Below, piece by piece: positions 1 to 64,000 of a DNA stretch of 64,000 bases. The notes under the pieces were generated by a model. It was given only the letters and a program-made list of their open reading frames with translations, did no database searches and was not told the DNA's origin. The stretch covers positions 1 through 64,000 of the forward strand of contig NZ_JAIVFQ010000023.1 in assembly GCF_020829495.1 (NCBI RefSeq), in the 5' to 3' direction. Each line of letters opens with the position of its first letter. Position 1 is the stretch's first letter. The DNA comes from Nostoc favosum CHAB5714 (lineage in GTDB: Bacteria; Cyanobacteriota; Cyanobacteriia; Cyanobacteriales; Nostocaceae). The position numbers and the translations under genes are program-made.

Positions 1-76
1 TCTTAACACGATCGCACAAGAAGCGATAATGATCACCTGACTCAAAGAAAAACGTATATAGTTATGCTCTGTTTTT

Positions 77-95
77 AAACTAAACGGTTTAGTTT
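77..95 (-). terminator. hairpin at the end of the eight-gene operon
   Basis: AAACTAAAC, one base, then GTTTAGTTT form a 9-bp stem that overlaps the stop codon of the last operon gene. On the minus strand a short T/A stretch follows. It may terminate the operon. It also lies in the inner part of a Tn3-type inverted repeat, so the symmetry may belong to that element. Confidence 0.4.
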
Positions 96-128
96 GCACT
101 TGGTGACAGCTTCGCCAGATCTACCCCC
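86..128 (-). repeat. solitary Tn3-type terminal inverted repeat
   Basis: Read on the minus strand this starts with GGGGGTAGATCTGGCGAAGC and runs into GCTGTCACCA. It matches the ends of the Tn3-family transposon at 33915 and 38747 with few mismatches. The outer end faces right, so the element it once bounded would lie to the left, outside the window. It overlaps and supplies the last codons of the lipoprotein gene at 89-652. Confidence 0.65.
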
Positions 129-652
129 AATTGTGTTTGCAGTTCTAATTGTCTTGTATTGAATTGAGCAGCGAGTTTGGCAGTTTCAAGTTGCATTTCT
201 GCTTCACTGGTAGCTAACAACACGTTCCCCAGAGATTCTCCATTTTGCAACATACCTAAAGCCATGCGTTCGACAGCACCGTTGCGTCCGGTAACATTAA
301 GAACATCGCTGAATAACGGTGCTGTTTGTTGCAAGAGTTTGAGTTGTCTTTCGGTTTGCTTATCCGCCTCTTCAAAAGAGCGTTTCCTTTCGGCAGCAGA
401 GGAGAGGAATTGCAATTGCTCCTCGGCTTGAGTATCTTTCATGGCAGCAAGCATATCTTCTTCGCGCTCTTTGTCCGAGTAGAATTTTTCTAGTTTTCGC
501 AGTTCAACACCAGCAAAAGAAGCAAGCGCGATCGCACTAATATTACCAGAGATGAAAAACTTTAAGTCCTTGGGATTAACACAAGAAGTTAAGACTAGAG
601 CCGCTAACCCGCTACCCCCAATTTTTAGCCAATGAAATAGCATTTGCACCAC
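89..652 (-). CDS. putative coiled-coil lipoprotein
   Basis: Protein of 187 residues. The N-terminus has a hydrophobic stretch ending in LVLTSC, which fits a lipobox with Cys24, so export and lipid anchoring are likely. A second hydrophobic patch (about residues 32-50) is followed by a long charged, probably coiled-coil region rich in Glu, Lys and Gln. No enzyme motif is visible. It is the last gene of an eight-gene minus-strand operon and overlaps the preceding gene by 28 bases. Its final residues (about GVDLAKLSPSAN) are encoded by a Tn3-type inverted repeat, so the original C-terminus may have been replaced. Function unknown. Confidence 0.6.
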   Translation of the reverse strand: MVQMLFHWLKIGGSGLAALVLTSCVNPKDLKFFISGNISAIALASFAGVELRKLEKFYSDKEREEDMLAAMKDTQAEEQLQFLSSAAERKRSFEEADKQTERQLKLLQQTAPLFSDVLNVTGRNGAVERMALGMLQNGESLGNVLLATSEAEMQLETAKLAAQFNTRQLELQTQLGVDLAKLSPSAN

Positions 653-840
653 CCAAAAGTTAACCCAACAGCGATGATTTGTAAGAGCATGGAGTTATCA
701 GCTTTACCCAAGGTATAAGTAATTACTGATGCCACACCAATAACTAGGAAAGACCAGGGCAGTAGACTAATTAATTGTGCTGCTGCACTAGCAATTAAAA
801 AGCCGCATATCCAGATCAGGAGTTTGCAGACTTGTGACAT
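625..840 (-). CDS. small multi-pass membrane protein
   Basis: Protein of 71 residues that is almost entirely hydrophobic, with about three short membrane segments separated by a KADNS turn. A strong ribosome site (AGGAGGG) lies 6 bases before the ATG. The gene sits between a coiled-coil protein gene and the lipoprotein gene of the same operon and overlaps the latter by 28 bases, which suggests translational coupling. The size and topology resemble small holin-like or scaffold membrane proteins, but no family is recognised. Confidence 0.65.
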   Translation of the reverse strand: MSQVCKLLIWICGFLIASAAAQLISLLPWSFLVIGVASVITYTLGKADNSMLLQIIAVGLTFGWCKCYFIG

Positions 841-852
841 TGTTCCCTCCTG

Positions 853-1533
853 TTAGCTGTTTGCTGATTTAATACGCTGTGTAATTCCAAGTGGAGTACC
901 AGAATAACGCGCTTCCCTCAGTTGACGGAATTTATCAACCAAAGATGTAGTTTGTTCTTCATAGGGTGTAGGCTCTTTCTTAGTAGTTTCAGCCGTCAGC
1001 TTCGCTTGCTTTTTAGCAAGTGTTTCTGAATACTGTGACGCAATTCGCCCCAGGCTGATTCCTAAATCGTCCTGTGCTGATGCAATAGATGAACGACTTC
1101 CACCAACTATCTCTCGGAATTTCGACTCCAGATTGGCTAGATTAGTGGAGAGGTTTTTTTCCAGTTCAGCATGAGCGACTCTGGACTCGCCTACATTCTC
1201 ACTAACTTCAGCCTGCTTTTCTGTTACCTTGTAAAAGGATTTGAGGTAGCGACTAATAGCTGTTGAATATTCTGCCCAGTTTTTAGCTTGGAACTCTGCA
1301 CCCTTGGCTTTTTCAAGGGCGGAAGCTACGTCTTCTTCGGTGAGGTCGCCAAATACCTTGAAATTAACAGGCAACATATCAGCAATGCGTTGGGCATTTT
1401 CCCAAATCGCGGAATCCAAACCAAAATGAGAATCTCTTGGGATTAGGGCTTTGCTGATGTCGCCGTTTAAGTCTGAAAGGTTTAGCCCAGTATTTTTTGC
1501 TGGTTCTGGTTTTGAGGTTGTTGGTTTGACCAT
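853..1533 (-). CDS. hypothetical coiled-coil protein
   Basis: Protein of 226 residues, soluble and highly charged. The N-terminal 30 residues look disordered (Pro, Lys, Thr, Ser rich). Residues about 85-185 are rich in Ala, Glu, Lys and Gln in a heptad-like pattern suggesting a long coiled coil. No catalytic motif or signal peptide is seen. It lies 2 bases after the preceding operon gene and 12 bases before the small membrane protein gene, so it is surely co-transcribed. A structural or adaptor role beside the membrane protein is possible, but this is inference. Confidence 0.65.
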   Translation of the reverse strand: MVKPTTSKPEPAKNTGLNLSDLNGDISKALIPRDSHFGLDSAIWENAQRIADMLPVNFKVFGDLTEEDVASALEKAKGAEFQAKNWAEYSTAISRYLKSFYKVTEKQAEVSENVGESRVAHAELEKNLSTNLANLESKFREIVGGSRSSIASAQDDLGISLGRIASQYSETLAKKQAKLTAETTKKEPTPYEEQTTSLVDKFRQLREARYSGTPLGITQRIKSANS

Positions 1534-1535
1534 GA

Positions 1536-1937
1536 TTATCTAACATCAATTAATGAATTACAAGGTTGATACTCTACAAACACATCATCTTCAAATTCTT
1601 GCCACTCAGCATTTAGAGGACGGAAGAAGCGTACATTATTCTCTAGCTTGATTTCCAGATTAATCTCAGGAAACTTAAAAACATTCTCCTTCTCAATTAC
1701 CCTAGTTAGTTCAACATCACGGTCAATTTGTACTCCTAGATTCAAAGTGACTCCGGCTTTTTTGTACTTCTGCCAGTAATAAGAGAATTCTTTCTTGTCT
1801 AGGAAATTGACATTAACTTGAGGTATCCCGTTTTCAAATAACAGTGCGAGTATTCCTAGTGGCTGATAATGAATCTTGGCGATTCCTAAGTCCTTTTCGT
1901 AGCACCAGTAGGCGCGGTGGAAGTGGGCTGTTTGCAA
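1536..1937 (-). CDS. hypothetical protein, operon gene 5
   Basis: Protein of 133 residues, mixed alpha/beta in appearance, without signal peptide or membrane segment. The N-terminal half alternates aromatic and charged residues (YWCYEKDLGIAKIHYQPLG). The start is TTG, supported by GGAGAAAAAG just upstream and by an overlap of 52 bases with the preceding gene. No family is recognised. Its place inside the overlapping operon is the only functional hint. Confidence 0.6.
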   Translation of the reverse strand: MQTAHFHRAYWCYEKDLGIAKIHYQPLGILALLFENGIPQVNVNFLDKKEFSYYWQKYKKAGVTLNLGVQIDRDVELTRVIEKENVFKFPEINLEIKLENNVRFFRPLNAEWQEFEDDVFVEYQPCNSLIDVR

Positions 1938-2398
1938 AACTTTTTCTCCAATTTTTTAATGAGCATTTTGGCGACAGACTGCCAAACCAACGACCAAGCA
2001 TGGTTGTTTTGTAGTCTCAACCGGGCAGCAGCAATATCAGCACTAGATGGGATAATACTGCCGTACTTTTCTAGATTGTTAATCGCTTGTTGAAAACTGA
2101 CAACTTCATCTTCGGAGAAAGGAATGTCAGGAGCGACGGCTTTAGTTAATCTCTCCATCACTCCACTTAGTGTCGCTGATTCCTCCTTTATCCTCTGCAA
2201 TTCCTGGGACATCACCTCTATTGCAGCCAGGTTCGATTGTGCGATCGCTTGCTCGAATTCCACCAGTTGGTTTTCGAGTTGGCGTTGTACTTCCTCACTA
2301 ATGATTTTGGTAATGTCAGTAAATCCTCGCCCCTTATTTACTGAATTAATAAAATCTTGAACTTCAGGCGATGTAGGGTATGCACTCGAATCGTCCAT
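1886..2398 (-). CDS. hypothetical coiled-coil protein, operon gene 4
   Basis: Protein of 170 residues. Residues about 30-80 form a Glu/Gln-rich amphipathic stretch (RQLENQLVEFEQAIAQS) typical of a coiled coil, and the C-terminal 40 residues are basic. A good ribosome site (GGAGGG) precedes the ATG. The start lies inside the upstream gene (35-base overlap) and the end overlaps the next gene by 52 bases. No domain is recognised. Confidence 0.6.
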   Translation of the reverse strand: MDDSSAYPTSPEVQDFINSVNKGRGFTDITKIISEEVQRQLENQLVEFEQAIAQSNLAAIEVMSQELQRIKEESATLSGVMERLTKAVAPDIPFSEDEVVSFQQAINNLEKYGSIIPSSADIAAARLRLQNNHAWSLVWQSVAKMLIKKLEKKFCKQPTSTAPTGATKRT

Positions 2399-2888
2399 CT
2401 TCCAAATCCCTCCACTCTAATGAAACACCAACACGATTGGCAAAAGTATTAACAGTCTGTTTCATGGCTTCATACCCCAGGTAGTCACAACTATCTAATA
2501 ACTGTGAGAGTTCCACATCAATGAACTGCTTTTGAATAAGAGCCAATTGTTTCTTTTTCTTCTCTGCCATTTGGGATCTTGCAATTTGTTTCCCCTGCTC
2601 TCTAGCCTTTTCCATAGCCTCAAGGCGAGTTTGCTCCATTGCTTGGGCAATTTGTAACTCCTCTGATGCCTGAGATTGAATTAGTTTGTGATCACGTACT
2701 AGCCGCTCAAAAATCGCTAGTCGCAAATCATCATCAAAAGCAATCTCTAAACTCTCAAGTACAACGGCAAAGGCTGTGGTCACAGAAATAGTTTGTTCAT
2801 TCTTACCTCTGACTATGCTTCTTGTTTGAGGCTCTATTGATGCGGATTCTGTGGAGGGGACTGTTAAGTCTGTACTTTTACGTGCCAT
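2364..2888 (-). CDS. hypothetical charged helical protein, operon gene 3
   Basis: Protein of 174 residues. Residues about 75-120 are an uninterrupted charged helix (EKAREQGKQIARSQMAEKKK), and the N-terminal 35 residues are Ser/Thr rich and probably flexible. The ATG overlaps the 3' end of the preceding HTH-repeat gene by 11 bases. No signal peptide or catalytic motif is seen. Function unknown. Confidence 0.6.
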   Translation of the reverse strand: MARKSTDLTVPSTESASIEPQTRSIVRGKNEQTISVTTAFAVVLESLEIAFDDDLRLAIFERLVRDHKLIQSQASEELQIAQAMEQTRLEAMEKAREQGKQIARSQMAEKKKKQLALIQKQFIDVELSQLLDSCDYLGYEAMKQTVNTFANRVGVSLEWRDLEDGRFECIPYIA

Positions 2889-3687
2889 ATTTCTTTTGCG
2901 CTAATTTAGTCCAATTTGATAATTCCGAAACCGAGTAGTGCCTTCGTTTACTGAATCCTCCCCACTTATATAGAGTCCGGGGTGAAACCTTATAACCATA
3001 AGCCGCTAGATATTTCGGTAAGTCGCGTCCTATACATCCCCGCATCCGCCAAGCGTGCCACATCTTAGAACTTGAAGCTGTCTCCAAATTCATTGCTCGT
3101 CGTGTCCAAGTTCTCATCATCACCATTAGTTCCCGAATGCTTGGAAACCTTTGGGTTGGGTGATCATGCCGCCAACAGGCCATATACACCAGTATTGATG
3201 CCTTACCCTCTTCGACATAACGTTCATACTTCGGTATCCCCAAAAACTGTTTCCATGAAGCCCAACAATTTCTAGAAATGCAACGGTTCATAATTTCGTC
3301 ACATGACCTTTTCACGCTTGATAACGCTATGAGTTTAGGGGCTGGTATGTCGGGTTGTTTATCTTGGGGAGAATTTATTGTTTCACAAAAAGCATTAAAT
3401 ACCTCTTCTACTTTGTACTCGTTACTTTGCCAGTAGTTTCTTAAACTCCGATATGTGATTTTCTCACGGGGCGCTCCCTTGCGATACCACGCCAAGCACA
3501 ACAACAACTGTGATTGTTCCGATGTGTATGAGCGATCGCTCACCTTCTTTCCCTGCGGATAAACTGCACCAGCAAGGCGCTCCCAATTGCGCCAAGTGCG
3601 GTCACTTATAGTTGCTCCCCGTATCTTTTCACATTGAGTTTTGAGATTGATTGATTGGCTTATCCAATCCTCTAGTACTACTGTCAT
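2878..3687 (-). CDS. DNA-binding-like protein with three HTH-type repeats
   Basis: Protein of 269 residues that appears to contain the same unit three times. The units begin near residue 28 (ISDRTWRNWERLAG), near residue 137 (CISRNCWASWKQFLG) and near residue 232 (VSPRTLYKWGGFSKRRHYS). The first two continue with a region ending in CLAWYRKG or YMACWRHD. The R-T-W-x-x-W helix resembles MerR-like or plasmid HTH recognition helices, and a similar helix occurs in the protein at 4252-4644. It is the second gene of the operon and starts inside the first (59-base overlap). Operon regulation or DNA attachment is a reasonable guess. No close family is recognised. Confidence 0.6.
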   Translation of the reverse strand: MTVVLEDWISQSINLKTQCEKIRGATISDRTWRNWERLAGAVYPQGKKVSDRSYTSEQSQLLLCLAWYRKGAPREKITYRSLRNYWQSNEYKVEEVFNAFCETINSPQDKQPDIPAPKLIALSSVKRSCDEIMNRCISRNCWASWKQFLGIPKYERYVEEGKASILVYMACWRHDHPTQRFPSIRELMVMMRTWTRRAMNLETASSSKMWHAWRMRGCIGRDLPKYLAAYGYKVSPRTLYKWGGFSKRRHYSVSELSNWTKLAQKKYGT

Positions 3688-3850
3688 GGTTTAAAGTTTG
3701 TAAAACTAACGTGGCTGTAATTATTGAAAGAGTAATTGTGATGATAGCTGCACAAAATTCTAACAAACCAGACGAATTTCTTTCTTCTCTTTCTATTGTT
3801 TCAGTTGCACCATCAAGAGTTGTTTTTGTATGAGTCTCTTTCCTGTACAC
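3629..3850 (-). CDS. small single-pass membrane protein, first gene of the operon
   Basis: Protein of 73 residues: a charged N-terminus of about 30 residues, one membrane segment (about 31-50, LEFCAAIITITLSIITATLV) and a short polar tail. The start is GTG, with GGAGAAGAG about 9 bases upstream. It is the promoter-proximal gene of an eight-gene run in which almost every junction overlaps or nearly touches. Function unknown. Confidence 0.55.
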   Translation of the reverse strand: MYRKETHTKTTLDGATETIEREERNSSGLLEFCAAIITITLSIITATLVLQTLNHDSSTRGLDKPINQSQNSM

Positions 3851-4251
3851 ATTATCTCTTCTCCGTATATATGGACACTTGTAGCTATTTGATTGGTACT
3901 ACACTTGCTCCCCCATTGAAAAAAGTGTGTATGAAAATCCGGGGTCTGGAAGCTAAACTTGGTTCATTTTATTTGCTAACGTTTTGCCGAATTCTTATGC
4001 TGTAACTATTTGAGACTTGTATTATTCTAGTATTACTCCAATTGATGATTTGTGATGGGGTTACTAGGCGGCTATTTCAGCTCTTTTCAAGAAAAGTCGG
4101 CAGAACAAATGTAGTTTGTCATTGAGGGCGAAAAGCTATTTTTGCTTATGTTGTCGATGTAGTAGCCTGTAAGAGTTAAAAAATCAGCAGTTCACTTTTT
4201 TAGAGCAATAAATCCCTCTTCTCCTTTTTACTGTACTAAGACTCTATGTAT
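3851..4251. other. intergenic, probable promoter region of the operon
   Basis: About 400 bases without a credible gene. The right half is AT-rich. It must hold the promoter for the minus-strand operon, but I cannot identify clear -35/-10 boxes. Confidence 0.4.
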
Positions 4252-4644
4252 TTATTCAGACTTAGGAACTTGTGACTGCTCTCGTTGATATTGTTCAACA
4301 GTGAACTCTTTGAGAGTCTTTTGTAAGCAGTCTTGAACTATCCATTTTTTAGTAATGCCATGAGGTAGATTAGTGAAAATTTCACCGATCTTTCCTGTTA
4401 CCCAAACCTGATAGCGAACTATAGGTGGTGCTGAATTAGCGTCAGATATTTTTTCAACCATTTCTATATGCTGCTGTTTATATTCAGGTACAGACATTGC
4501 TAATTCATGCCATCGTTTCCAAGTGCGATGACATATTCCCAAAATCCGCGTTCCCTCGGCCACAGATAGCGGTAATTCAATTAGATGTGAATCGGTTTCT
4601 CGTTTTTGGGAATCAAACAGTCTATTTCTCCACTCCTTCATCAT
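4252..4644 (-). CDS. hypothetical HTH-type protein
   Basis: Protein of 130 residues. Residues about 28-50 (VAEGTRILGICHRTWKRWHE) contain the same R-T-W-x-x-W helix as the triple-repeat protein at 2878-3687, so the two are probably distant relatives. The rest is helical and soluble. The ATG follows a weak ribosome site. It is monocistronic, 400 bases upstream of the operon and on the same strand. A regulatory role is plausible, but the family is unrecognised. Confidence 0.5.
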   Translation of the reverse strand: MMKEWRNRLFDSQKRETDSHLIELPLSVAEGTRILGICHRTWKRWHELAMSVPEYKQQHIEMVEKISDANSAPPIVRYQVWVTGKIGEIFTNLPHGITKKWIVQDCLQKTLKEFTVEQYQREQSQVPKSE

Positions 4645-4778
4645 TAGTCCATTGCTAAATAGTAGTTAATAGATTTTTAATTAAGACCTACCAAATTTAG
4701 GCACTAGCTTCAACCGTATTGATTTAACTCTGACAGTTTGTAGTCTGTTATTTGGCTGTGAATTGACATCGATAATTT

Positions 4779-4807
4779 AATAATAAAAAACCCGTGCAAG
4801 GACGGGT
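4779..4807 (-). terminator. rho-independent terminator
   Basis: ACCCGT (4790-4795) and ACGGGT (4802-4807) form a 6-bp GC-rich stem around GCAAGG. On the minus strand the stem is followed by TTTTTTATTATT. It lies 35 bases after the stop of the 70-residue gene at 4842-5054. Confidence 0.8.
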
Positions 4808-4841
4808 AGTGTCTGTGTGACGTTTTTATGTCACCCTGACA

Positions 4842-5054
4842 TTAGTTAGCTGATAATATTTTATGGATAGCTCCAAAATGGTTAAGAACAGCAGGTTTTG
4901 GTTTTTGATATCTTGAGCTCCTTTCATCTGCCAACCAATGAGTAATCGTTTGCTCTGGATATCCAGTGAGTTTATGCATCAAATATATTGGGACATCATA
5001 AATTTTTTTGAATTCTTTTGGATGCATTGGTTCAATGCCAATCTTTTGTGTCAT
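4842..5054 (-). CDS. small HTH-like protein
   Basis: Protein of 70 residues, basic, with a helix-turn-helix-like centre (IYLMHKLTGYPEQTITHWLA) of XRE type followed by a basic tail. It is a single gene with its own terminator (4779-4807). HIP1 GCGATCGC sits in its 5' region. It is probably a small regulator, though the match to any named family is weak. Confidence 0.5.
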   Translation of the reverse strand: MTQKIGIEPMHPKEFKKIYDVPIYLMHKLTGYPEQTITHWLADERSSRYQKPKPAVLNHFGAIHKILSAN

Positions 5055-5292
5055 GATGCGATCGCTCCTACTTTAGGTAAAGTCTATGGTGGGAGTAGTC
5101 CTCCGGTGTTGTAACCACTGGGGGCATTTTGCTGAAAATATATATATCATATATTTTTGCTCCATACTTGGATAAAACTTAGATAGATAAATAGAGCAAA
5201 ACGGTTGTGAAAAAAATTACATAATCAAATCAGATTCCAATACTGCTCGGGTTTTGCATTTTGAACTCAGAATTTGGTTTAGGAAAAAGGTT

Positions 5293-5357
5293 AAACCAAT
5301 TCGCAGAGGGGCGTTCGCTTTTAGCGTCTCCAAGAGTTGGCCATTGCGAATTGGTTT
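5293..5357 (-). terminator. long hairpin repeat behind the DUF4351 gene
   Basis: AAACCAATTCGCA (5293-5305) and its exact complement (5345-5357) enclose a GAGGGGCG...CTCC core related to the dispersed GGAGACGC repeats. The minus strand continues into CTTTTTCC. Further TTGGTTTA/TAAACCAA pairs flank it, so alternative pairings exist. It starts 6 bases after the stop of the gene at 5363-6265 and may act as its terminator. Confidence 0.5.
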
Positions 5358-5362
5358 TATCC

Positions 5363-6265
5363 TTATTGTTGGTTTAACCAAGTTTCTAAATCAGTCAAGG
5401 ACGAGAAATCTAATAATGCCTCTGCCAAACCTTCTATTTGTTCAACAGGTAATTCTTGAACACGTTCAATTAATGATAAGTCTATCTCACCAAAGCGGCG
5501 ATTTAATAATCGTATAACTAAACGCTGTTCCCCTTGCTTGATTCCTTGTGTCTGTCCTTCCTGTACAGCTCTTTCACGGTCTTGCTGATAAAGTGGTTCC
5601 AATCGCATAATTAACTCCTGATCATCTGGTTCTAAATTTTGATTGACTCTTAAATTCTGGCGGAGATTGTAGACTAATTCTAGCGTTGCTTTCCGAAAGG
5701 GATGATTTGCTGGCATTACTTGTAGCTCATCAATTGCTTGCCCTTGTACTTTCCCTCTACCCAGTATTCTTAACCACAAAGTTTCAGGAATAACTGGTAG
5801 CTGATGGATAGCGACGATAGCTGTCCTGAGAGCATCTGCCAGAAAATGTACTCCCGGCAACCAATCATTTGTTGGTATTGCCCTAAAACTAGATAATAAG
5901 TTTGCAGATGCAGTGGGAGTCAAAATCCATAGTTTAGGAATTTCTGACTCTTGAACAAAAGTCTCATTTCGGTTTGCTTCTCGTTGTAATCTACCCCTGA
6001 CTTCTAAAAGTTTTAACAGACAATCACAAATTTCATCACTTGATGCAGCATTTCGATATGGTTCTAATATTGCGGGTGTTTCTGCAAACCTTCCTAGAAG
6101 CCCTAAAACTTCTAAATTAGTGTTTTGTCCTACTGAAGGAGAAAATAAAACATCAATTTGTCGAACTTCTCCTGCTACACGACTTGGAGCTTGCACTTCT
6201 CCATAAGGTTTCAGTAATTCTTCCAAATAATCCTTCGCAAATTGGTCATGAATAAATCGAGTCAT
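5363..6265 (-). CDS. DUF4351-containing protein (PD-(D/E)XK-like family)
   Basis: Protein of 300 residues. The C-terminal 60 residues (about LVIRLLNRRFGEIDLSLIE through TDLETWLNQQ) match the DUF4351 domain common in Nostocales. The preceding stretch (QEGQTQGIKQGEQ) is the usual Gly/Gln-rich linker. The N-terminal half resembles the cyanobacterial Rpn/PD-(D/E)XK-type putative transposase/nuclease proteins, but I cannot place a full catalytic set. Such genes are multicopy and scattered in these genomes. It stands alone between repeat-rich spacers. Confidence 0.7.
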   Translation of the reverse strand: MTRFIHDQFAKDYLEELLKPYGEVQAPSRVAGEVRQIDVLFSPSVGQNTNLEVLGLLGRFAETPAILEPYRNAASSDEICDCLLKLLEVRGRLQREANRNETFVQESEIPKLWILTPTASANLLSSFRAIPTNDWLPGVHFLADALRTAIVAIHQLPVIPETLWLRILGRGKVQGQAIDELQVMPANHPFRKATLELVYNLRQNLRVNQNLEPDDQELIMRLEPLYQQDRERAVQEGQTQGIKQGEQRLVIRLLNRRFGEIDLSLIERVQELPVEQIEGLAEALLDFSSLTDLETWLNQQ

Positions 6266-6682
6266 AAATTTTAATCATTTTTCAAATTACTGGAATTGAA
6301 GAAGAATTCAGAAGTCAGAATCAAGACGCTCGATAGCGCCGGCGGCAAGCGAATCCTTGAGCGTCTGACTCGCTTGCCGCCGGCGCTATTAGTCGGGGAT
6401 TCAGACCCGCGACTTTATTGTTGACCACCAAATTTTCTTGTTTTGTGGGGGTGCAAAAACGCCGGTTATTCATCCGCTTTTTCGGTCAGAATTCAGAATG
6501 AATTCTGACTCCTGACTCCTGAATTCTGTTTGATAAATTGTCTTTAGTGAGATGCAGTAATATATATGTACTATCATATCCTGTTGCCTCTCAACTTTAA
6601 ACAGCCTTTTTTTCAAGAATGCGCGAGCTTCACCTAAAAAGTTTATTGAAACAGACTTTTAGATGTCACCTGACTCCTGAAT
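6266..6682. repeat. repeat-rich spacer with 20-bp inverted repeat
   Basis: ATAGCGCCGGCGGCAAGCGA (6333-6352) and its exact complement (6370-6389) form a 20-bp stem with a 17-base loop. Around it are several copies of ATTCAGAAGTCAGAAT and CTGACTCCTGAATTC type, the usual intergenic repeats of heterocystous cyanobacteria. No gene is seen. Confidence 0.7.
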
Positions 6683-6967
6683 TCATATCTTCAAGAAGCC
6701 TTCTCTTTGTTTGACAAGCACCGAGCGCAAGTACCGCCGACAAGCTGCTTCTCCCCGATAAATCAGAATTCGCAGCGCCTCTATTTCCTGCATTGGAGAA
6801 ACACAGATTTCGGCGATGGCTGGAATCAAATTCTGTTGCGAACGCACGTAATCTTGATGCTGTTGCTCTAACTCCTGAATCTTGGAATTCAACTGCTGTA
6901 TTTGCCGTAATGCTTGAGTTAAGGAAGATTCTCTGATTTGAGACTGGTTATCTAAAGTTAATGTCAT
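6683..6967 (-). CDS. hypothetical small coiled-coil protein
   Basis: Protein of 94 residues. Residues about 15-50 (LTQALRQIQQLNSKIQELEQ) form a strong coiled coil, and the C-terminal part is basic with RGEAACRRYLRSVL. TTCTCC on the plus strand gives a GGAGAA ribosome site just before the ATG. It heads a run of small genes toward the ERF recombinase. Family unknown. Confidence 0.55.
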   Translation of the reverse strand: MTLTLDNQSQIRESSLTQALRQIQQLNSKIQELEQQHQDYVRSQQNLIPAIAEICVSPMQEIEALRILIYRGEAACRRYLRSVLVKQREGFLKI

Positions 6968-6999
6968 TTTTTTCTCCTCTTAATTTAAATTCTTTCTGT

Positions 7000-7213
7000 T
7001 TACTGTTGAGTTGCCTGTTGTACACCATCAATTGCATCCACTATTTCTTCTAAAACATTGAACGCATCATTTAGCACCACATCATTTGATGTAGAAAAGG
7101 AAGGAGGACGACTGAAGCCTGCGATAATCCTTACTGCTCCCCACAAGCTGCAACGTATATTGACAACCTTGCAAGATAGTCCGAATCTCTGATGTGGTTA
7201 ACTTGATTTCCAT
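7000..7213 (-). pseudogene. small gene with a frameshift in a G-run
   Basis: From ATG at 7213 (ribosome site GGGAGAG) the frame reads MEIKLTTSEIRTILQGCQYT and stops after 42 codons. If one G of the GGGG run in CTTGTGGGGAGC is removed, the frame continues through AVRIIAGFSRPPSFSTSNDV to VDAIDGVQQATQQ and stops at 7000, giving about 70 residues. Both halves look coding and the spacing fits a one-base insertion. The family is unrecognised. It is either a recent mutation or a sequencing error. Confidence 0.6.
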
Positions 7214-7227
7214 TACTGTTTCTCTCC

Positions 7228-7569
7228 CTAAAATTTATCTCGTTGAATACTGAAACTTGCTCCGACTAGAGAACTGCCCAAGAAAGCGGAAAAGCTTACC
7301 AGCATTGCACCCAGGCAAATATTTTTCTGTTGCTGCCAACCAGAGATGATTATGTTGGGATTATTAGTCTCGATAATCTCCATTCCCCAGCACCCCATTG
7401 CTCCAACTCCCGAAAACCCAGTAATCAGCACAGAGACAATTGCAGTTGTTTCTATGGTGCGATCGATAAAAATTTTGGGGCTAAATCTTTTTCGAGTCCG
7501 ACGAAGAACTAATTTATTACAAGTGTTTGAAGGCAAAGATGATTTATGAGTCATTTTATGGGTTTTCAT
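7228..7569 (-). CDS. hypothetical two-pass membrane protein
   Basis: Protein of 113 residues. The N-terminal 38 residues are strongly basic, followed by two membrane segments (about 43-62, AIVSVLITGFSGVGAMGCWG, and about 83-103, LGAMLVSFSAFLGSSLVGAS). The start overlaps the stop of the next upstream gene (7566) by 4 bases. The pattern fits a small inner-membrane protein with a cytoplasmic basic head. Function unknown. Confidence 0.55.
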   Translation of the reverse strand: MKTHKMTHKSSLPSNTCNKLVLRRTRKRFSPKIFIDRTIETTAIVSVLITGFSGVGAMGCWGMEIIETNNPNIIISGWQQQKNICLGAMLVSFSAFLGSSLVGASFSIQRDKF

Positions 7570-7769
7570 TTTGCTTCGTCTAACTCCACAAAAAATCCTG
7601 CACCTGTATTTGTCACTTTTACCAGCTTACGATTAACTAACGTTTGAATCACCCCCAGACTAAAATTTATAGTGCATAATCGAGCGCTGCCACCGCAACG
7701 GCGGAGATACTGTAGGCACAATGAGGAATGGTCAGCAGGGGCGGGGTAAGTGGATTTTTTCTTCGGCAT
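7566..7769 (-). CDS. small winged-helix-like protein
   Basis: Protein of 67 residues. The C-terminal part (FSLGVIQTLVNRKLVKVTNT) looks like the helix and wing of a winged-helix fold, and the protein is basic. The ATG overlaps the next gene by 4 bases, so the two are translated together. There are two Cys residues but no clear metal site. Function unknown, with DNA binding possible. Confidence 0.5.
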   Translation of the reverse strand: MPKKKSTYPAPADHSSLCLQYLRRCGGSARLCTINFSLGVIQTLVNRKLVKVTNTGAGFFVELDEAK

Positions 7770-7809
7770 GATATTTTTCCTATTGGTGTTATGAGAAGAT
7801 ATGATTGCT

Positions 7810-8583
7810 TCAATTCAGTTCAGGCAATTGTGCAAGCGCTCCCTCCATCCAGTCGCTGATTGCTGTTGTTTCATCTACCCCTCGCGCTACAGCGTCAACT
7901 ACATGCTTCTGATAAGAGTTAACAGCATGATTCGGGTGTCTAAACTTATTACCAGCCCAAGCCAAACACATGGTCTTTACTAATTCGTCAATCTGAAGAG
8001 AATCAAGCTCACTCGGACTCGTAACATTTCGAGAATGCAGCCATTCTTTCACCAAGTCCAACGGATAATTTAAAAGTGTGCGAACTTCTTTGACTCGCAA
8101 ATCTTTTGGGTTGATTGATGGCGGAGTTACAGCTTGTTTTGTTGGCTGAATTCTGTACTGTTGATTCTCTTTGCGAGGTCTAATATTATTCTGCGGTTGC
8201 TCAGTTTTTTTAGGAGTACCAGCGCCTTCAGCATCATCATCTTCATCTGCTGTAACTGATAAAATTGCACAGACTGCATAACGACGCGCGTAGGTCAAAG
8301 CTGCACCCAATTTCTGGGAATCACTAATCTCAGGCAAAGGATATGTGCTGGTGATACTCTCCCCAGATTCATGAAAAATATGAGTCCGTAGCACGGTTTT
8401 ACCTTCAAAGATTTCGGTGGTTTGAATTATTACTAATCCATGTTTACCAAGCGCAGGAGTGACAGCATCTAATACAGCATCTAAGGTTGCATATTTGCGC
8501 TTGTAGTGAGGATTAGTCCCGTCTTTTTGAATCGGATTAAACTCTGCCTTTGCCTTGATTAAAGCTTTGATCAGTTCTTGCAT
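7810..8583 (-). CDS. erf: ERF-family single-strand DNA annealing protein
   Basis: Protein of 257 residues. The N-terminal half (about 1-125) is a typical ERF domain: AKAEFNPIQKDGTNPHYKRK, YATLDAVLDAVTPALGKHGL, and QKLGAALTYARRYAV followed by an acidic DEDDDAEG tail. ERF proteins pair complementary single strands in phage and plasmid recombination. The C-terminal half is variable and ends in a helical region (residues about 165-250). A strong ribosome site (GGAGG) precedes the ATG. The downstream and upstream small genes form the kind of recombination cassette seen on phages and large plasmids. Confidence 0.9.
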   Translation of the reverse strand: MQELIKALIKAKAEFNPIQKDGTNPHYKRKYATLDAVLDAVTPALGKHGLVIIQTTEIFEGKTVLRTHIFHESGESITSTYPLPEISDSQKLGAALTYARRYAVCAILSVTADEDDDAEGAGTPKKTEQPQNNIRPRKENQQYRIQPTKQAVTPPSINPKDLRVKEVRTLLNYPLDLVKEWLHSRNVTSPSELDSLQIDELVKTMCLAWAGNKFRHPNHAVNSYQKHVVDAVARGVDETTAISDWMEGALAQLPELN

Positions 8584-8601
8584 TGTCTGCCTCCTCTCAC
8601 T

Positions 8602-8862
8602 TTACCAATCACTTTCATTAATATCACCAGATACTTTTTTGCTAGACTTAGCTTTATTTATCTGAAACTCTGAAGCTTTCAAAACAGGCATTGCGGCAAG
8701 TTTAACTGAAGCTTTGGCTTGCAGATAGAGAAATTGTGTCACTCCATCAGCGTCTTCCCCATCTTCGACTTGCGCCCAGAGAGAGCAGCCTACTTCTAGT
8801 GATTCGTAATCACCAAGATTGAATTTTCTGGAGTAACTAACAGATACAGTGGTGAATTTCAT
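8602..8862 (-). CDS. hypothetical companion of the ERF gene
   Basis: Protein of 86 residues from ATG at 8862. An upstream in-frame start at 8922 would give 106 residues but overlaps the preceding gene by 32 bases. The sequence (MKFTTVSVSYSRKFNLGDYE, then LEVGCSLWAQVEDG) is beta-rich, ends in a Lys/Ser/Asp tail and lies 18 bases upstream of erf. Size and position suggest a single-strand binding or accessory recombination protein. That is inference and no signature is visible. Confidence 0.6.
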   Translation of the reverse strand: MKFTTVSVSYSRKFNLGDYESLEVGCSLWAQVEDGEDADGVTQFLYLQAKASVKLAAMPVLKASEFQINKAKSSKKVSGDINESDW

Positions 8863-8890
8863 TTTGTTTGGGTTTACTAAATTTTGGTTG

Positions 8891-9118
8891 TCAATTTTCT
8901 TCGCTAGTATCAACCATTTCAATGCTGAGTTGATTACATAGCTCCTCAGCCTTTACACCAACAATTCCCGGTTCAATTTCAGTAGAGAATTCTTCAATGA
9001 TTGAATGAAAGTCAGGGGATTCATCATTGATTTCAACTTCAATCAAACCTGCATTATTCGATATAACAGTTGCCCAAGTTGGCAAAGCTGGAGGAATACT
9101 TGTTGCATAGAGTTTCAT
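8891..9118 (-). CDS. hypothetical acidic protein
   Basis: Protein of 75 residues, acidic, with the pattern EVEINDESPDFHSIIEEF. The ATG shares one base with the stop of the upstream gene (TAATG type), so translation is coupled. No domain is recognised. Part of the ERF gene run. Confidence 0.5.
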   Translation of the reverse strand: MKLYATSIPPALPTWATVISNNAGLIEVEINDESPDFHSIIEEFSTEIEPGIVGVKAEELCNQLSIEMVDTSEEN

Positions 9119-9330
9119 TACTCTGTCTCCTGATTAAACTTGACCTCAACGATTTCTTCTACACACCCCATTGCCTCACCCAAGTAATGGAGAACATCGC
9201 CTACATGAGTTGCAGCTTCTGGGTCAATCTTTTTATCAGCAATCAGCAAAAGCCAATTTTCGTTTTGGGCGATTACCTGAATCTTCAAGTAGCACGAGTT
9301 GAATTCTTGTAGGATTTCTATGGGTGACAT
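9118..9330 (-). CDS. hypothetical small protein
   Basis: Protein of 70 residues, acidic and soluble (MSPIEILQEFNSCYLKIQVI at the start). It is coupled to the next gene by a one-base overlap. No domain is recognised. It belongs to the same small-gene run as erf. Confidence 0.5.
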   Translation of the reverse strand: MSPIEILQEFNSCYLKIQVIAQNENWLLLIADKKIDPEAATHVGDVLHYLGEAMGCVEEIVEVKFNQETE

Positions 9331-9394
9331 TGGTATATTCGATGAGTTATGTTGTTCTATTTGGATAAAATTTAAGTTTGCTCCTTCCTACATA

Positions 9395-9414
9395 GGTGGG
9401 TCTTCCTGCCCACC
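9395..9414. terminator. hairpin between gene units
   Basis: GGTGGG (9395-9400) and CCCACC (9409-9414) form a 6-bp stem just after the stop of the gene at 9422-9853. There is no T-run, so termination is uncertain. Confidence 0.4.
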
Positions 9415-9421
9415 CGTTTCC

Positions 9422-9853
9422 TCACACTGCAACCAAACCTTTCACTTGTGGAATGTATCTCTTTAACCGCTCCCAATCCTCAATTGTCAGCGAATCAAAT
9501 TCTTTATCCAATAACTCTTCTTCTGAGGGTTGCTGTTCTGTAGTTGCTTTTGATATCCTTGCCACCTTCATAAATTCATCCAACCCAACTGCTGCATCAA
9601 CCGGCTCGGCGTATCGAAGAGAATCCACACCGTTAGACCAGTGGGTAATATGCTGAAATATCACCCCAATCATTGAATCAGCTTTGTATACTCGATAATT
9701 TCTGGGGCAAGCTCCATTAACGTAAACCAGTTTGTAGCCAGAAATTCTCATGACCTCTGCGTTGGGGTCGGTTGGAGGTAAGAGAATTTTTTCTAGGCAG
9801 TCACCTAAACCCGGATCAAGAAGTGCAGGGTTACTTGCTGTACTTTGTGTCAT
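9422..9853 (-). CDS. hypothetical protein
   Basis: Protein of 143 residues. The middle part (RISGYKLVYVNGACPRNYRV) is beta-rich and the C-terminal part is acidic-helical (SEEELLDKEFDSLTIEDWER). There is no signal or membrane segment. It begins MTQS, like the broken gene upstream at 9932-10530, and both are flanked by hairpins. Function unknown. Confidence 0.55.
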   Translation of the reverse strand: MTQSTASNPALLDPGLGDCLEKILLPPTDPNAEVMRISGYKLVYVNGACPRNYRVYKADSMIGVIFQHITHWSNGVDSLRYAEPVDAAVGLDEFMKVARISKATTEQQPSEEELLDKEFDSLTIEDWERLKRYIPQVKGLVAV

Positions 9854-9882
9854 GATTGTGTTTATTCGAGATTAACCTCGTT

Positions 9883-9914
9883 GGCGATTGCGATTCTTTT
9901 GGTGTGCAATCGCC
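9883..9914. terminator. 9-bp stem hairpin
   Basis: GGCGATTGC (9883-9891) and GCAATCGCC (9906-9914) lie between two minus-strand genes. It may be a terminator or a processed repeat, and no T-run follows. Confidence 0.4.
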
Positions 9915-9931
9915 TTTCTCACTTGCAACAA

Positions 9932-10530
9932 CTAAGCTACTGCTGGTCGAACTCCTAAAAGTGCTATCGCTCCAACTGCCGTTTGAGCAACCCGATCCAA
10001 ACCATACTTCCTGGGGTTGGAATACCACTCTTGTCCGTCACACCAAACGTTGCCTACAAAATGCCTATTTCGGTAGACTTTCGTGCCGAATACCAAATAA
10101 TCAATTTCCCCGTGGTACAAACCGAAAAGAGTCTTGCATCTTTGAGTTCAGTTTCCAGTCGCCGATTCCGTTCCCGTGGGGTTTCTGGTAGAGTCGCTTT
10201 CACTTCTGCAACTCTTTTTGTGAACCAGTCCCGGTCAAAGGCTAATCGTCCGCCTTCCACAAACTGCACCCATACTGTGATTCCGCCTTCGATCCAGATG
10301 GTGCGAACTGATTCGGGTTTCACCTGAATAATCTCGCCAATGATGCGGCGATCGCGAGATGTCAGAGGGTCTTGGGTTGGGGCTACAGCTTCGGCTTGAG
10401 TTTCGAGGTGGCTGTACAGTTCTGCTTGGGCGAGGGCTTGCTCATCTTTGGAAGGAGCATCTGCAAATGTGACTATTTGATTAAGCTTAAAGCTTGAAGG
10501 TGCTTGATGTGTGCAAACGGATTGCGTCAT
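9932..10530 (-). pseudogene. hypothetical gene split by a frameshift
   Basis: The frame from ATG at 10530 (MTQSVCTHQAPSSFK) is well formed for about 132 codons, to KDARLF, and then turns into an unlikely tail. The next frame continues as GLYHGEIDYLVFGTKVYRNR to GAIALLGVRPAVA and stops at 9932. One extra T in the TTTT run of CTCTTTTCGG would join them into a protein of about 200 residues. The central part (TIWIEGGITVWVQFVEGGRL) looks beta-rich. Family unknown. Confidence 0.6.
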
Positions 10531-10636
10531 AATATAGATTCCTGTAAAGGGTCAAAGGGCGATCGCTTGGTTTGCGAGACTGGGGCGGTCGTCTTTTGTT
10601 TTTGTGTCTAAACTAAGTATAAACAATTTGATGCAC

Positions 10637-10659
10637 ATTGTCAATACACTTGTGTTAAC
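10637..10659 (+). promoter_or_regulatory. operator-like repeat, copy 1
   Basis: ATTGTCAATACACTTGTG followed by TTAAC. It shares 18 of 23 positions with copy 2 at 10694 and ends in the palindrome TGTTAACA. It lies upstream of the ribbon-helix-helix gene, so autorepression is likely. Confidence 0.55.
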
Positions 10660-10693
10660 AAAAACAGTTAAGAAATTGCAGTCACAAGGCTAT

Positions 10694-10716
10694 ATTGTTA
10701 GTACACTTGTCATGAC
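10694..10716 (+). promoter_or_regulatory. operator-like repeat, copy 2
   Basis: ATTGTTAGTACACTTG followed by the palindrome GTCATGAC. It starts 57 bases after copy 1 and 74 bases before the start codon of the ribbon-helix-helix gene. Confidence 0.6.
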
Positions 10717-10767
10717 TTGAGGAGACTGATAGCTTGAGGATGGTGAATGTATTAATAGGGATAATAT

Positions 10768-11031
10768 ATGAGTGCAGACAATCGAATAATGGTACGAATT
10801 AGCACTGACAAGAAAGAAGCTTTTATGAATAAAGTCAAGGAGGAGGGGAAAAACGCCTCTGAGGTACTTTTGGATTTGATTGACAGTTACTTGGGAGTAC
10901 TAGCCCGAAATGATGAGTTAGAAGAGCTAAGAAAGGGGCTAAGAGAAGAACTCAAAGCAGAACTGAAGAAAGAACTCGGAGGTGAGATTGCTTTACTCAA
11001 GCAGCAACTCTTGGGGGAATTGGCCGCCTGA
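10768..11031 (+). CDS. ribbon-helix-helix plasmid-type regulator, C-terminus probably frameshifted
   Basis: Protein of 87 residues. The N-terminal 43 residues (RIMVRISTDKKEAFMNKVKE, then ASEVLLDLIDSYL) fit a CopG/Arc ribbon-helix-helix DNA-binding domain. A Glu/Lys/Leu coiled coil follows. The frame ends in GELAA, but another frame continues directly with LREENESLRQMRDRILDSIK and EKPADN and stops at 11107 inside the loop of the terminator. One lost G in TTGGCCGCC would join them, giving about 112 residues. Three operator-like repeats surround the gene. Autoregulation or plasmid maintenance is the likely role. Confidence 0.75.
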   Translation: MSADNRIMVRISTDKKEAFMNKVKEEGKNASEVLLDLIDSYLGVLARNDELEELRKGLREELKAELKKELGGEIALLKQQLLGELAA

Positions 11032-11093
11032 GAGAGGAAAACGAGTCTCTCAGGCAAATGCGCGATCGTATTTTAGACAGCATCAAAGAAAAG

Positions 11094-11125
11094 CCCGCCG
11101 ACAATTAGGCGGGTTTAGTTTTTTG
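11094..11125 (+). terminator. rho-independent terminator
   Basis: CCCGCC (11094-11099) and GGCGGG (11108-11113) are followed by TTTAGTTTTTTG. The TAG in the loop would be the stop codon of the frame-restored regulator gene. Confidence 0.85.
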
Positions 11126-11144
11126 TAATTCATCTCGTACATAC

Positions 11145-11168
11145 TATGTTAGTCTAAATGTCATGACA
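11145..11168 (+). promoter_or_regulatory. operator-like repeat, copy 3
   Basis: TATGTTAGTCTAAATGTCAT then GACA. It matches copy 2 at 17 of 23 positions and contains the perfect palindrome TGTCATGACA (11159-11168). It lies between the terminator and the 537-residue gene, so the same regulator may also control that gene. Confidence 0.55.
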
Positions 11169-11178
11169 AAATAAAACC

Positions 11179-11211
11179 CCCCAGCGCGTGCGTCGAAAAC
11201 AATCGCTGGGG
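11179..11211 (-). terminator. GC-rich hairpin upstream of the 537-residue gene
   Basis: CCCCAGCG (11179-11186) and CGCTGGGG (11204-11211). On the minus strand GGTTTTATTTTG follows, so it would terminate leftward transcription. It may instead be a leader structure for the plus-strand gene starting 31 bases downstream. Confidence 0.5.
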
Positions 11212-11242
11212 AGGGTAGTTTCACGAACCATTTTGTAAGTTC

Positions 11243-12856
11243 ATGACTACACAAACAATATCAAATCTTTCTGCACTATGCACACTCGATTACAGCAATC
11301 TCAACACCAGCATCCAGGAAACCTTTACCGCCATCGACCGATTTGAATGGCAAGCGCTAGATGAAATCCTCCAGATGAGAGAACAGCAGCTTTACCTGCA
11401 AGCTGGATATAAAAACTTTTCAGAATACTGCCAGCGTGAATTATACGCCTGGGGTGGATACCGACGAATCAACCAACTGCTAGGAGGCAAAAAGGTCATA
11501 GACACAGTTGGCGAATTGGGGGGACATATTAAAAACGAGCGTCAGGCTCGTCCTTTACTTCGCTTAGTCAAGGAACCAGAAAAGCTTAAAGCTGCTGTAT
11601 CTCTGGCTCTGAAAGATAACCCCTCCCCTGGTGAATCAGACTTTGCAGCTGCTGCAAATATTGTGGTTCCTCAACTTCCACGCAAAAAGCAATCTATTCA
11701 GGAACCAATGGTTCCCAAAATTCAGGAACCAGTGGTTCCTCAAAAAGCCATTGTCACAGTTTCACAACAGTCACATCCAAGGTATGGAGAAGAGGGAACC
11801 ATTGAGGCTTCGGCTCCAAATCACTGGCAGCAGATTGTCACCTTTGCTGATGGGGAGAGGTTGTTGATCAACAATGCTGATTTAGATGCCCACAGTGTCC
11901 CATTCCCTACAGAGCCAAGTTATCCACCACAATACTCTGAGGCGATCGCTGCACTCAAAGAGCAACACAAGCTTGAGTTAGAGCGCTTACAACAAGAATT
12001 GAGAATTGGGCTACAGTCAGAAGCCACTGCTAAAGCTGAAGCCCAGGTACATGAGCAAATCCAATCTTTGCAAAACCTGTACAAGCAGCAGAAAGAACAA
12101 AACATCCAGTTACAGCAACGGCTGGATGAAATGGAGGGGTTGAGAAAGCTGGAGGCTGAGAATCAGCAACTCAAGCAGCGTATTCAAGATTTGGAAAACG
12201 CGGTTGAGCAGCGCCCTTCTCAACAGTGGGGAAATACCATGACCCAGCAAGCGACCAAAGCGTTGAACAAGCAGGTAAAACAGGCATTAGAGAAAACCAT
12301 TGACCTGCGATCGCTAGCCCAAGAACCACCCAAAGAAAATGCCCAAGAATGTCTGCGGCTGATGGGTATGGCGTTGAAAAACCTTGCCAGTGCGATGAAC
12401 AACACCCAAGCCTTGGAAGCTGCGGCAATCATTCTGGGGAGTGAACCTACACCAGTTGCGATCGCATATCGAGCCGAGCAATTGGAAATGTTGCCCCAAG
12501 CAGTTAGTGATATTCGGCGGGTGCTTGCACAGCCTGGGTGTACTTGGCAGGAGTTTTGGAATGTTGCCCAAGAGTATGAGGTAATCAAACAAGACTATTG
12601 GGCGGAATTGACTACCCAAGAGACTAATTTAATTGCTGCCCTCCAGAATGCATCCTCTCAACCAGACACCATTAGTGTTGGTTCTATCGTGTCTCATGCT
12701 GACCCCTACCGCACTTTGTATGTAGAGAGGGGTGAGGTGGTAGAGGATTTGGGAGAAGAACTGGTGGTGGCCTGGGATTGTTGGAAGGAGCAATCGAAAA
12801 AAACTGATAGGTATTTCCGAGATGAGTTGCGATTCTGGCAACCGGAAAAAAAGTAG
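11243..12856 (+). CDS. large coiled-coil protein with N-terminal HTH-like domain, plasmid type
   Basis: Protein of 537 residues. Residues about 30-150 (AIDRFEWQALDEILQMREQQ, FSEYCQRELYAWGGYRRINQ, ARPLLRLVKEPEKL) resemble the N-terminal domain found on many cyanobacterial mobile-element proteins, related in pattern to DUF3102-like regions. An eight-residue unit is repeated near residue 155 (QEPMVPKIQEPVVP). Residues about 235-325 form a long coiled coil. The C-terminal 90 residues include a beta-rich segment (SVGSIVSHADPYRTLYVERG). It follows the ribbon-helix-helix gene and operator copy 3, which suggests a joint role in plasmid maintenance. Exact function unknown. Confidence 0.65.
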   Translation: MTTQTISNLSALCTLDYSNLNTSIQETFTAIDRFEWQALDEILQMREQQLYLQAGYKNFSEYCQRELYAWGGYRRINQLLGGKKVIDTVGELGGHIKNERQARPLLRLVKEPEKLKAAVSLALKDNPSPGESDFAAAANIVVPQLPRKKQSIQEPMVPKIQEPVVPQKAIVTVSQQSHPRYGEEGTIEASAPNHWQQIVTFADGERLLINNADLDAHSVPFPTEPSYPPQYSEAIAALKEQHKLELERLQQELRIGLQSEATAKAEAQVHEQIQSLQNLYKQQKEQNIQLQQRLDEMEGLRKLEAENQQLKQRIQDLENAVEQRPSQQWGNTMTQQATKALNKQVKQALEKTIDLRSLAQEPPKENAQECLRLMGMALKNLASAMNNTQALEAAAIILGSEPTPVAIAYRAEQLEMLPQAVSDIRRVLAQPGCTWQEFWNVAQEYEVIKQDYWAELTTQETNLIAALQNASSQPDTISVGSIVSHADPYRTLYVERGEVVEDLGEELVVAWDCWKEQSKKTDRYFRDELRFWQPEKK

Positions 12857-13076
12857 GTGAAGTTGTTGATTAGAGCGATTGCTTAGTTAAAAACTGTGCA
12901 ATCACCCTATGAAAAGTGCCTCCGCCGCAAACGGTAGACAACAGCACGATTATAACAATGTAGCTAGTTGTACTGCTAAATGTACTGATAACTTTTTAGA
13001 CCGATAAATATCAAACCAAGCCCCGCATCGCAGCGAGGGAAATTTCCGTGCGTCAACATAAACAGGAGATTGTAAA

Positions 13077-14072
13077 ATGACCACAACTATTACAAGACCC
13101 AAGCCCAAAAAGGCTGCTGCCACTAAACCACAGTCACCATACAAAAGACTTCATGTGATTATTCCAATTGAAGATATGTTGTGGGCTTCCCAGCAAAAAC
13201 CCTCCATTAATCAGCTATGGCAGGAGTGCTGGACGGCTGATCCTTATGGTTCTCGGTGGATGCCTTTGACTCCTGCTTTGGGGTACAGTACTTTTATCTC
13301 TGCGAAGAAAATTCTCTCTGACAGTGGTCTGTTCATTTTCAAACCCGACAAGTCGATTCAAGATGGCAGGGAAACGGCTAGCTGGATGGTGAAGAATTTG
13401 CATGGTAGCCGGATGAAGGAATTTTGGGAAAAAGCCAATGCTGAAAAACAAGAACCAAATGCTGGGGATTCAGAGAAAGATGCTGGCTGTGAAGAAATGG
13501 GTGCTTTGTATAAAGCATCTATTTCAGGTGAAAATCATACAGAGCAAGGGTTTCAGGAAACCTCACGAACTGCTCAAGAACAGTTCACGAACTCATCATT
13601 TGAGTTCGTGAACTGTGTCTCTGACACGCTTACAGGAAATTCGCGTGAGGGGGAAACGGCGATCGCTCCCTTGGAGGTCGCGTCGCCTCGGATTGTTCGA
13701 GGCGTGTCAGAGAAGGAGAAAGACTTGCCTATGGCAATGGACTGCACGACGCTGGCGCTTGTAGATGGTGTACAGGGTGAATCTGCTTTGTTGTTGGCTG
13801 AAAACCAGGACTGTGGCGTTCAACAGAGGGACTGTCATGAAGGCACTTTTTCCGCCGCGTCCGTCGCTAAAAATGAATTTTCTTTAAATTCTGCGATCGC
13901 TAATCAAACACAGGGGCAGGTAGAACAGGGTAATCCCACTTCGTTGTTAGTTGAAAATTCAGTTTCAGGTGTAGAAATGAAAGCGGATCACGAGGGTGAA
14001 AGTTCCGCCGTGCCTGTCACCAACGCTGAAAAATGGTCACATGAGGCGATTGTTGCAAGGTCGCAGTTATGA
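13077..14072 (+). CDS. hypothetical plasmid-type protein with degenerate C-terminus
   Basis: Protein of 331 residues with a good ribosome site (AGGAG). Residues about 20-125 form one compact domain (RLHVIIPIEDMLWASQQKPS, WMPLTPALGYSTFISAKKIL, RETASWMVKNLHGSRMKEFW) that looks conserved and winged-helix-like. It is a type I associate with cyanobacterial plasmids, though I cannot name it. The last 200 residues are low in order and include translated intergenic repeats (around codons 196-215, where GCGATCGC and a GTCGCGTCGCCTCGG repeat lie in frame). This suggests tail growth by repeat insertion. Confidence 0.6.
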   Translation: MTTTITRPKPKKAAATKPQSPYKRLHVIIPIEDMLWASQQKPSINQLWQECWTADPYGSRWMPLTPALGYSTFISAKKILSDSGLFIFKPDKSIQDGRETASWMVKNLHGSRMKEFWEKANAEKQEPNAGDSEKDAGCEEMGALYKASISGENHTEQGFQETSRTAQEQFTNSSFEFVNCVSDTLTGNSREGETAIAPLEVASPRIVRGVSEKEKDLPMAMDCTTLALVDGVQGESALLLAENQDCGVQQRDCHEGTFSAASVAKNEFSLNSAIANQTQGQVEQGNPTSLLVENSVSGVEMKADHEGESSAVPVTNAEKWSHEAIVARSQL

Positions 14073-14384
14073 AACAGGAAACTTGAGAGCAAAGAATAAC
14101 TTGCACGTATGAAAAGTTAAGGTTTTCAGTAAGGTTAAAATGTCCGAATAAAAATTCAATCGGATCAAAAGATAAATCATTTCTTTTCTGATCTTACTAT
14201 GATGTATATTTAATTTTAATTTTATAAGTAAAAATACGGCATAATACTTGATTTATCAAGCTGATAAGTGTATTATCGAAGTTAGAAATCAAAGTTACAA
14301 TCATGATTATTTAGAGCGGCAAAACTTAATCTGTGCTTTAGAGCTTGTTACGAAATAACTTTAACTATTGCTTTTGTAGAAACT
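14073..14384. other. AT-rich spacer
   Basis: No gene is seen. The stretch is AT-rich, with short inverted segments near 14230-14290. It probably includes the promoter of the small secreted-protein gene. Confidence 0.4.
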
Positions 14385-14561
14385 ATGGCAATGAAACGGA
14401 TAAAGTTAATACTCCTGTCTGCCACAGCACTAACAACACTGCTGATCAGTAATCATCGCGTACAAGCTGCTAATTTAGCTCTGAGTTTTGGAGAATTGGT
14501 AACTCCTCCACCAGATACTACCATTTCTAGTTTTTTCAGAAATCAAATATTAGTCCTATAG
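14385..14561 (+). CDS. small secreted protein, probably truncated
   Basis: Reading frame of 58 residues starting MAMKRIKLILLSATALTTLL, a clear signal peptide ending near VQAANLALSF. After about 30 mature residues it stops, 55 bases before the left end of an IS. The composition resembles the start of a PEP-CTERM or other exported cyanobacterial protein cut short by the IS-associated rearrangement. The length is below common gene-caller limits. Confidence 0.45.
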   Translation: MAMKRIKLILLSATALTTLLISNHRVQAANLALSFGELVTPPPDTTISSFFRNQILVL

Positions 14562-14616
14562 TATTTATAGTAATTATTACAAACATTTAGAGGAGAGGAA
14601 ATAAAAGTTAATTTAT

Positions 14617-16293
14617 CCTAGTGTGGTAAAACTTACTAGAGAAGACGACTCTCTAAATTAGCCAAGTAACCCTTGGGGTCTCTGCGAAATCGATATTGTT
14701 CAATTCTGGCTTTGTGATGTTTTTGCAATTGAGAGCGTAATTCGAGCCAAGTATGAATATCAACTTGTGCTAAATCAGATGCGGTAAAAGAATGAAGCTT
14801 AGTAGCTATCGCACAGGCAAGTTTGACAGAACCACGAATAACGAGGGATGAGGGGGCAACCTTACGACCGGTACAACGACGTTGATGATGACGTAGCATA
14901 CCAAAAGCATGTTCTAAGTCATTATTAGTTCTGGGAAAATCTTCAATTTCATAACAATGAAAAAGTCCAGACCAGTAGTTATGAGTGGTTTTTATAAAGT
15001 TATCGATTGCGGTATTAAGTGTCCCAGCTTTCTGCTTTTGTTGGGACATTTCTGTTAACAGTTGCTGATAACTTTGTTTGACTTAACCAGCATCAAGACC
15101 TATTTTATTATTGAGAATATTACTAGCTTTATCAACCCACTGATATGCAACTCTAACAGGTGAAAATAAAGATGCCGTTGCAGATAACCCCTTAGCTATC
15201 AGGTGTTTTAGGTTGACTAAAGGTGGTGGTAAAGCACTTTTTTTTCCATCCGCTCTAAGCTTTGCTCTATCAACGTCAAATTTTCTTGTAACTTTAATCC
15301 AGATGCCTCTAACGGTGGATGACCATCATTGGTTATAGAACTACGCACTGCCGAGCAATAATCTTCAATAATAGTTGCCAAATCCTTATCTTCATTGACA
15401 ACACTACGTTCAATGTCTCGTAATCCTCTAACTTTTTTTTTCAATTCCTTTTTTGCATGTCTATCCGCCTCATATATGGGTTTAATTGCTTCTTTCAGGT
15501 AATGGTAATGACATAAACCATGAGCAATACTAGGTAATGCTAACCCAACAGCTTTGCGAATTGATTGTTGTCCATCACTAACAACTCCATCAATTGGTAC
15601 ATTTAGGGTATTAGTTACTTCTAATAATAATGCCGCTAAATCTTCATTCCTTGATGATAATAAGGTTTTAGCTAGTATTATTTCTCCTGATAAGCAATCT
15701 CGAATTACCCATAATACCTCATGTCCAATTTCGGGCTGCATCCCATCAATAGCTAATATCACCCGTCCTTGATTTTTAAATATTGCTTTTAACCTTTTAT
15801 GGTCTTTTAGCCACAAAGAAAGTAACTCATCATATCTGTCAATTAGGTGCGTGACCGTTCGTTGACTTATACATATACCCTTTAATTCAAGGTGAGTGTG
15901 TATTTGGGGAACACTTCTATGTTCCTGGTAGCGTAATGCTCCTATATAAGCAATCACATCCAAACCAAATTCGTTTTGTGGTAGAGCTAGGGAACCTTCT
16001 TGCTCTGGTCGATATGCTTTTTTGTACCGCAGACATGACTTATTTTGACATCGACGAATTTTTAGCTGTAGTTCTACTACCCCATTTAATGTTCTTATAT
16101 GTCGAGGATTATTATATTCATTCCACATTGCTTGACCGCACGAAGGGCATTTTTTTTGAACACAATCGAATACTTCAAACGATGTTGCCTCTGGTTTTAG
16201 ACTTTTTCTTGCCAAGTTTTTGCACCATTATTTCGCTACAAGGTCAAGATTACAGGATTTCTACTCTTCTCTAGTAAGTTTTGCCACGCTAGG
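14617..16293 (-). mobile_element. IS element with 29-bp inverted ends, transposase dead
   Basis: The ends are CCTAGTGTGGTAAAACTTAC... at 14617-14645 and the complement of CCTAGCGTGGCAAAACTTAC... at 16265-16293, matching at 27 of 29 positions. Length 1677 bp. I see no clear target duplication. The right end abuts codon K of a GIY-YIG nuclease fragment, so the insertion, with loss of flanking DNA, truncated that gene. Confidence 0.85.
14636..16215 (-). pseudogene. IS transposase with frameshift and internal stop
   Basis: The N-terminal part (from 16215, MARKSLKPEATSFEVFDCVQ) has a CPSCG...CQNKSC zinc ribbon and DDE-like acidic sites in VILAIDGMQPEIGHEVLWVI and DGVVSDGQQS. The frame leaves at an A8 tract (GAAAAAAAAGTG near 15238). 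A -1 shift continues as SALPPPLVNLKHLIAKGLSA, meets a TAA at 15083-15085, and then runs through DFPRTNNDLEHAFGMLRHHQ to the end at 14636. The A8 tract could support programmed slippage, but the extra stop makes the gene inactive. The IS family is not assigned. Confidence 0.8.
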
Positions 16294-16486
16294 TAAAGAT
16301 TACATCAGCAGTTACCGAGACTTACATTATCGCTATCAGATAGAGACGGCGGTTAATATTGGTTTTTGGTGGGATGCTCCGGTAGACCGACGCACACGGC
16401 AAACTTTAGAACAGGCAATGATTCAGAAGTGGCGATCGCCGTTCAACAAGGAAAATTGGGAGCGGTGGGGGCAGCCGTTTAAGTAG
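16294..16486 (+). pseudogene. 3' fragment of GIY-YIG nuclease gene (copy A)
   Basis: Reads KDYISSYRDLHYRYQIETAV through KWRSPFNKENWERWGQPFK, matching the C-terminal 63 residues of the complete copy at 25143-25754. The 5' part, with the GIY-YIG core, is missing at the IS end. It is one of three copies in the window. Confidence 0.85.
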
Positions 16487-16506
16487 GGTGTTTAGTGGTG
16501 ATTAAA

Positions 16507-16710
16507 ATGTCTGATAATTTACCTTTTCAAAATCCTGACCAACTATATCAATGGCATCAGGGTATAAAAGATGCCAACCGTAATAATATTTTTTGTCATT
16601 GTCGTGCTTGCGATTATGAGTGGATGGATTCAGCATTTGATGTTACTTGTATTCAATGCAGTAGCAAAGATGTAGAAAGTATTTCATCTTGGCAGTTTCC
16701 CGATGACTAA
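16507..16710 (+). CDS. small zinc-ribbon-like protein
   Basis: Protein of 67 residues from ATG at 16507 (an upstream GTG-type start at 16495 gives 71). Two CxxC pairs (FCHCRACDYEW and VTCIQCSSKD) suggest a zinc ribbon. It lies 20 bases after GIY-YIG copy A and is absent from the equivalent place in copies B and C. Function unknown, probably a metal-binding regulatory or RNA/DNA-binding protein. Confidence 0.55.
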   Translation: MSDNLPFQNPDQLYQWHQGIKDANRNNIFCHCRACDYEWMDSAFDVTCIQCSSKDVESISSWQFPDD

Positions 16711-16747
16711 ATCGAAATACTTATTGAATAGTGCGACGGCGAAGCGA

Positions 16748-17048
16748 GTAAAGCGAGTGTGATTGTTGTTTTGGAAATATAAGCAACGCCTGACTGCACT
16801 ATCCCCTTCAACAGCAGAATAATTAGTTGATTATTATTGGTATTAATAGTTATTATTCGGGTTTACCGAACCTCAAAATTCGAGTAAACCGTAATCTTTT
16901 TTACTGCTTAATTTTGTACGGTAATCATCAATTACTTGGTGATAGCCGAATTTACACTAGTTTTAACCATACTTATTATAAATACATAAGCACACAACCA
17001 AGTGCAAAAACCAATTAAACAAGAACTGAATTTTTCTGAGAAAGAGTT
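16748..17048 (+). repeat. duplicated segment, copy A (hsp20 upstream region)
   Basis: From about AACGCCTGACTGCACTATCC to the hsp20 start this is closely similar to 26060-26316 (copy C), and its first part to 21890-21927 (copy B). In copy A it leads straight into hsp20, so the conserved block is the hsp20 upstream region. Confidence 0.75.
17024..17048 (+). promoter_or_regulatory. candidate RNA thermometer in front of hsp20
   Basis: AACTGAATTTTTCTGAGAAA then GAGTT directly precedes ATG 17049. TTTTTC can pair with GAAAGA around a UGA loop and AAC with GTT, leaving an asymmetric UGAA bulge. The AGAAAGAG ribosome-binding region is thus buried. Short hairpins with an asymmetric internal loop of this kind are known as heat sensors of cyanobacterial hsp17/hspA messages. 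Confidence 0.55.
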
Positions 17049-17501
17049 ATGACAGTAGTTCGTTACAACCCCTGGCAATAATTGAACGCTTTAGAACGTC
17101 ACATCAACGGCTTATTTGGAGATACCAGAGTACTATCTGCACGGCTTGAAAAAGGCTTTATCAGAGTTCCGACTGCTGAGTTGCAAGACACTGATGATGC
17201 GATTCATCTCAAACTAGAACTGCTAGGACTTGAAACTAAAGACTTAGATATTCAAGTCACCCAAGATGCTGTTCACATCAGTGGTGAGCGCAAGTCCCAA
17301 ACTCAAACCGAAAACAATGGCACTACAAAAAGTGAATTCTACTACGGTAAGTTCAAACGTGTAATTCCTCTATCTGCTCGGATTCAAAATACCAATGTCA
17401 CCGCAGATTATAAAGACGGTATCTTGAATCTGACACTGCCAAAAACTGAGCAAGAAAAGAACAAAGTTGTCAAGCTTAATTTAGAACAACCTGCTGCATA
17501 G
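17049..17501 (+). pseudogene. hspA: small heat shock protein Hsp20 with stop at codon 11
   Basis: From ATG 17049 the frame reads MTVVRYNPWQ, TAA (17079-17081), then LNALERHINGLFGDTRVLSA onward to 17501. The start matches the usual cyanobacterial MALVRYNPWQEMN beginning, so a GAA codon has become TAA. The remaining 139 residues contain a complete alpha-crystallin domain (DDAIHLKLELLGLETKDLDI, DAVHISGERKSQ, YKDGILNLTLPK). TTG at 17082 could serve as an emergency start, leaving a nearly whole chaperone. Hsp20 proteins hold unfolded proteins during heat stress. Confidence 0.75.
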
Positions 17502-17920
17502 TCTGAAACTTCATTTACCTCCAATGATTGATTGAGATAGCTTTCTATGGGCATGGCCGAATGGCATGGTGATGCCTAAATCCCTGGTATTCCTAGATGA
17601 AAGAATGTGGGGTTGCAGGTATTGGGGAATTAAGAAGATGTTGAACTCCTTGATGCACTCGCATTCAATTGTCTGAAACACACTCAGCCTACACCATGCC
17701 CTGACAAGGTTTCACATGAATCTTCGTGCCATTCGGTTCAGGTACTTCGATTCTCAAGGGGTTAGAAAACAAACCAGAAGTTGCTAAACAGTATTGGCAG
17801 GAATTATTTGAGAAAATTCTGGACTGTACGCCAGTTTATGCCCATATTTAGCTTTGACAAGTATTCCTTAAGGTTGCTTGTGTTAACTTATTGCCATCTT
17901 TTCTGCGTTCGCTGATGGTT
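17502..17920. other. spacer with gene remnants
   Basis: No intact gene. At 17747-17851 a plus-strand frame reads SILKGLENKPEVAKQYWQEL through KILDCTPVYAHI and stops. It looks like the C-terminal remnant of an unidentified protein. Confidence 0.4.
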
Positions 17921-18556
17921 TTAGGAAACTTTTTCGAGCTTATTATCAGTTAATTTAGATAGCTTTTTACGTTTCAATACTAAATGTGTGCTAAAAGTGC
18001 CGAGAGCAAGTAAACTCACAATAGATGTGGGTTCAGGGACACTGATTATAGTTGCAGAAAACCTAATGGGTAATTCACTATCTTCTGTTCCCAAATTTTC
18101 AAAACCTGGTGTCAACGGTGGTGCAGAAAAAACCTCTAAATAACCCGGTGTCGGCAAGAAAGTAGCAAAAAAAGGACTCACAAAGTTTCCTGCTGATGTG
18201 GAATAACCAAAACCATCACCCGTTAACTGTTGACTATTAAGACTAATTAAATTATCAACATTAAAAGGTTCGTTTCCTGGGATTGGAGTCCCTGCGGGTT
18301 GTAAACCAGTAATTGTTTCACCATTACGTATCCCAGTAATTCCAGAAATTAAGTAATAACCTAATTCGTTAGGGGTGTCATTAGTAGTGAAAGTTCCGTT
18401 CGCTTCTATACCAGTACCAGAATAATTCCAGTTCCAATCTAAAGCAGAGGCGGTTTGCATTGTTCCAAAAACTAAGCCAAACGTGGTAGTGAGGGCTGTA
18501 GCAGATAGTAGAGCTAGATTTTTCATAGAGGTCGTTAGTGCGATTGCTTTCAACAT
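17921..18556 (-). CDS. PEP-CTERM exported protein
   Basis: Protein of 211 residues. The signal peptide is most likely from the internal Met of MKNLALLSATALTTTFGLVF with cleavage near ASALDW. The C-terminus (VPEPTSIVSLLALGTFSTHL followed by KRKK) is a PEP-CTERM sorting signal: PEP motif, membrane segment and basic tail. Such proteins are processed by exosortase and placed at the cell surface or in the exopolysaccharide. The body (about residues 40-175) is of the common cyanobacterial NWNYSGTGIEANGTFTT type. Single gene without operon partners. Confidence 0.85.
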   Translation of the reverse strand: MLKAIALTTSMKNLALLSATALTTTFGLVFGTMQTASALDWNWNYSGTGIEANGTFTTNDTPNELGYYLISGITGIRNGETITGLQPAGTPIPGNEPFNVDNLISLNSQQLTGDGFGYSTSAGNFVSPFFATFLPTPGYLEVFSAPPLTPGFENLGTEDSELPIRFSATIISVPEPTSIVSLLALGTFSTHLVLKRKKLSKLTDNKLEKVS

Positions 18557-18691
18557 ACCAAGGGTGATCCCGGTTCTTGTAGAGAGTTCCCATGTATTAT
18601 ACGGAAACTGATGAGGTTGGTATTATTTAAGCAAAGAGAATTCAAGAAGCTTTGTGCCTAGTTCAATATGGGTTTTCGGTATTCTGCACCG

Positions 18692-18904
18692 CTAAGGGCT
18701 AATTGCATCCAGTAAAAACAAACCCACATCTTTATGCAATGGTTCATTATGCTGTGGACAAGCCGTTGAATGTAAGCATCTTGGACAACCAGTTTCACAA
18801 TCACATTCGGCTGCTAAAGCATAAGATACAGCAGCAAATTTTGTGAAGTCGGAGAAAATAGCTTCTGCTGCCCCATTCCCTCCTTCACAACTGTCAAAAA
18901 GACT
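18692..18904 (-). pseudogene. C-terminal relic of a DUF1998 protein (copy 1)
   Basis: Reads LFDSCEGGNGAAEAIFSDFT, then CDCETGCPRCLHSTACPQHN and EPLHKDVGLFLLDAISP, then stops. The GGNG...CxC...GCPxC pattern is the C-terminal zinc region of DUF1998, a domain attached to DEAD-box helicases and to DISARM DrmB. It joins out of frame to the gene at 18894-19241. A second copy is at 20416-20670. Confidence 0.75.
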
Positions 18905-19241
18905 GAAATACTACCTGGGGGATTTGTTGAATCTGCTCCGCAGTTGTTGTGATTGCGGCGTTGTTCTCTTCAAGGAATGTTGTGGAAGAAACTAAGTTGG
19001 CGTTACTTGTTTTAATTGATCCCAAAGCGATCGCTTCTTCCCAATCCCCAAATTGAGTTGGCTTAACCTCTTCAACGAACTTAACAATCAACCGTTTTCC
19101 TAATACTGCCATTACCTCGCCAACTCCATATTCCGGCGAGTAAACGTATTTACCTGCACTTAGCCATTCCGGGGGTTCTGGAACAGTTTGGTTGGCGGCA
19201 CGGATAATTGCGGCGTAATCGGTTGGTTTGTTATCAGTCAC
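18894..19241 (-). CDS. hypothetical protein, probably an N-terminal gene fragment
   Basis: Protein of 115 residues. Residues about 25-60 (LSAGKYVYSPEYGVGEVMAV then LGKRLIVKFVEEVKPTQFG) resemble a small Tudor/SH3-like barrel found at helicase and transcription-coupling proteins. The C-terminus ends abruptly at the border to the DUF1998 relic, which continues in another frame. It may be the start of the same broken gene or a fused piece. Function unknown. Confidence 0.45.
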   Translation of the reverse strand: MTDNKPTDYAAIIRAANQTVPEPPEWLSAGKYVYSPEYGVGEVMAVLGKRLIVKFVEEVKPTQFGDWEEAIALGSIKTSNANLVSSTTFLEENNAAITTTAEQIQQIPQVVFQSF

Positions 19242-19247
19242 AAATTT

Positions 19248-19388
19248 ATGTTTCTGCTAGCAGTAAATTATTTGTTACTGACTGCCAGTATAGGACTTAA
19301 CGGCAAGCAGCAAATGCCCACCCGTCCAGATGGTAGCTTCCAGAGTATGCAGGATAACCAGAATTTTGAACAGCATCAGAAGCAATAA
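19248..19388 (+). CDS. possible small protein
   Basis: Frame of 46 residues with a hydrophobic start (MFLLAVNYLLLTASIGL) and a polar Gln-rich tail (SFQSMQDNQNFEQHQKQ). No ribosome site of note. It could be a real small exported protein or chance. Confidence 0.25.
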   Translation: MFLLAVNYLLLTASIGLNGKQQMPTRPDGSFQSMQDNQNFEQHQKQ

Positions 19389-19560
19389 ATCAGGATTTAT
19401 TATCTCTTATGTCAGGATTTGTTAATTTATTCAAGGTGATTGAGCTATTTACCCCCAATTTTGTAAATATAGATACAGAAATTATTTATTTTACTCTTTC
19501 TGGTCTAGTTGAAGAGAGTAATGCTTGCAAGTTTTAATAGATTACAGACACAGAAAGCCT

Positions 19561-19806
19561 ATGTCCCATCAAACAGTTTCGGTTAATTCGACCGCCCCGA
19601 CTCTGGCAAACCAGATCACTTCAGGTTGGAACCCCGTCTGCCACATCACGTACAACCGAGATACCTAGGTAAAGTTGCTCCAACCACCCAGTGACTATGC
19701 TTTTGAGGAAGCCAAGTTGCTCTGCCAGGAATCCCCAGTGACCTGGGTTGCCTGGGTGCCAGGTTACGGTGAAGTGGTACTTGATCGGAGTGATTTCTAT
19801 TGCTAA
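19561..19806 (+). pseudogene. small gene with in-frame amber codon
   Basis: ATG at 19561 opens MSHQTVSVNSTAPTLANQIT to HITYNRDT, then TAG (19666-19668). The same frame continues VKLLQPPSDYAFEEAKLLCQ to GEVVLDRSDFYC and stops at 19804. Both parts have coding character and together give about 80 residues. Family unknown. A similar small gene follows at 20113. Confidence 0.5.
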
Positions 19807-19883
19807 TTAAAAGCACGGTTGATATACCCACCAGCTATTTCGCTAATGTTTTATTTGCCAGGTTAACAATGCAAGGTCAAAAC

Positions 19884-20054
19884 AATTCAAAATTCAAAAT
19901 TATCAATTCAAAATTGCAATTCTTTTGGGGCTTGAACCCACCACTGATTGAAGACCACTGAACTTCGTTCAGTGGGGGCTTGTACCCAGAATTGATCAAT
20001 TCAAAATAAATCTTCTTCTTAATGCGTACATTTTGAATTTTGAATTTTGAATTC
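19884..20054. repeat. repeat element with AATTCAAAATT ends and inner hairpin
   Basis: CAATTCAAAATTCAAAATT at the left and AATTTTGAATTTTGAATTC at the right are inverted. Inside, CCACTGAAC (19955-19963) pairs with GTTCAGTGG (19967-19975). This is the style of the non-coding intergenic repeats of Nostocales and may be a MITE. Confidence 0.55.
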
Positions 20055-20112
20055 AAAAAATGGTCAAGGTCTGGCTGGTATGGGTAAGTAAGTAATTCAG
20101 GTATTAAACAGG

Positions 20113-20358
20113 TTGAGTGTGATGAACGTCGATTCGGCTATTGATTGGGATGAAATATTTGAGTATCTGCCGGGGACAGTGGTAGAACTCAAAAATAATC
20201 CTGGGGTTTTGCATCAGATTGATTACTATGAAACCACGATGGTTCCTCCAATCTGGTTGGTGAACGATCCGCGTCCGCGTTACCCTCACGAGTTGCAAAT
20301 TGTCTCTCGTCGTGACATCCAGGTTTGTGACATAGGGTCGCAGGTTGTTGCATTCTGA
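20113..20358 (+). CDS. hypothetical small protein
   Basis: Protein of 81 residues (an internal Met four codons in is an alternative start). Beta-rich middle: EYLPGTVVELKNNPGVLHQI and PPIWLVNDPRPRYPHELQIV. Acidic at the start. No domain is recognised. It stands between the repeat element and the second DUF1998 relic and is probably cargo of the rearranged region. Confidence 0.5.
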   Translation: MSVMNVDSAIDWDEIFEYLPGTVVELKNNPGVLHQIDYYETTMVPPIWLVNDPRPRYPHELQIVSRRDIQVCDIGSQVVAF

Positions 20359-20415
20359 GCAAGTGCTGCCTCTGGTATTTAGCATGAATTAACCACCAAA
20401 AATTGAACTTGAATT

Positions 20416-20670
20416 TTAAGAATTGAGTGTAGCTTGGCTAATAACCTCTAACAAGAACAAACCTACATCCTTGAGCAGTGGTTCATTTTGCCCAGGACAA
20501 GCAGTTGAATGTAAGCATCTTGGACAACCCATGTCACAACCACATTCACTAGCTAAAGCATAAGCTGCGGCTGCAAACTTGGGAAAATCTGTGAAAATGG
20601 CTTCTACTGCACCATTACCCCCATTACAAGTATCGAAGAAGTAACCGATATTCCTAGTTTCCTTCTGCAC
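20416..20670 (-). pseudogene. C-terminal relic of a DUF1998 protein (copy 2)
   Basis: Frame of 84 codons reading GYFFDTCNGGNGAVEAIFTD, ECGCDMGCPRCLHSTACPGQ and NEPLLKDVGLFLLEVI. It is the same zinc-bearing C-terminus as at 18692-18904, about 75 percent alike by eye, and again lacks the rest of the protein. Divergently downstream lies GIY-YIG copy B, suggesting that helicase and nuclease were once neighbours. Confidence 0.75.
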
Positions 20671-20722
20671 AATTATTTCATCTACATCGAAGCTTGAAGA
20701 TAAAACTACTAATGGTACAGCC

Positions 20723-21571
20723 TTGATTCACACGTTGACTCGGCGGCTTCTCTTGTGCTGTATGTGGATGAGACGTACCGCTCTAACAAGCACTGGAAGG
20801 GTAATCTCTGCTGGGGCTATGCAAATGCTAATAGCGCTAAGAAAAAGGCATCAAGGAAAAATATTTTATTTTTTAAACATACTAATTGCTGCAACACCAG
20901 ACGCACCAGCATCAAGACATTTTTGATAATTTTTTTCGTTAATTCCCCCAAGAGCAAAAACTTTCATTTGTGTTGATTTGCAAGCTTTAGTGAGCATATC
21001 TAGACCAATACCTTTTGCTTCTGGATGAGTTGGGGTCGCAAAAATAGGTGAAAAAAATACATAGTCTAATCCTTCATCCTCTGCCTCTTTTATAGATTTT
21101 AATGAGTGACATGATTTTCCAAACAGTATACTATTGCTTTTTGCCTCTGGCATTTTAATTTGGTCTTTTTCTCTAAAATGAAAAGCACTAACTAAAGAAG
21201 ATTTATAATTTAGAGAAAATGGTAAAATAATTGGCAATTCTTTGTAGGATAGATTCTCAATAATTATATCTATAATTTCTCTATTTGCCTCATATAATCT
21301 TATATAACACGAATCTGCACCGTTGCTGATAGCTCTATTTACCCATTTAGTAACTTGAGCAGAAATTTTTGATTTGTCAGAACAAATTATTTCGGAATTC
21401 TCTCCTGACAACATATCAAATATGGCGATTTTTTTAAAAGGTTTTATTGTTTCTTTCATAGAACCCTTCTTTGATTTTTACAGTAATGGTTGTAGCAGGA
21501 GTCTGATTTTGAAGTGGCGCAGTCCATTTAACAAGGAGAACTGGGAGCGCTGGGGGCAACCGTTTAGTTAG
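20723..21571 (+). pseudogene. GIY-YIG nuclease gene (copy B), split by an insert
   Basis: The left piece (20723-20850) reads HVDSAASLVLYVDETYRSNK then HWKG, matching the GIY-YIG core of the complete copy, with YVGE changed to YVDE. The right piece (21499-21571) reads LILKWRSPFNKENWERWGQP, the exact C-terminus. The DNA between them holds the ThiE/TenI-like gene on the other strand. Confidence 0.8.
20866..21459 (-). CDS. ThiE/TenI-like TIM-barrel protein
   Basis: Protein of 197 residues. The C-terminal part has the thiamine-phosphate synthase/TenI pattern: DYVFFSPIFATPTHPEAKGI, KVFALGGINEKNYQKCLDAG and ASGVAAISMF. The N-terminal phosphate/pyrimidine-binding motifs of true ThiE are weak, so a TenI-like thiazole tautomerase or another function is possible. 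The gene is visibly more AT-rich than its surroundings and occupies the gap inside GIY-YIG copy B, in reverse orientation. This points to horizontal acquisition. No transposase accompanies it. Confidence 0.75.
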   Translation of the reverse strand: MKETIKPFKKIAIFDMLSGENSEIICSDKSKISAQVTKWVNRAISNGADSCYIRLYEANREIIDIIIENLSYKELPIILPFSLNYKSSLVSAFHFREKDQIKMPEAKSNSILFGKSCHSLKSIKEAEDEGLDYVFFSPIFATPTHPEAKGIGLDMLTKACKSTQMKVFALGGINEKNYQKCLDAGASGVAAISMFKK

Positions 21572-21927
21572 AAAAAGTAAAGTTTAGTATCAAAGTAAAT
21601 CCGCTCTTTTAATAGAGTGATAACTTATTAATTGAGGCCCTATAGCTTCATAGACAGATTTGACAGCCTGTTTGTTCAATTTAGTAAGAGGTAAAGACGC
21701 TGTTGTATTGCAATCTGTCCCATCAAGTAACAACAACACCCAACTCGAACGCTGATATTTCCTCCTAGTGGTAAACAGAGGGCGCTGTAACTGATTGCTC
21801 AGTAGGCCTTAATCAGTACAACCCTGAACGGATGATGGATGTGAGGAAATAACTAAGTGAGTAGAGCTTGGGTGTTGTTATTTTGGGAATATATATAAGC
21901 AACGCCTAACTGCACTATCCCCACTTG
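21572..21927 (+). repeat. duplicated segment, copy B
   Basis: The non-coding DNA after the GIY-YIG stop, from AAAAAGTAAAGTTTAGTATC to GCACTATCCCC, is nearly identical to 25755-26089 of copy C. It ends where copies A and C go on into the hsp20 upstream region, so hsp20 is missing here. Confidence 0.85.
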
Positions 21928-22038
21928 TCAGTGATGACTAAAACTCAGCCATTGCAAAGATTTACATCTAAGCGTACATTCCTTGACTTTTAAATGTTTA
22001 CCGTAATAATCTGTAAAAAAGTGTGAAAAATCTGCGTT

Positions 22039-22770
22039 TCATGTCATAGCGAAAGCTAGAATTTGCTTTGCTGCTCGTTGTCCACTGCGAATTGCTCCCT
22101 CCATATAGCCACAATATTCAACGGGAGCGGTATGTTCTCCTGCAAAAATGACTCCTCCGGCAGAGTAGGGTAAATCAGAGCGCCAGCTTTTCAAGTCTCT
22201 AGGAACGAAATAGCAGTAAGATCCCTGTGACCAAGGATCAGCACTCCAGTCATGAGTTGCAGTTGCGAACGCTTTGGGAGCATTTGGCTTAAGCGTGGAT
22301 ACTGTTTGTTGTGCTAACTCAACGGAGTGTCCAACAACATTTCGGCTAGGTGTCCCACTGCTTGTACAAGCAAGAATTCCCGCTTCACCTGTCTGAGTTA
22401 GGGTAGATTCCCAGACCGTTTGATAAGGTGTTTCTGCCACGACTAACCCCCAACTGGATTGCTGCCAGAAACGGTTGGAGTACTGAAGTAAAGTCTTAAC
22501 CGATATCCCATAGGGCAAGTGAGCGATCGCCTCTCGTTGTGCCTCTATAAGCGGAACTTCAATAGACAAATGGCGCAAAACACTCCAGGGAATTGTGACA
22601 ACAATCCAGTCGGCAAATACTTCAACCTGTCCCTGAACCGTTTTTAAACTCACGGCAACAGTTTGTTCTTGCTGCCCAATCCGCACAACTGGGGTATTAA
22701 GATGGATGCAATCGCCCAAAAAGTGAGCAAATGACATTGCAAGTTGACTACTGCCACCTCGAATTCGCAA
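22039..22770 (-). pseudogene. flavin amine oxidase, C-terminal half only
   Basis: About 243 codons starting in the middle of a monoamine-oxidase-type protein (RIRGGSSQLAMSFAHFLGDC) and including the substrate/FAD region GVIFAGEHTAPVEYCGYMEG with AIRSGQRAAKQIL. Full proteins of this family have about 450 residues. The N-terminal FAD-binding half is missing, and the break is 3 bases from the GGGG end of the miniature Tn3-type element. The apparent start TTG is not a natural one. Confidence 0.85.
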
Positions 22771-22773
22771 ATT

Positions 22774-23006
22774 GGGGTAAATATAGCGTAGCTGACACCA
22801 GGGGCAAGATGAGCTGAAAGTATTACTGTATAAGCTTTATAACTGTCGCTTTTTGATAAATCATCTAAGCCTTGTTTGCTTCTTGTTAGAGAAGGCTGTA
22901 ACGAAAGAACAAGGGTTTCAGTCCTGTAACTTGCATACTACAAACCTCGGTTCTAGGTAAAATTGTACTACTTTGCCCCTAGTGTCAGCTACGCTATATT
23001 TACCCC
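22774..23006. mobile_element. Tn3-derived miniature inverted-repeat element
   Basis: Length 233 bp. The left end (GGGGTAAATATAGCGTAGCT, 22774 on) and right end (complement ending at 23006) are inverted and match at about 34 of 36 positions. They share the core CTGACACCAGGGGCAA with the ends of the Tn3-family transposon at 33915-38747. There is no coding content. The flanks (AAATT and TGTTA) show no 5-bp duplication. Both neighbouring genes are cut at the element. Confidence 0.8.
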
Positions 23007-23298
23007 TGTTAAACTTGCTGATCACACAGGTGACAATTTCTTAGAGGAAAAATTCAGATATAGAAAACCTGGGACTGGGATGATTTATCAGGCTGTATTT
23101 GATTTTGGAATTGATTTAACTAAGTCATGGATGATAGGAGATAGAGACGAGGATTATAAGGCAGCGATCGCAGCCGGGGTCAACTTTATGTGGGCTGATA
23201 TTTGGCACATGAGATTTACTCCGGGTATGTATGAAATTAAATCTGCTACGCCACAGCAAGTAAAATTTTTAGATAGAAAAAATTTAAATTTAAATTAA
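23007..23298 (+). pseudogene. HAD-superfamily phosphatase, C-terminal part
   Basis: Reads KFRYRKPGTGMIYQAVFDFG, SWMIGDRDEDYKAAIAAGVN and FMWADIW. The KP and GDRxED motifs are the last motifs of the HisB/GmhB-type HAD phosphatases. The catalytic DxD start is missing because the gene begins at the outer end of the miniature element. The open frame extends back into the inverted repeat (to 22963). Confidence 0.8.
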
Positions 23299-23320
23299 TA
23301 TTCTCTATTAAACAATAATA

Positions 23321-23410
23321 ATGCTATTAACAAAACCTGAAATACAACAAGTTTTAGAGCAAGTTAAAGCTGCTTTTCCCAACTTGACTGATTGGGAATA
23401 CAACAATTAA
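23321..23410 (+). pseudogene. short gene start, remnant
   Basis: ATG opens MLLTKPEIQQVLEQVKAAFP and NLTDWEYNN, then stops. It looks like the N-terminal remnant of a small protein following the HAD relic, possibly its old operon partner. Confidence 0.35.
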
Positions 23411-23535
23411 CATGAAAATCCGATTTTTAAACTCGCAATATGTCGCCGCTTACCGCGAACTGCGTTTACAAGCGTTGAGGGGGTTCAGCCTTAATTCTTG
23501 CTCAAAAATGTTTAAGTCCCGTTAGAAAAAGGTTT
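23411..23535. other. spacer
   Basis: Short non-coding stretch between the remnant and the SNase-like gene. Nothing is recognised apart from short repeat pieces. Confidence 0.3.
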
Positions 23536-24384
23536 TTATGCAAAGACAGAGGACGTAGTGATACTAGCAGCCAGACGCTCTAAGCGGACATCCGACTCAA
23601 ACACCATCTCTTCAGGTTTATACAGCATTTTTATCTTGTTCCCATCCACTTTTAGCGTAGTAGAAAACTTAATCGAACGTTGATCAGGAATGGTAAAAAG
23701 CCGATCTTTTCCTCTGGATAACTCTCGAATAAACTCCTTAATTCCTTTATCGCGGTTAGATGGACGTTGATAAAACGATTGCAACCGCCGCCAAAGTTTA
23801 GGAAAGATAGGTGGTAAGGCTGAGAGGTCAGGAGGAATATCTACTTCAAATCCATCCATTGAGCGGTCAGCAGACCAAATTTCTCGATTTTCTGCTCGTG
23901 CCTCCTCAGTTGCAGCCACCATCTCATCCCGCAACTCTTTATAAAGGGTTTCATAAAACATCGGGTAGACATGTCCCTCCTGGAGCAACCTGTAGTTGAC
24001 GCTTTGACGCAGCATGTCTGCTTGAAGTTCATCTCCTCTTCCGGTGTTGTCCCAATCTGGTGGCTCGCCAGTAAAGACAAAGCAAACAGGACGTCCATTG
24101 CCGTCAGCATTGTTAGATAGGATATATCCGGGTAACCTGGATTGATTGCCACCGAGTAATTGGATATTCCGTTTGGTTGCATTTGAGGAAAAGGGTTGAA
24201 TTGCCGCTTTCTCAAGAGCATCTATACCTTCGTAGCGAAGCTGAACTTGTCCACCATTTTTGAATTCAATTCGCCCCTCTAACTTATCAAACAATGTATC
24301 ATCCTCTGCCTGAAACCGAACTGAATCTCCATCGGGAACCCCACTGGTTGGTTCAAAAGTCCCTCGAATCAGCACAAACGGCAT
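23536..24384 (-). CDS. SNase-fold (thermonuclease-like) protein
   Basis: Protein of 282 residues. Residues about 15-175 follow the staphylococcal nuclease pattern: VPDGDSVRF, VQLRYEGIDALEKAAIQPFS, NVE-like NNADGNGRPVCFVF, RLLQEGHVYPMFYETLYKEL and EARAENREIW. The usual catalytic Arg of the GIDAPE/R region is not obvious, so nuclease activity is uncertain. The C-terminal 100 residues are of unknown type. There is no signal peptide, unlike secreted nucleases. It is a lone gene in the rearranged region. Confidence 0.7.
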   Translation of the reverse strand: MPFVLIRGTFEPTSGVPDGDSVRFQAEDDTLFDKLEGRIEFKNGGQVQLRYEGIDALEKAAIQPFSSNATKRNIQLLGGNQSRLPGYILSNNADGNGRPVCFVFTGEPPDWDNTGRGDELQADMLRQSVNYRLLQEGHVYPMFYETLYKELRDEMVAATEEARAENREIWSADRSMDGFEVDIPPDLSALPPIFPKLWRRLQSFYQRPSNRDKGIKEFIRELSRGKDRLFTIPDQRSIKFSTTLKVDGNKIKMLYKPEEMVFESDVRLERLAASITTSSVFA

Positions 24385-24856
24385 AATTTTGTCCTTAGTA
24401 TTGAAAAGTTTAATAGATTAATCCAAGATACAATCAGGACGCATGTAATTTAATGCTACATTGGCTGCAAATACATTAATTTTACATAAATTTTTGGCTA
24501 ATTTCACTTCAGAGCAGCTAATTCTCAAACTTTTGTAGCGTTACTCAGATGTTCCCAAAATCAATTCATGACGTCACGATAAAAGGTTTTTTGCTCAAAC
24601 TCAGAGCTTTTATCTTTGCCTTCACCTTAGAATAGGCATTCTTGTAACTAGCAACTTGAGTAAGTAGAAAAACTCGCGTTTTTAGAATCTGAGCTTGACG
24701 TTAAGCAAGTGCGGATTGAATATCAAAGACCATAATTCTTTGACAGCCTTCTGATGATCGCGTTGCGAAAGCTTATGTGGACTGAATAATAAGGTATTCA
24801 ATCCACCATTGTTGAGTTGAGTTACTCAGTTAAACCTTGACTCGTCGGAGTCAGTT
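24385..24856. other. spacer without recognised content
   Basis: About 470 bases. No reading frame, repeat pair or RNA signature stands out. Confidence 0.3.
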
Positions 24857-25057
24857 TTACTCCTGATCCTGATCAATTTTTTCGATATCATCAGGTGTAC
24901 CAGTGGCAGAAATTTTTGATGTACCAGATTTACCTGCACCTGAATTGCCGCCAGAAGCGCTATTCCCCCCTGAGTGTTTAGAATCAGTGTTGCCTTGTTC
25001 ATCTTGAAGCTGTTCAAGGCGGTTTTTTTCTTGAGCTTTATCTTTTTGGTCAGCCAT
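24857..25057 (-). CDS. small disordered hydrophilic protein
   Basis: Protein of 66 residues, no hydrophobic core: DKAQEKNRLEQLQDEQGNTD then Gly/Ser/Asn-rich repeats (SGGNSASGGNSGAGKSG) and an acidic tail (DDIEKIDQDQE). It resembles the small glycine-rich stress proteins of cyanobacteria, but the family cannot be named. It lies divergently 85 bases from the GIY-YIG gene. Confidence 0.5.
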   Translation of the reverse strand: MADQKDKAQEKNRLEQLQDEQGNTDSKHSGGNSASGGNSGAGKSGTSKISATGTPDDIEKIDQDQE

Positions 25058-25142
25058 ATTTTAAAAACATTTTTAGCGTAGCGATCGCTATATACTCTAC
25101 CACTTTCGTTATTCTGGCGACACCAAAAGCAAATGCTCTTAA

Positions 25143-25754
25143 TTGTCAGTTCTCTTGGATAATCAGCTAGTCGGCACGCTCCCCGTAATACCCTTGCAAC
25201 CCAATCAGCTAAACCTATTTCCAGAAGTGAAACCCACGCCAGCACGTAGAGCAGAGGGGCTGGTGATGAGTGCTGATGCCCTGCTGAAGTGGAAATCTCA
25301 GATTTTGGACTATCAGCAGAAGGTGAGGGAGAGCAAACCACCACAGCAGACGGCATTGTTTGACCTTGCACCCAACCATTGCGACCCTGACCGGATTGAT
25401 CCGTTGCAGTTGTCAGTGCGATCGCTCTCTTTTTGGAGGATGCCAGCTGATAGCCCCGGCGATGCGTGTCTTTACTTTGTTGTTGACTCTGCGGCTGGCC
25501 TGATTTTATATGTAGGGGAAACTTGCAGAAGTAACAAGCGCTGGAAAGGGATTCACGCCTGCAAGGATTACATCGCCAGCTATCAGGATTTGCATTATCG
25601 CTATGAGATGAAGACAGCAGTCAACATCGCGTTTTGGTGGGACACCCCCACAGACCGACGCGCACGGCAAGAATTGGAATTGAGTTTAATTTTGAAGTGG
25701 CGCAGTCCATTTAATAAAGAGAACTGGGAGCGCTGGGGGCAACCGTTTAGTTAG
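25143..25754 (+). CDS. GIY-YIG nuclease family protein (complete copy C)
   Basis: Protein of 203 residues, TTG start. Residues about 108-145 carry the GIY-YIG core (ACLYFVVDSAAGLILYVGET then CRSNKRWKG), followed by KDYIASYQDLHYRYEMKTAV. The end KWRSPFNKENWERWGQPFS has the conserved Glu/Asn region. The N-terminal 100 residues are an unrelated linker with LNLFPEVKPTPARRAEGL. GIY-YIG enzymes cut DNA in repair, restriction or homing. Two broken paralogues (16294-16486 and 20723-21571) and their flanks show that this segment has multiplied. A past association with DUF1998 helicase fragments is likely. Confidence 0.8.
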   Translation: MSVLLDNQLVGTLPVIPLQPNQLNLFPEVKPTPARRAEGLVMSADALLKWKSQILDYQQKVRESKPPQQTALFDLAPNHCDPDRIDPLQLSVRSLSFWRMPADSPGDACLYFVVDSAAGLILYVGETCRSNKRWKGIHACKDYIASYQDLHYRYEMKTAVNIAFWWDTPTDRRARQELELSLILKWRSPFNKENWERWGQPFS

Positions 25755-26319
25755 AAAAAGTAAAGTTTAGTATCAAAGTAAATCCCCTCTTTTAATAGAG
25801 TGATAACTTATTAATTGAAGCCCTATAGCTTCATAGGCAGATTTGACAGCCGATGTTCAATTTAGTAAGAGGTAAAAACGCTGTTATATTGCAATCTGTC
25901 TGGTCAACTAAGAACAACACCCAACTCGAACGCTGATATTTCCTCCTAGTGGTAAACAGAGGGCGCTGTAACTGATTGTTTAATCAGTACAACCCTGAAC
26001 GAATGATAGATGTGAGGAAATAACTAAGCCAGTAGAACTTGGGTGTTGTTGTTTTGGGAATGTAAGCGCTCGCCTAATTGCACTATCCCCTTCAACAGCA
26101 GAATAATTAGTTGATTATTATTGGTCTTAATAGTTTTTATTCTGGTTTACCGAACTGAGCAATTAGAGTAAACCGTAATCTTTTTTTAGTTCTACTTAAG
26201 TGCGGTAATCATCATATTATTAGGTGATAAGAACCGAATTTACAGAAGTTTTAACCATACTTATTATGAATACATAAGCACAAAAGTAAGTGCAAAAACG
26301 ATTAAACAAGAGCTAATTA
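25755..26319 (+). repeat. duplicated segment, copy C, ending at a transposon end
   Basis: The first part equals 21572-21927 (copy B), and the second part equals the hsp20 upstream region of copy A. It breaks off at CAAGAGCTAATTA, exactly where hsp20 should begin about 30 bases later, and the solitary Tn3-type end follows at 26320. Confidence 0.8.
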
Positions 26320-26360
26320 GGGGCAAATATAGCGTCGTTGACACCAGGGGCAAACTAAAC
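26320..26360 (+). repeat. solitary Tn3-type terminal inverted repeat
   Basis: GGGGCAAATATAGCGTCGTT then GACACCAGGGGCAAACTAAAC. It shares the GACACCAGGGGCAA core with the other ends in this window, and its inner end (CAAACTAAAC) equals that of the repeat at 86-128. The element side is to the right, toward the dioxygenase gene. No partner end was found nearby. Confidence 0.7.
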
Positions 26361-26427
26361 ACTAATCCCGCCCACGATGACCCCTGTTATAACCTTGTTT
26401 TAAAACGCTCTCACGGATGAGATTGGG

Positions 26428-27330
26428 ATGAATACCGCCGCACACGAAGTTGCCCTTGACTACACTAACACCGTCCAAGCCGAGAAAACAGAAGACATCT
26501 CCCCAACCGCGCTCGATGAGCAGTACGATACTGCCACCATAATGGGCGGACTCTACGGCGACGGGATTATTGGATTGAAAGGAGCATTTGAGCCGACGTG
26601 GGCAGATCGCCTCGGTGAGGATATTGAGGTTCTCTTCTCAGAAGCGCTCGCCCGTCCTAGAGGGGCGGTAGGGCGGGGGCCTAACCGATACTACGTAGAG
26701 ATTCACCCGGAGAGAATCAGGGGGTTTCTCGACCTCGTGACACATCCTTGGGTAGTGGCAGTGTCAACCGCAGTTCTCTCTAAGGACTATAAAATCGTGG
26801 AGATTGGGTTCGACGTGCCTCTGACTGGCTCCATGAATCAGCCGTGGCACCGCGACTTTCTGGCGCCCGAAGCCACTCTGACAGGACGCAGGCTCAACTC
26901 GCTTGCCTTCAACTTGACCACGGTGGATGTCGAAGAGGACATGGGGCCGTTCGAGATAGCGCCCGGTACTCAGTGGGATCGGCCAATTGGCTTCAAACAC
27001 GAAATGTTTCCGCCCAAATCTCTTTATGGCCGATACCAGGAGCGCACCGTGAGGAAGCTCCCAAAGCGTGGAGATATATCTGTCCGGTCAGCGCTGACCA
27101 TTCATCGGGGTACAGCCAACCAATCCCAAAAATCGCGGCCAGCGCTAGTGCTTGGTGTGGATGCTCCAGATGCCCAAAACGCAAAGCGGCACGATCTCCA
27201 GTTTACTCAGTCTTACTACGAGACTATCCCTGTAGAACACCGAAAGCACTTCGCCTGCCGGATCGTTGACGCACTAGAACCTATCGTACAAGCGCATACG
27301 ATCGAAGGACTCGTTATGGGGGAGGCTTAA
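26428..27330 (+). CDS. PhyH-type Fe(II)/2-oxoglutarate dioxygenase
   Basis: Protein of 300 residues. The iron ligands are visible as H141-x-D143 (QPWHRDF) and H226 (LTIHRGTANQS), with R237 (SQKSRPAL) placed to bind 2-oxoglutarate. The carboxylate ligand is present, so a hydroxylase rather than a halogenase is expected. The substrate cannot be read from sequence, but the family acts on secondary metabolites and lipids. Codon use is clearly more GC-rich than in neighbouring genes, suggesting recent transfer. It sits alone beside a solitary Tn3-type end. A stem-loop follows the stop. Confidence 0.8.
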   Translation: MNTAAHEVALDYTNTVQAEKTEDISPTALDEQYDTATIMGGLYGDGIIGLKGAFEPTWADRLGEDIEVLFSEALARPRGAVGRGPNRYYVEIHPERIRGFLDLVTHPWVVAVSTAVLSKDYKIVEIGFDVPLTGSMNQPWHRDFLAPEATLTGRRLNSLAFNLTTVDVEEDMGPFEIAPGTQWDRPIGFKHEMFPPKSLYGRYQERTVRKLPKRGDISVRSALTIHRGTANQSQKSRPALVLGVDAPDAQNAKRHDLQFTQSYYETIPVEHRKHFACRIVDALEPIVQAHTIEGLVMGEA

Positions 27331-27333
27331 CAT

Positions 27334-27411
27334 AACCTGAGTTCAGGTTAAAACACATTATTAGCACATAAAGATTACTGCCTTCTCCCTGCAAAAACAA
27401 TGTGCTAATAA
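27334..27411 (+). terminator. two consecutive hairpins after the dioxygenase gene
   Basis: AACCTGA (27334-27340) pairs with TCAGGTT (27343-27349) only 4 bases behind the stop. TTATTAGCACAT (27358-27369) pairs with ATGTGCTAATAA (27400-27411). T-runs are short. The first could be a terminator and the second may be a small repeat element. Confidence 0.45.
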
Positions 27412-28098
27412 GGTATTTCACTGTATTAGTGCATAAAAATTACTGTTAAATGCGGTATAAACAACTTTACTGTCAAATCTAAAATCTATGTATAACAAAA
27501 GCTTAAGGGGCGATGCCTACGGCGGCAAGCTACGCTCCTACTGTTAGTCTTCCCTTAATAATGGGTGCGATCGCCTGCGACGGGCTACGCCTGCCTGGGG
27601 TTTCCTCGCTTGTAAAAGTTGAAATTACAGCGCCATGTTCAAAGGTTCTGGCAATTTGGCATCACTTGTCTCTGAATTGCCGTTTAAATGAGATATCAAC
27701 AGAACAGAACAGCCACAAATCGCCTAAGTTGACCCAACGCTGTAGAACTCAGCAGCCAACCCACAGCGCTCGGTCATCGCAACTCTTGGAGACGCTGCGC
27801 GAACGCTACAACTGGCTAGTAATGTACTAGAAAATAAATAGTAAATGTGCGATGGCGTACCCGCCCTTTCCGGTGGCGATCGCAATAAAGCGTAAGCAAA
27901 AAGCTCCTTAATCGTGTAATCTACAAGGCATTGAGCCGAAACCCTTGTGATTTCCTGTAAGATGGTCTGAAAAACCTTATCCTGTCTGCCTTTGATAATT
28001 CGCTACATCAGAGTCAAAAAAGCCTCTATTTACAACGAAAAATCAAGCTTTTTAAACTCATATTGCAGGAAATTACAAACATCTCGGCTTGATACCTA
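27412..28098. other. repeat-rich spacer
   Basis: No supported gene. It holds dispersed repeats of the GGCGATGCCTACGGCGGC and GGAGACGCTGCGCGAACGC types (27510-27540 and 27787-27808) and HIP1-like sites. Confidence 0.5.
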
Positions 28099-29691
28099 CT
28101 AAACTTTTGCTACAACTCCCTGATTTGGCAACTCGAAGGAAGCTGCTGTAATGACAGGTGCATTTGGATTGGACACGGTAATTTCAGTAGGTTGAGATTG
28201 AGGCAGCAGTCGGTAGTCAGTACGCCAGCGTTCGCGGTTCAGATCGCAGCGAACATAACCGCGCAGTCTACCATTGAAATATTTCACCCACGGGTTCTGT
28301 GGCAATGCTGCTTCTACGTCGAATGTCCAAGGACAGCTTGAACTGATCGAAGTACCAACAAACTCAGTCGCTACTGTTTGTGAGTTGGGGTCGTCGAAGT
28401 TAGCCTTCAGGTCATTAACCCAGCTAGAATGCCAGTCACCAGTAATGACTACGGGGTTCGACGGGCGGCGTTGCTGGATGAAACCGAGAATGCGATTGCG
28501 AGAGGCAACATAACCATCCCACTGGTCAAGGTTGAAGACTTCTCCTGCTCCGGTATCGTAGTCAAACTGAGCCATGATAGTCTGTTGGGCAATGACGTTC
28601 CAGCGTGCGCCAGAGCGATCCAGTCCCTCAAACAGCCACCGCTCTTGCTCCGAACCAGTCATTGTAGCAGTTGGGTCAGTAGCAAGAGCGCATCGCGGCT
28701 TACGTCCGTCACCACAGGGTTGATTGGTACGGTACTGGCGGGTATCTAGGACGTTGAATTCAACGAGATCGCCAAAAGTCAACCGTCGGTAGAGCTGCAA
28801 ATCAAGACCTCTAGGCTTTGAGAAGTCCCGCAGTGGCATGTGTTCATAATATGCCTGAAAAGCAGCAGCACGGCGGGCAAGGAACACCGAGCGTGACTGT
28901 GCTTCGGGGTCTTGAGGAATTTCGTCTGCCCAATTATTGTCAACTTCGTGGTCGTCCCAAGTGACTAGCCAAGGAAATGCAGCATGAGTTGCTTGTAGGT
29001 GTGGGTCAGTCTTGTACAGAGCGTGACGGTTACGGTACTCCTGCAAGGTAAATGGCTCACCATTGCCATCGTGCGATCGCAGCGCAGTTGTACTCGGTGG
29101 GCCTTCATAAATATAATCACCGAGATGAACCACTAAGTCTAAATCCTCTTGAGCCATATTTTTGTAGGCGGCATAATAACCACTTTGCCAGTTTTGACAG
29201 GAAGCGAAGGCAAAGCGGAAGCGCTCAACGCGATCGCGCGGGTTAGGAGCAGTGCGAGTCCGCCCAATAGGACTGACTTGATTACCTACTCTGAAGCGAT
29301 ACCAGTACCATCGTGCAGGTTGTAATCCTTGCACTTCTACATGAACAGAGTGTCCAAATTCTGGAGTAGCCATCTGTGTGCCACTGCGGACAACTTGCCG
29401 CATCTTTTCGTCGGTAGCAACCTGCCACTGCACTGGAACATTATATGGTGGCATCCCACCACCATTGAGCGGATCGGGGGCTAAACGCGTCCACAGCACT
29501 ACATTATCTGGAAGTGGTTCACCAGAAGCAACACCCAGACTAAAAGGATAATTAGAAAATCGGGGTTGGGCGAGAACTTTGTTAGACCATTGATTGGCGA
29601 TCGCAAAACCAGTTAAGGCTCCAGTTCCAATCAACACTTGTCGCCGTCTCAAGCGACTTGATAGCAAGCGCTCGAAGTTGAAGTTCTGCAT
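28099..29691 (-). CDS. phoD: PhoD-type alkaline phosphatase, Tat-exported
   Basis: Protein of 530 residues from ATG 29691, chosen because GGGGAG lies 4 bases upstream; an in-frame start at 29760 adds 23 unlikely residues. A twin-arginine signal (SSRLRRRQVLIGTGALTGF) leads to cleavage near VLAQPRF. PhoD metal-site motifs are present: FASCQNWQSGYYAAYKNMAQ, LVVHLGDYIYEG, TWDDHEVDNNWADE and ITGDWHSSWV. The enzyme is a periplasmic Ca/Fe phosphomonoesterase/diesterase for scavenging phosphate. It is a whole gene amid relics. Confidence 0.92.
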   Translation of the reverse strand: MQNFNFERLLSSRLRRRQVLIGTGALTGFAIANQWSNKVLAQPRFSNYPFSLGVASGEPLPDNVVLWTRLAPDPLNGGGMPPYNVPVQWQVATDEKMRQVVRSGTQMATPEFGHSVHVEVQGLQPARWYWYRFRVGNQVSPIGRTRTAPNPRDRVERFRFAFASCQNWQSGYYAAYKNMAQEDLDLVVHLGDYIYEGPPSTTALRSHDGNGEPFTLQEYRNRHALYKTDPHLQATHAAFPWLVTWDDHEVDNNWADEIPQDPEAQSRSVFLARRAAAFQAYYEHMPLRDFSKPRGLDLQLYRRLTFGDLVEFNVLDTRQYRTNQPCGDGRKPRCALATDPTATMTGSEQERWLFEGLDRSGARWNVIAQQTIMAQFDYDTGAGEVFNLDQWDGYVASRNRILGFIQQRRPSNPVVITGDWHSSWVNDLKANFDDPNSQTVATEFVGTSISSSCPWTFDVEAALPQNPWVKYFNGRLRGYVRCDLNRERWRTDYRLLPQSQPTEITVSNPNAPVITAASFELPNQGVVAKV

Positions 29692-30159
29692 ATACTCCCC
29701 TGATTGTCGCGTTTGAATCACAGCAAAGTGTAACAGCGCAACTTTAATCCCTCTTTGCAATCAGGTTAAGTGTTGATTATTCCAACACAACCCTAATTGT
29801 TTTACCTGAACTAATAGTGCTTTAATACTTGGGTTGGGGCGTTTTATAATTTAGGCTATTTTTTCATCAATATCCTTATCCAACAAGGGTTTCAGAAATA
29901 CCGTGCATTTGCCCTGTTGTCTACACTATCTACAAATGTAGACGTTAGGGAGAGAGTTTCCTCGCTTGAATCATGCTGCTTTAACTGTGACCTTGAAGAG
30001 TGCTGTCTCCAAACGACTGGTAAATTCAACAGGAGCAATTGCTTAATTTCCTCTCTTGATTGGGGGGCGCGTAGCTTGCCGCCGTAGGCAGTAGGCATCG
30101 CCTAACACCTAAAATACTGCTATGGTCAATTACTACCAGATTGCTTTATAGGAAAAGTT
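29692..30159. other. spacer with a small helicase relic
   Basis: Non-coding apart from 29971-30033, where the minus strand reads EFTSRLETALFKVTVKAA and a stop. This matches the end of the UvrD fragment at 30813 (EFTNRLETVLGKVAVI). It is the last trace of a second UvrD copy. Confidence 0.45.
29763..29770 (-). promoter_or_regulatory. possible Pho-box unit
   Basis: On the minus strand CTTAACCT, 72 bases upstream of the phoD start, matches the PyTTAAPyPyT unit of cyanobacterial Pho boxes. Only one good unit is visible where tandem units with 3-base spacers are expected. Confidence 0.3.
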
Positions 30160-30711
30160 ATGAATGAGACTTTAGCAGCCACACTAGGGGAATTACAAGC
30201 ACAAATATATTGGTTACATGATGCTGAGGAGTTTACAGAATTGGCATTAGCAGCAGCTACTATATATATGAAACTTGGTTATACTCAACAGCAGGCAGAA
30301 ACGGCAGGTAACTTAATTAGTCAGGCTTATCAATTAGCGGATGATGCTGCTTTAGCCCAAGAAGCAGGTAATTTTGACAAAGAAATGCAGTTTTATTATC
30401 AAGCTAAAGATAAATTAACCCAAGTAGAAACTACATTAGTTTATCAAACCAGTATCGCCATACATCAAATGAAATGGTGGATGTATTTTCGTCATAAACA
30501 AAAATTACAAATTCTGCTCCACTTATTTTTACAAAATTTTAAAGCGGTAGGGTTGATTAACTTACTTACTGCTCTTAAACTTACATATTTTCTAATGGAA
30601 ATAGGCAGAGTTCACAAATCGCGTGACATCGAAACCACGAAACATAATGCTATAAAATACTGGACAGAATTATTGAAAATCAAACCGCCACAATATCCTT
30701 ATCTTGGTTAA
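30160..30711 (+). CDS. hypothetical helical protein
   Basis: Protein of 183 residues, AT-rich gene. Residues about 15-90 look like TPR-type helices (ELALAAATIYMKLGYTQQQA and SQAYQLADDAALAQEAGNFD). Residues about 110-150 are hydrophobic and basic (KLQILLHLFLQNFKAVGLIN). No family is recognised. It is inserted between UvrD remnants and appears intact. Confidence 0.5.
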   Translation: MNETLAATLGELQAQIYWLHDAEEFTELALAAATIYMKLGYTQQQAETAGNLISQAYQLADDAALAQEAGNFDKEMQFYYQAKDKLTQVETTLVYQTSIAIHQMKWWMYFRHKQKLQILLHLFLQNFKAVGLINLLTALKLTYFLMEIGRVHKSRDIETTKHNAIKYWTELLKIKPPQYPYLG

Positions 30712-30749
30712 ACTGCTTATTTTTAGGCTTGAGCGCGATTGGTAAACTA

Positions 30750-30776
30750 CGCATCCTTAACTTTTCCTCTAAGAAT
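30750..30776 (-). repeat. 27-bp direct repeat, left copy
   Basis: Identical to 32797-32823. Read on the minus strand it carries a ribosome site and an ATG (AGAGGAAAAGTTAAGGATG), and in the right copy this starts the UvrD gene. It therefore marks a duplicated gene-start region, with the left copy leading into a broken frame. Confidence 0.75.
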
Positions 30777-30812
30777 GGGGAGAGCGATTGCTTGAATGAA
30801 GGATAAATACAA

Positions 30813-31220
30813 TCAAATTACTGCCACTTTACCTAATACCGTCTCCAAGCGGTTGGTAAATTCTGATGAGCGATCGCAACTCAAAATCAGTTGCTCCATT
30901 GCCCGTGTCATCGCCACATACAATAGTCGCGCTTCTTCTTCTGGTGTACCGTGTCCGTACTGGTCAGGCATAAAACCAATACCAGGAATAAGCACCACTG
31001 GGAACTCTAGCCCTTTGCTGGAGTGCATGGTTATGAGTTTGATGCTTTGTTCGTCCGGGTGATAGTTGCGGCTGTCACTGCTGGCGTTTACCCACTCTAT
31101 TGGTATTTGGGCTTGTTGGAAGTCGTTGTAGATGCGATCGCCCATAAAGTTGGAGCGGTAAATAATTGCTATTTCGTTCCAGGGGATATCTCGCTCGTGT
31201 AATTGTTGCACTCGCTCTGC
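30813..31220 (-). pseudogene. UvrD/Rep-type helicase, C-terminal fragment
   Basis: Contains the last UvrD motifs: EIAIIYRSNFMGDRIYNDFQ, IKLITMHSSKGLEFPVVLIP (motif V) and EEEARLLYVAMTRAMEQLIL (motif VI). The frame stays open to the IS630 border. The N-terminal fragment lies on the other side of the IS, but roughly 200 central residues are missing and the frames do not join, so the IS event came with a deletion. Confidence 0.85.
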
Positions 31221-31244
31221 TAGTAGTCTGCCAAGGCAACTTTG

Positions 31245-32027
31245 CTAGGTTAAACTCGGATATAAGCGCTGCATTTTTCTACGAGCATCTTTAGTTTGAA
31301 AACCCCAATAGACACTGGCTTTTTGTTGATTACGCTGTTTCTCCCAAGCGGCGATTTCGGAAGTTAACGTTTCTGCATTAGGAATACGCCGTTCTAAACA
31401 TTGACGGGATAAAACAGATAACTCAATTTCTACTTGATTTAACCAAGAAGCGTGTTTAGGAGTATAGTGAAACTCTAATTTTTGAATAATTCGACGTGCT
31501 TCTTGTGGCGAAAACACCTCGTATAATGCACTTGGAGTATGAATATTTAGATTATCAACAACTAAACGAATCACATCAGCTTGGGGGTAATAAACATCTA
31601 CTAAATCTTTTAATTGTTTTGCCAAATCTACTTTTGTACGACGCTGTGTGACTTCAATATGTCTCCACCCTGCTAAAGGCTCGAAAAATGCAAATAAATT
31701 TACAACTCCATTGCGTTTATACTCATAATCATAACGTTCAGGCTGATCTGGTTCTGGTGGCAAAGGAAGTCTTACTTCTTCTACTAATTGATATGGACGT
31801 TCATCTAGACAGACTGTAGATTTTTTCGGATTATATGACTCATTGTACAAATCCAAAACATCCTCCATTCTGAATACATACTCTGCGTTAACTTCGGGAA
31901 TACACCACTGTTCTTTTAACCACGGTTTAATCTCGTTTTTTTTAGAGTTTGACGTATTGTTTCGTCGGAAATTGAATCTATTATCCCAAGGTTTACTAAG
32001 TGATCCGCTAATAATTGCATTGTCCAA
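31245..32027 (-). CDS. IS630 transposase, catalytic part (OrfB)
   Basis: Protein of 260 residues with the DDE domain: VCLDERPYQLVEEVRLPLPP (first Asp), VIRLVVDNLNIHTPSALYEV (second Asp) and PKHASWLNQVEIELSVLSRQ (Glu). It overlaps the upstream HTH frame by 112 bases in another frame, so the full transposase is probably made by frameshifting, as is usual for many cyanobacterial IS630 copies. The first 40 codons in this frame are probably not translated alone. Confidence 0.85.
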   Translation of the reverse strand: MDNAIISGSLSKPWDNRFNFRRNNTSNSKKNEIKPWLKEQWCIPEVNAEYVFRMEDVLDLYNESYNPKKSTVCLDERPYQLVEEVRLPLPPEPDQPERYDYEYKRNGVVNLFAFFEPLAGWRHIEVTQRRTKVDLAKQLKDLVDVYYPQADVIRLVVDNLNIHTPSALYEVFSPQEARRIIQKLEFHYTPKHASWLNQVEIELSVLSRQCLERRIPNAETLTSEIAAWEKQRNQQKASVYWGFQTKDARRKMQRLYPSLT

Positions 32028-32356
32028 CGCACTCTCCCCTCTGGCGGATTAGAACAAGCCGTTGCAATCAAAAATGCTTCTTGCTTTTCATCTAATTTTT
32101 GAGGTTTTGGTGGATGTGGTTCATCCTTTAGCGCAAAATCTAATCCACCAATGACAAATTTTTCTCGTGTCCGTTGTACTGTTGCAACATGAACTCTAAC
32201 TCTATCAGCGATCGCTGAGTCTGTTTCATCTTCAGCAGCCATCAAAAGAATGTTTGCACGGGTTATAGTTCTTGCCTTGTGCTTACCTTTCTTTATTATT
32301 GATTGCAGTTGAGCAACTTCATCTTCACTCAAGTCAACGATGTACTTCTTTGCCAT
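31916..32356 (-). CDS. IS630 transposase, DNA-binding part (OrfA)
   Basis: Protein of 146 residues with paired helix-turn-helix regions (DEVAQLQSIIKKGKHKARTI and DSAIADRVRVHVATVQRTRE) that bind the IS ends. It overlaps OrfB at its 3' end. Both frames look intact, so this copy may still be active. Confidence 0.85.
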   Translation of the reverse strand: MAKKYIVDLSEDEVAQLQSIIKKGKHKARTITRANILLMAAEDETDSAIADRVRVHVATVQRTREKFVIGGLDFALKDEPHPPKPQKLDEKQEAFLIATACSNPPEGRVRWTMQLLADHLVNLGIIDSISDETIRQTLKKTRLNRG

Positions 32357-32425
32357 ATTATTCCCTGTTTTTAGCTAGTTTACCAATCACAGGTATTACT
32401 TAGCAAACTTTGCTTGGCAGACTAC

Positions 32426-32801
32426 TAGAGTCGGGTTTGGGGATGTTGTACTTTTTGAGTAAATCCATGCACCAGCCATGAAAGTGTCTTACTCGGATGC
32501 GACTAATTTTGTTTGGGTCTTCTTGAACCACTTGCCTAAGTTTGGCAGCAAGAGAGACATTGAAACATAACACTAAAATTGGTTTATTACTGACTTGTGC
32601 AAGGTGCTGACAACGGTAGGCTAAAATCATGGTTTTTCCTGAACCCGCTACACCATGAATTACCCGATGCCCATCACCTAAACTCCTGGCTAACTGTTCC
32701 TGTTGCAAATCCATAATTTTGAGAATGTCGGGGATTTGCAACTGTGGTGATTCTCCGGTGGTGTCTACATCAAATAAAGATAACTGCTTGGCACATCGCA
32801 T
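32426..32801 (-). pseudogene. UvrD-type helicase, N-terminal fragment
   Basis: Starts MRCAKQLSLFDVDTTGESPQ with ribosome site AGAGGAAAAG. Walker A is GVAGSGKT, followed by the motif-Ia region LVLCFNVSLAAKLRQVV. The frame ends inside the IS630 left behind at HGWCMDLLKKYNIPKPDSS. The start overlaps the end region of the SNF2 gene (15 bases apart), so both were one operon. Confidence 0.85.
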
Positions 32802-32823
32802 CCTTAACTTTTCCTCTAAGAAT
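32797..32823 (-). repeat. 27-bp direct repeat, right copy
   Basis: Identical to 30750-30776. It contains the SNF2 stop codon and the UvrD ribosome site and start codon. Confidence 0.75.
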
Positions 32824-34000
32824 CCGGTTTAAACCACTCATAGCAAATTAACTTGATGTCTTTTTGCTGGATAATTTCGATAGGTCTTATATCTTGGTCA
32901 TCTGCAAGTTCCTCATATTGGTCAGTGTCTACAAAATATTCATCTAACTCGAAAATGAGTAAGTTAATATTTTTATGTTGTTTGAAATTCTCCCAAACTG
33001 CCTTAATATCTCGTTCATAACTACGGGAATTAACTGTGGTAATTACCTTTAAGACCCGTTCTTTGGTTTCTTCATCAATTGGTTCACTTTGAAATAAATC
33101 AGGCTGGGTGAGGGCATGATGAATATTTTGCAGGAGCTTTGACATTTGCGGCTTAATGCCTTTAGCCGTCTGCTGTTGCTGGAAAGATGTAAACAGATTG
33201 CCTATGGCTCTTTCTAAAACAGGGAAAATGCGGTTATCAAACTCAACTGGTGGTAATTCATCAGGTTTGGGAAAATCTGAGGATTGGCATTTAAGCCAGT
33301 TAAAGATGGTGCGTTTGTCGCTAATCAACCTATTAGGGTCTAGGGAGATAGCATTATCAATGCGTGGGTAAAAATGCCAAAAGTGCTTGTCTTGTACCCG
33401 AAAAGCAAAGAATATTCCCCCATCAGGAACGTTGGGATGGGGTATGGGTTTATTCCAGGTGCTATGAATACCAAAGGGAATATCATCAATTAGTTCCTTG
33501 CTTGCTTGTTGTAAAAACTCTAGTAACGGTAATCTCATCTCATCTAGGGATACCAAATCAGATGCTTGTTCTAGTTCCTCTAAAATGGCTTGTTTTTCTG
33601 CATCGGTGTCAGCCATCTTGAGTTTGTACAGTTCGTCTAATGATTTACCAGAAATAGTTTCACCTAGTACACTACCGTCTAGCCCTACTTCCCGGTCAAT
33701 GGTAGCGATGCGCTCTTGTAATCTTCTAACTAGCCCTAATAAATCGTCTAGTCCCTGTTCTGGAAAGCAGTTGTAGATAAACAACTCGTCATAATCAGTG
33801 CCTAAGCGGTCAATGCGTCCTGCCCTTTGAATCATACGTACTGGGTTCCAATGCAGGTCATAGTTAACTAACACGCCAGCATCTTGCAGGTTTTGACCTT
33901 CTGATAGTACATCTGGCGTAGATATAGCGAAGCTGTCACCAGGGGCAAGATAGCCTGAAAGCATTGTGGAGTATGGGTTTGAGAAAAAAGAGTTGCTCAT
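32816..34000 (-). pseudogene. SNF2-type helicase, C-terminal half, cut by the Tn3 transposon
   Basis: The helicase part keeps only the last motifs: STPDVLSEGQNLQDAGVLVN (motif V region) and WNPVRMIQRAGRIDRLG (motif VI). About 330 residues of family-specific C-terminus follow (PDGGIFFAFRVQDKHFWHFY). The ATPase lobe with Walker A/B is missing. The frame runs back through the transposon end to a chance start at 34000, so the first about 28 residues come from the transposon. Proteins of this type occur in defence loci, such as DrmD-like SNF2 helicases. It was followed by the UvrD gene. Confidence 0.85.
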
Positions 34001-34055
34001 TGGGTTTTGACGGGCGTTTTATAAGCACAGCCACAGATTGGACAAAATCGGTGTC

Positions 34056-34454
34056 TCAAAGACAACACCAACTCACCGCAATTCGCGCAGTTGCTCGAAT
34101 CGGTGTACCGCAGAGATAACAAAATTTGGCTTTGACGTGACTCCACATACGGTCAACCGCCGCGCCAGGATTCCAACATTGGGGACAAAACTTAACCCCT
34201 CTAACCTGAGATACTTCCTCACCCTTGATCACAGCAGAAAGATACTCTTGGGGTACACCAAGGGCGATCGCTAAACCTTGAAGCGTCCGGCGATTAATTT
34301 TAACCGTAAGTCCCCGCTCAATTTTCCCGACAGAGCGTCCATGTATACCAGCAGCATCCGCCAACTCAAACTGAGTTAAATTGAGTTTCTTCCTGATCCG
34401 CGACACATAACTGGACAAGGATTCAGATGGCTGAGGAGTTTTAAAAGTATTCAT
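34056..34454 (-). CDS. XRE-type regulator with C-terminal zinc ribbon
   Basis: Protein of 132 residues. Residues about 12-75 form a Cro/C1-type HTH (LSSYVSRIRKKLNLTQFELA and IHGRSVGKIERGLTVKINRR). The C-terminal part has CPQC and CYLCG pairs of a zinc ribbon. It is divergent from the recombinase gene inside the Tn3 transposon, so it probably controls transposition or resolution genes from the shared 76-base promoter region. Confidence 0.75.
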   Translation of the reverse strand: MNTFKTPQPSESLSSYVSRIRKKLNLTQFELADAAGIHGRSVGKIERGLTVKINRRTLQGLAIALGVPQEYLSAVIKGEEVSQVRGVKFCPQCWNPGAAVDRMWSHVKAKFCYLCGTPIRATARIAVSWCCL

Positions 34455-34530
34455 AAAAAGCTGTTAGTAACTGCTCAAAAGATATATAATTTATAAATAA
34501 AAAACCAAGCGAGAGAATACAGAAACAACC

Positions 34531-35466
34531 GTGAAATCGGCTGTAACTTTAGCCACTGTCACGACCGAATTTTTAGAGCGTCCTGGTCTAGCACTAAGTA
34601 CTAGAGAAACCTATGAACTGACCCTCGGACTTTTACTGCAAAAGTATGGAAGTTGGTCAATAGAAATTATCAGTAAGCAAACATTAGTCGAGTATCTAAA
34701 TAATCTTAGTCATTTAAAATACACAACACACCACAAGCATCAAGCAATACTACAAAGTTTGCTTAACTTTGCAGTAGAACAAGGGTATATAAAATCCAAC
34801 CCCATCCGGGGACTAAAACAACGTCTACCTGAAAGATAGAAAGGCGAACATAAAAGCGACAATACAATAAGATATCTAACACAATCACAACTAAATATAC
34901 TATATTCTGCCGTAAAAGATGACTTACGTTTTAGTGCAATAGTTTATTTAATACATCGCACAGGATGTAGAATAGGGGAGCTTTTAGCCCTAAATATAGA
35001 TTCTGTAGATATCAAAAACCAGAAATTTCAAGTATTAGGTAAAGGTAACAAACAACGTTGGTGTTATTACAGTGATGATGCAGCTTCAGCACTTGCTAAA
35101 TACTTCAAATACTCACGGCATAAAAACACAGATGCCTTGTTTACAGCACAACATCCAGTCACCCTAAAAGTAAGTAGAATCAGCTACCATACATTGCATG
35201 ATTATTGGCGGGAGACAACCAACAAGTATCCGCAGCTTCAAGGAGTTCGCATTCACGATTTACGACATACATTTGCTACAGAACGAGTGGGATTAATCAG
35301 TATTGAAGAATTATGCTCGTTAATGGGACATGAAAGCATTCAGACAACTTTACGTTACGCTAAAGTCACCTCTCTACGAGACGCTCCGCGAACACAGAAA
35401 TCAGAATCAGCCGCACGTCATGCCTTGAATATACTGATTAATTCCGATCTATATGCTGACCTTTAG
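34531..35466 (+). pseudogene. tnpI: TnpI-like tyrosine recombinase with in-frame amber codon
   Basis: One frame from GTG 34531 to 35466, interrupted only by TAG at 34837-34839 (codon 103, after GLKQRLPER). The N-terminal part is a SAM-like core-binding domain. After the stop all catalytic residues are present: Arg in HRTGCRIGEL, Lys in VLGKGNKQR, HDLRHTFAT, LMGHESIQT and Tyr in LRYAKV. The resolvase would be about 311 residues. Near the end a dispersed GAGACGCTCCGCG repeat is translated. Read-through, a downstream start or inactivation are all possible. Confidence 0.85.
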
Positions 35467-35587
35467 GGCAATTATATAGAATCAATCAGTTACACTATGT
35501 TCTTCACCAAGAAACAGCATTTTATCTCAGTTAAAGATTCCTACCCCAAAGAAGCTAGAATACTGTTTGGTTGAAGAGTGAGACTTA

Positions 35588-38500
35588 ATGAAAAAAACCT
35601 GGCAGCCAGAAGAATTAGTAGAGTATTGGACGCTACTCCCTCTTGAATTAGCACTACTAAATCAGAAAAATGACGAAAATCGGTTAGGTTTTGCTATATT
35701 GCTTAAGTTTTTTGAGATTTATGCCAGATTTCCAGAGAATAATCAAGAAATATCCAGAAGCGTTGTTGATTATGTTGCCAAACTTTTAGATATTTCCCCC
35801 CAAAAGTACTCTTATTACGATTGGCAAGGACGCTCCATAAAATATCATCGCGCTCAAATCAGAGAATTCTTTGGATTTCAAGAAACCAAAGTTACTGATG
35901 CTAAAGAGTTAACTAATTGGTTAGCTGAACAAGCACTAATTTATGAGTTAAAGTTTGAACAGCTAAAACTTGCAGCCGTGGCGAGACTACGGAATTTAAA
36001 ACTTGAACCACCGACTGATTCCAGATTAGAACGCATCATTCGCTCTGCTATCAGAAATTTTGAATATAAATTTTTTAGGAACATAACTTCCCAGTTATCT
36101 AACCAATCTAAAAAGTGGATAGATGATTTTTTGAAAGAGAAAGCTTCAGATCAGGAATTAAATGATACCACACAAGTAAATCATGATAAACAACTGAATA
36201 ATCCGGGATATATCCAATTATCTCAACAGTTAAATAACACGAAAAGCTCAGAAATCAACACTGACGTTCCCATATTAACATGGGCTGAACTAAAAACAGA
36301 CCCAGGGAGAATTGGTGTAGAAAGTTTTCAAAAAGAAGTTGCTAAATTAGAGATTTTTGAGCAATTAGAATTACCAGCAAACTTATTTAAAAAAATTCCC
36401 ACCAAAGTTCTCCAAGTTTATAAAAGTCGGGTAATTGTTGAACATTCTCGTGACTTACGCCGTCACCCAGAACATATCCGTTACACACTATTTACAGCTT
36501 TTTGTTGGCTCAGAAGTCAAGAAGTTATAGATAATTTAGTAGAGTTACTCATCCAGATTGTGCATCGCATAGGTGCCAACGCAGAAAAACGTGTAGATAA
36601 AGAACTTATTCAGGATTTTAAGCGGGTTCATGGAAAGAATAATCTACTATATCAAATGGCAGAAGCTTCTTTGAAAACACCTGATGGCACAATCAAAGAT
36701 GTGATTTTTCCTGTGGTGAGTGAGGTAACTCTCAAGAATTTAGTGAAAGAATATAAATCTACAGGGAATGCTTACCGTGAGAAAGTTTATACGGTGATGC
36801 GCTCTTCTTATGGCGGATATTATCGCCGAATTTTACCGTTAATTTTAAACAAGCTAGAATTCCGTTCAAATAATGAAGTTCATCGTCCAGTTATTCAAGC
36901 GATATCTTTACTGAAAAAATATGCTGATAGTAAACAGCGTTATTATGATGCAGGAGAAGATATACCCATTGAGGGGGTATTACGTAGTGGTTGGCAAGAA
37001 ATTATATTAGAGACTGGAGCAGACGACGAAATCAAAGTTAATCGCATTAATTATGAGTTGAGTGTGCTGCAAGCATTGAGAGAAAAGCTGAGATGCAAGG
37101 AAATATGGGTTGTAGGAGCTAATCGTTACAGAAACCCTGAAGAAGATTTACCTGCTGATTTTGAAGCTCAAAGATTAGAATATTTCCAAGCTTTGAAACA
37201 ACCATCAGATGTGGAAATTTTTATTGCTAATTTGCAGCAATCTTTGGAGCAATCATTAACTTTATTGGATACAGGAATACCTAAGAACAAATTAGTCACA
37301 CTTAAAACTACAGGTAAAAGCCGAATTTGTGTTTCTCCTTTGAATCCTCAAAATGAACCAACTAATTTGACAAGATTGAAAACTGAAATTACTAGACGTT
37401 GGCGCATGACTAGCCTCTTAGATATTCTGAAAGAAACTGATTTACGAGTTAAGTTTAGCCAACACTTTCAGAGTGTATCAACCAGAGAGGTTTTAAGCGA
37501 TTATACTTTACAAAAACGCTTGCTACTTTGTTTATATGGTTTAGGAACGAATACTGGATTAAAGCGTTTAAGTGATGAAATTAAAGGCGATAATTATCAA
37601 GATTTACTCCATGTCAAGCGACATTTTATTCAGAAAGAACAATTACGCAATGCTATTGCCTGTGTTGCAAATGCAATTTTTACTGCCAGAATTTCTACTA
37701 TTTGGGGAGAGGGTACAACCGCTTGCGCTTCTGACTCAAAAAAGTTTGGTGCTTGGGATCAAAATTTAATCACCCAATGGCACATCCGTTATGGTGGAAG
37801 GGGTGTGATGATTTATTGGCACGTTGAGAAGAATTCTGTTTGTATTTATTCACAGTTAAAAACTTGTTCTTCCTCTGAGGTGGCAGCCATGATTGAAGGA
37901 TTATTACGCCACTGTACTGAGATGAAAGTGGAGACAAATTATGTAGATAGTCACGGTCAAAATGAAGTGGCTTTTGCTTTCTGTCATTTACTGGGTTTTC
38001 AGTTAATGCCGCGTCTTAAACGTATAAATATTCAGAAATTATACCGCCCGTCAACTGGAAATAATGATGCTTATCCAAACTTGCAACCGATTTTAACTCG
38101 TGCGATAAATTGGGATTTGATTCGCCAACAATATGACCAAATGGTGAAGTATGCTACTGCTCTGCGTTTGGGTATGGCAGAAACTGAAGCCATCTTAAAG
38201 CGTTTTACTAGGGGTAATTTATTACACCCTACTTATCAAGCCTTGGCGGAATTGGGCAAGGCTGTAAAAACTATATTTTTATGTAAATACCTGCATTCGG
38301 TTGAACTGCGGCAAGAGATAAATGCTGGACTCAACGTGGTTGAGAACTGGAATAGTGCTAACAGTTTTATTTTTTATGGCAAGGGTGGGGAGATTGCTAC
38401 TAATCGTTTGTCCGACCAAGAATTAGCTGTGTTATCTCTGCATTTACTCCAGATATCTTTGGTATATATAAATACGTTGATGATTCAGGAGGTTTTGTCC

Positions 38501-38632
38501 CAACCCCAATGGATGAAGTTGATGAAGTTGGAAGATTTGCGGGCGCTTTCGCCTTTAATTTGGGGTCACGTTAATCCCTATGGTACTTTTCGTTTGGATC
38601 TTAATGTCAGGTTGCCAATTGAGACGGGGTAA
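35588..38632 (+). CDS. tnpA: Tn3-family transposase TnpA
   Basis: Protein of 1014 residues, the usual length. An N-terminal DNA-binding region (DUF4158-like, [20 protein letters not shown]) is followed by the DDE core: Asp near residue 716 ([13 protein letters not shown]), Asp near 787 ([15 protein letters not shown]) and Glu near 919 ([20 protein letters not shown]). It binds the 47-bp ends and carries out replicative transposition. The frame is undamaged, so this enzyme could also mobilise the miniature and solitary ends nearby. Confidence 0.95.
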
Positions 38633-38738
38633 ATGTGTCTAAGAATACTAGTGTTCGTATGTCTCTTAATCTTATAGTCTGAAAGTCATCCACCGCAGTA
38701 CTTTCAGGCTATCTTGCCCCTGGTGACAGCTTCGCTAT

Positions 38739-39014
38739 ATCTACGCCGTCTTCGGTACTAGTCGCAAGTCACATCCAGCATCAGTTGATGTGGAAATGTT
38801 GACACTCGATGTTACCTCTGATGACTCAGTGCAATCATGTATCAAACAGTTGCTTACACGGACTAATCGTATTGATTTACTAATTAATAATGCTGGACAA
38901 ATTCATGCCAGTATGCTGGAAGAAACTTCTTTAGAACAAGCTAAGGAAATCTTTGAAACCAACTTTTGGGGGTCATTCAATAGGCAATCGATATTCTTGC
39001 AGCAGGTTCAATAA
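38739..39014 (+). pseudogene. SDR oxidoreductase fragment beside the transposon
   Basis: Reads [54 protein letters not shown] and [10 protein letters not shown]. The Rossmann start TGxxxGIG is missing because the gene is cut exactly at the transposon end, and the catalytic S-Y-K part is missing at the 3' side. Confidence 0.85.
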
Positions 39015-39188
39015 TTTGGGTGATGTCTACGCCCCGCTTTGAGAGCGATCGCTACTTCCTCCATCCCCAGATTTCCTTACTCAGCACCCCATCACCAGCA
39101 ACCATGTCTGTCGGCTGCCAAGGAAGAAGCTCAAATTCGCGGATGCCGTCTGTAATACGCTGGCTTGTGCTGACTTATAACCTTTGTA

Positions 39189-39554
39189 ATGCCAATCATT
39201 TTTACTGGCGGAGTTGGCGAGAGTAATGAACCAGCTGAAGCTATAGTTGGAAAAAATTATGCACTCGCGCAACAGGTAAAAGCTGCTGATATTTTCACTG
39301 AAACTCAATCTCGCACAACTCACCAGAACCTCAAAAATGCTTTAGAAGTAGCGAATGCTCACCAATTAACCAAGTTGATTATTGTTAGCGATCCATTGCA
39401 TATGAAGCGAGCTGTATCGATGGCACAAGGCTTAGGAATGGATGCACATTCGTCTTCCACACCGACTACCCGCTATCGCAGTTTTCACAGTCAGATGGAG
39501 TTTTTGAGCCGAGAAACTTATTTTTACATTGTCTACTTAGTGTTTAAAATCTAG
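39189..39554 (+). pseudogene. YdcF/DUF218-type protein, N-terminally truncated
   Basis: About 121 codons: IIFTGGVGESNEPAEAIVGK, DIFTETQSRTTHQNLKNALE and LIIVSDPLHMKRAVSMAQGL. These are the conserved DUF218 (ElyC/SanA/YdcF) blocks. The membrane-near N-terminal part, with the first acidic motif, is absent. Genes of this family act in envelope metabolism. Confidence 0.75.
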
Positions 39555-39731
39555 CTGTAGTCCCTTACTCCGTAGCATTCAAACAAGAATTTGTATAAAT
39601 AGTTTTGAAACCTTTTAGAATTAGATCCGGTCTGAAAAATTAAATGAACCAAATAACCAATATCATTGCTCTTAGTTGCAGCTTTGGTTGTAGTCATCAG
39701 GCGAGCGCTAGCTGAAATTTCAGGAGATTGT

Positions 39732-40109
39732 ATGACAAGTTTTCAACGGATTCGGCACTTTTCTATTTTCAGTTTGATATTTTTGCTGTTTTTAACGATA
39801 GCTACTAGTCTTTTTGCTTATCAAGTTTCACCGTTAAGAGATCCGACTTTTCGCCCTGATAGCGCAAATGGAGGTTCATTAATACCTTGGATGCAAGGCG
39901 TAACTGAAGACCATTGGTTATTGCTAGCTAATATAATCGCGTTTTCTCTTTCTACAAATCTCACACTAATTATTTGGCAGGCGCGACGATTTCATCATCA
40001 TAATAAGTGGATAAATTTCATAACTATGGCAGTAACATGGACGATGTTATTTGGTAGTTTTATGTTCACCTCGATAATTTACTTATTAATGCAGTGGCTA
40101 ATTGATTAA
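39732..40109 (+). CDS. hypothetical membrane protein
   Basis: Protein of 125 residues from ATG 39732 (an earlier start at 39666 is less likely). Three membrane segments are predicted by eye: FSIFSLIFLLFLTIATSLFA, WLLLANIIAFSLSTNLTLII and FITMAVTWTMLFGSFMFTSI. The extracytoplasmic loop contains DPTFRPDSANGGSLIPWMQG. No family is recognised. Appears intact. Confidence 0.6.
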   Translation: MTSFQRIRHFSIFSLIFLLFLTIATSLFAYQVSPLRDPTFRPDSANGGSLIPWMQGVTEDHWLLLANIIAFSLSTNLTLIIWQARRFHHHNKWINFITMAVTWTMLFGSFMFTSIIYLLMQWLID

Positions 40110-40380
40110 CGCAAGAGCCGTAGGACTTACAGAAATTATCGATCAAACCTAGCTATTGCAAAAGGTATATTATTTATTGAGCCGCTTAAACTTAAAGCAA
40201 TAGCAAAAGGGTGCAATACCATTTTCTTTTCACTTTTTGGCACAGAAATACTTAATGTTTGCAAGAATAAATTAGCCTAAGGTTTTAAACATTTAAAACG
40301 AGTTAATCTTAGGAGTATTTGACAACAGGAAGTTTTGAAAGAGGTTGCCAGACGATAAGATTTGCGGATTATATCTAAGA
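40110..40380. other. spacer
   Basis: AT-rich and without a supported gene. The left end of the IS5 relic (GAGGGTGTTTGAAAAGTTTT) begins near 40379. Confidence 0.4.
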
Positions 40381-40967
40381 GGGTGTTTGAAAAGTTTTGA
40401 GTAGTCAAATTTTATGCTAATCGCCTCACCATGATCCGGATCATGGCAAGGTAAATAAACGTCTCCGATGTTTGGGGCAATAACTCATAATCTCTGACCA
40501 ATCGCCGACACCCCATTACCCGCATTTCTCACAAGCTTAAGGGGAAGAAGGGGCAGAGGGGCAGAGGGGCAGAGGGGCAGAGGGGAAAGAACTTACTCTC
40601 CCCTGCTCCTCTGCTCCCCTGCTCCCCTGCTCCCCTGCACAAGCGCAGGCTTTGAGAGATGTGGTGAGAAATCCGGGATTAGCCAACCAAAAGTACGCTC
40701 AACCACCCAACGTTTTTTGAGCAATACAAAGCCCTTGGTTTCTTGCGGTCGCAGAACCACCTGCACAATCCAACGACAAAAGTCTATCACCCACTGCATA
40801 AACGGTTCACCGTCAAAGCCGCCATCCACCCACAGGGTCGTCAAACGAAATACCTGCTTGTTTGACTGTTTGACCCGTTTGAGAACTTGCTTTCCCCCTT
40901 GACGCTCACCCACATTGGCAGCTGTAACCAAGACCCGCAACACTGTGCTATCCGCGCTTTCACGCAA
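40381..40967 (-). pseudogene. IS5-family transposase relic carrying a MITE
   Basis: The frame from 40967 reads RESADSTVLRVLVTAANVGE, LTTLWVDGGFDGEPFMQWV and VERTFGWL, then enters the MITE. After the MITE it continues CRRLVRDYELLPQTSETFIY then LAMIRIMVRRLA and stops at 40412. Removing the MITE and one ATTA gives a seamless RTFGWLMGCRRLV. The N-terminal third of the transposase is missing at 40967, where a foreign frame begins. Confidence 0.88.
40519..40677. mobile_element. 159-bp MITE with 4-bp target duplication
   Basis: The ends CCCGCATTTCTCACAAGC and (complement) CCCGGATTTCTCACCAC are inverted. ATTA flanks both sides (40515-40518 and 40678-40681). The middle holds GGGGCAGA tandem units and CTCCCCTG units that can pair imperfectly. 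It sits inside the IS5 transposase frame. Confidence 0.85.
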
Positions 40968-41117
40968 CTAGAATTAATGCGAACTCAAGAGTTAATTGAA
41001 AACTGGTACGAAGTCCAGAGAAATTTATCTCTTCAAGTAGCTTGCGACTTGATCCTAGAACAGCTAGCACAGAAATCTAGCTTAAATGCACATCACGATA
41101 CTTCTGTCAATGCGTAA
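40968..41117 (+). other. C-terminal gene remnant
   Basis: A plus-strand frame reads LELMRTQELIENWYEVQRNL, SLQVACDLILEQLAQKSS and stops. The helical coding look suggests the remnant of a protein cut by the IS5 relic. Family unknown. Confidence 0.35.
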
Positions 41118-41142
41118 GTCCTGTGAAGAACAATTTTTTATT

Positions 41143-41160
41143 GCTTGTGAGAAATTCGGG
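41143..41160 (-). repeat. second copy of the MITE end
   Basis: GCTTGTGAGAAATTCGGG is the complement of the left MITE end at 40519, with one difference. It directly abuts the stop codon of the RTX gene. No partner end was found close by. Confidence 0.6.
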
Positions 41161-42186
41161 TTAACCTGATACAACAAGATTGAATGGAGGGTTTGGAGGA
41201 AGTATGGTTGTGACAGCGTCATTAACGAAAATGTTACTACTGGTCAAGGCAAGATCGGGCGATAACGTCCCAAACCGGAATTGTTCGCTCCCGCCTATAC
41301 CATCTACATCAAAGAACAGCGCACCATTAGTGTTGTCGTAGATAAACCTATCACTAGAATCACCCGCTGCTGCACCAATTATGAACTGATCGGACTCAAT
41401 AGCAGCACCTGCTATTAACCCACCACCGAAACTAAGAGCAGAGACACTGATAGTATCATCAGCAACCGTAAAGTCTCTAATTTCGTCAATCTCTTTTGTT
41501 AGGATACCGAAAACAAACGTATCAGCACCAGCACCACCCACTAGAGTATCTGTGCCCAACCCGCCACTCAGAACGTCTACGCCATTTCCACCAAACAGAA
41601 CGTCGTTGCCATCGTTACCAAACAGAACGTCGTCGCCGTCTTCGCCATTCACAACGTCGTCGCCGTTGCCGCCACTCAGAGCGTCTCTGAAAGTGCCGCC
41701 ATTCAGAACGTCGTTGCCGTCGTCGCCAAACATAACGTCGCTGTCATTGCCGCCATTCAGAACGTCGTTGCCGTCGTTACCATTTATTAAGTCTTGGCCA
41801 TCCCCGCCATTTAGAATGTCGTTATCATCGCTGCCACTCAGAACATCGATCCCATCACCGCCATTTAGAATGTCGTTACTATCTTCGCCAAACAGAGCGT
41901 CATTGCCATCACCCCCAAACAAAACGTCTACGGCATTGCTACCAAAGAGAGCGTCATTGCCATCACCGCCAAACAAAGCGTTAAGGAAAGCAGTACCACT
42001 ATTGCCGGCAAACAGAGAGTCGTCGCCAGCTTCGCCAAACAGAAAGTCGTCATTAGCGCCGCCATCTATAATATCGTTGCCAGGTCCACCACTTACAACG
42101 TCGGGATTAGCGTCGGCAAATATAATGTCACTTTCTTCAGTCCCTGTTATGACGTTTCTTTCGGTGGTGCCAATAATGGTAGCCAT
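41161..42186 (-). CDS. RTX-type calcium-binding repeat protein
   Basis: Protein of 341 residues. Residues about 30-225 are about 20 glycine/aspartate nonapeptides of the GGxGxDxLx type (for example [20 protein letters not shown]), which bind calcium and fold as a parallel beta roll outside the cell. The C-terminal 110 residues ([20 protein letters not shown] and [20 protein letters not shown]) match the usual RTX end domain that serves type I secretion. There is no N-terminal signal. Ribosome site AAGGAGA. No catalytic domain, so it is a short surface or adhesin-like protein rather than a toxin. Confidence 0.9.
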
Positions 42187-42516
42187 ACATGTTTCTCCTT
42201 GATTTGATGTATAACATCATTTAATTCCTAGTAAACTTTATCACTTGCTAATTTTCAATAGCAACTATCATTAGCAGGTTGACTAATGTCAAATATGCTG
42301 TTAAAAATTGCTTCTTAACTGCTTTTTAACTGTTATTAACGTATTTTTAACGGGAATTCGATCTCGCTAAAAAGCGCTATTTGGGAAACTTTTCCAGGCT
42401 CGGCTAATTTATTTTTTAAGGCAGCGCTACCAAAGTGCCAAAACTGTTAATAAGACGTTAACAACTTTTTAACATAAGCTATAGGCAGCATATTTCTCGC
42501 ATAAACCGCCGACCGG
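42187..42516. other. AT-rich promoter region of the RTX gene
   Basis: No gene. AT-rich with TTAACNG-type repeated words (for example 42320-42350). It contains the RTX upstream region. Confidence 0.4.
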
Positions 42517-43588
42517 GGGGAGCAATGCGATTTTGTGAGATGATTCCAAATTGGGTGCGATGCCTACGGCGGGCTGCGCCTACGCTAATCTCCACACTGA
42601 GACAAAAAGTCATTTAAATAACTTTTAATTAAAGAATTTGTACTAAAATTTATCTTTTTGAAATATCTCAAAAAGATTTCTAGTCAAGCACTTGAAGCTT
42701 ATTTAACTAAACTGTCTACGTCAACAGATAGGAAGAGGAGTATTTATTATTACAATAAAAATTTTTAGTCCCAGTTTAAGGTATAAAATTTAGCCAAATG
42801 CTTGAGGGTTGATGAAAGACGTGAAGATGGAATAACTTTTGTTATTCCAACTTTTAGTCATCCATTGACATCGCAGATGTAGGATAATTTCTGCATTATC
42901 TTGTTACCAAAATTTACTATTTCCCTTTATTCTTAAATTGACCACTAGCCGGATTAAACTTTCAATAGCCCTTGATTTGTGGCTTTATTTTTCTCGTTTA
43001 TTTTTTCTGTTATTTTTACCACGTATAGTAATTTTAGAGTCATTAAAACATTTCCAATAGTTAATATTTATCGTTTTCTATAATCGTGTTTCTGTGTTTT
43101 GGGATGCCACCATCCTTTTGTTTAACTAATGGCTGTTTGATTACCCAACTCTGATTGAGATAGATTATAGAATAATATAGCTATGCATTGACCTGCTAAA
43201 ATTAACGCAGCTTGTCTAATTTTTTCTTCTCTTTCTTTAACAACTTCTCCATCCCATTCCTCGATATTCGTCAAATCTAAAACTTTCGTAATATGCTCTT
43301 GAAAATCTAATACTGAAAGACTTAAATTAACATTTGCATATATCTATTTTTCCATAAAAGTATATGTTTCCTGTTTCAAAAGTATTGGTACTCAGGAATT
43401 CTACCTTTTTTTATGGCTACAAAAAAAGACTGAACGCTCCTTCTTAGTGAGTTGTCTTATCTAAATATTATTACTATACTTGTCGTAATTAATATTTATT
43501 TATACTGATAATGTAATTAGCGATAACTGCGCCCGCCGAAGGCATCGCACCCAATTTGGAATCATCCCACAAAATCGCATTGCTCCCC
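42517..43588. mobile_element. decayed IS with 58-bp inverted ends
   Basis: The left end (42517-42574, starting GGGGAGCAATGCGATTTTGT) and right end (43531-43588, inverted) match at 56 of 58 positions. The inside is AT-rich and holds only a transposase remnant (43122-43352). Length 1072 bp. It sits 56 bases from the end of the biosynthetic cluster. Confidence 0.75.
43122..43352 (-). pseudogene. transposase N-terminal remnant
   Basis: The frame reads ANVNLSLSVLDFQEHITKVL, EEWDGEVVKEREEKIRQAAL and ILAGQCIAILFYNLSQSELG NQTAIS. It resembles the N-terminus of a cyanobacterial IS transposase of uncertain family. There is no start codon in good context and no catalytic part. Confidence 0.5.
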
Positions 43589-43643
43589 TTCTGAATTGAG
43601 CATCGGCTGTTTCCCTATCTGACCCGTGTTTGTCAACCATCTT

Positions 43644-44249
43644 CTAAAAAAGAAAATGTGCGTTTACTCTGTCGATATAACCCAACTCCTCCAGCTTATT
43701 TAAAACCTTATTTGCGCTTTGTACAATGCTTTCTCGTTCAGTTGTACATTCGACTTCAGGGTGAAGTGGTACTTCGTAAGGGTCATCAATACCAGTGAAG
43801 CACTTGATTTCCCCTGTTCTGGCTTTTTTATATAACCCTTTGACGTCTCGCCGTTCGCAAACTTCTAATGGTGCATTGACATACACTTCGATAAAATTTC
43901 CAATAAGCTGCCGCATTTGTTGGCGAATATGGCGGTACGGTGAGATAACTGAAACTAAAACGATCACATCATTTTTGGTAAGAAGGTGAGCTACAAAGCC
44001 AATACGCCGAATATTTTCTTCCCTATCCTCTTTGCTAAAACCTAGTTGATTGCAGAGGTTCTGACGCATTACGTCACCGTCTAGGACTTCAACTTTATAT
44101 CCCTGTGCTTGTAGTTTTTCTTCTACAAATTGACAGATAGTGGTTTTGCCTGCTCCACTGAAACCAGTTAACCATATTGTTACACCCCGTTGTTGTTGCC
44201 TCATTTTACATCCACTATTTAGTACTCTTTTTCTACCACTCTTTATCAA
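43644..44249 (-). CDS. cysC: adenylylsulfate (APS) kinase
   Basis: Protein of 201 residues. P-loop GFSGAGKTT at residues 29-37, then the APS-kinase blocks VLDGDVMRQNLCNQLGFSKE, SVISPYRHIRQQM, FIEVYVNAPLEVCERRDVKG and FTGIDDPYEVP. It phosphorylates APS to PAPS. The start is TTG, sharing TTGA with the stop of the sulfotransferase gene; ATG at 44204 is an alternative that still keeps the P-loop. Last gene of the cluster, so its job here is to supply PAPS to the sulfotransferase. A SxtO-like kinase has the same role in saxitoxin clusters. Confidence 0.93.
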   Translation of the reverse strand: MIKSGRKRVLNSGCKMRQQQRGVTIWLTGFSGAGKTTICQFVEEKLQAQGYKVEVLDGDVMRQNLCNQLGFSKEDREENIRRIGFVAHLLTKNDVIVLVSVISPYRHIRQQMRQLIGNFIEVYVNAPLEVCERRDVKGLYKKARTGEIKCFTGIDDPYEVPLHPEVECTTERESIVQSANKVLNKLEELGYIDRVNAHFLF

Positions 44250-45370
44250 GATGACTTAGGAGGGCTGTATTGCCATTTATCAATAGTAAATTTCCACGCA
44301 TCATATACCTTTGTTATTGTCTCTTCATCAAATAAGTACTTATTTGTTTCATAGTTAGAATGAGCATCAATATATTTTTGAAAATTTTCTTCGGCTTTTT
44401 CAAAATTCGGTAAATTGAGGTGTTCATATATTTTCTGAAGTTGTGCCAGTTCATGACCGACAAAATCCTCATACTTAATTTCTATTAAGTTTTCTTCGGG
44501 AATGAGGCTTTGATCAGCAAAAAACTTGTGCATTAACTGTTGATAAAATTTTAAGATATTTTCATCCAATTCTTGTTCACTGATTTCCTGTAATGCAAAT
44601 GCTGGTAAAATATTTTGAGATAAATGCTTTGTTGAGGCATAGACTATATATGGATTTCTATAAATATGAATAAATTTTGCTGTAGGAAACACTTCCAAGA
44701 GGAGTTGAACTCTTGCTGTATTAGGAGGATTTTTGAGAACGAGTCTTTTGCTATCCATGTGTAAAGTTGCTTTCTTTAAAACATTTATATAATAATTCTT
44801 CCATTGCAACTTTCTTTCTTCAGAAACTTGGTGAAACAAAACAACATCTTGGAAATATTTACTTATGTTTTTTGAAAAGACTGCACCATGAATAAAAGAA
44901 TAAGGAGAAATATTTCCTACTGCATACTCTTCCTCTTCAGGAAGAATATTAGAAGATTCTACATTATCCATTAATCTGGTTTTAGGACGAAAATTGTTTG
45001 AAATAAAATTCAATAGTTTTTGATGAGCTAAAAACATCTCTGGAGCATAGGCTTGACCTGTTGATACATATCCTAAATTTGGGTCTTGACTTATCAAATG
45101 GTGAAGATAAGTAGTACCACTTCTCCAATGCCCAAGTATAAAAATTGGTGAATGTTCAATTTCTAATTTTTCAAAATTTTTGTTATACTTAACTCTTTCT
45201 ATTATTCTCAAAGGAATTCCTAAGCAGCTTATTAGCGATATATAAAGCGCTTTAGGTATATATTTTTTATCAACACCACCGTTATAAATAAGCAACTTTA
45301 ACCAGTTGGTAAAGGATCCCATAGCGAGTGGATGAGAAGTTAACAATCCTATTTCTTGTTTCAAATTCAT
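44246..45370 (-). CDS. PAPS-dependent sulfotransferase
   Basis: Protein of 374 residues of the Sulfotransfer_3 type. The PAPS 5'-phosphosulfate loop is GHWRSGTTYL (80-89) and the 3'-phosphate site is IYRNPYIVYAS (236-246, Arg238 and Ser246). The acidic EEEEYAVGNIS stretch near residue 145-155 is common in this bacterial group. It should transfer sulfate to a hydroxyl, probably one introduced by the P450 or Rieske enzyme of the same operon. It overlaps cysC by 4 bases and lies 81 bases after the lipocalin-like gene. Cytoplasmic; no signal peptide. Confidence 0.92.
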   Translation of the reverse strand: MNLKQEIGLLTSHPLAMGSFTNWLKLLIYNGGVDKKYIPKALYISLISCLGIPLRIIERVKYNKNFEKLEIEHSPIFILGHWRSGTTYLHHLISQDPNLGYVSTGQAYAPEMFLAHQKLLNFISNNFRPKTRLMDNVESSNILPEEEEYAVGNISPYSFIHGAVFSKNISKYFQDVVLFHQVSEERKLQWKNYYINVLKKATLHMDSKRLVLKNPPNTARVQLLLEVFPTAKFIHIYRNPYIVYASTKHLSQNILPAFALQEISEQELDENILKFYQQLMHKFFADQSLIPEENLIEIKYEDFVGHELAQLQKIYEHLNLPNFEKAEENFQKYIDAHSNYETNKYLFDEETITKVYDAWKFTIDKWQYSPPKSS

Positions 45371-45451
45371 CTGTGTCTTAACCTGTTGTAAAGGTGCATT
45401 AGTAGATGTACAGTAGCACTTTTATTGAATGCTGGAAAACCGAACTTAATA

Positions 45452-45877
45452 TTAAACGTGTTCCCAAATTAGATGAGCAGTTTGCTGCTGACCATTCACC
45501 AAAATTGGCGTTGTGCTCAATGACAATTTTTCGGCTGTAAATTCAAAGAAACGGTCTTGGTCTACAGCAATCCAATTGGGAAACAAGCTAGCTTCAATGT
45601 GATGAATAACTTTGTTTCCTTGGATTTCATATTTACCACAATAGGAGATATAAGTTTTAGCAGCAGTAGCTCTCTCTTCTATGTTCCCGGACATAATATC
45701 AGAAGCAGCAAACTTAGGGCGATTAGCAGACATGATCACTACAGACATATATCCGTCTGGTAAGTACATGAGATACCCAACCGTATCTGGTCCATATGGA
45801 TAGGAAAGCTGACCATCAGCACCCCTGAGTTCATAAGATACCAATCGCCAAGTTCCAACAAATTGGTTCTGTATCAT
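45452..45877 (-). CDS. lipocalin-like domain protein
   Basis: Protein of 141 residues that is one Lipocalin_5-type beta barrel: FVGTWRLVSYELRGADGQLS, YGPDTVGYLMYLPDGYMSVV, RPKFAASDIMSGNIEERATA, and the end LSTTPILVNGQQQTAHLIWE. A strong ribosome site AAGGAGA precedes the ATG. Such proteins occur in several fungal and bacterial biosynthetic clusters, where they bind or shape a hydrophobic intermediate. Here it sits between SDR and sulfotransferase genes and may hold the polyketide during tailoring. Catalysis cannot be judged. Confidence 0.85.
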   Translation of the reverse strand: MIQNQFVGTWRLVSYELRGADGQLSYPYGPDTVGYLMYLPDGYMSVVIMSANRPKFAASDIMSGNIEERATAAKTYISYCGKYEIQGNKVIHHIEASLFPNWIAVDQDRFFEFTAEKLSLSTTPILVNGQQQTAHLIWEHV

Positions 45878-45913
45878 TGTTTCTCCTTGGTTTACAAACA
45901 GAGAATGTCAAAG

Positions 45914-46672
45914 TTACTGAGCTGTAAAACCTCCATCAATGAGCAGAGGGTGACCAGTGATAAAGCTTGCCCCATCTGAACATAGCCAGATTACGGCATT
46001 AGCCACTTCTTCTGGTTGACCAAAACGTCCAATAGGATGTTTTGCTAGCATGTGTGCGTGGAATTCCTCAGTACTATAAGCACGTTTAGCCATTGGTGTT
46101 TCGATCGCACCTGAACAGACAGCGTTAATCCTGATACCAGTTTGAGCTTGTTCTAAGGCAACAGCTTTTGTCAATCCAATTACACCATGTTTGCTAGCAC
46201 AGTAAATAGAACCGTACATGATGCCGATCACTCCCCCGACAGAAGCATTGTTAACGATCGCTCCCCCACCCTGCTTAAGCATTGGAAGAATTTCATACTT
46301 CATCGACAGCCAGATTCCTTTAAGATTAGTATCGATGATGTTATTCCAATTATCTTCACTTTGCTCTATGCTCGGACCGATTATTCCCTCAACTCCAGCG
46401 TTATTGAAGGCATAATCTAAACGACCATAAGCTTTAACTGTTTTATTGATTAAGTTTTCAACATCAGCCGCCTGAGTCACGTCAGTTTTAACAAAGATAG
46501 CTTCACTACCAGCATCCTTGATAAGTTGAACCGTTTGTTCACCTTCTTCAACTCGACGACTGCCAATAACTACATATGCTCCCTTGCGAGCAAAAGCCAA
46601 AGCAGTCGCTTGACCAATGCCAGAATTGCCACCTGTCACTAGCGCAACTTTATTTTCAAATTCTTTCATCAT
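45914..46672 (-). CDS. SDR-family oxidoreductase
   Basis: Protein of 252 residues, classical SDR: TGGNSGIG (13-20) for NAD(P), NNAG (90-93), Ser144 (NNASVGG), Tyr157 and Lys161 (YCASK). The end VIWLCSDGASFITGHPLLID is that of the FabG/glucose-dehydrogenase-like group. It probably oxidises an alcohol or reduces a ketone of the product after P450 action. It lies 80 bases after the P450 gene and 36 bases before the lipocalin-like gene in the same operon. Confidence 0.92.
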   Translation of the reverse strand: MMKEFENKVALVTGGNSGIGQATALAFARKGAYVVIGSRRVEEGEQTVQLIKDAGSEAIFVKTDVTQAADVENLINKTVKAYGRLDYAFNNAGVEGIIGPSIEQSEDNWNNIIDTNLKGIWLSMKYEILPMLKQGGGAIVNNASVGGVIGIMYGSIYCASKHGVIGLTKAVALEQAQTGIRINAVCSGAIETPMAKRAYSTEEFHAHMLAKHPIGRFGQPEEVANAVIWLCSDGASFITGHPLLIDGGFTAQ

Positions 46673-46752
46673 AAAATTCTCATGATTAAATTTTGAGTAA
46701 ATTGCCTACACAAACAGTTAATGCTCTATCTACTGCTTGGTTGCTCTTAGGG

Positions 46753-48102
46753 CTAGCGTTGCCCCACTACCGCCATTTTTACACCACCAGCAGGCACTAT
46801 AAAAGATATTTGACGTCGTGGTTGCACAGGTTGTTTATCAAGTAGCGTTAGTTGATAGCGCGACAGAATAGTTGCTAATACAAGCTTCATTTCAAATAGG
46901 CTTAATGCTGCGCCGATACAGCGACGACTGCCCCCTCCAAAAGGCAAATACTCATAGATCGAAAATTGTTTTTCTAGGAAACGTTCTGGTCTAAACTGCT
47001 TGGGATTTGGATATAAATCTTCACGGTGATGAGTTTGGTAGATATCAATAACCACTTTTGTACCAGGTTTTAACTCATAGTCCATTAGTCTGGCAGGCTT
47101 TATTACTAAGTGTGGAAGATTTAGCGGCGCAATTGGATAAATTCGTAGAGTTTCTTGACTAATAGCAGTGAGATAAGGAAGTTGAGAAATGGAAAGTAGA
47201 TTTGGAGAGTTACCCAGAGAATCAAGTTCTTTTAGCAGTTTATTATAAACGTTTGGCATATGGTGAATCCAGTATAAAGCCCAAGCCAGTGACCCTGAGG
47301 TTGTTTCATATCCAGCAATTAATAGTGTTAATAAAGTATCGTGCAACTCTTTATCTGTCATCCCCTCACCTTTTTCATCTCGACCAGATAGCAACAATGT
47401 CAAAATGTCATTATGTTCAGAATCAACTTGTTTTCGTCGTTCTTGAATTTCACTATACAGAACTTCATCAAGTTGTTTCTTTAGGCGAATAAAACGTCCC
47501 CACGGACTCCAAGAGCCTAAATCTTTTTGAAGGAAAGAAAAAAATAATAAAGTAGCATGAACTGGAGAAACTAAATAATTTAACCATGAAATTAGTAGCT
47601 TTTTTAGAAGCTGATAACGCTCTCCTTTGTACAAACCAAATACAACTTCTAAAATAACCTGTAAACTGATATCTTTCATGAGTTCATGTACTGAGAAAGG
47701 TTTCCCAGGTTCTAACTGACTCATAATTTTTTCAGTAATATTGCAGATTGCTATTCCATACTTTTTTATTTGTTCTCCATGAAAGTAAGGCATCAATAAT
47801 TGGCGCTGACGTTTGTGGTTAACACCCTCTAAAACTGATATTGAGTGTTCTCCTAGTATCGGCTTGCTAAATTTTTTGAATGATTCTGTTAAAGGGTAAA
47901 ACTGTTTTGATTCACTGGTAAAAATCTGTTCAATTGCTTTTGGATTGCTGACAAACACATGGGGACTATAATCCCAACCGACTTTTCCGAGAAAAATATC
48001 ACCATAGCTTTGACTAGCAGCTTCTGTGTAACCTAAAGGGTCAAAAATCCACTGAAGCATCTGTATAGGACCTGGAGTTTTCGGACCATCAAGTAATATC
48101 AT
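46753..48102 (-). CDS. cytochrome P450 (CYP110-like)
   Basis: Protein of 449 residues. I-helix AGYETTS (263-269), ExxR ETLR (317-320) and heme loop FGGGSRRCIGA (388-398) with Cys395 as heme ligand. The overall pattern (FDPLGYTEAASQSYGDIFLG at the start, FRPERFLEKQFSIYEYLPFG near the end) is that of the cyanobacterial CYP110 family, whose members act on fatty acids and terpenes. A strong ribosome site AAGGAGAT precedes ATG. It follows the polyketide synthase by 160 bases, and the likely role is hydroxylation of the released acid. Confidence 0.94.
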   Translation of the reverse strand: MILLDGPKTPGPIQMLQWIFDPLGYTEAASQSYGDIFLGKVGWDYSPHVFVSNPKAIEQIFTSESKQFYPLTESFKKFSKPILGEHSISVLEGVNHKRQRQLLMPYFHGEQIKKYGIAICNITEKIMSQLEPGKPFSVHELMKDISLQVILEVVFGLYKGERYQLLKKLLISWLNYLVSPVHATLLFFSFLQKDLGSWSPWGRFIRLKKQLDEVLYSEIQERRKQVDSEHNDILTLLLSGRDEKGEGMTDKELHDTLLTLLIAGYETTSGSLAWALYWIHHMPNVYNKLLKELDSLGNSPNLLSISQLPYLTAISQETLRIYPIAPLNLPHLVIKPARLMDYELKPGTKVVIDIYQTHHREDLYPNPKQFRPERFLEKQFSIYEYLPFGGGSRRCIGAALSLFEMKLVLATILSRYQLTLLDKQPVQPRRQISFIVPAGGVKMAVVGQR

Positions 48103-48262
48103 TTATTTATCTCCTTTTCAAGCATTAAGTAAGGATTTAGGTGATTGGTTAAGACAGCCAAGATTGGATGTACTAGTAGTTGAGCATCGAGTTGGAGGCT
48201 GAGGTTGAGACGCTCAACCTCTGACAGATGTTCTTGATCTGCTACGATTTTTGCTACTTTAG

Positions 48263-51200
48263 TTATTTTCTCAGAATTGACATCAGTTCTTGAGATATCG
48301 CTTGCAAAAGCTGTTTTTGATCGCTGTGCAGGAAGAGATGATTGCCATTTAACATGTGTAGCTTAAAGGCGCTGCGAGTTTGCTCGCGCCAAGCCTCAAG
48401 AAGGTTTTGGTTCACTAGTTTATCCTGGAGACCTCCAAATACGGAAATGGGACAATCCAGTGGCTCATCTTGAGAGTAAGTATAAGTCTTATGGAGTTGG
48501 TTTCCTGTCTTTAGAACTGGTAGCAACGATCTCATGAACTCACCATCTTTTAAAAACGAAGTCCATGTATCTGTTGTATAACCTAAAGTCTCTAAAAACG
48601 TAGGATCAGAAAGCTTATCCAAAGAGATATGAGTCAGGGATGGGAATGGATCTGGAAGTTGCGGAGCATGAAAAGCGCCAACAAACAAGTGATACGGAAC
48701 TATATCATATTCTTGGCGCAGTAGGCGGGCTAGTTCAAAGCTGATCAATGCACCCAGACTATGACCATAGAATGCGATTGGTTTGTCCAAATAAGGAAGT
48801 AGAACTTGTGCCAAGTTTTGTGTGAGTGAAGCCAGTTGATGAAATGGCTGTTCGTTGGGACGGTTCACTTGCCCAGGTATCTGAATAGCACAGACTTCTA
48901 TATCTGACGGCAACTCATCTAACCAGGAACGAAATACAGAGGAGTTTCCCCCATTGTACGGGAAGCAGAATAGACGCAGTTGGGCATCCGGATTTGGTGT
49001 ATGACAAACGATCCATTCGGTTGCCGATCGCTTAACAGAGGAGCGTGATAGTGTTTTGGAAGTGGAGTTGCCTGAAGGCACTTGCTGAACTTGCTCTTGA
49101 GCCAATTGGGCAATACTTGTACCCCCAAGGAGTTTCATGGTGGGTACGTCTACACCTAGCTCTTTCTTAAGCCGATTACTCAGCTCGACTGCCATTAATG
49201 AATCAAGTCCCAAATTCGTCAAGGGCTGTTTAATGTCTAGCTTGGCGATAGAAGTTCCTAGTATTTTAGCTACTTCTTCACTGACGCGCAATTCTAACAT
49301 TTGCTGGCGCTCTGCCGAAGAGGCAGCTAACAGACCTTTTTCGAGGGAATCTCTTTCGGTATTGTCGGCATTTGCTTTTCGTAAAACTGCTTTTTCGCTA
49401 ATCAGACGAGAAAATCGCCCTGATGCCGCAGAGGAATGAATCTCACCCCACTGCTCCCAGTTCATCGGTGCTACCACCATCTGGACGACCTGTTGTTGAA
49501 GTAATTGTGCCAGTATCTTTAGTGCTTGCTGAGATTGCAAGGGTTTAGTTCCAATCCGCTCCATATATCGATTGACATCGGTACGTTCAGCAACATAACC
49601 AACATCAGCCACTCTACCCCAGTTGACTGTTAAGGCTGGCAAACCCTGAGTGTGGCGGTAATGCGCTAGTGCATCAAGAAAAGCATTGGCAGCTGCATAA
49701 TTCCCCTGTCTTGAACTTCCAATAATAGAAGTCACCGAGGAAAAAAGGATGAAGAAATCTAAAGGTGTGTTTAAAGTGTGGATATGTAGATTCCAGGCTC
49801 CAATGCTCTTGGGTGCGATCGCCTTATGTAAGCGCTCTCGGTTCAGTTCAACCAAAGCAGCATCATCTAGAACCATTGCAGCGTGAATAATGCCTCGTAA
49901 CGGCGGCATAGACTGCTGAATGTCAGCAAGAACGCCCTGGACTTGCTCTTGTTGTGTTACGTCTGCCAAGGCAATCATCACACGAACACCTGCTTGCTCC
50001 AAAGTTTTTACCGCTTCCTTGGCTTGTGGTGAGGAGGCACCCGTGCGACTCATCAGTACCAAGTGTCGGGCACCCTGCTCCACCAGCCACTGAGCCACTG
50101 CTATACCAAATCCACCCAGTCCGCCTGTTATCAAGTAGCTGACATCGGCAGCAAATGTGACTGTTTGTTCAGATGAAGGAGCCACTGCTACATCTGCATC
50201 TTGCAGCGACACGACAATTTTGCCAATGTGTTTAGCTTGCACCATGTGGCGGAAGGCATTTGCCACCCGTGAGATGGAGAAGACTCGGTGAGGAAGCGGG
50301 TGAAGGATTTTCGCGTTAACCTGTTGCATGACTTCACGCAGTAACGAGGTAGCAAAATCAGGGCGTTCTCGCAATAACCGATCCAGATCCACAGCAAAGA
50401 ACGACAAATTATTCCCAAAAGGTCGTAGTCCTACTTTACTGTTTGCGTAAATATCTCGTTTGCCGATTTCTATGAAACGTCCATAAGCTCCCAAGACAGA
50501 GATGCTCTTAGGAATGGCATCTCCTGCTAGAGAGTTGAGAACGATGTCTACGCCTTTACCACCTGTGCGTTCCATCACTTCATCAGCAAATGCTAGAGAT
50601 CGGGAGTCCATTATGTGCTTCACACCAAGCGCTTCTAAAAATTCCCGTTTTTCCGGGCTGCCAACTGTGGCGAAAATTTCTGCGCCAACAGCTTGAGCCA
50701 GTTGAATGGCAGCAAGACCTACACCACCCGCAGCACCATGAATGAGAACCCGCTCACCCTGACGGAGGCGTCCCAAGTAGTGTATCGCATAGTAGGCAGT
50801 CAAAAAAGTCGTGGGAATTGTAGCAGCTGACTCAAAACTCAGATGTTCCGGCTTATGCACTACAAGACGGGCATCTGTCATTGTATGTGTACTAAAGCTA
50901 TAAGAAGCACAAGCAATGACTTCATCCCCGATATTAAATCCTTTTACACTAGAGCCAATGGCAGTAATAATTCCACTACACTCTATACCAAGCGATCGCC
51001 CTGAGTAACCCCCCTCTAAAGCTTCGTCTGAGAGCATACCCATTGCTGCCATGACATCCTTGAAGTTTAGCCCGGCGGCACAAACCTGAATCTCAACTTC
51101 TGCATCTGCAGGTTGTTGACGTGAGATCGCCCGCAGTATCAAATTGTCCAACACTCCAGGTGTAGAAATTTCTAAGCGGAAGGGTTGTTGATTTTGGACA

Positions 51201-54200
51201 AGGGATTTTGAATTTTGGCGCAAAGAAGCTGGCGACATCGGTATCAACCGATGTACATAACGAAACTCGTCCCGCAACGCAATTTCATCTTCTTGCTCAT
51301 CTGCTAACAACTCGAATAGGAGAGACTGAATCTCCTCTTCTGTAGTGGCTGGACTCAAATCCACCCTAGTACAGCGAAGATTGGGGTGTTCGTTATTGAT
51401 CGTACGACCCAAACCCCACAAAGGAGATTGTGCAACCGAGACAGATTTTAAACCTCCTACTGTTTGGGTTCCACGAGTGACTAGCACCAAACGGGGAGAG
51501 CTAGACCAATTGGCTTTAGTCAGAGCCTGTATTAAGTGCACAACACTAACACAATTGCGTGTCTGCGCTGACTCTAGGGAAGTAGTTGTCATCTCCTCAG
51601 GATCTGGCGTGTCCAGACTCCAGAGGTGAACCACACCGCCATCAGCTAGCTGGTTTGCATCAACAGTCTCAACAAGTCGCTGCAAATCTTCTGAGTTTTC
51701 CGGGCAAAGCTGGAAGTCATTTGTATCAAGGCGCTGGTAAACTTCTCCAGGCGAAATCAGCACCGGGATTTGTTGCAGTTCTCTAAGTTTTTGTGCTAGC
51801 TGTTGTCCGACTCCATCACTGTCGGCAAAAATCAGCCAACTTCCTTGCTTTTCAGGCTTGGTCGGTGCAACTGATTTGAGTTGTTCCTTTTGTTCGTGAC
51901 GTATTTTTGTCTTGCCTTCACCATTAACTTTAAAAGGTTGGCTGTGTTTAGAATCAGTAGCCAGAATAACAGTATGTAAAGGCTGATCTGTTGCTTCTCT
52001 ATCTGAAAGACCAGCAACTTCAGTAAACCCAACATCTTCTAGTACATCTCGCCATTTTGCTTCCGAAATACATGGGTGCGATCTGCGTAATTCCACATCA
52101 GTAAATAGCCACCAACCTTTGAGCAATCCAGATACCAGTTCAGCCCAGCGTGGAGGGTTTGTTAACTCCAGCAAAACCAATAATCCCCGTGAGTTCAGAA
52201 GCTGTTTAACATTCTCAAGTGAAGAGTGCAAATTAGCAGTGGCGTGCAGTACATCTGATGCCAGAATGAGATCAAAAGAATGCGGCTCAAATCCTTGTGC
52301 TATAATATCTGCTTCAATATCTAAAGTTCGGTATTCAACGAAAGAATAATCGCGAAACTTCTGCTTTGCAGAGATCATAAACTGTTGGGAAACGTCAGTA
52401 AATACATACTCCGTCCACTGTTGCGGTAGCTTTGGCAGCACATAAGATGTCATCGCGCCCGTACCTGCGCCAATTTCCAAAATCCGCACTGTTCGTCCTT
52501 GTGGTAAAGACTCTAGCGCCTTAACAACGACTTTTTGAGCCAGCAAGTTATATATGCGATAGGTAGGAGAGTCTTGATATAGATGCTCAGTTGTTGTTTG
52601 AGAGCCTTCAGGAAAAAGGAGTTGCAGTGGGTCAACCTCTCCTTGTAACACGTGTGCTAATTTCTGACCGCACCGTCCCAACAGTGTTAGTTCCGCTTGA
52701 TAGGCAGGAAATTGAGCTAAAAGCTTTTTCCAAGTCTCAATAGGGTCGTTTAGTTCCAGTATGTGGCAGACCTCCCATTGGTCATCTAAAAGAAGACGCA
52801 GCACGCCCTCCTCCTGAAGAATTTCCAGCATCTGACCTAAAAGCCGCTTATGCTGGGATATTACGCCTAATTCCTGTGCCAAAGAATTCACGCTGACGCG
52901 CTGGTTTAATTGAAGTTGCCAACCGAGTTGACTTAAGGCTTTGAGAATATAAACAGCAGACAAAACGTCAATTTGTGGTTTTAGCTCTTCGTAGTAATGC
53001 TTCCGTCCTAATTGCATACTTAACCGAGTTGCTTCGGATTGAAGGTCAAGAGCAATTTGTACTGGCGAGGGTAGATAATCAGCTGCGGGGCGAATTAACT
53101 CTTGACCTGAGCGTGCTTTCAACTTCCACTGGTATTCATAGAGGTAATCCTCTTTATCTAGACCTCCCTGCTTGTCCTCCAGAAACTGGCAAGAAAATCC
53201 CCGAATTTCTCCCAGCACGTTTCCGGCTTCATCCAGTAGTTTAATGTCTCCTTTAATATGGGTGGCGCTTTGCTCTACCAGGGTGGCATGACTCCAAAAT
53301 TGGATTCCGGGACGACCGTAAACCCGAACTCGGTCTATCTGCACTGGCAAGTAAGTCCCCTTAACAGATAAAGTGGCGAGCAGAGCCTGAAAACAAGCAT
53401 CAAGGATAGCCGGATGCAATTGATATTCTTTGACTTCTGTCTCTATAGCATTGGGAACTCTAATTTTAGCTAGTGCTTCACCTTTACCGCTCCAAAGCCG
53501 CTCGATTCCTTGGAAGCAAGAACCATATTTAAAGCCTATTTCTTGGAAACGTTGGTATAAATTGCTCTGAGAAATTTCTTTAGTGCAGCGGCTATGAATT
53601 TCATCCAGCACAACTATATCCGGGACAAAGTTGTTGGGCTGTTGGGTGAGCTTGCCTGTCGTATGTCGAACCCACTCCTGGGTATCTTTGGCATTACTGT
53701 AAATTTCAAAAGTTGCTTGACTTGAATCTAAAATACACTGAAGGGTTGGTATATCACTTTCAGGTAAGAAGAGTGCTTTGTGAAATTCAATCTCTTCCAC
53801 AATGTAAGCTTTTTCCCCAAAAGTTTCTGATGCAATAGCCAAAGCCATTTCCACATAAGCTGCTCCAGGATAAACCGCAGCCCCTTGGACGATATGATCA
53901 TAGAGATAAGCGAGTTTCTGCCGAGCGAACGACTGATTCCAAGTCGGCTGGGGCGATCGCAAACGGTATCCCAAAAGAGGATGTACCTGTTGCTTTGATC
54001 TTGCTTGTTGGAAATGTTGTTCCAGCTTCTCTGGTTGCGAGTCAAAAATCTCATACCAATAGCGTTCTCGCTGCCAAGGATAAGTTGGCAACATCACCCG
54101 ACGTGGCGCATAGTCCTGCCAAAAACCAGACCAGTCTATGGCTACTCCACGGACGTATAATTCTGCTAAACTCTCCAGAATTTGTTGCCAATCCGAATAT

Positions 54201-57200
54201 CCTGGACGCAAGCTGGGAAGTAAAGCTCCCGCGGCTTGTGGTAGGCAAGAACGACCCATCCGCAATAAAATTGGTTTTGGTCCAATCTCCAAAAAGACTT
54301 CATAACCCGCACGATGAAGAGTTTCCATACTAGCAGCAAATTTTACAGGCTGCCCTATGTGATAACACCAATATTCAGGAGTGGTGATTTCATTTGTGAT
54401 TAGCTCTCCAGTGACGTTGGAAACTAAATTGATTTGTGGAGGTGAGAAGGTGATATCGGCGATAACCTGCCGAAAATCATCCAGCATAGGTTCCATTAAA
54501 GGAGAGTGGAAGGCATGGGAAACCTGCAATGGAGTCGTCTTTACCCCGCTTGCTTCTAAAGTACTCACAACATTACGTATTGCCCTACAGCGTCCAGAAA
54601 TGACAATATTTTCTGGTCCGTTAATTGCAGCGATGGAAACTTCTTTTGCGAATGGTGCGATCGCTGTTGCAACCCGTTCCTCATCCGCCAAGATAGCTAC
54701 CATTTCTCCATCAGAAGGCAATGTCTGCATTAAACGCCCTCGTTGAGCTATCAGCTTTAGACCATCTTCTAAGCTGAATACTCCTGCAACAGTTGCAGCA
54801 ACATATTCCCCGACACTATGACCCATAACAATGTCAGGAGTTACACCCCAAGACTTCCATAACTCAGCCAAGGCATATTCTATGGCAAATAAAGCAGGTT
54901 GAGTGTAGGCTGTGGAGTCCAAGGGAGAATTTTCTCCCGTTGCTGGATACAAAACTTTTAGAAGGGGTATTTCTAAATATGAACTCAGAATTTCTTCGCA
55001 GCGCTCCAATGCTTGACGAAATATGGGTTGTGTCTGGTAAAGTTGCTGTGCCATACCCACATACTGTGACCCTTGACCTGTGAATAAGAACGCTATCTTG
55101 GGAATATTGTCGATAATACGACCACTCACCAGTCCGCTAGTCTCCCACTCGCTACTGAAAGCACTCAACTGCTCGCGCAACTGTGCAGTAGATTCAGTAA
55201 TAATTGCCAGTCGGTGTTCAAAATGCGCTCTTCCCGTGGAGGCTGTGAAACAAATATCTGCTAGTGATGTCCCAGCATGGCGATTCAAATAAGTTTCATA
55301 TTTTTGTGCCAGTTCCTGCAAACCTTTCTCACTTTTTGCAGAAAGGGTTAATACGTTCTTGGGAGGAACAATCTCTGCCTTCCTTTGCACGGGTGTTGGT
55401 GCTTCTTCCAAGATGACATGAGCATTAGTACCGCTGATCCCAAATGAATTGACTCCTGCTAGACGCTGCTTTGATAACTTGCTCGTTTTCCATTCCATAC
55501 CTTCAGTGGGAATCACTGCGGGAGTACGCTCAAGTTTTATGTTCGGATTTAAATTCTGAAAATGAAGATGCTTGGGAATGTACTTGTGTTGCATCGACAA
55601 GACAACTTTAATCAGTCCAGCGATTCCAGAAGCAGCTTCCGCGTGTCCGATATTTGTCTTAACTGAGGCGATCGCTAAAGGATTTTCTGCTCCTCGGTCT
55701 TGCCCGTAAGCTGCTTCTAATCCATTGATCTCAACAGGATCACCCAAGGAAGTCGCTGTACCATGAGCTTCGACGTAGGAAACTTGATTGGGATGTACAC
55801 CAGCTACAGATAAAGCTTTACGGATTACAGCAGTCTGAGCTGATGGGTTTGGTGCTGTTAAACCGTTACTGGCACCATCTTGATTAACTGCTGTCCCTCG
55901 CACGAGAGCCAAGATATTATCTTTGTCAGTTATTGCTTGCGACAGACGCTTAAGAACTACAACACCACAACCTTCGCCGCGAACATACCCGTTAGCAGAA
56001 GCGTCAAAGGTTTTGCAGCGTCCATCTGGTGAAAGCATTCCTGCCTGAGAAAAACTAATGCTTGACTCAGTAGATAATAAAAGATTTACCCCTGAGGCAA
56101 GAGCAATATGACATTCTTTATTCTGCAAGCTTTGACAAGCAAGATGTAAGGCAACAAGTGATGATGAACATGCGGTATCTACAGAAATTGCCGGACCTGT
56201 GAAACCGAAAAAGTACGACACTCGTCCTGATGCTACCGAAGCACTGGTTCCGGTGGCAAAGTAGGCATTACAGTTTTTGTCCCCCTCCTCTTGTCTGACC
56301 TGTGCATAGCCGTAATCATGGTTACAGATAGCAACGAAAACACCTGTCTGGCTTCCTGCTAAAGCTTCAGGGTTTAATCCGGCATTTTCTAACGCCTCCC
56401 AACTCACCTCCATTAAAATGCGTTGCTGCGGGTCCATATTATTAGCTTCTCTAGGAGCAATCCTGAAAAACTGGGCATCAAATTGATCAACCTGAGACAG
56501 GAAACCTCCATGTTGACTAAATATCTTTCCAGCTTGGTTTCCATCGGGATCGTAATAATGTTCAATGTCCCAACGCTCTTTAGGAACTTCGGTGATAGCA
56601 TCAGTACCTTCGCACAACAGCGACCAAAACTCTTCGGTACTATTCACACCACTTGGTAAGCGGCATCCCATGCCAATAATTGCGATAATTTCCTGGGTAT
56701 TGTTTTCAGTTGGGAATGAAGAGAAATCAGAAGACCTTGTTTCTAATATAGAAGAAGTTATTATTTCTGAGGTTCTATTGAGCTGTTGCTGAATTTTTTC
56801 CTGGTGAATAGCAGGTTGCTCTAAACTTTCTTGTTCTTTATGAGCCTGAACATCAGATTGTTGTATTGTTTGAAGATTTTCTTCTTTAAGCAACCCTTGT
56901 TCCTGAAGATAAGTGCTTATAGCTGACGGCGTAGGATATTGAAAGAAGAAAGTGGGAGGTAGTTCCACCCTAAAGCGCTGACCAAGTTGCGAGCTGAGTT
57001 CCAGAAGATCCAGTGAATCTAAACCCATATCCTTCAAAGAACGTTTGGCAGAAAAAGAAGCCATGCGCTTCTGACCCATGACTAAACAGATTGTTTCTTC
57101 AACAATTGAAGCTGAGGTTTGATTCTGATTGATTTGATTTTTCTTCTCTGATATCTCAATCTCTTCCGAAATTCTATGTTGAGAGATTGGACGGTGGTGA

Positions 57201-59317
57201 ATTTTATATTCGATTAAAACGCCTTTTCCTTGATTATCTGTGTCTTCTGGGCGATAGTTAGTCAGTACACCTGTGATCGTGGCACCATGACTTTCATGAA
57301 AGCGCAGAATTGGATCTAAAAGTTGTCCTTGGTCGTTACGTTTTTGAATATATTCTTCAAAGCTTCCATCGGAGTGATTGACATAGTTTTTGCACCGAGT
57401 CACACCCACAACACTCTCAATACCACCTTTTAAAGAACACCATTGAAGCATAAACTCCAGCAATTGGTCACCCAATCCCTGCTGCTGCATTTCCGGTAAG
57501 ATATTTATACCAAGAAGTTGGACTATTGTCCCTTGCTTTGTATATAAGGATGGTAGATTTTTCCAAGTCGTGTTTTTCAATAAATCAGTACTGGAAATTT
57601 TTTGAGAATAAACTACACCAACAATGCGATCGCCTATTTCTAAAACACAATGAGCATCTGGTAATTCTTCAATTCTTCGCCGGATTTCCTGTGGAGATGC
57701 CTGTAAATGTTCTGACCAACATTCTACTTCTAAGTTGTTTAAAGCCAGCAGGTCTTCTAAATTTGAGTGACGAATTGTATAAGCTCGTTTTTCAAACCAA
57801 TTTAATGTAATGCGACTAAAAGGAAATGTTCTTGGATATCTTTTAGAAAATTCAACTTTCGGGAATAAACCAGCTTCGGCAGCAGCTAAAAGGAAAACAT
57901 CAGCCTCTATAAGATGCTGCATAGAAAATGCATGATAGGCATCAAAGTGTAGGTTCTCGCTTTTGTCTAAAAATTTGTAGGTGACTTCTGGAGATAAACA
58001 GTGTACTTCCAAAACAATTAATCCATGTTTTGTCATAACTGATGCCCACCTTTCTAAGTGTTCTACCAGACTTTGTACCATCACATGAGGAGGAATAGAA
58101 CCGCCATTCCTATCAACATAAACCCCCTGATAAGGTATCACAGAACGCGTAGATAATCTGGCAGTATCCAAAGAAGGAATAAAAGGGCGGTCATGGTCGA
58201 GAAATGAGCGGATGTGAAGCATATTTTCTGGATCATGGATACCCAAATTTATTAAATCTGCTATAAGTTTTTCCGGATTCCCAATATCTCCTTGAAGAAC
58301 AAAGTGGGGAATATTACTTAGAGTATGATTAGTAACCTCCAATGCTTCCTGATTATAATCCACACCAATCATCTGCACGGGATACTGCTCTAACACAGTC
58401 CCTCTTGCAGATTTATATTGAATAGTCTCATATACTCTTTTTAAGAGACTGCCATCTCCACAGCCCATATCAACAACATATTTTGGCTGTTCTTCATAAG
58501 GCAACTGATTAAAAAGAGAAAGAATTAGTTCATCTACATCAGAGAAAAACTTTTCATGTTGAAACCCACTGGCTACAACATTTAGAGTGCGATTAATATG
58601 TCTTTCGTTACTTGACGTATCTCTAGAAAATACAACCTGAGTGTCACCAAACAACAAATCAGATATACGAGATAACATCGGTTTGTAGGAAGCAACTGTT
58701 CCGGTAATCAAACACCGTTCTACTATAAAACGACCCACATCAGTCAAGAAGATTTGACCATCTTTTAAAGATGCCCACCCTTTGCTAATAAATAGTTCGT
58801 ATAATTCCTCACGCACCGAATGACTTAATTTTGAAAATAAAGGTTTTTGTCTATCCTCCAGATCATTAAGCAAATTATTCTTTTTAAGTGCAAGTAAGAC
58901 AGGTATAACTAAAATTCCATCTAAAAAGTCTGCTATAATTGGGTTCTCAACATTCCATCTTTGCCGGGAGAGGGCAATCCACTTTCCCAGACAACTTTTC
59001 TGTTGTTCTCCCATCAAGTATGCTTCTATTTCCAAGTGATATAAGTCGAGAATCTCTTCTGGAAGTTTTTGAGAGATTTTGGCCTTGTCGGTTAGAGAAT
59101 ACTCTCCGTTCTCCTGTTGCACAACCCAATTTAAAGATTGCATAATTTTCACGGCAACCTGAAGGTGTCCTTCATTTGCCCCCAGCCGCTTTGCTATTTT
59201 CTCCAACGTTAGTGAGTTTTGCTCTTGTAACAGATCAAAGAAACCTTTTTTTCGACAAGCTATAATTGTCGGAATAAGCACAAATCCGTGAGCGTAACGA
59301 TTAATTATCTCTAACAT
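48263..59317 (-). CDS. modular PKS: MT-GNAT-ACP / KS-AT-DH-cMT-psiKR-ER-KR-ACP-TE
   Basis: Protein of 3684 residues. Loading unit: methyltransferase (1-510; SAM loop VVDMGCGDG 281-289; HIRSFLDHDRP 368-378, a block typical of AprA/SxtA-type MTs), GNAT (about 515-705; QQQGLG 611-616) and ACP (Ser768). Extension module: KS (875-1305; Cys1050, His1185, His1225), AT (1408-1730; Ser1501, HAFH 1601-1604, thus malonyl), DH (1779-2045; His1808, Asp1973), C-methyltransferase (2250-2450; EIGAGTG 2281-2287), non-catalytic KR part (2490-2690), ER (2715-3040; HGAAGGVG), KR (3060-3290; TGGLGGFG, Ser3194, Tyr3207, LDD 3150-3152, B-type), ACP (Ser3373) and TE (3445-3684; Ser3520, His3660). All domains look active. 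Expected product: a short, fully reduced, alpha-methyl acid, unless the module iterates. Ribosome site AAAGGAAAG. Confidence 0.96.
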   Translation of the reverse strand: MLEIINRYAHGFVLIPTIIACRKKGFFDLLQEQNSLTLEKIAKRLGANEGHLQVAVKIMQSLNWVVQQENGEYSLTDKAKISQKLPEEILDLYHLEIEAYLMGEQQKSCLGKWIALSRQRWNVENPIIADFLDGILVIPVLLALKKNNLLNDLEDRQKPLFSKLSHSVREELYELFISKGWASLKDGQIFLTDVGRFIVERCLITGTVASYKPMLSRISDLLFGDTQVVFSRDTSSNERHINRTLNVVASGFQHEKFFSDVDELILSLFNQLPYEEQPKYVVDMGCGDGSLLKRVYETIQYKSARGTVLEQYPVQMIGVDYNQEALEVTNHTLSNIPHFVLQGDIGNPEKLIADLINLGIHDPENMLHIRSFLDHDRPFIPSLDTARLSTRSVIPYQGVYVDRNGGSIPPHVMVQSLVEHLERWASVMTKHGLIVLEVHCLSPEVTYKFLDKSENLHFDAYHAFSMQHLIEADVFLLAAAEAGLFPKVEFSKRYPRTFPFSRITLNWFEKRAYTIRHSNLEDLLALNNLEVECWSEHLQASPQEIRRRIEELPDAHCVLEIGDRIVGVVYSQKISSTDLLKNTTWKNLPSLYTKQGTIVQLLGINILPEMQQQGLGDQLLEFMLQWCSLKGGIESVVGVTRCKNYVNHSDGSFEEYIQKRNDQGQLLDPILRFHESHGATITGVLTNYRPEDTDNQGKGVLIEYKIHHRPISQHRISEEIEISEKKNQINQNQTSASIVEETICLVMGQKRMASFSAKRSLKDMGLDSLDLLELSSQLGQRFRVELPPTFFFQYPTPSAISTYLQEQGLLKEENLQTIQQSDVQAHKEQESLEQPAIHQEKIQQQLNRTSEIITSSILETRSSDFSSFPTENNTQEIIAIIGMGCRLPSGVNSTEEFWSLLCEGTDAITEVPKERWDIEHYYDPDGNQAGKIFSQHGGFLSQVDQFDAQFFRIAPREANNMDPQQRILMEVSWEALENAGLNPEALAGSQTGVFVAICNHDYGYAQVRQEEGDKNCNAYFATGTSASVASGRVSYFFGFTGPAISVDTACSSSLVALHLACQSLQNKECHIALASGVNLLLSTESSISFSQAGMLSPDGRCKTFDASANGYVRGEGCGVVVLKRLSQAITDKDNILALVRGTAVNQDGASNGLTAPNPSAQTAVIRKALSVAGVHPNQVSYVEAHGTATSLGDPVEINGLEAAYGQDRGAENPLAIASVKTNIGHAEAASGIAGLIKVVLSMQHKYIPKHLHFQNLNPNIKLERTPAVIPTEGMEWKTSKLSKQRLAGVNSFGISGTNAHVILEEAPTPVQRKAEIVPPKNVLTLSAKSEKGLQELAQKYETYLNRHAGTSLADICFTASTGRAHFEHRLAIITESTAQLREQLSAFSSEWETSGLVSGRIIDNIPKIAFLFTGQGSQYVGMAQQLYQTQPIFRQALERCEEILSSYLEIPLLKVLYPATGENSPLDSTAYTQPALFAIEYALAELWKSWGVTPDIVMGHSVGEYVAATVAGVFSLEDGLKLIAQRGRLMQTLPSDGEMVAILADEERVATAIAPFAKEVSIAAINGPENIVISGRCRAIRNVVSTLEASGVKTTPLQVSHAFHSPLMEPMLDDFRQVIADITFSPPQINLVSNVTGELITNEITTPEYWCYHIGQPVKFAASMETLHRAGYEVFLEIGPKPILLRMGRSCLPQAAGALLPSLRPGYSDWQQILESLAELYVRGVAIDWSGFWQDYAPRRVMLPTYPWQRERYWYEIFDSQPEKLEQHFQQARSKQQVHPLLGYRLRSPQPTWNQSFARQKLAYLYDHIVQGAAVYPGAAYVEMALAIASETFGEKAYIVEEIEFHKALFLPESDIPTLQCILDSSQATFEIYSNAKDTQEWVRHTTGKLTQQPNNFVPDIVVLDEIHSRCTKEISQSNLYQRFQEIGFKYGSCFQGIERLWSGKGEALAKIRVPNAIETEVKEYQLHPAILDACFQALLATLSVKGTYLPVQIDRVRVYGRPGIQFWSHATLVEQSATHIKGDIKLLDEAGNVLGEIRGFSCQFLEDKQGGLDKEDYLYEYQWKLKARSGQELIRPAADYLPSPVQIALDLQSEATRLSMQLGRKHYYEELKPQIDVLSAVYILKALSQLGWQLQLNQRVSVNSLAQELGVISQHKRLLGQMLEILQEEGVLRLLLDDQWEVCHILELNDPIETWKKLLAQFPAYQAELTLLGRCGQKLAHVLQGEVDPLQLLFPEGSQTTTEHLYQDSPTYRIYNLLAQKVVVKALESLPQGRTVRILEIGAGTGAMTSYVLPKLPQQWTEYVFTDVSQQFMISAKQKFRDYSFVEYRTLDIEADIIAQGFEPHSFDLILASDVLHATANLHSSLENVKQLLNSRGLLVLLELTNPPRWAELVSGLLKGWWLFTDVELRRSHPCISEAKWRDVLEDVGFTEVAGLSDREATDQPLHTVILATDSKHSQPFKVNGEGKTKIRHEQKEQLKSVAPTKPEKQGSWLIFADSDGVGQQLAQKLRELQQIPVLISPGEVYQRLDTNDFQLCPENSEDLQRLVETVDANQLADGGVVHLWSLDTPDPEEMTTTSLESAQTRNCVSVVHLIQALTKANWSSSPRLVLVTRGTQTVGGLKSVSVAQSPLWGLGRTINNEHPNLRCTRVDLSPATTEEEIQSLLFELLADEQEDEIALRDEFRYVHRLIPMSPASLRQNSKSLVQNQQPFRLEISTPGVLDNLILRAISRQQPADAEVEIQVCAAGLNFKDVMAAMGMLSDEALEGGYSGRSLGIECSGIITAIGSSVKGFNIGDEVIACASYSFSTHTMTDARLVVHKPEHLSFESAATIPTTFLTAYYAIHYLGRLRQGERVLIHGAAGGVGLAAIQLAQAVGAEIFATVGSPEKREFLEALGVKHIMDSRSLAFADEVMERTGGKGVDIVLNSLAGDAIPKSISVLGAYGRFIEIGKRDIYANSKVGLRPFGNNLSFFAVDLDRLLRERPDFATSLLREVMQQVNAKILHPLPHRVFSISRVANAFRHMVQAKHIGKIVVSLQDADVAVAPSSEQTVTFAADVSYLITGGLGGFGIAVAQWLVEQGARHLVLMSRTGASSPQAKEAVKTLEQAGVRVMIALADVTQQEQVQGVLADIQQSMPPLRGIIHAAMVLDDAALVELNRERLHKAIAPKSIGAWNLHIHTLNTPLDFFILFSSVTSIIGSSRQGNYAAANAFLDALAHYRHTQGLPALTVNWGRVADVGYVAERTDVNRYMERIGTKPLQSQQALKILAQLLQQQVVQMVVAPMNWEQWGEIHSSAASGRFSRLISEKAVLRKANADNTERDSLEKGLLAASSAERQQMLELRVSEEVAKILGTSIAKLDIKQPLTNLGLDSLMAVELSNRLKKELGVDVPTMKLLGGTSIAQLAQEQVQQVPSGNSTSKTLSRSSVKRSATEWIVCHTPNPDAQLRLFCFPYNGGNSSVFRSWLDELPSDIEVCAIQIPGQVNRPNEQPFHQLASLTQNLAQVLLPYLDKPIAFYGHSLGALISFELARLLRQEYDIVPYHLFVGAFHAPQLPDPFPSLTHISLDKLSDPTFLETLGYTTDTWTSFLKDGEFMRSLLPVLKTGNQLHKTYTYSQDEPLDCPISVFGGLQDKLVNQNLLEAWREQTRSAFKLHMLNGNHLFLHSDQKQLLQAISQELMSILRK

Positions 59318-59521
59318 GATTGCAACTTTCCTTTTACTCCTAGATTATTTCTTCTAAATCACGCTAGAAAATTTCGCGTTGCATATTGGCGGGATGAATT
59401 GATATTTTTGACCAAGGCTCAAGGTAGATTCTTCGCGCCTTTGCATGAGGCAAAATTCAAGAACTCAATCAGCAACGCCAAAAATTTTTATTGCCTGGAT
59501 AAGTTGTGCATCAGCCATTGC

Positions 59522-60544
59522 TCACGCTGCTGTTCGCCGTTGCTCAATTTCGCCGTGGCTCGCCAGCAGTGCTGCCAGCTTGTGCCGCATCAGTATGCCC
59601 GGTTTATCGGTCGCCATGTGTATCTCCTCGTTCAAATCGAGAGGCACATCGTAATCTATTGTTTCCAAGATTGCGCGATCTTCGCTGAATATCAAACCCT
59701 CATGAGTGATTATATCTGCTGCTTTGGCCTCAGCTTCGGTGTCGTTGCGGAACAAAAAGCGTACCATTTGGCAACTGGAATCGTTGATGGGCGTTGCATA
59801 CGTTATGCTCACCTGTACTAATTCTTTACCGTCCATCATTTCTTGCAAATGCAAACCAAAGGGCATGCACCAGTTAATTTTACGTATTATCTTCATGGTT
59901 TTCTGTGAACTCCCCACATTCTTTTCCATATGGGGATTGTTGTGCATAAAGAGAATTGACTCGAAGTAGAAGCCGCGCTCCGTCTTTTCAAGTACGTTAT
60001 GGGGAGAGGAAACTGGATTTTCGCGATCAGCTAAGGTTTGGTTGTGGACGAAGTGAAAGTGTCCATGATCGCATACGTTTTCTATTAACCGCAGACCACT
60101 ACAGTGCCATGTTTCGTAAAAGGCGTGGATCAGGCGGTAGCTTGGGTCTTTTGCCTCCGGAATGTTGAGAATTTCATCAAGACCGTCCCCAAGGCAAACC
60201 CAAGCGTAGCCGTAGCGCTCCTGGCATTGAAAACTTTGGACGCGATAATTCTCAGGAATCGGGCTGTCAGGAGCCTGAGGCACTACGACACAGCAGCCTT
60301 TGGAGTTAAACTGCCAACCGTGGTAGGGACAGCGAATGTTCCCATCAACAACAATACCCTGTGACAAAGGTGTGTAACGATGACAGCAGCGATCGCGGAC
60401 AACAGATGGCTTGCCGTCTGCATCAAGCCAGAGGACGAGGGGTTCGCCTAGGAGCGTGAATGATTGCGGTCTTCCCTGTAGCAATTCGATGGGAATGACT
60501 GGATACCAGAAGCGCCGGAGTACTGGTTGAGCTGTTGCAAGCAT
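59522..60544 (-). CDS. Rieske non-heme iron oxygenase
   Basis: Protein of 340 residues. The Rieske [2Fe-2S] site is Cys53-x-His55 with Cys72-x2-His75 (RCPYHGW). The mononuclear iron motif NxxDxxHxxxxH is exact (Asn156, Asp159, His162, His167). The stretch FQCQERYGYAWVCLGDGLDE matches the SxtT/SxtH-like group of tailoring oxygenases. It needs an external reductase, and none is encoded here. It is the first gene of the cluster, 204 bases before the PKS on the same strand, and probably hydroxylates or desaturates the product. An 8-7-8 inverted repeat lies 68 bases upstream of the start. Confidence 0.93.
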   Translation of the reverse strand: MLATAQPVLRRFWYPVIPIELLQGRPQSFTLLGEPLVLWLDADGKPSVVRDRCCHRYTPLSQGIVVDGNIRCPYHGWQFNSKGCCVVVPQAPDSPIPENYRVQSFQCQERYGYAWVCLGDGLDEILNIPEAKDPSYRLIHAFYETWHCSGLRLIENVCDHGHFHFVHNQTLADRENPVSSPHNVLEKTERGFYFESILFMHNNPHMEKNVGSSQKTMKIIRKINWCMPFGLHLQEMMDGKELVQVSITYATPINDSSCQMVRFLFRNDTEAEAKAADIITHEGLIFSEDRAILETIDYDVPLDLNEEIHMATDKPGILMRHKLAALLASHGEIEQRRTAA

Positions 60545-60611
60545 AGCTGTAATTGTTCTTTTTGATGAGTGTATAAAATAGGCTATCAGTTACTTACCTA
60601 AGAGCTTGCAC
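60545..60611 (-). promoter_or_regulatory. leader of the biosynthetic operon
   Basis: The 67 bases between the inverted repeat at 60612 and the Rieske start must hold the transcript leader and probably the promoter. It is AT-rich, with a weak ribosome site. No clear sigma-70 boxes can be fixed by eye. Confidence 0.3.
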
Positions 60612-60634
60612 TTAACCGTAAAAACCACGGTTAA
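60612..60634. promoter_or_regulatory. possible operator of the biosynthetic operon
   Basis: TTAACCGT, 7 bases, ACGGTTAA: a perfect 8-bp inverted repeat 68-90 bases upstream of the Rieske start. Position and symmetry suit a dimeric regulator. No regulator gene of the cluster is adjacent; the nearest is the XRE gene at 62749. Confidence 0.4.
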
Positions 60635-60786
60635 CCGAAAAGCGCCGAAATAAAGCTACATTTTCTTGTTACTCCAAATCAATCTCAAGTTCAAAATTCT
60701 GAGAATTCAAAACAGCCATAAAGCCTATAATCAAAGCTTTTCTCATAGCGCGAATCAGCGAATTCCAAGGGGACGCATTAAGCTAT

Positions 60787-60927
60787 AAAAAACGAGCAAA
60801 CCTTCTCATTCATGAGGGGTTGTTTGCAGCATCGTCAACATTAATCAGAAAACCCGCTCTTAATGAATCGCCTCAATGAAAAATCCCTCATCTGAAACAG
60901 ATAACTAGCAAGGTTTGCTCGTTTTTT
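60787..60927. repeat. 141-bp palindromic element
   Basis: AAAAAACGAGCAAACCTT (60787-60804) and its exact complement (60910-60927) close an 18-bp outer stem. TGAGGG and CCCTCA form an inner pair. T-runs stand on both outer sides, so it would terminate transcription from either direction, here mainly the gene at 60952. It may also be a MITE. Confidence 0.65.
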
Positions 60928-60951
60928 ACAGATTTTTCCACGGGATTGGTA

Positions 60952-61695
60952 CTAGATTGTCGGGGGTGGGATAATCTGTTCGGCTCCTATATTCTCGGAA
61001 ATCTGGTACACGTTACTAAATTCGTCACACACTATGTAGTACCGATTGACGAACAAAGTCCACTGAGATCGCTGTTCATTAGTCCCCCGCCAACGGAACT
61101 CAAATGGGGAATCGCCCCGTTGTTTAGTTTCGCGGCGCATGTCTGATAAATCACTGAGATACCAATAGTCTGAGCGTTTGCGTTTAGTTGCACCAACTAA
61201 GTCGGTGCCAGAGATCAATGCAGCACTAGCTTCTGTGAGTACTATCTGGCGTTCGTCAGAAATGCGAACTATTGCGCCTTTGATGTTAGGGTTTTCAATC
61301 CACCTGATGATAATCGGGAGTAAAGACTGGGATAGCTTTAGATTGTCGAGTTGAATTCCTGCTTTGGCAATAATTGGTGGTACTTTATTCATAACTGAGT
61401 CTTGGTAATCACAGTATTTTTTGAGAATTGCGTGGGGGTTGATGGTAATTGGTGAGCAATAGTAGGGAGGGGAATAAATTTCAACTTTCTGGTAGTTCCA
61501 GCTAATACACTGTTTCGATAAAAGGTAGCACTTTTGCCACGAAAGCACTCTTGCTGCCCTTTGACTTTGCACGTATATTTTTATGGATTTATTTTCAAAA
61601 ATAACAGGGTAATGTATTCCGCATTCTTGAGTAAATAGTCGCACAGCTTCATCATTAATAATTTGCTGTGCAACCCTGAGTAACTCCATTGCCAT
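60952..61695 (-). CDS. hypothetical protein with PAS-like C-terminal region
   Basis: Protein of 247 residues from ATG 61695 (GGGAG upstream; an earlier in-frame start at 61743 gives 263). The N-terminal half is basic (VQSQRAARVLSWQKCYLLSK). The middle (IIRWIENPNIKGAIVRISDE, then LTEASAALISGTDLVGATKR) and the end (SPFEFRWRGTNEQRSQWTLF) have the look of a PAS-type sensor followed by a beta sheet. No output domain is visible. Its end is closed by the 141-bp palindrome. Relation to the cluster unknown. Confidence 0.55.
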   Translation of the reverse strand: MAMELLRVAQQIINDEAVRLFTQECGIHYPVIFENKSIKIYVQSQRAARVLSWQKCYLLSKQCISWNYQKVEIYSPPYYCSPITINPHAILKKYCDYQDSVMNKVPPIIAKAGIQLDNLKLSQSLLPIIIRWIENPNIKGAIVRISDERQIVLTEASAALISGTDLVGATKRKRSDYWYLSDLSDMRRETKQRGDSPFEFRWRGTNEQRSQWTLFVNRYYIVCDEFSNVYQISENIGAEQIIPPPTI

Positions 61696-61743
61696 TAGAC
61701 AGAAACTCCCGAAGGTACATATCCTAACGTTCGTCTGGATCAA

Positions 61744-62463
61744 TCACTAGTACTTGAATCAATAAGCCAAACGATGGGGGATTGGGTTGTTTAGCTCGGA
61801 TACTTGCCTCAATTCGTTCTTCAGCCCCCGCTACTTAGACATCAACGTGATTCGTGATTACTGGCAAGTTAAAATGGAAAAAACGTTAAGCAGTCGCTAG
61901 CAAGACACCGAGGTTGGGACAGGACGTTTAGTAGTCCCGAACGTTTTTGAGAGACATAGTGTCATTGCACGCGGATCAGTTATGATACCTGCACGAATGA
62001 AGTTAGTTTGGCTTACAGTTCCCTTTTAAGCGTGATTCAAACCTGTCCATAAAGCAAAGTAAGTCCAAGGGACAACTTTGCTCATGTCATAACTTTCGAT
62101 CACAAGGTGATATCACCTTCTCTCATTCCGCTTACCCTTCAAATCGCTGTTTAAGAGGGGGGATATGAATGGTTACTTAGTAAAGCTCATTAATGTTTTC
62201 CATCAGACTAAGCACAATGTGCGATGTTAGTCTAGCTTTCTCAGCAATTTGTCATTCCCTTTGCTCTCCTCTTAACATAATACACACCTTATGATAGGCG
62301 TTCTCTGATTTTTGATGTAATCATAATCTGAACAAAATTTGATGATGTTCTTAACATACCACCATGCATCTGATTTTGCAAGAAATTTTCCTGGTAAATT
62401 AATTTTAAACTTATAACAAAAAATACATAGTATATAAATATTGTCAAGTTAACTGAGGGCTGA
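61744..62463. other. spacer with palindromes
   Basis: About 720 bases without a gene. GCAAAGT (62054-62060) pairs with ACTTTGC (62075-62081). A 16-bp palindrome lies at 62104-62119. The right third is AT-rich. Confidence 0.4.
62104..62119. promoter_or_regulatory. perfect 16-bp palindrome
   Basis: AAGGTGATATCACCTT. The symmetry suits a protein-binding operator, but no start codon is close (the nearest are about 410 and 630 bases away). Confidence 0.35.
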
Positions 62464-62646
62464 TCAGGGCACTGGTCGGTTGTGTTGCAAAGATTGGGTT
62501 TGGTTTGGTAAAAAGGCAGAAGATAAAGTCAGCTTTATCACAAAGTTTTTTAGAACCCCTGCTACATGTAGGTCCTCAAATAACTTCCATTCTAGCTCGC
62601 TCAATCCCTCAAAACGTCCAGCCATCAACTGATACACCCAACTCAA
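62464..62646 (-). pseudogene. transposase N-terminal relic
   Basis: Reads SWVYQLMAGRFEGLSELEWK followed by LFEDL, which matches the start of cyanobacterial IS5/IS4-type transposases (LSELEWKLFEDI...). The frame then degenerates. No catalytic residues are left. Confidence 0.55.
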
Positions 62647-62748
62647 GTCAAAAATAGATTACCAGATTTTTATATTAGTGGGATAGGTTCGTGCCATTTT
62701 GGCTAATAAGTGGTATTTTAAGAACAGTTATTAGGTTTTGTTAAAATC

Positions 62749-63444
62749 TTGCTTACATTAGAGGCCAGAGAGCGCTTATCAAAACTGTGTATCAAGCTGA
62801 GAGGGGATCAAAAGGTACGACAAATTGCTGAAAAAGCTGGAGTAGCCCATTCTGCTTGGTCTGATTGGGAGAATGGAAAGGGCAATTTAGGTGAAAGCAG
62901 TGCTCAACGATTAGCTGCCTATATTGGCACTACAGTTGGTGACTTGCAAATCTACTTAAATGCCGGCTATTCACTTGAGGAATATTTGCGAATTCCTCAG
63001 GTAAAACAGCTAGGTCGTGAACCCACTCGATTAATCACCTCGGTTGAAGAGGTATTCGTATGGATGGAAGAACTTAGTTTATATGACTTAGCTCGAATAA
63101 CGGCGAAAGGAGGTGAGATCATTCAAGAACTTGTTACTGGTTCAAGGAGCTTAGATGGAAATAAAAATCGTAATACCAAGAAAAAAGTAACCTATAAAAT
63201 TATTGTTCAGTTAGTCAGGGAGCATCGCGCTGCTGCTCTTGAAGCGTTTCTCGATGCCGAAGTACCGGGTGCGTCAGAACGAATTGAGGCAATTATCCGA
63301 GGTCAACAACCTAACCCCTCAGAGGTTGCCTTATTGACCCAAGTACTACCGATTGATCCAGATGAACTTTATGATATGTACCTTCGGGAGTTTCCGTCCA
63401 ATGGCAATAGAGATAATAAGGCTTACGTAGAGACTGGACTTTAG
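62749..63444 (+). CDS. XRE-family regulator with extended C-terminus
   Basis: Protein of 231 residues, TTG start. Residues about 8-70 form a Cro/C1-type HTH (LSKLCIKLRGDQKVRQIAEK, then HSAWSDWENGKGNLGESSAQ). Residues about 95-125 and 150-220 are helical with repeated pattern (LVREHRAAALEAFLDAEVPG and LLTQVLPIDPDELYDMYLRE). It is the only regulator close to the biosynthetic cluster and is transcribed away from it. It may be a plasmid or phage-type repressor instead. Confidence 0.75.
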   Translation: MLTLEARERLSKLCIKLRGDQKVRQIAEKAGVAHSAWSDWENGKGNLGESSAQRLAAYIGTTVGDLQIYLNAGYSLEEYLRIPQVKQLGREPTRLITSVEEVFVWMEELSLYDLARITAKGGEIIQELVTGSRSLDGNKNRNTKKKVTYKIIVQLVREHRAAALEAFLDAEVPGASERIEAIIRGQQPNPSEVALLTQVLPIDPDELYDMYLREFPSNGNRDNKAYVETGL

Positions 63445-63588
63445 ATTAGTAGTCTGGCAAGTTAACTTTACTCCCGTGAGACAGCCGGATATAATTGGTA
63501 TTGAGCCGAGATACGTGTAACGTGCGATTCGTTCTGGAGAAACCCAGTTTCAGGGCATCCGTGAGAGGTTAAGATAATTGCACATTTG

Positions 63589-63852
63589 TCAAGAGGGTGC
63601 AGGAAAAGGGGATAAATCCAGCCTGGAGACTGGCTTTCGGAGATATTTAACCACGCCTAAGTCTTGATTCTCTGGGGCCGCAAAGTACTTGATCGGGTCA
63701 TCAGCTTTGCCTTTCTCATTTGCGACACTAAAATGGTACAAACCACGAAATATCATCTCCAAAGAAATGCGGTCAAATGGTAAAGCTAATTCATCAGCAA
63801 CAGCATCGCCCAAATCAACCAAGACGGCATAAAACAGCCAAGTAGCCCACAC
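63589..63852 (-). pseudogene. transposase C-terminal fragment
   Basis: Reads WATWLFYAVLVDLGDAVADE, LALPFDRISLEMIFRGLYHF and KYFAAPENQDLGVVKYLRKP, the C-terminal blocks of a multicopy cyanobacterial IS4-type transposase. The upstream part (63853-64000) is full of stops, so only this end survives inside the window. Confidence 0.65.
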
Positions 63853-64000
63853 TCAGTAGACCGAAAAGTTTTCCAGAACCCTTATCAGCCCTTGATTTCA
63901 CCTTGGGAACACCATCTGCCCAAATCAGCTTCTAATCTACCTTTCAAGCACCTCTGTTCTGGATGGACGAATAGAGCGATCGCTTGTGGTCGTCATGGAA

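Follow-up and report, generated by a model that had tools for sequence, protein, structure and literature searches.

Gene content and layout of the locus

ORF calling on the window, the whole stretch of 64,000 nucleotides that was analysed, recovers the seven minus-strand genes that an earlier note had described, and all seven encoded proteins match Pfam families above the curated cut-off. In the direction of that strand they encode a Rieske oxygenase, a type I polyketide synthase (PKS), a cytochrome P450, a short-chain dehydrogenase/reductase (SDR), a lipocalin-like protein, a sulfotransferase and an APS kinase, and the gaps between the called ORFs are 204, 160, 80, 36, 81 and -4 bases. The 4-base overlap of the last two genes holds for the ORFs as called but requires the APS kinase to start at a TTG codon; because its principal APS-kinase matches set in only at residues 12-21 of the called ORF, the in-frame ATG at codon 16 (window position 44204) fits better and is the probable start, which would leave a 41-base gap instead. 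The description of the ribosome sites as mostly good was generous: in the 30 bases upstream of each gene, the lipocalin and P450 genes have a clear purine-rich site and the PKS gene a moderate one. A scan of the window found no terminator-like or promoter-like site on the minus strand within the six gaps, which is weak evidence on transcription because such sites are at best moderately above their shuffled background (35 promoter-like sites against 38.7 in shuffles, sd 6.7, thus not commoner; 23 terminator-like sites against 15.0, sd 4.0, moderately commoner).

Catalytic motifs are present in every protein searched, as had been claimed for the tailoring enzymes; the lipocalin offers no catalytic motif to look for. 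The Rieske oxygenase (59522..60544, minus strand like all features below), with Rieske and VanA_C domains, carries the CxH...CxxH and N-x2-D-x2-H-x4-H motifs, and its nearest solved relatives include NdmA, SxtDIOX and SxtT. Its family is nearly universal in cyanobacteria (a match at E <= 0.001 in 380 of 388 genomes), so that its membership of the cluster is a matter of position. The P450 (46753..48102, 449 aa), identified by Pfam and motifs, belongs to a family common in relatives, and the SDR oxidoreductase (45914..46672), identified by Pfam, NCBIfam and motifs, matches NF004818 above cut-off. The Lipocalin_5 protein (45452..45877, 141 aa; Pfam) matches no solved structure up to E 1, and its single-sequence AlphaFold2 model (mean pLDDT 60) is too poor for a fold search; its three best relatives adjoin acyl or polyketide genes.

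Further genes of the cluster may lie beyond the window: KS-AT-ACP-C, FAAL-ACP, P450 and PapA-like genes occur 8 kb on, at contig positions 68579-78087, behind transposases. The comparisons drew on 388 genomes from the class, on 99 to 148 relatives and on one contig scan, with some of the matches opened. Among the loci opened, no other genome has the same gene set, which agrees with the earlier view that it matches no known cluster, and the sampled genomes yielded no second copy.

Domain organization and ancestry of the polyketide synthase

The PKS (48263..59317, 3684 aa) was dissected by profile matches, motifs, trees and alignments. It opens with a loading part (57188..59317, aa 1-710) composed of AprA_N, a winged helix, a metal-dependent-type malonyl methyltransferase (MT) and a GNAT domain with the conserved Thr and His, presumably the functional pair of GNAT-loaded PKSs, and this is followed by a loading ACP (56828..57115, aa ~735-830) with GLDSL at 765. 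The didomain matches the solved structures 7uci/7ucl over its full length (E ~1e-295), and also AprA MT1 (6b39) and CurA GNAT (2ree). From the metal-type MT and GNAT we infer a propionyl or isobutyryl starter. The MT signature DAYH, which is common to AprA MT1 and the apratoxin-type rows whereas the SxtA-type row has DAFQ, hints at dimethylation and thus isobutyryl.

The KS (55418..56692, aa 876-1300) and the AT (54143..55120, aa 1400-1725), the latter with a HAFH signature that we take to be malonyl-type, are followed by a junction zone (53990..54142, aa 1726-1776) containing the motif LPTYPWQRERYW (54056..54091, aa 1743-1754). Beyond it lie the DH (53138..53992, aa 1776-2060), C-methyltransferase (cMT; 51968..53065, aa 2085-2450), ER (50198..51250, aa 2690-3040), KR (49448..50185, aa 3045-3290), and the second ACP (aa 3335-3410) with a RifR-like thioesterase (TE; aa 3440-3684; together 48266..49315). 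The KR has an LDD motif and a Ser/Tyr/Asn pattern, missed by a regular expression but visible in the alignment. Active-site motifs are kept across the whole protein.

Comparison by domain shows this protein to be a mosaic of two parental lineages that change at or beside the LPTYPx6W linker. Residues 1 to ~1745 (MT, GNAT, ACP, KS and AT) belong with the apratoxin/SxtA-like GNAT-loaded PKSs, and residues ~1745 to 3684 (DH-cMT-ER-KR-ACP-TE) with a stand-alone 2.8-kaa PKS represented by five other genomes of the genus (G025, G039, G011, G043 and G026). The enzyme that gave rise to the back half lacks a loading module and may itself be iterative. Compared with four cyanobacterial GNAT-PKSs, the KS is 63-68% and the AT 58-63% identical; two further GNAT-PKSs give 57-63% and 46-49%, and the five stand-alone PKSs 53-55% and 36-37%. 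From the DH to the TE, the stand-alone PKSs are 54-78% identical by domain (DH 64-68%, cMT 65-70%, ER 75-78%), whereas the DH, cMT and ER of GNAT-PKSs reach 18-48%.

The trees agree with the identities. For the KS-AT, the window PKS falls inside the eight-row GNAT-loaded set (support 96/96), and a grouping with the stand-alone PKSs is rejected (p 1.4e-7). Grouping with the six named GNAT rows was also rejected (p 0.018), which we put down to L096, a further GNAT-loaded row that sits within the set but was left out of the named group. The DH (99/99.9), cMT (100/100) and ER (100/99.9, with two GNAT rows only) place it with the stand-alone PKSs, and grouping with the GNAT rows is rejected at p 2.1e-5 or less; the KR tree also puts it with the stand-alone PKSs, with weak support (81/66). 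Long-branch warnings arose for some other rows in the DH, cMT, ER and KR trees. Shared ancestry with the GNAT-loaded lineage thus fits the KS-AT and not the processing domains, the KR being a weak case. A switch-point scan places the change at aa 1745, within LPTYPWQRERYW, where the excursion reaches 125.2 and none of 2000 column shuffles exceeds 30.1; with the most distant reference, RI285, alone, the zone is 1689-1749. A single crossover would be the simplest account.

Relatives of the tailoring genes were sought beside GNAT-PKSs and stand-alone PKSs, and none matched at E <= 1e-4 in 11 contig loci; in the stand-alone PKS regions the search returned a single 24% P450 match and nothing else.

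Sulfotransferase and APS kinase

The sulfotransferase (44246..45370, 374 aa, Sulfotransfer_3) carries both PAPS-site motifs, for the 5'-phosphosulfate and the 3'-phosphate. The APS kinase (43644..44249 as called from TTG) has a P-loop and a full PF01583/TIGR00455 match, and could provide the local PAPS that had been proposed; the genome has a second copy elsewhere (78% identical). Since CurM forms an olefin via a sulfotransferase-thioesterase (ST-TE) pair, that chemistry was considered; it is unlikely here, since the sulfotransferase is a protein of its own and the beta-hydroxyl is removed by an intact ER. Three of the eight strong relatives of the sulfotransferase adjoin Pfa-type synthases and two adjoin FAALs, and in two relatives (G031 and G027) sulfotransferase and APS kinase genes are also adjacent. 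In the plasmid collection the 30 matching records all lie below 60%, which leaves no close relative there. More distantly, the enzyme is 33% identical over 98% to one of Bacteroides finegoldii encoded in a cysQ-permease-cysC-cysD-cysN-sulfotransferase row, which is laid out like BT_0411-BT_0416, a cholesterol-sulfation locus according to PMC9417993. Because its relatives adjoin lipid-type acyl synthases and because of this Bacteroides similarity, a lipid alcohol appears the likelier target.

Discussion

What might this set of enzymes produce? We lean, with moderate confidence, towards an orphan cluster of a Nostoc-type cyanobacterium around a natural hybrid PKS whose small branched acid would be oxidised and then sulfated. 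Malonyl-ACP would receive one or two methyl groups and, on decarboxylation, yield propionyl- or isobutyryl-ACP, the KS-AT would add one malonyl unit (further rounds being possible), and the cMT, KR, DH and ER would leave an alpha-methyl saturated chain that the TE could release as 2-methylpentanoic or 2,4-dimethylpentanoic acid. Because the chain would leave the PKS fully reduced, the P450 and/or the Rieske oxygenase must supply the hydroxyl, which the SDR may adjust and the sulfotransferase would sulfate, the PAPS coming from the APS kinase of the cluster. Perhaps this acid goes into a larger lipid or ester built with the FAAL, PKS and PapA genes 8 kb on. The earlier suggestion of an oxygenated, sulfated short branched acid is therefore upheld in that the PKS could in principle make such an acid; its oxygenation and sulfation are plausible, while the carrier role of the lipocalin-like protein and the single transcription unit are putative.

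A less probable reading, though one with appreciable weight, is that the PKS iterates to a longer methyl-branched fatty acid, which with the FAAL, PKS and PapA genes would become a sulfated, esterified lipid; the mycobacterial sulfolipid SL-1 is the analogue. The NCBIfam Pks2 model matches the PKS, below its cut-off, but the KS falls among the KSs from first modules of GNAT-loaded PKSs, including several multimodular ones, and such KSs are normally single-use. The Pfa-type and FAAL neighbours of five of the eight sulfotransferase relatives and the resemblance to the B. finegoldii enzyme would suit a sulfated lipid, as would the PapA- and FAAL-like genes, the PapA sharing 55% identity with its counterpart in the G031 sulfotransferase-APS kinase cluster; against this, the two gene sets have transposase genes between them, and relatives of the PapA are widespread, occurring in 113 of 148 genomes.

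It is rather unlikely that the seven genes are mere neighbours, with the Rieske oxygenase and perhaps the sulfotransferase and APS kinase serving other processes. Rieske and P450 relatives are indeed common, and the sulfotransferase (with the APS kinase adjacent in two genomes) occurs in other kinds of cluster, but the genes share one strand with gaps of 36-204 bases that hold no terminator-like site on that strand, and the acyl or polyketide surroundings of the lipocalin's relatives argue for a common role. Very improbable is an assembly artefact at a conserved linker. The assembly is a draft of 241 contigs and the junction falls on a conserved motif, but elsewhere in the genome the best stand-alone-type KS-AT is 56% identical and the best GNAT-PKS back-half matches 35-39%, and past the loading part no reference examined exceeds 86% identity in any 80-residue block; because a search of the genome, a draft in which a half might fall in an assembly gap, showed no leftover parental halves, the hybrid is not an obvious misassembly. 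Least credible of all is descent from the saxitoxin pathway, whether as a relative or as a remnant, which we rejected on gene content: the MT-GNAT is 61% identical to an SxtA-sized 1234-aa protein of G479, the Rieske oxygenase matches SxtDIOX and SxtT, and some sxt clusters carry sxtN and sxtO, but the ACP is followed by KS-AT-DH-cMT-ER-KR-ACP-TE and not by the aminotransferase-like condensing domain in which SxtA ends (PMC2679770), the seven genes include no amidinotransferase, and the MT signature is DAYH, not DAFQ.

The cluster is not described in the available portions of PMC11260071, PMC9417993, PMC2679770 and PMC3075265, and no described cluster for such a sulfated product type was found in the literature covered, which lay mostly outside subscription papers. 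We give an even chance to the broader proposal of a working natural cis-AT hybrid, its MT-GNAT-ACP-KS-AT front joined to a stand-alone processing and release back at the engineers' linker, whose product would pass to the P450, Rieske oxygenase and SDR and be sulfated; short branched polyketides that carry sulfate, or their lipid esters, would then form a new class. Joints are a main obstacle in PKS engineering, and here is a cis-AT PKS whose two parental lineages can both be recognised, with its switch on LPTYPWQRERYW and its active-site motifs intact: a one-module, one-protein natural test of exchanging KS-AT and DH-to-TE halves. The locus also ties this group of cyanobacterial sulfotransferases to the assembly of acyl chains.

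How does this PKS compare with known systems? LovF-type single-module PKSs make one short methyl-branched acid, and the window PKS would do the same job if it is one fully reducing, C-methylating module, with a built-in GNAT starter and TE in place of the acetyl start and transferase release of the LovF type. It shares the MT/GNAT didomain, or parts of it, with apratoxin AprA, curacin CurA, gephyronic acid GphF and SxtA, and its KS-AT lies in the clade of the first modules of GNAT-loaded PKSs. Those that we opened mostly lead to further modules or are SxtA-sized, whereas the window PKS consists of a single module that ends in a TE and takes its back half from another lineage. The stand-alone Nostoc PKS is KS-AT-DH-cMT-ER-KR-ACP-TE without MT-GNAT-ACP, differs in its KS-AT (AT signature VPYH instead of HAFH), and has annotated neighbours in G011, G025 and G043 that include TauD oxygenases, not a sulfotransferase or APS kinase; in G011 there are also HlyD and FtsX exporter parts.

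By gene type, the local sulfotransferase and APS kinase recall sxtN/sxtO and another cyanobacterial set, cyrJ/cyrN, on an unrelated scaffold. PMC2679770 places sxtN (sulfotransferase) and sxtO (APS kinase) in some sxt clusters. Of the eight strong relatives of the window sulfotransferase, five lie in Pfa-type or FAAL clusters. The closest parallel to the junction is engineered. A 2024 Science paper (PMC11260071) derives an LPTYPFx5W fusion site for trans-AT PKSs, notes the motif downstream of the AT in cis-AT PKSs as well, and suggests that natural recombination and hybrids are rare in the latter. The window junction falls on the same motif as those engineered fusions, but this hybrid is natural and cis-AT, and joins a KS-AT front to a DH-to-TE back.

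Gene set and PKS architecture

The seven reading frames previously described are all present, each scoring above the curated Pfam cut-off for its own family, in the transcription order Rieske oxygenase, PKS, P450, SDR, lipocalin-like protein, sulfotransferase and APS kinase (43644..60544, minus strand). The earlier note held that catalytic residues were kept, and all the motifs looked for were found, the KR motif being visible in the alignment. The 4-base overlap that it reported, between the sulfotransferase and APS kinase frames, vanishes if the APS kinase starts at the ATG at 44204 instead of the TTG, and on sequence grounds the ATG is the more likely start. The source genome is an 8.5 Mb draft in 241 contigs, and the window covers positions 1-64000 of a contig 93397 bases long. 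A 263-residue ORF (60952-61743, minus) precedes the Rieske gene in the same orientation; neither Pfam nor NCBIfam gave it a match at E 0.001.

The domain order of the 3684-residue PKS (48263-59317) is AprA_N, winged helix, MT, GNAT, ACP, KS, AT, DH, cMT, ER, KR, ACP and TE. Residues 1-707 match end to end the solved didomain 7uci/7ucl, deposited as 'Polyketide synthase-related protein', which we take to be the SxtA MT-GNAT; AprA MT1 and then the CurA GNAT are the next solved matches. The MT signature DAYH is common to AprA MT1 and seven of the 12 other rows compared, including L102 and L103 (the latter from Moorena bouillonii PNG); DAFQ is found in the SxtA-type row and DACQ in three, and one of the 12 is interrupted and not comparable at this site. 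In the GNAT, the Thr and His present in CurA and 7uci are conserved, and among solved structures the TE is closest to that of RifR.

A PKS of two lineages

When the ACP-TE end was used as query, 134 of 148 related genomes matched at E <= 0.001, and five relatives of the same genus matched at 55-58% over nearly the full query. The frames of these five stand-alone PKSs (2823-2874 residues) are about as long as the window PKS minus its loading part. Judged by domain identities, the window PKS is a mosaic, with a front half from the PKSs loaded by an MT-GNAT didomain (GNAT-PKSs) and a back half of stand-alone type. Up to residue ~1740 it is nearer the GNAT-PKSs (KS 57-68%, AT 46-63%, six references) than the stand-alones (KS 53-55%, AT 36-37%); over the opening 160 residues of the KS block, identities fail to separate the lineages (48-57 versus 41-61%). 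Past this point, identities to the stand-alones are 64-68% for DH, 65-70% for cMT, 75-78% for ER, 66-70% for KR, 61-64% for ACP and 54-58% for TE, versus DH 18-33%, cMT 36-47%, ER 43-48% and KR 22-47% for the GNAT-PKSs having the domain. The L201 GNAT-PKS fits this pattern (first-module KS 62%, AT 59%, cMT 42%, DH 32%); it is not among the tree rows, and the L202 sequence is the same as L106, which was used.

The trees took in every segment that spanned 75% or more of its query (phmmer, E 1e-10) in the window and in 25 loci chosen among those fetched. In the KS-AT tree (27 rows) the window falls inside an eight-row set with 96/96 support, the seven others being GNAT-loaded first modules: six named beforehand and L096, which has an MT-GNAT piece ahead of its KS. 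Forcing the window with the stand-alones was rejected (p 1.4e-7), as was forcing it with the six named rows alone (p 0.018), which we attribute to leaving out L096. The stand-alones themselves join, on long branches, the KS-AT of a gene set beyond the window (98/95). For the DH (15 rows), cMT (17) and ER (11), the window groups with the stand-alones at 99/99.9, 100/100 and 100/99.9, and grouping with GNAT rows was rejected (four rows, p 1e-38; five, p 2e-5; two, p 8e-44). The KR tree (20 rows) places it with the stand-alones at only 81/66, and grouping with the four GNAT rows was rejected (p 1.5e-4). In all four of these trees the program flagged long branches for some other rows, and in the DH tree it also flagged that two long GNAT rows had joined.

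Where does the switch lie? The cumulative affinity curve reaches its maximum at residue 1745, with a near-peak zone of 1731-1775 using all references and 1726-1776 with any one stand-alone; single GNAT references gave peaks at 1723-1764, five of the six having zones within 1727-1776 and the most distant one a zone of 1689-1749. The excursion was 125.2, whereas 2000 column shuffles averaged 10.3 and never exceeded 30.1. The motif LPTYPWQRERYW begins at residue 1743. Since the loading part travels with the KS-AT in the front half, one crossover suffices; the direction of the lineage exchange is one that we infer. A sequence search of the draft genome did not find the missing parental halves elsewhere, the best stand-alone-type KS-AT being 56% identical and the best GNAT-PKS back-half matches 35-39%. 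The AT signature is HAFH, presumably that of a malonyl AT, versus VPYH in the stand-alones, so that the exchange would alter starter and extender selection while retaining processing and release. From a predicted propionyl or isobutyryl starter, a single extension with C-methylation and complete reduction would yield 2-methylpentanoic or 2,4-dimethylpentanoic acid; such a fully reduced acid without a hydroxyl would explain the oxygenases beside the sulfotransferase.

MT-GNAT matches occur in 9 of 388 genomes of the class and 21 of 148 relatives (own genome included; the two sets overlap). None of the nine genomes in which their contexts were opened (G479, G153, G374, G050, G253, G074, G022, G056, G136) combines an MT-GNAT with a stand-alone-type back half; among the ACP-TE matches listed for the 148 relatives, no other frame near 3684 residues exceeds 45%; and a scan of genome contigs by six peptide patterns gave a tailoring-gene match at E <= 1e-4 in none of 11 loci. 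The absence of this hybrid or gene set holds within the sampled genomes. In G136, a 1406-residue frame (L204:6166-10344) joins MT-GNAT-ACP directly to AT and TE, with no KS match inside; in G056, an 842-residue MT-GNAT-ACP frame (L203:15188-17644) is apparently a separate-protein loading module. The component parts of the cluster are already known, as is natural recombination among PKSs; what is unusual is a cis-AT hybrid whose two lineages can both be named and whose switch falls on the motif used in PKS engineering. No description of the gene combination or of the hybrid PKS was found in the literature searched.

Flanking genes and the lipocalin-like protein

Just beyond the window, at 68579-78087 of the contig (L045:8580-18088, plus strand), lie genes for a KS-AT-ACP-C protein (1527 residues), a FAAL-ACP (715), a P450 (422) and a PapA-like acyltransferase (443), with transposase genes between them and the cluster. 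This divergent set is possibly a second wing of the cluster. Its PapA shares 55% identity with the PapA of a sulfotransferase-APS kinase cluster in G031, but at E <= 0.001 as many as 113 of the 148 related genomes have a PapA relative, so the linkage is a lead only. A Tn3-family transposase inside the window (35588-38632, plus) and the transposases past its end suggest that the region is mobile or carried on a plasmid. An RTX calcium-binding-repeat protein (41161-42186, minus), downstream of the APS kinase, was not counted in the cluster.

At E <= 0.001, the lipocalin finds a match in 44 of the 388 genomes of the class. Neighbourhoods were examined for the three best relatives and a weaker one, G053. 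Two of the three best adjoin annotated FAAL and desaturase genes (G392) or a FAAL match (G305), the third (G142) lies beside TE, acyl-CoA dehydrogenase, AMP-ligase and PKS genes, and the G053 relative has a PKS and an HlyD/FtsX exporter nearby.

The sulfotransferase and its relatives

The sulfotransferase carries both PAPS-site motifs and has matches in 21 of 148 relatives at E <= 0.001 (own genome included); in eight of these, own genome aside, the match is at E < 1e-50. In stretches fetched around all eight, a Pfa-type synthase (KS-CLF, PfaD) occurs in three (G031, G027, G104), a FAAL in two (G022, G096) and an APS kinase in three (G031, G027, G022), adjoining the sulfotransferase in G031 and G027; the window's loading MT-GNAT, lipocalin and P450 were found in none. 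A match search for chosen genes found only the sulfotransferase in G092, G097 and G105. Also near the G031 sulfotransferase are a ring hydroxylase of Rieske type, an acyltransferase resembling PapA and an ABC exporter. The Pfa-type (PUFA-synthase-like) clusters of G031 (L034, L035) and G027 (L038, L039) share a ring hydroxylase, the sulfotransferase-APS kinase pair and an ABC exporter, that of G027 having a carbamoyltransferase where G031 has the PapA-like enzyme, and they are probably a second kind of sulfated-product cluster in the genus. The G027 sulfotransferase is split into two frames (L038:17863-18995), with the APS kinase and neighbours still there.

Other relatives adjoin two type I PKSs on a Gloeothece plasmid (44%) and lie within a cysQ-permease-cysC-cysD-cysN-sulfotransferase row in Bacteroides finegoldii (33%). 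The cholesterol-sulfating BT_0416 adjoins putative sulfate-import and PAPS genes, BT_0411-BT_0415 (PMC9417993). The B. finegoldii row is arranged much as this locus is; the sequence comparison of the window sulfotransferase was with the B. finegoldii protein. Together with the neighbourhoods of the closer relatives, this Bacteroides comparison favours a lipid or alicyclic alcohol as the putative sulfotransferase substrate.
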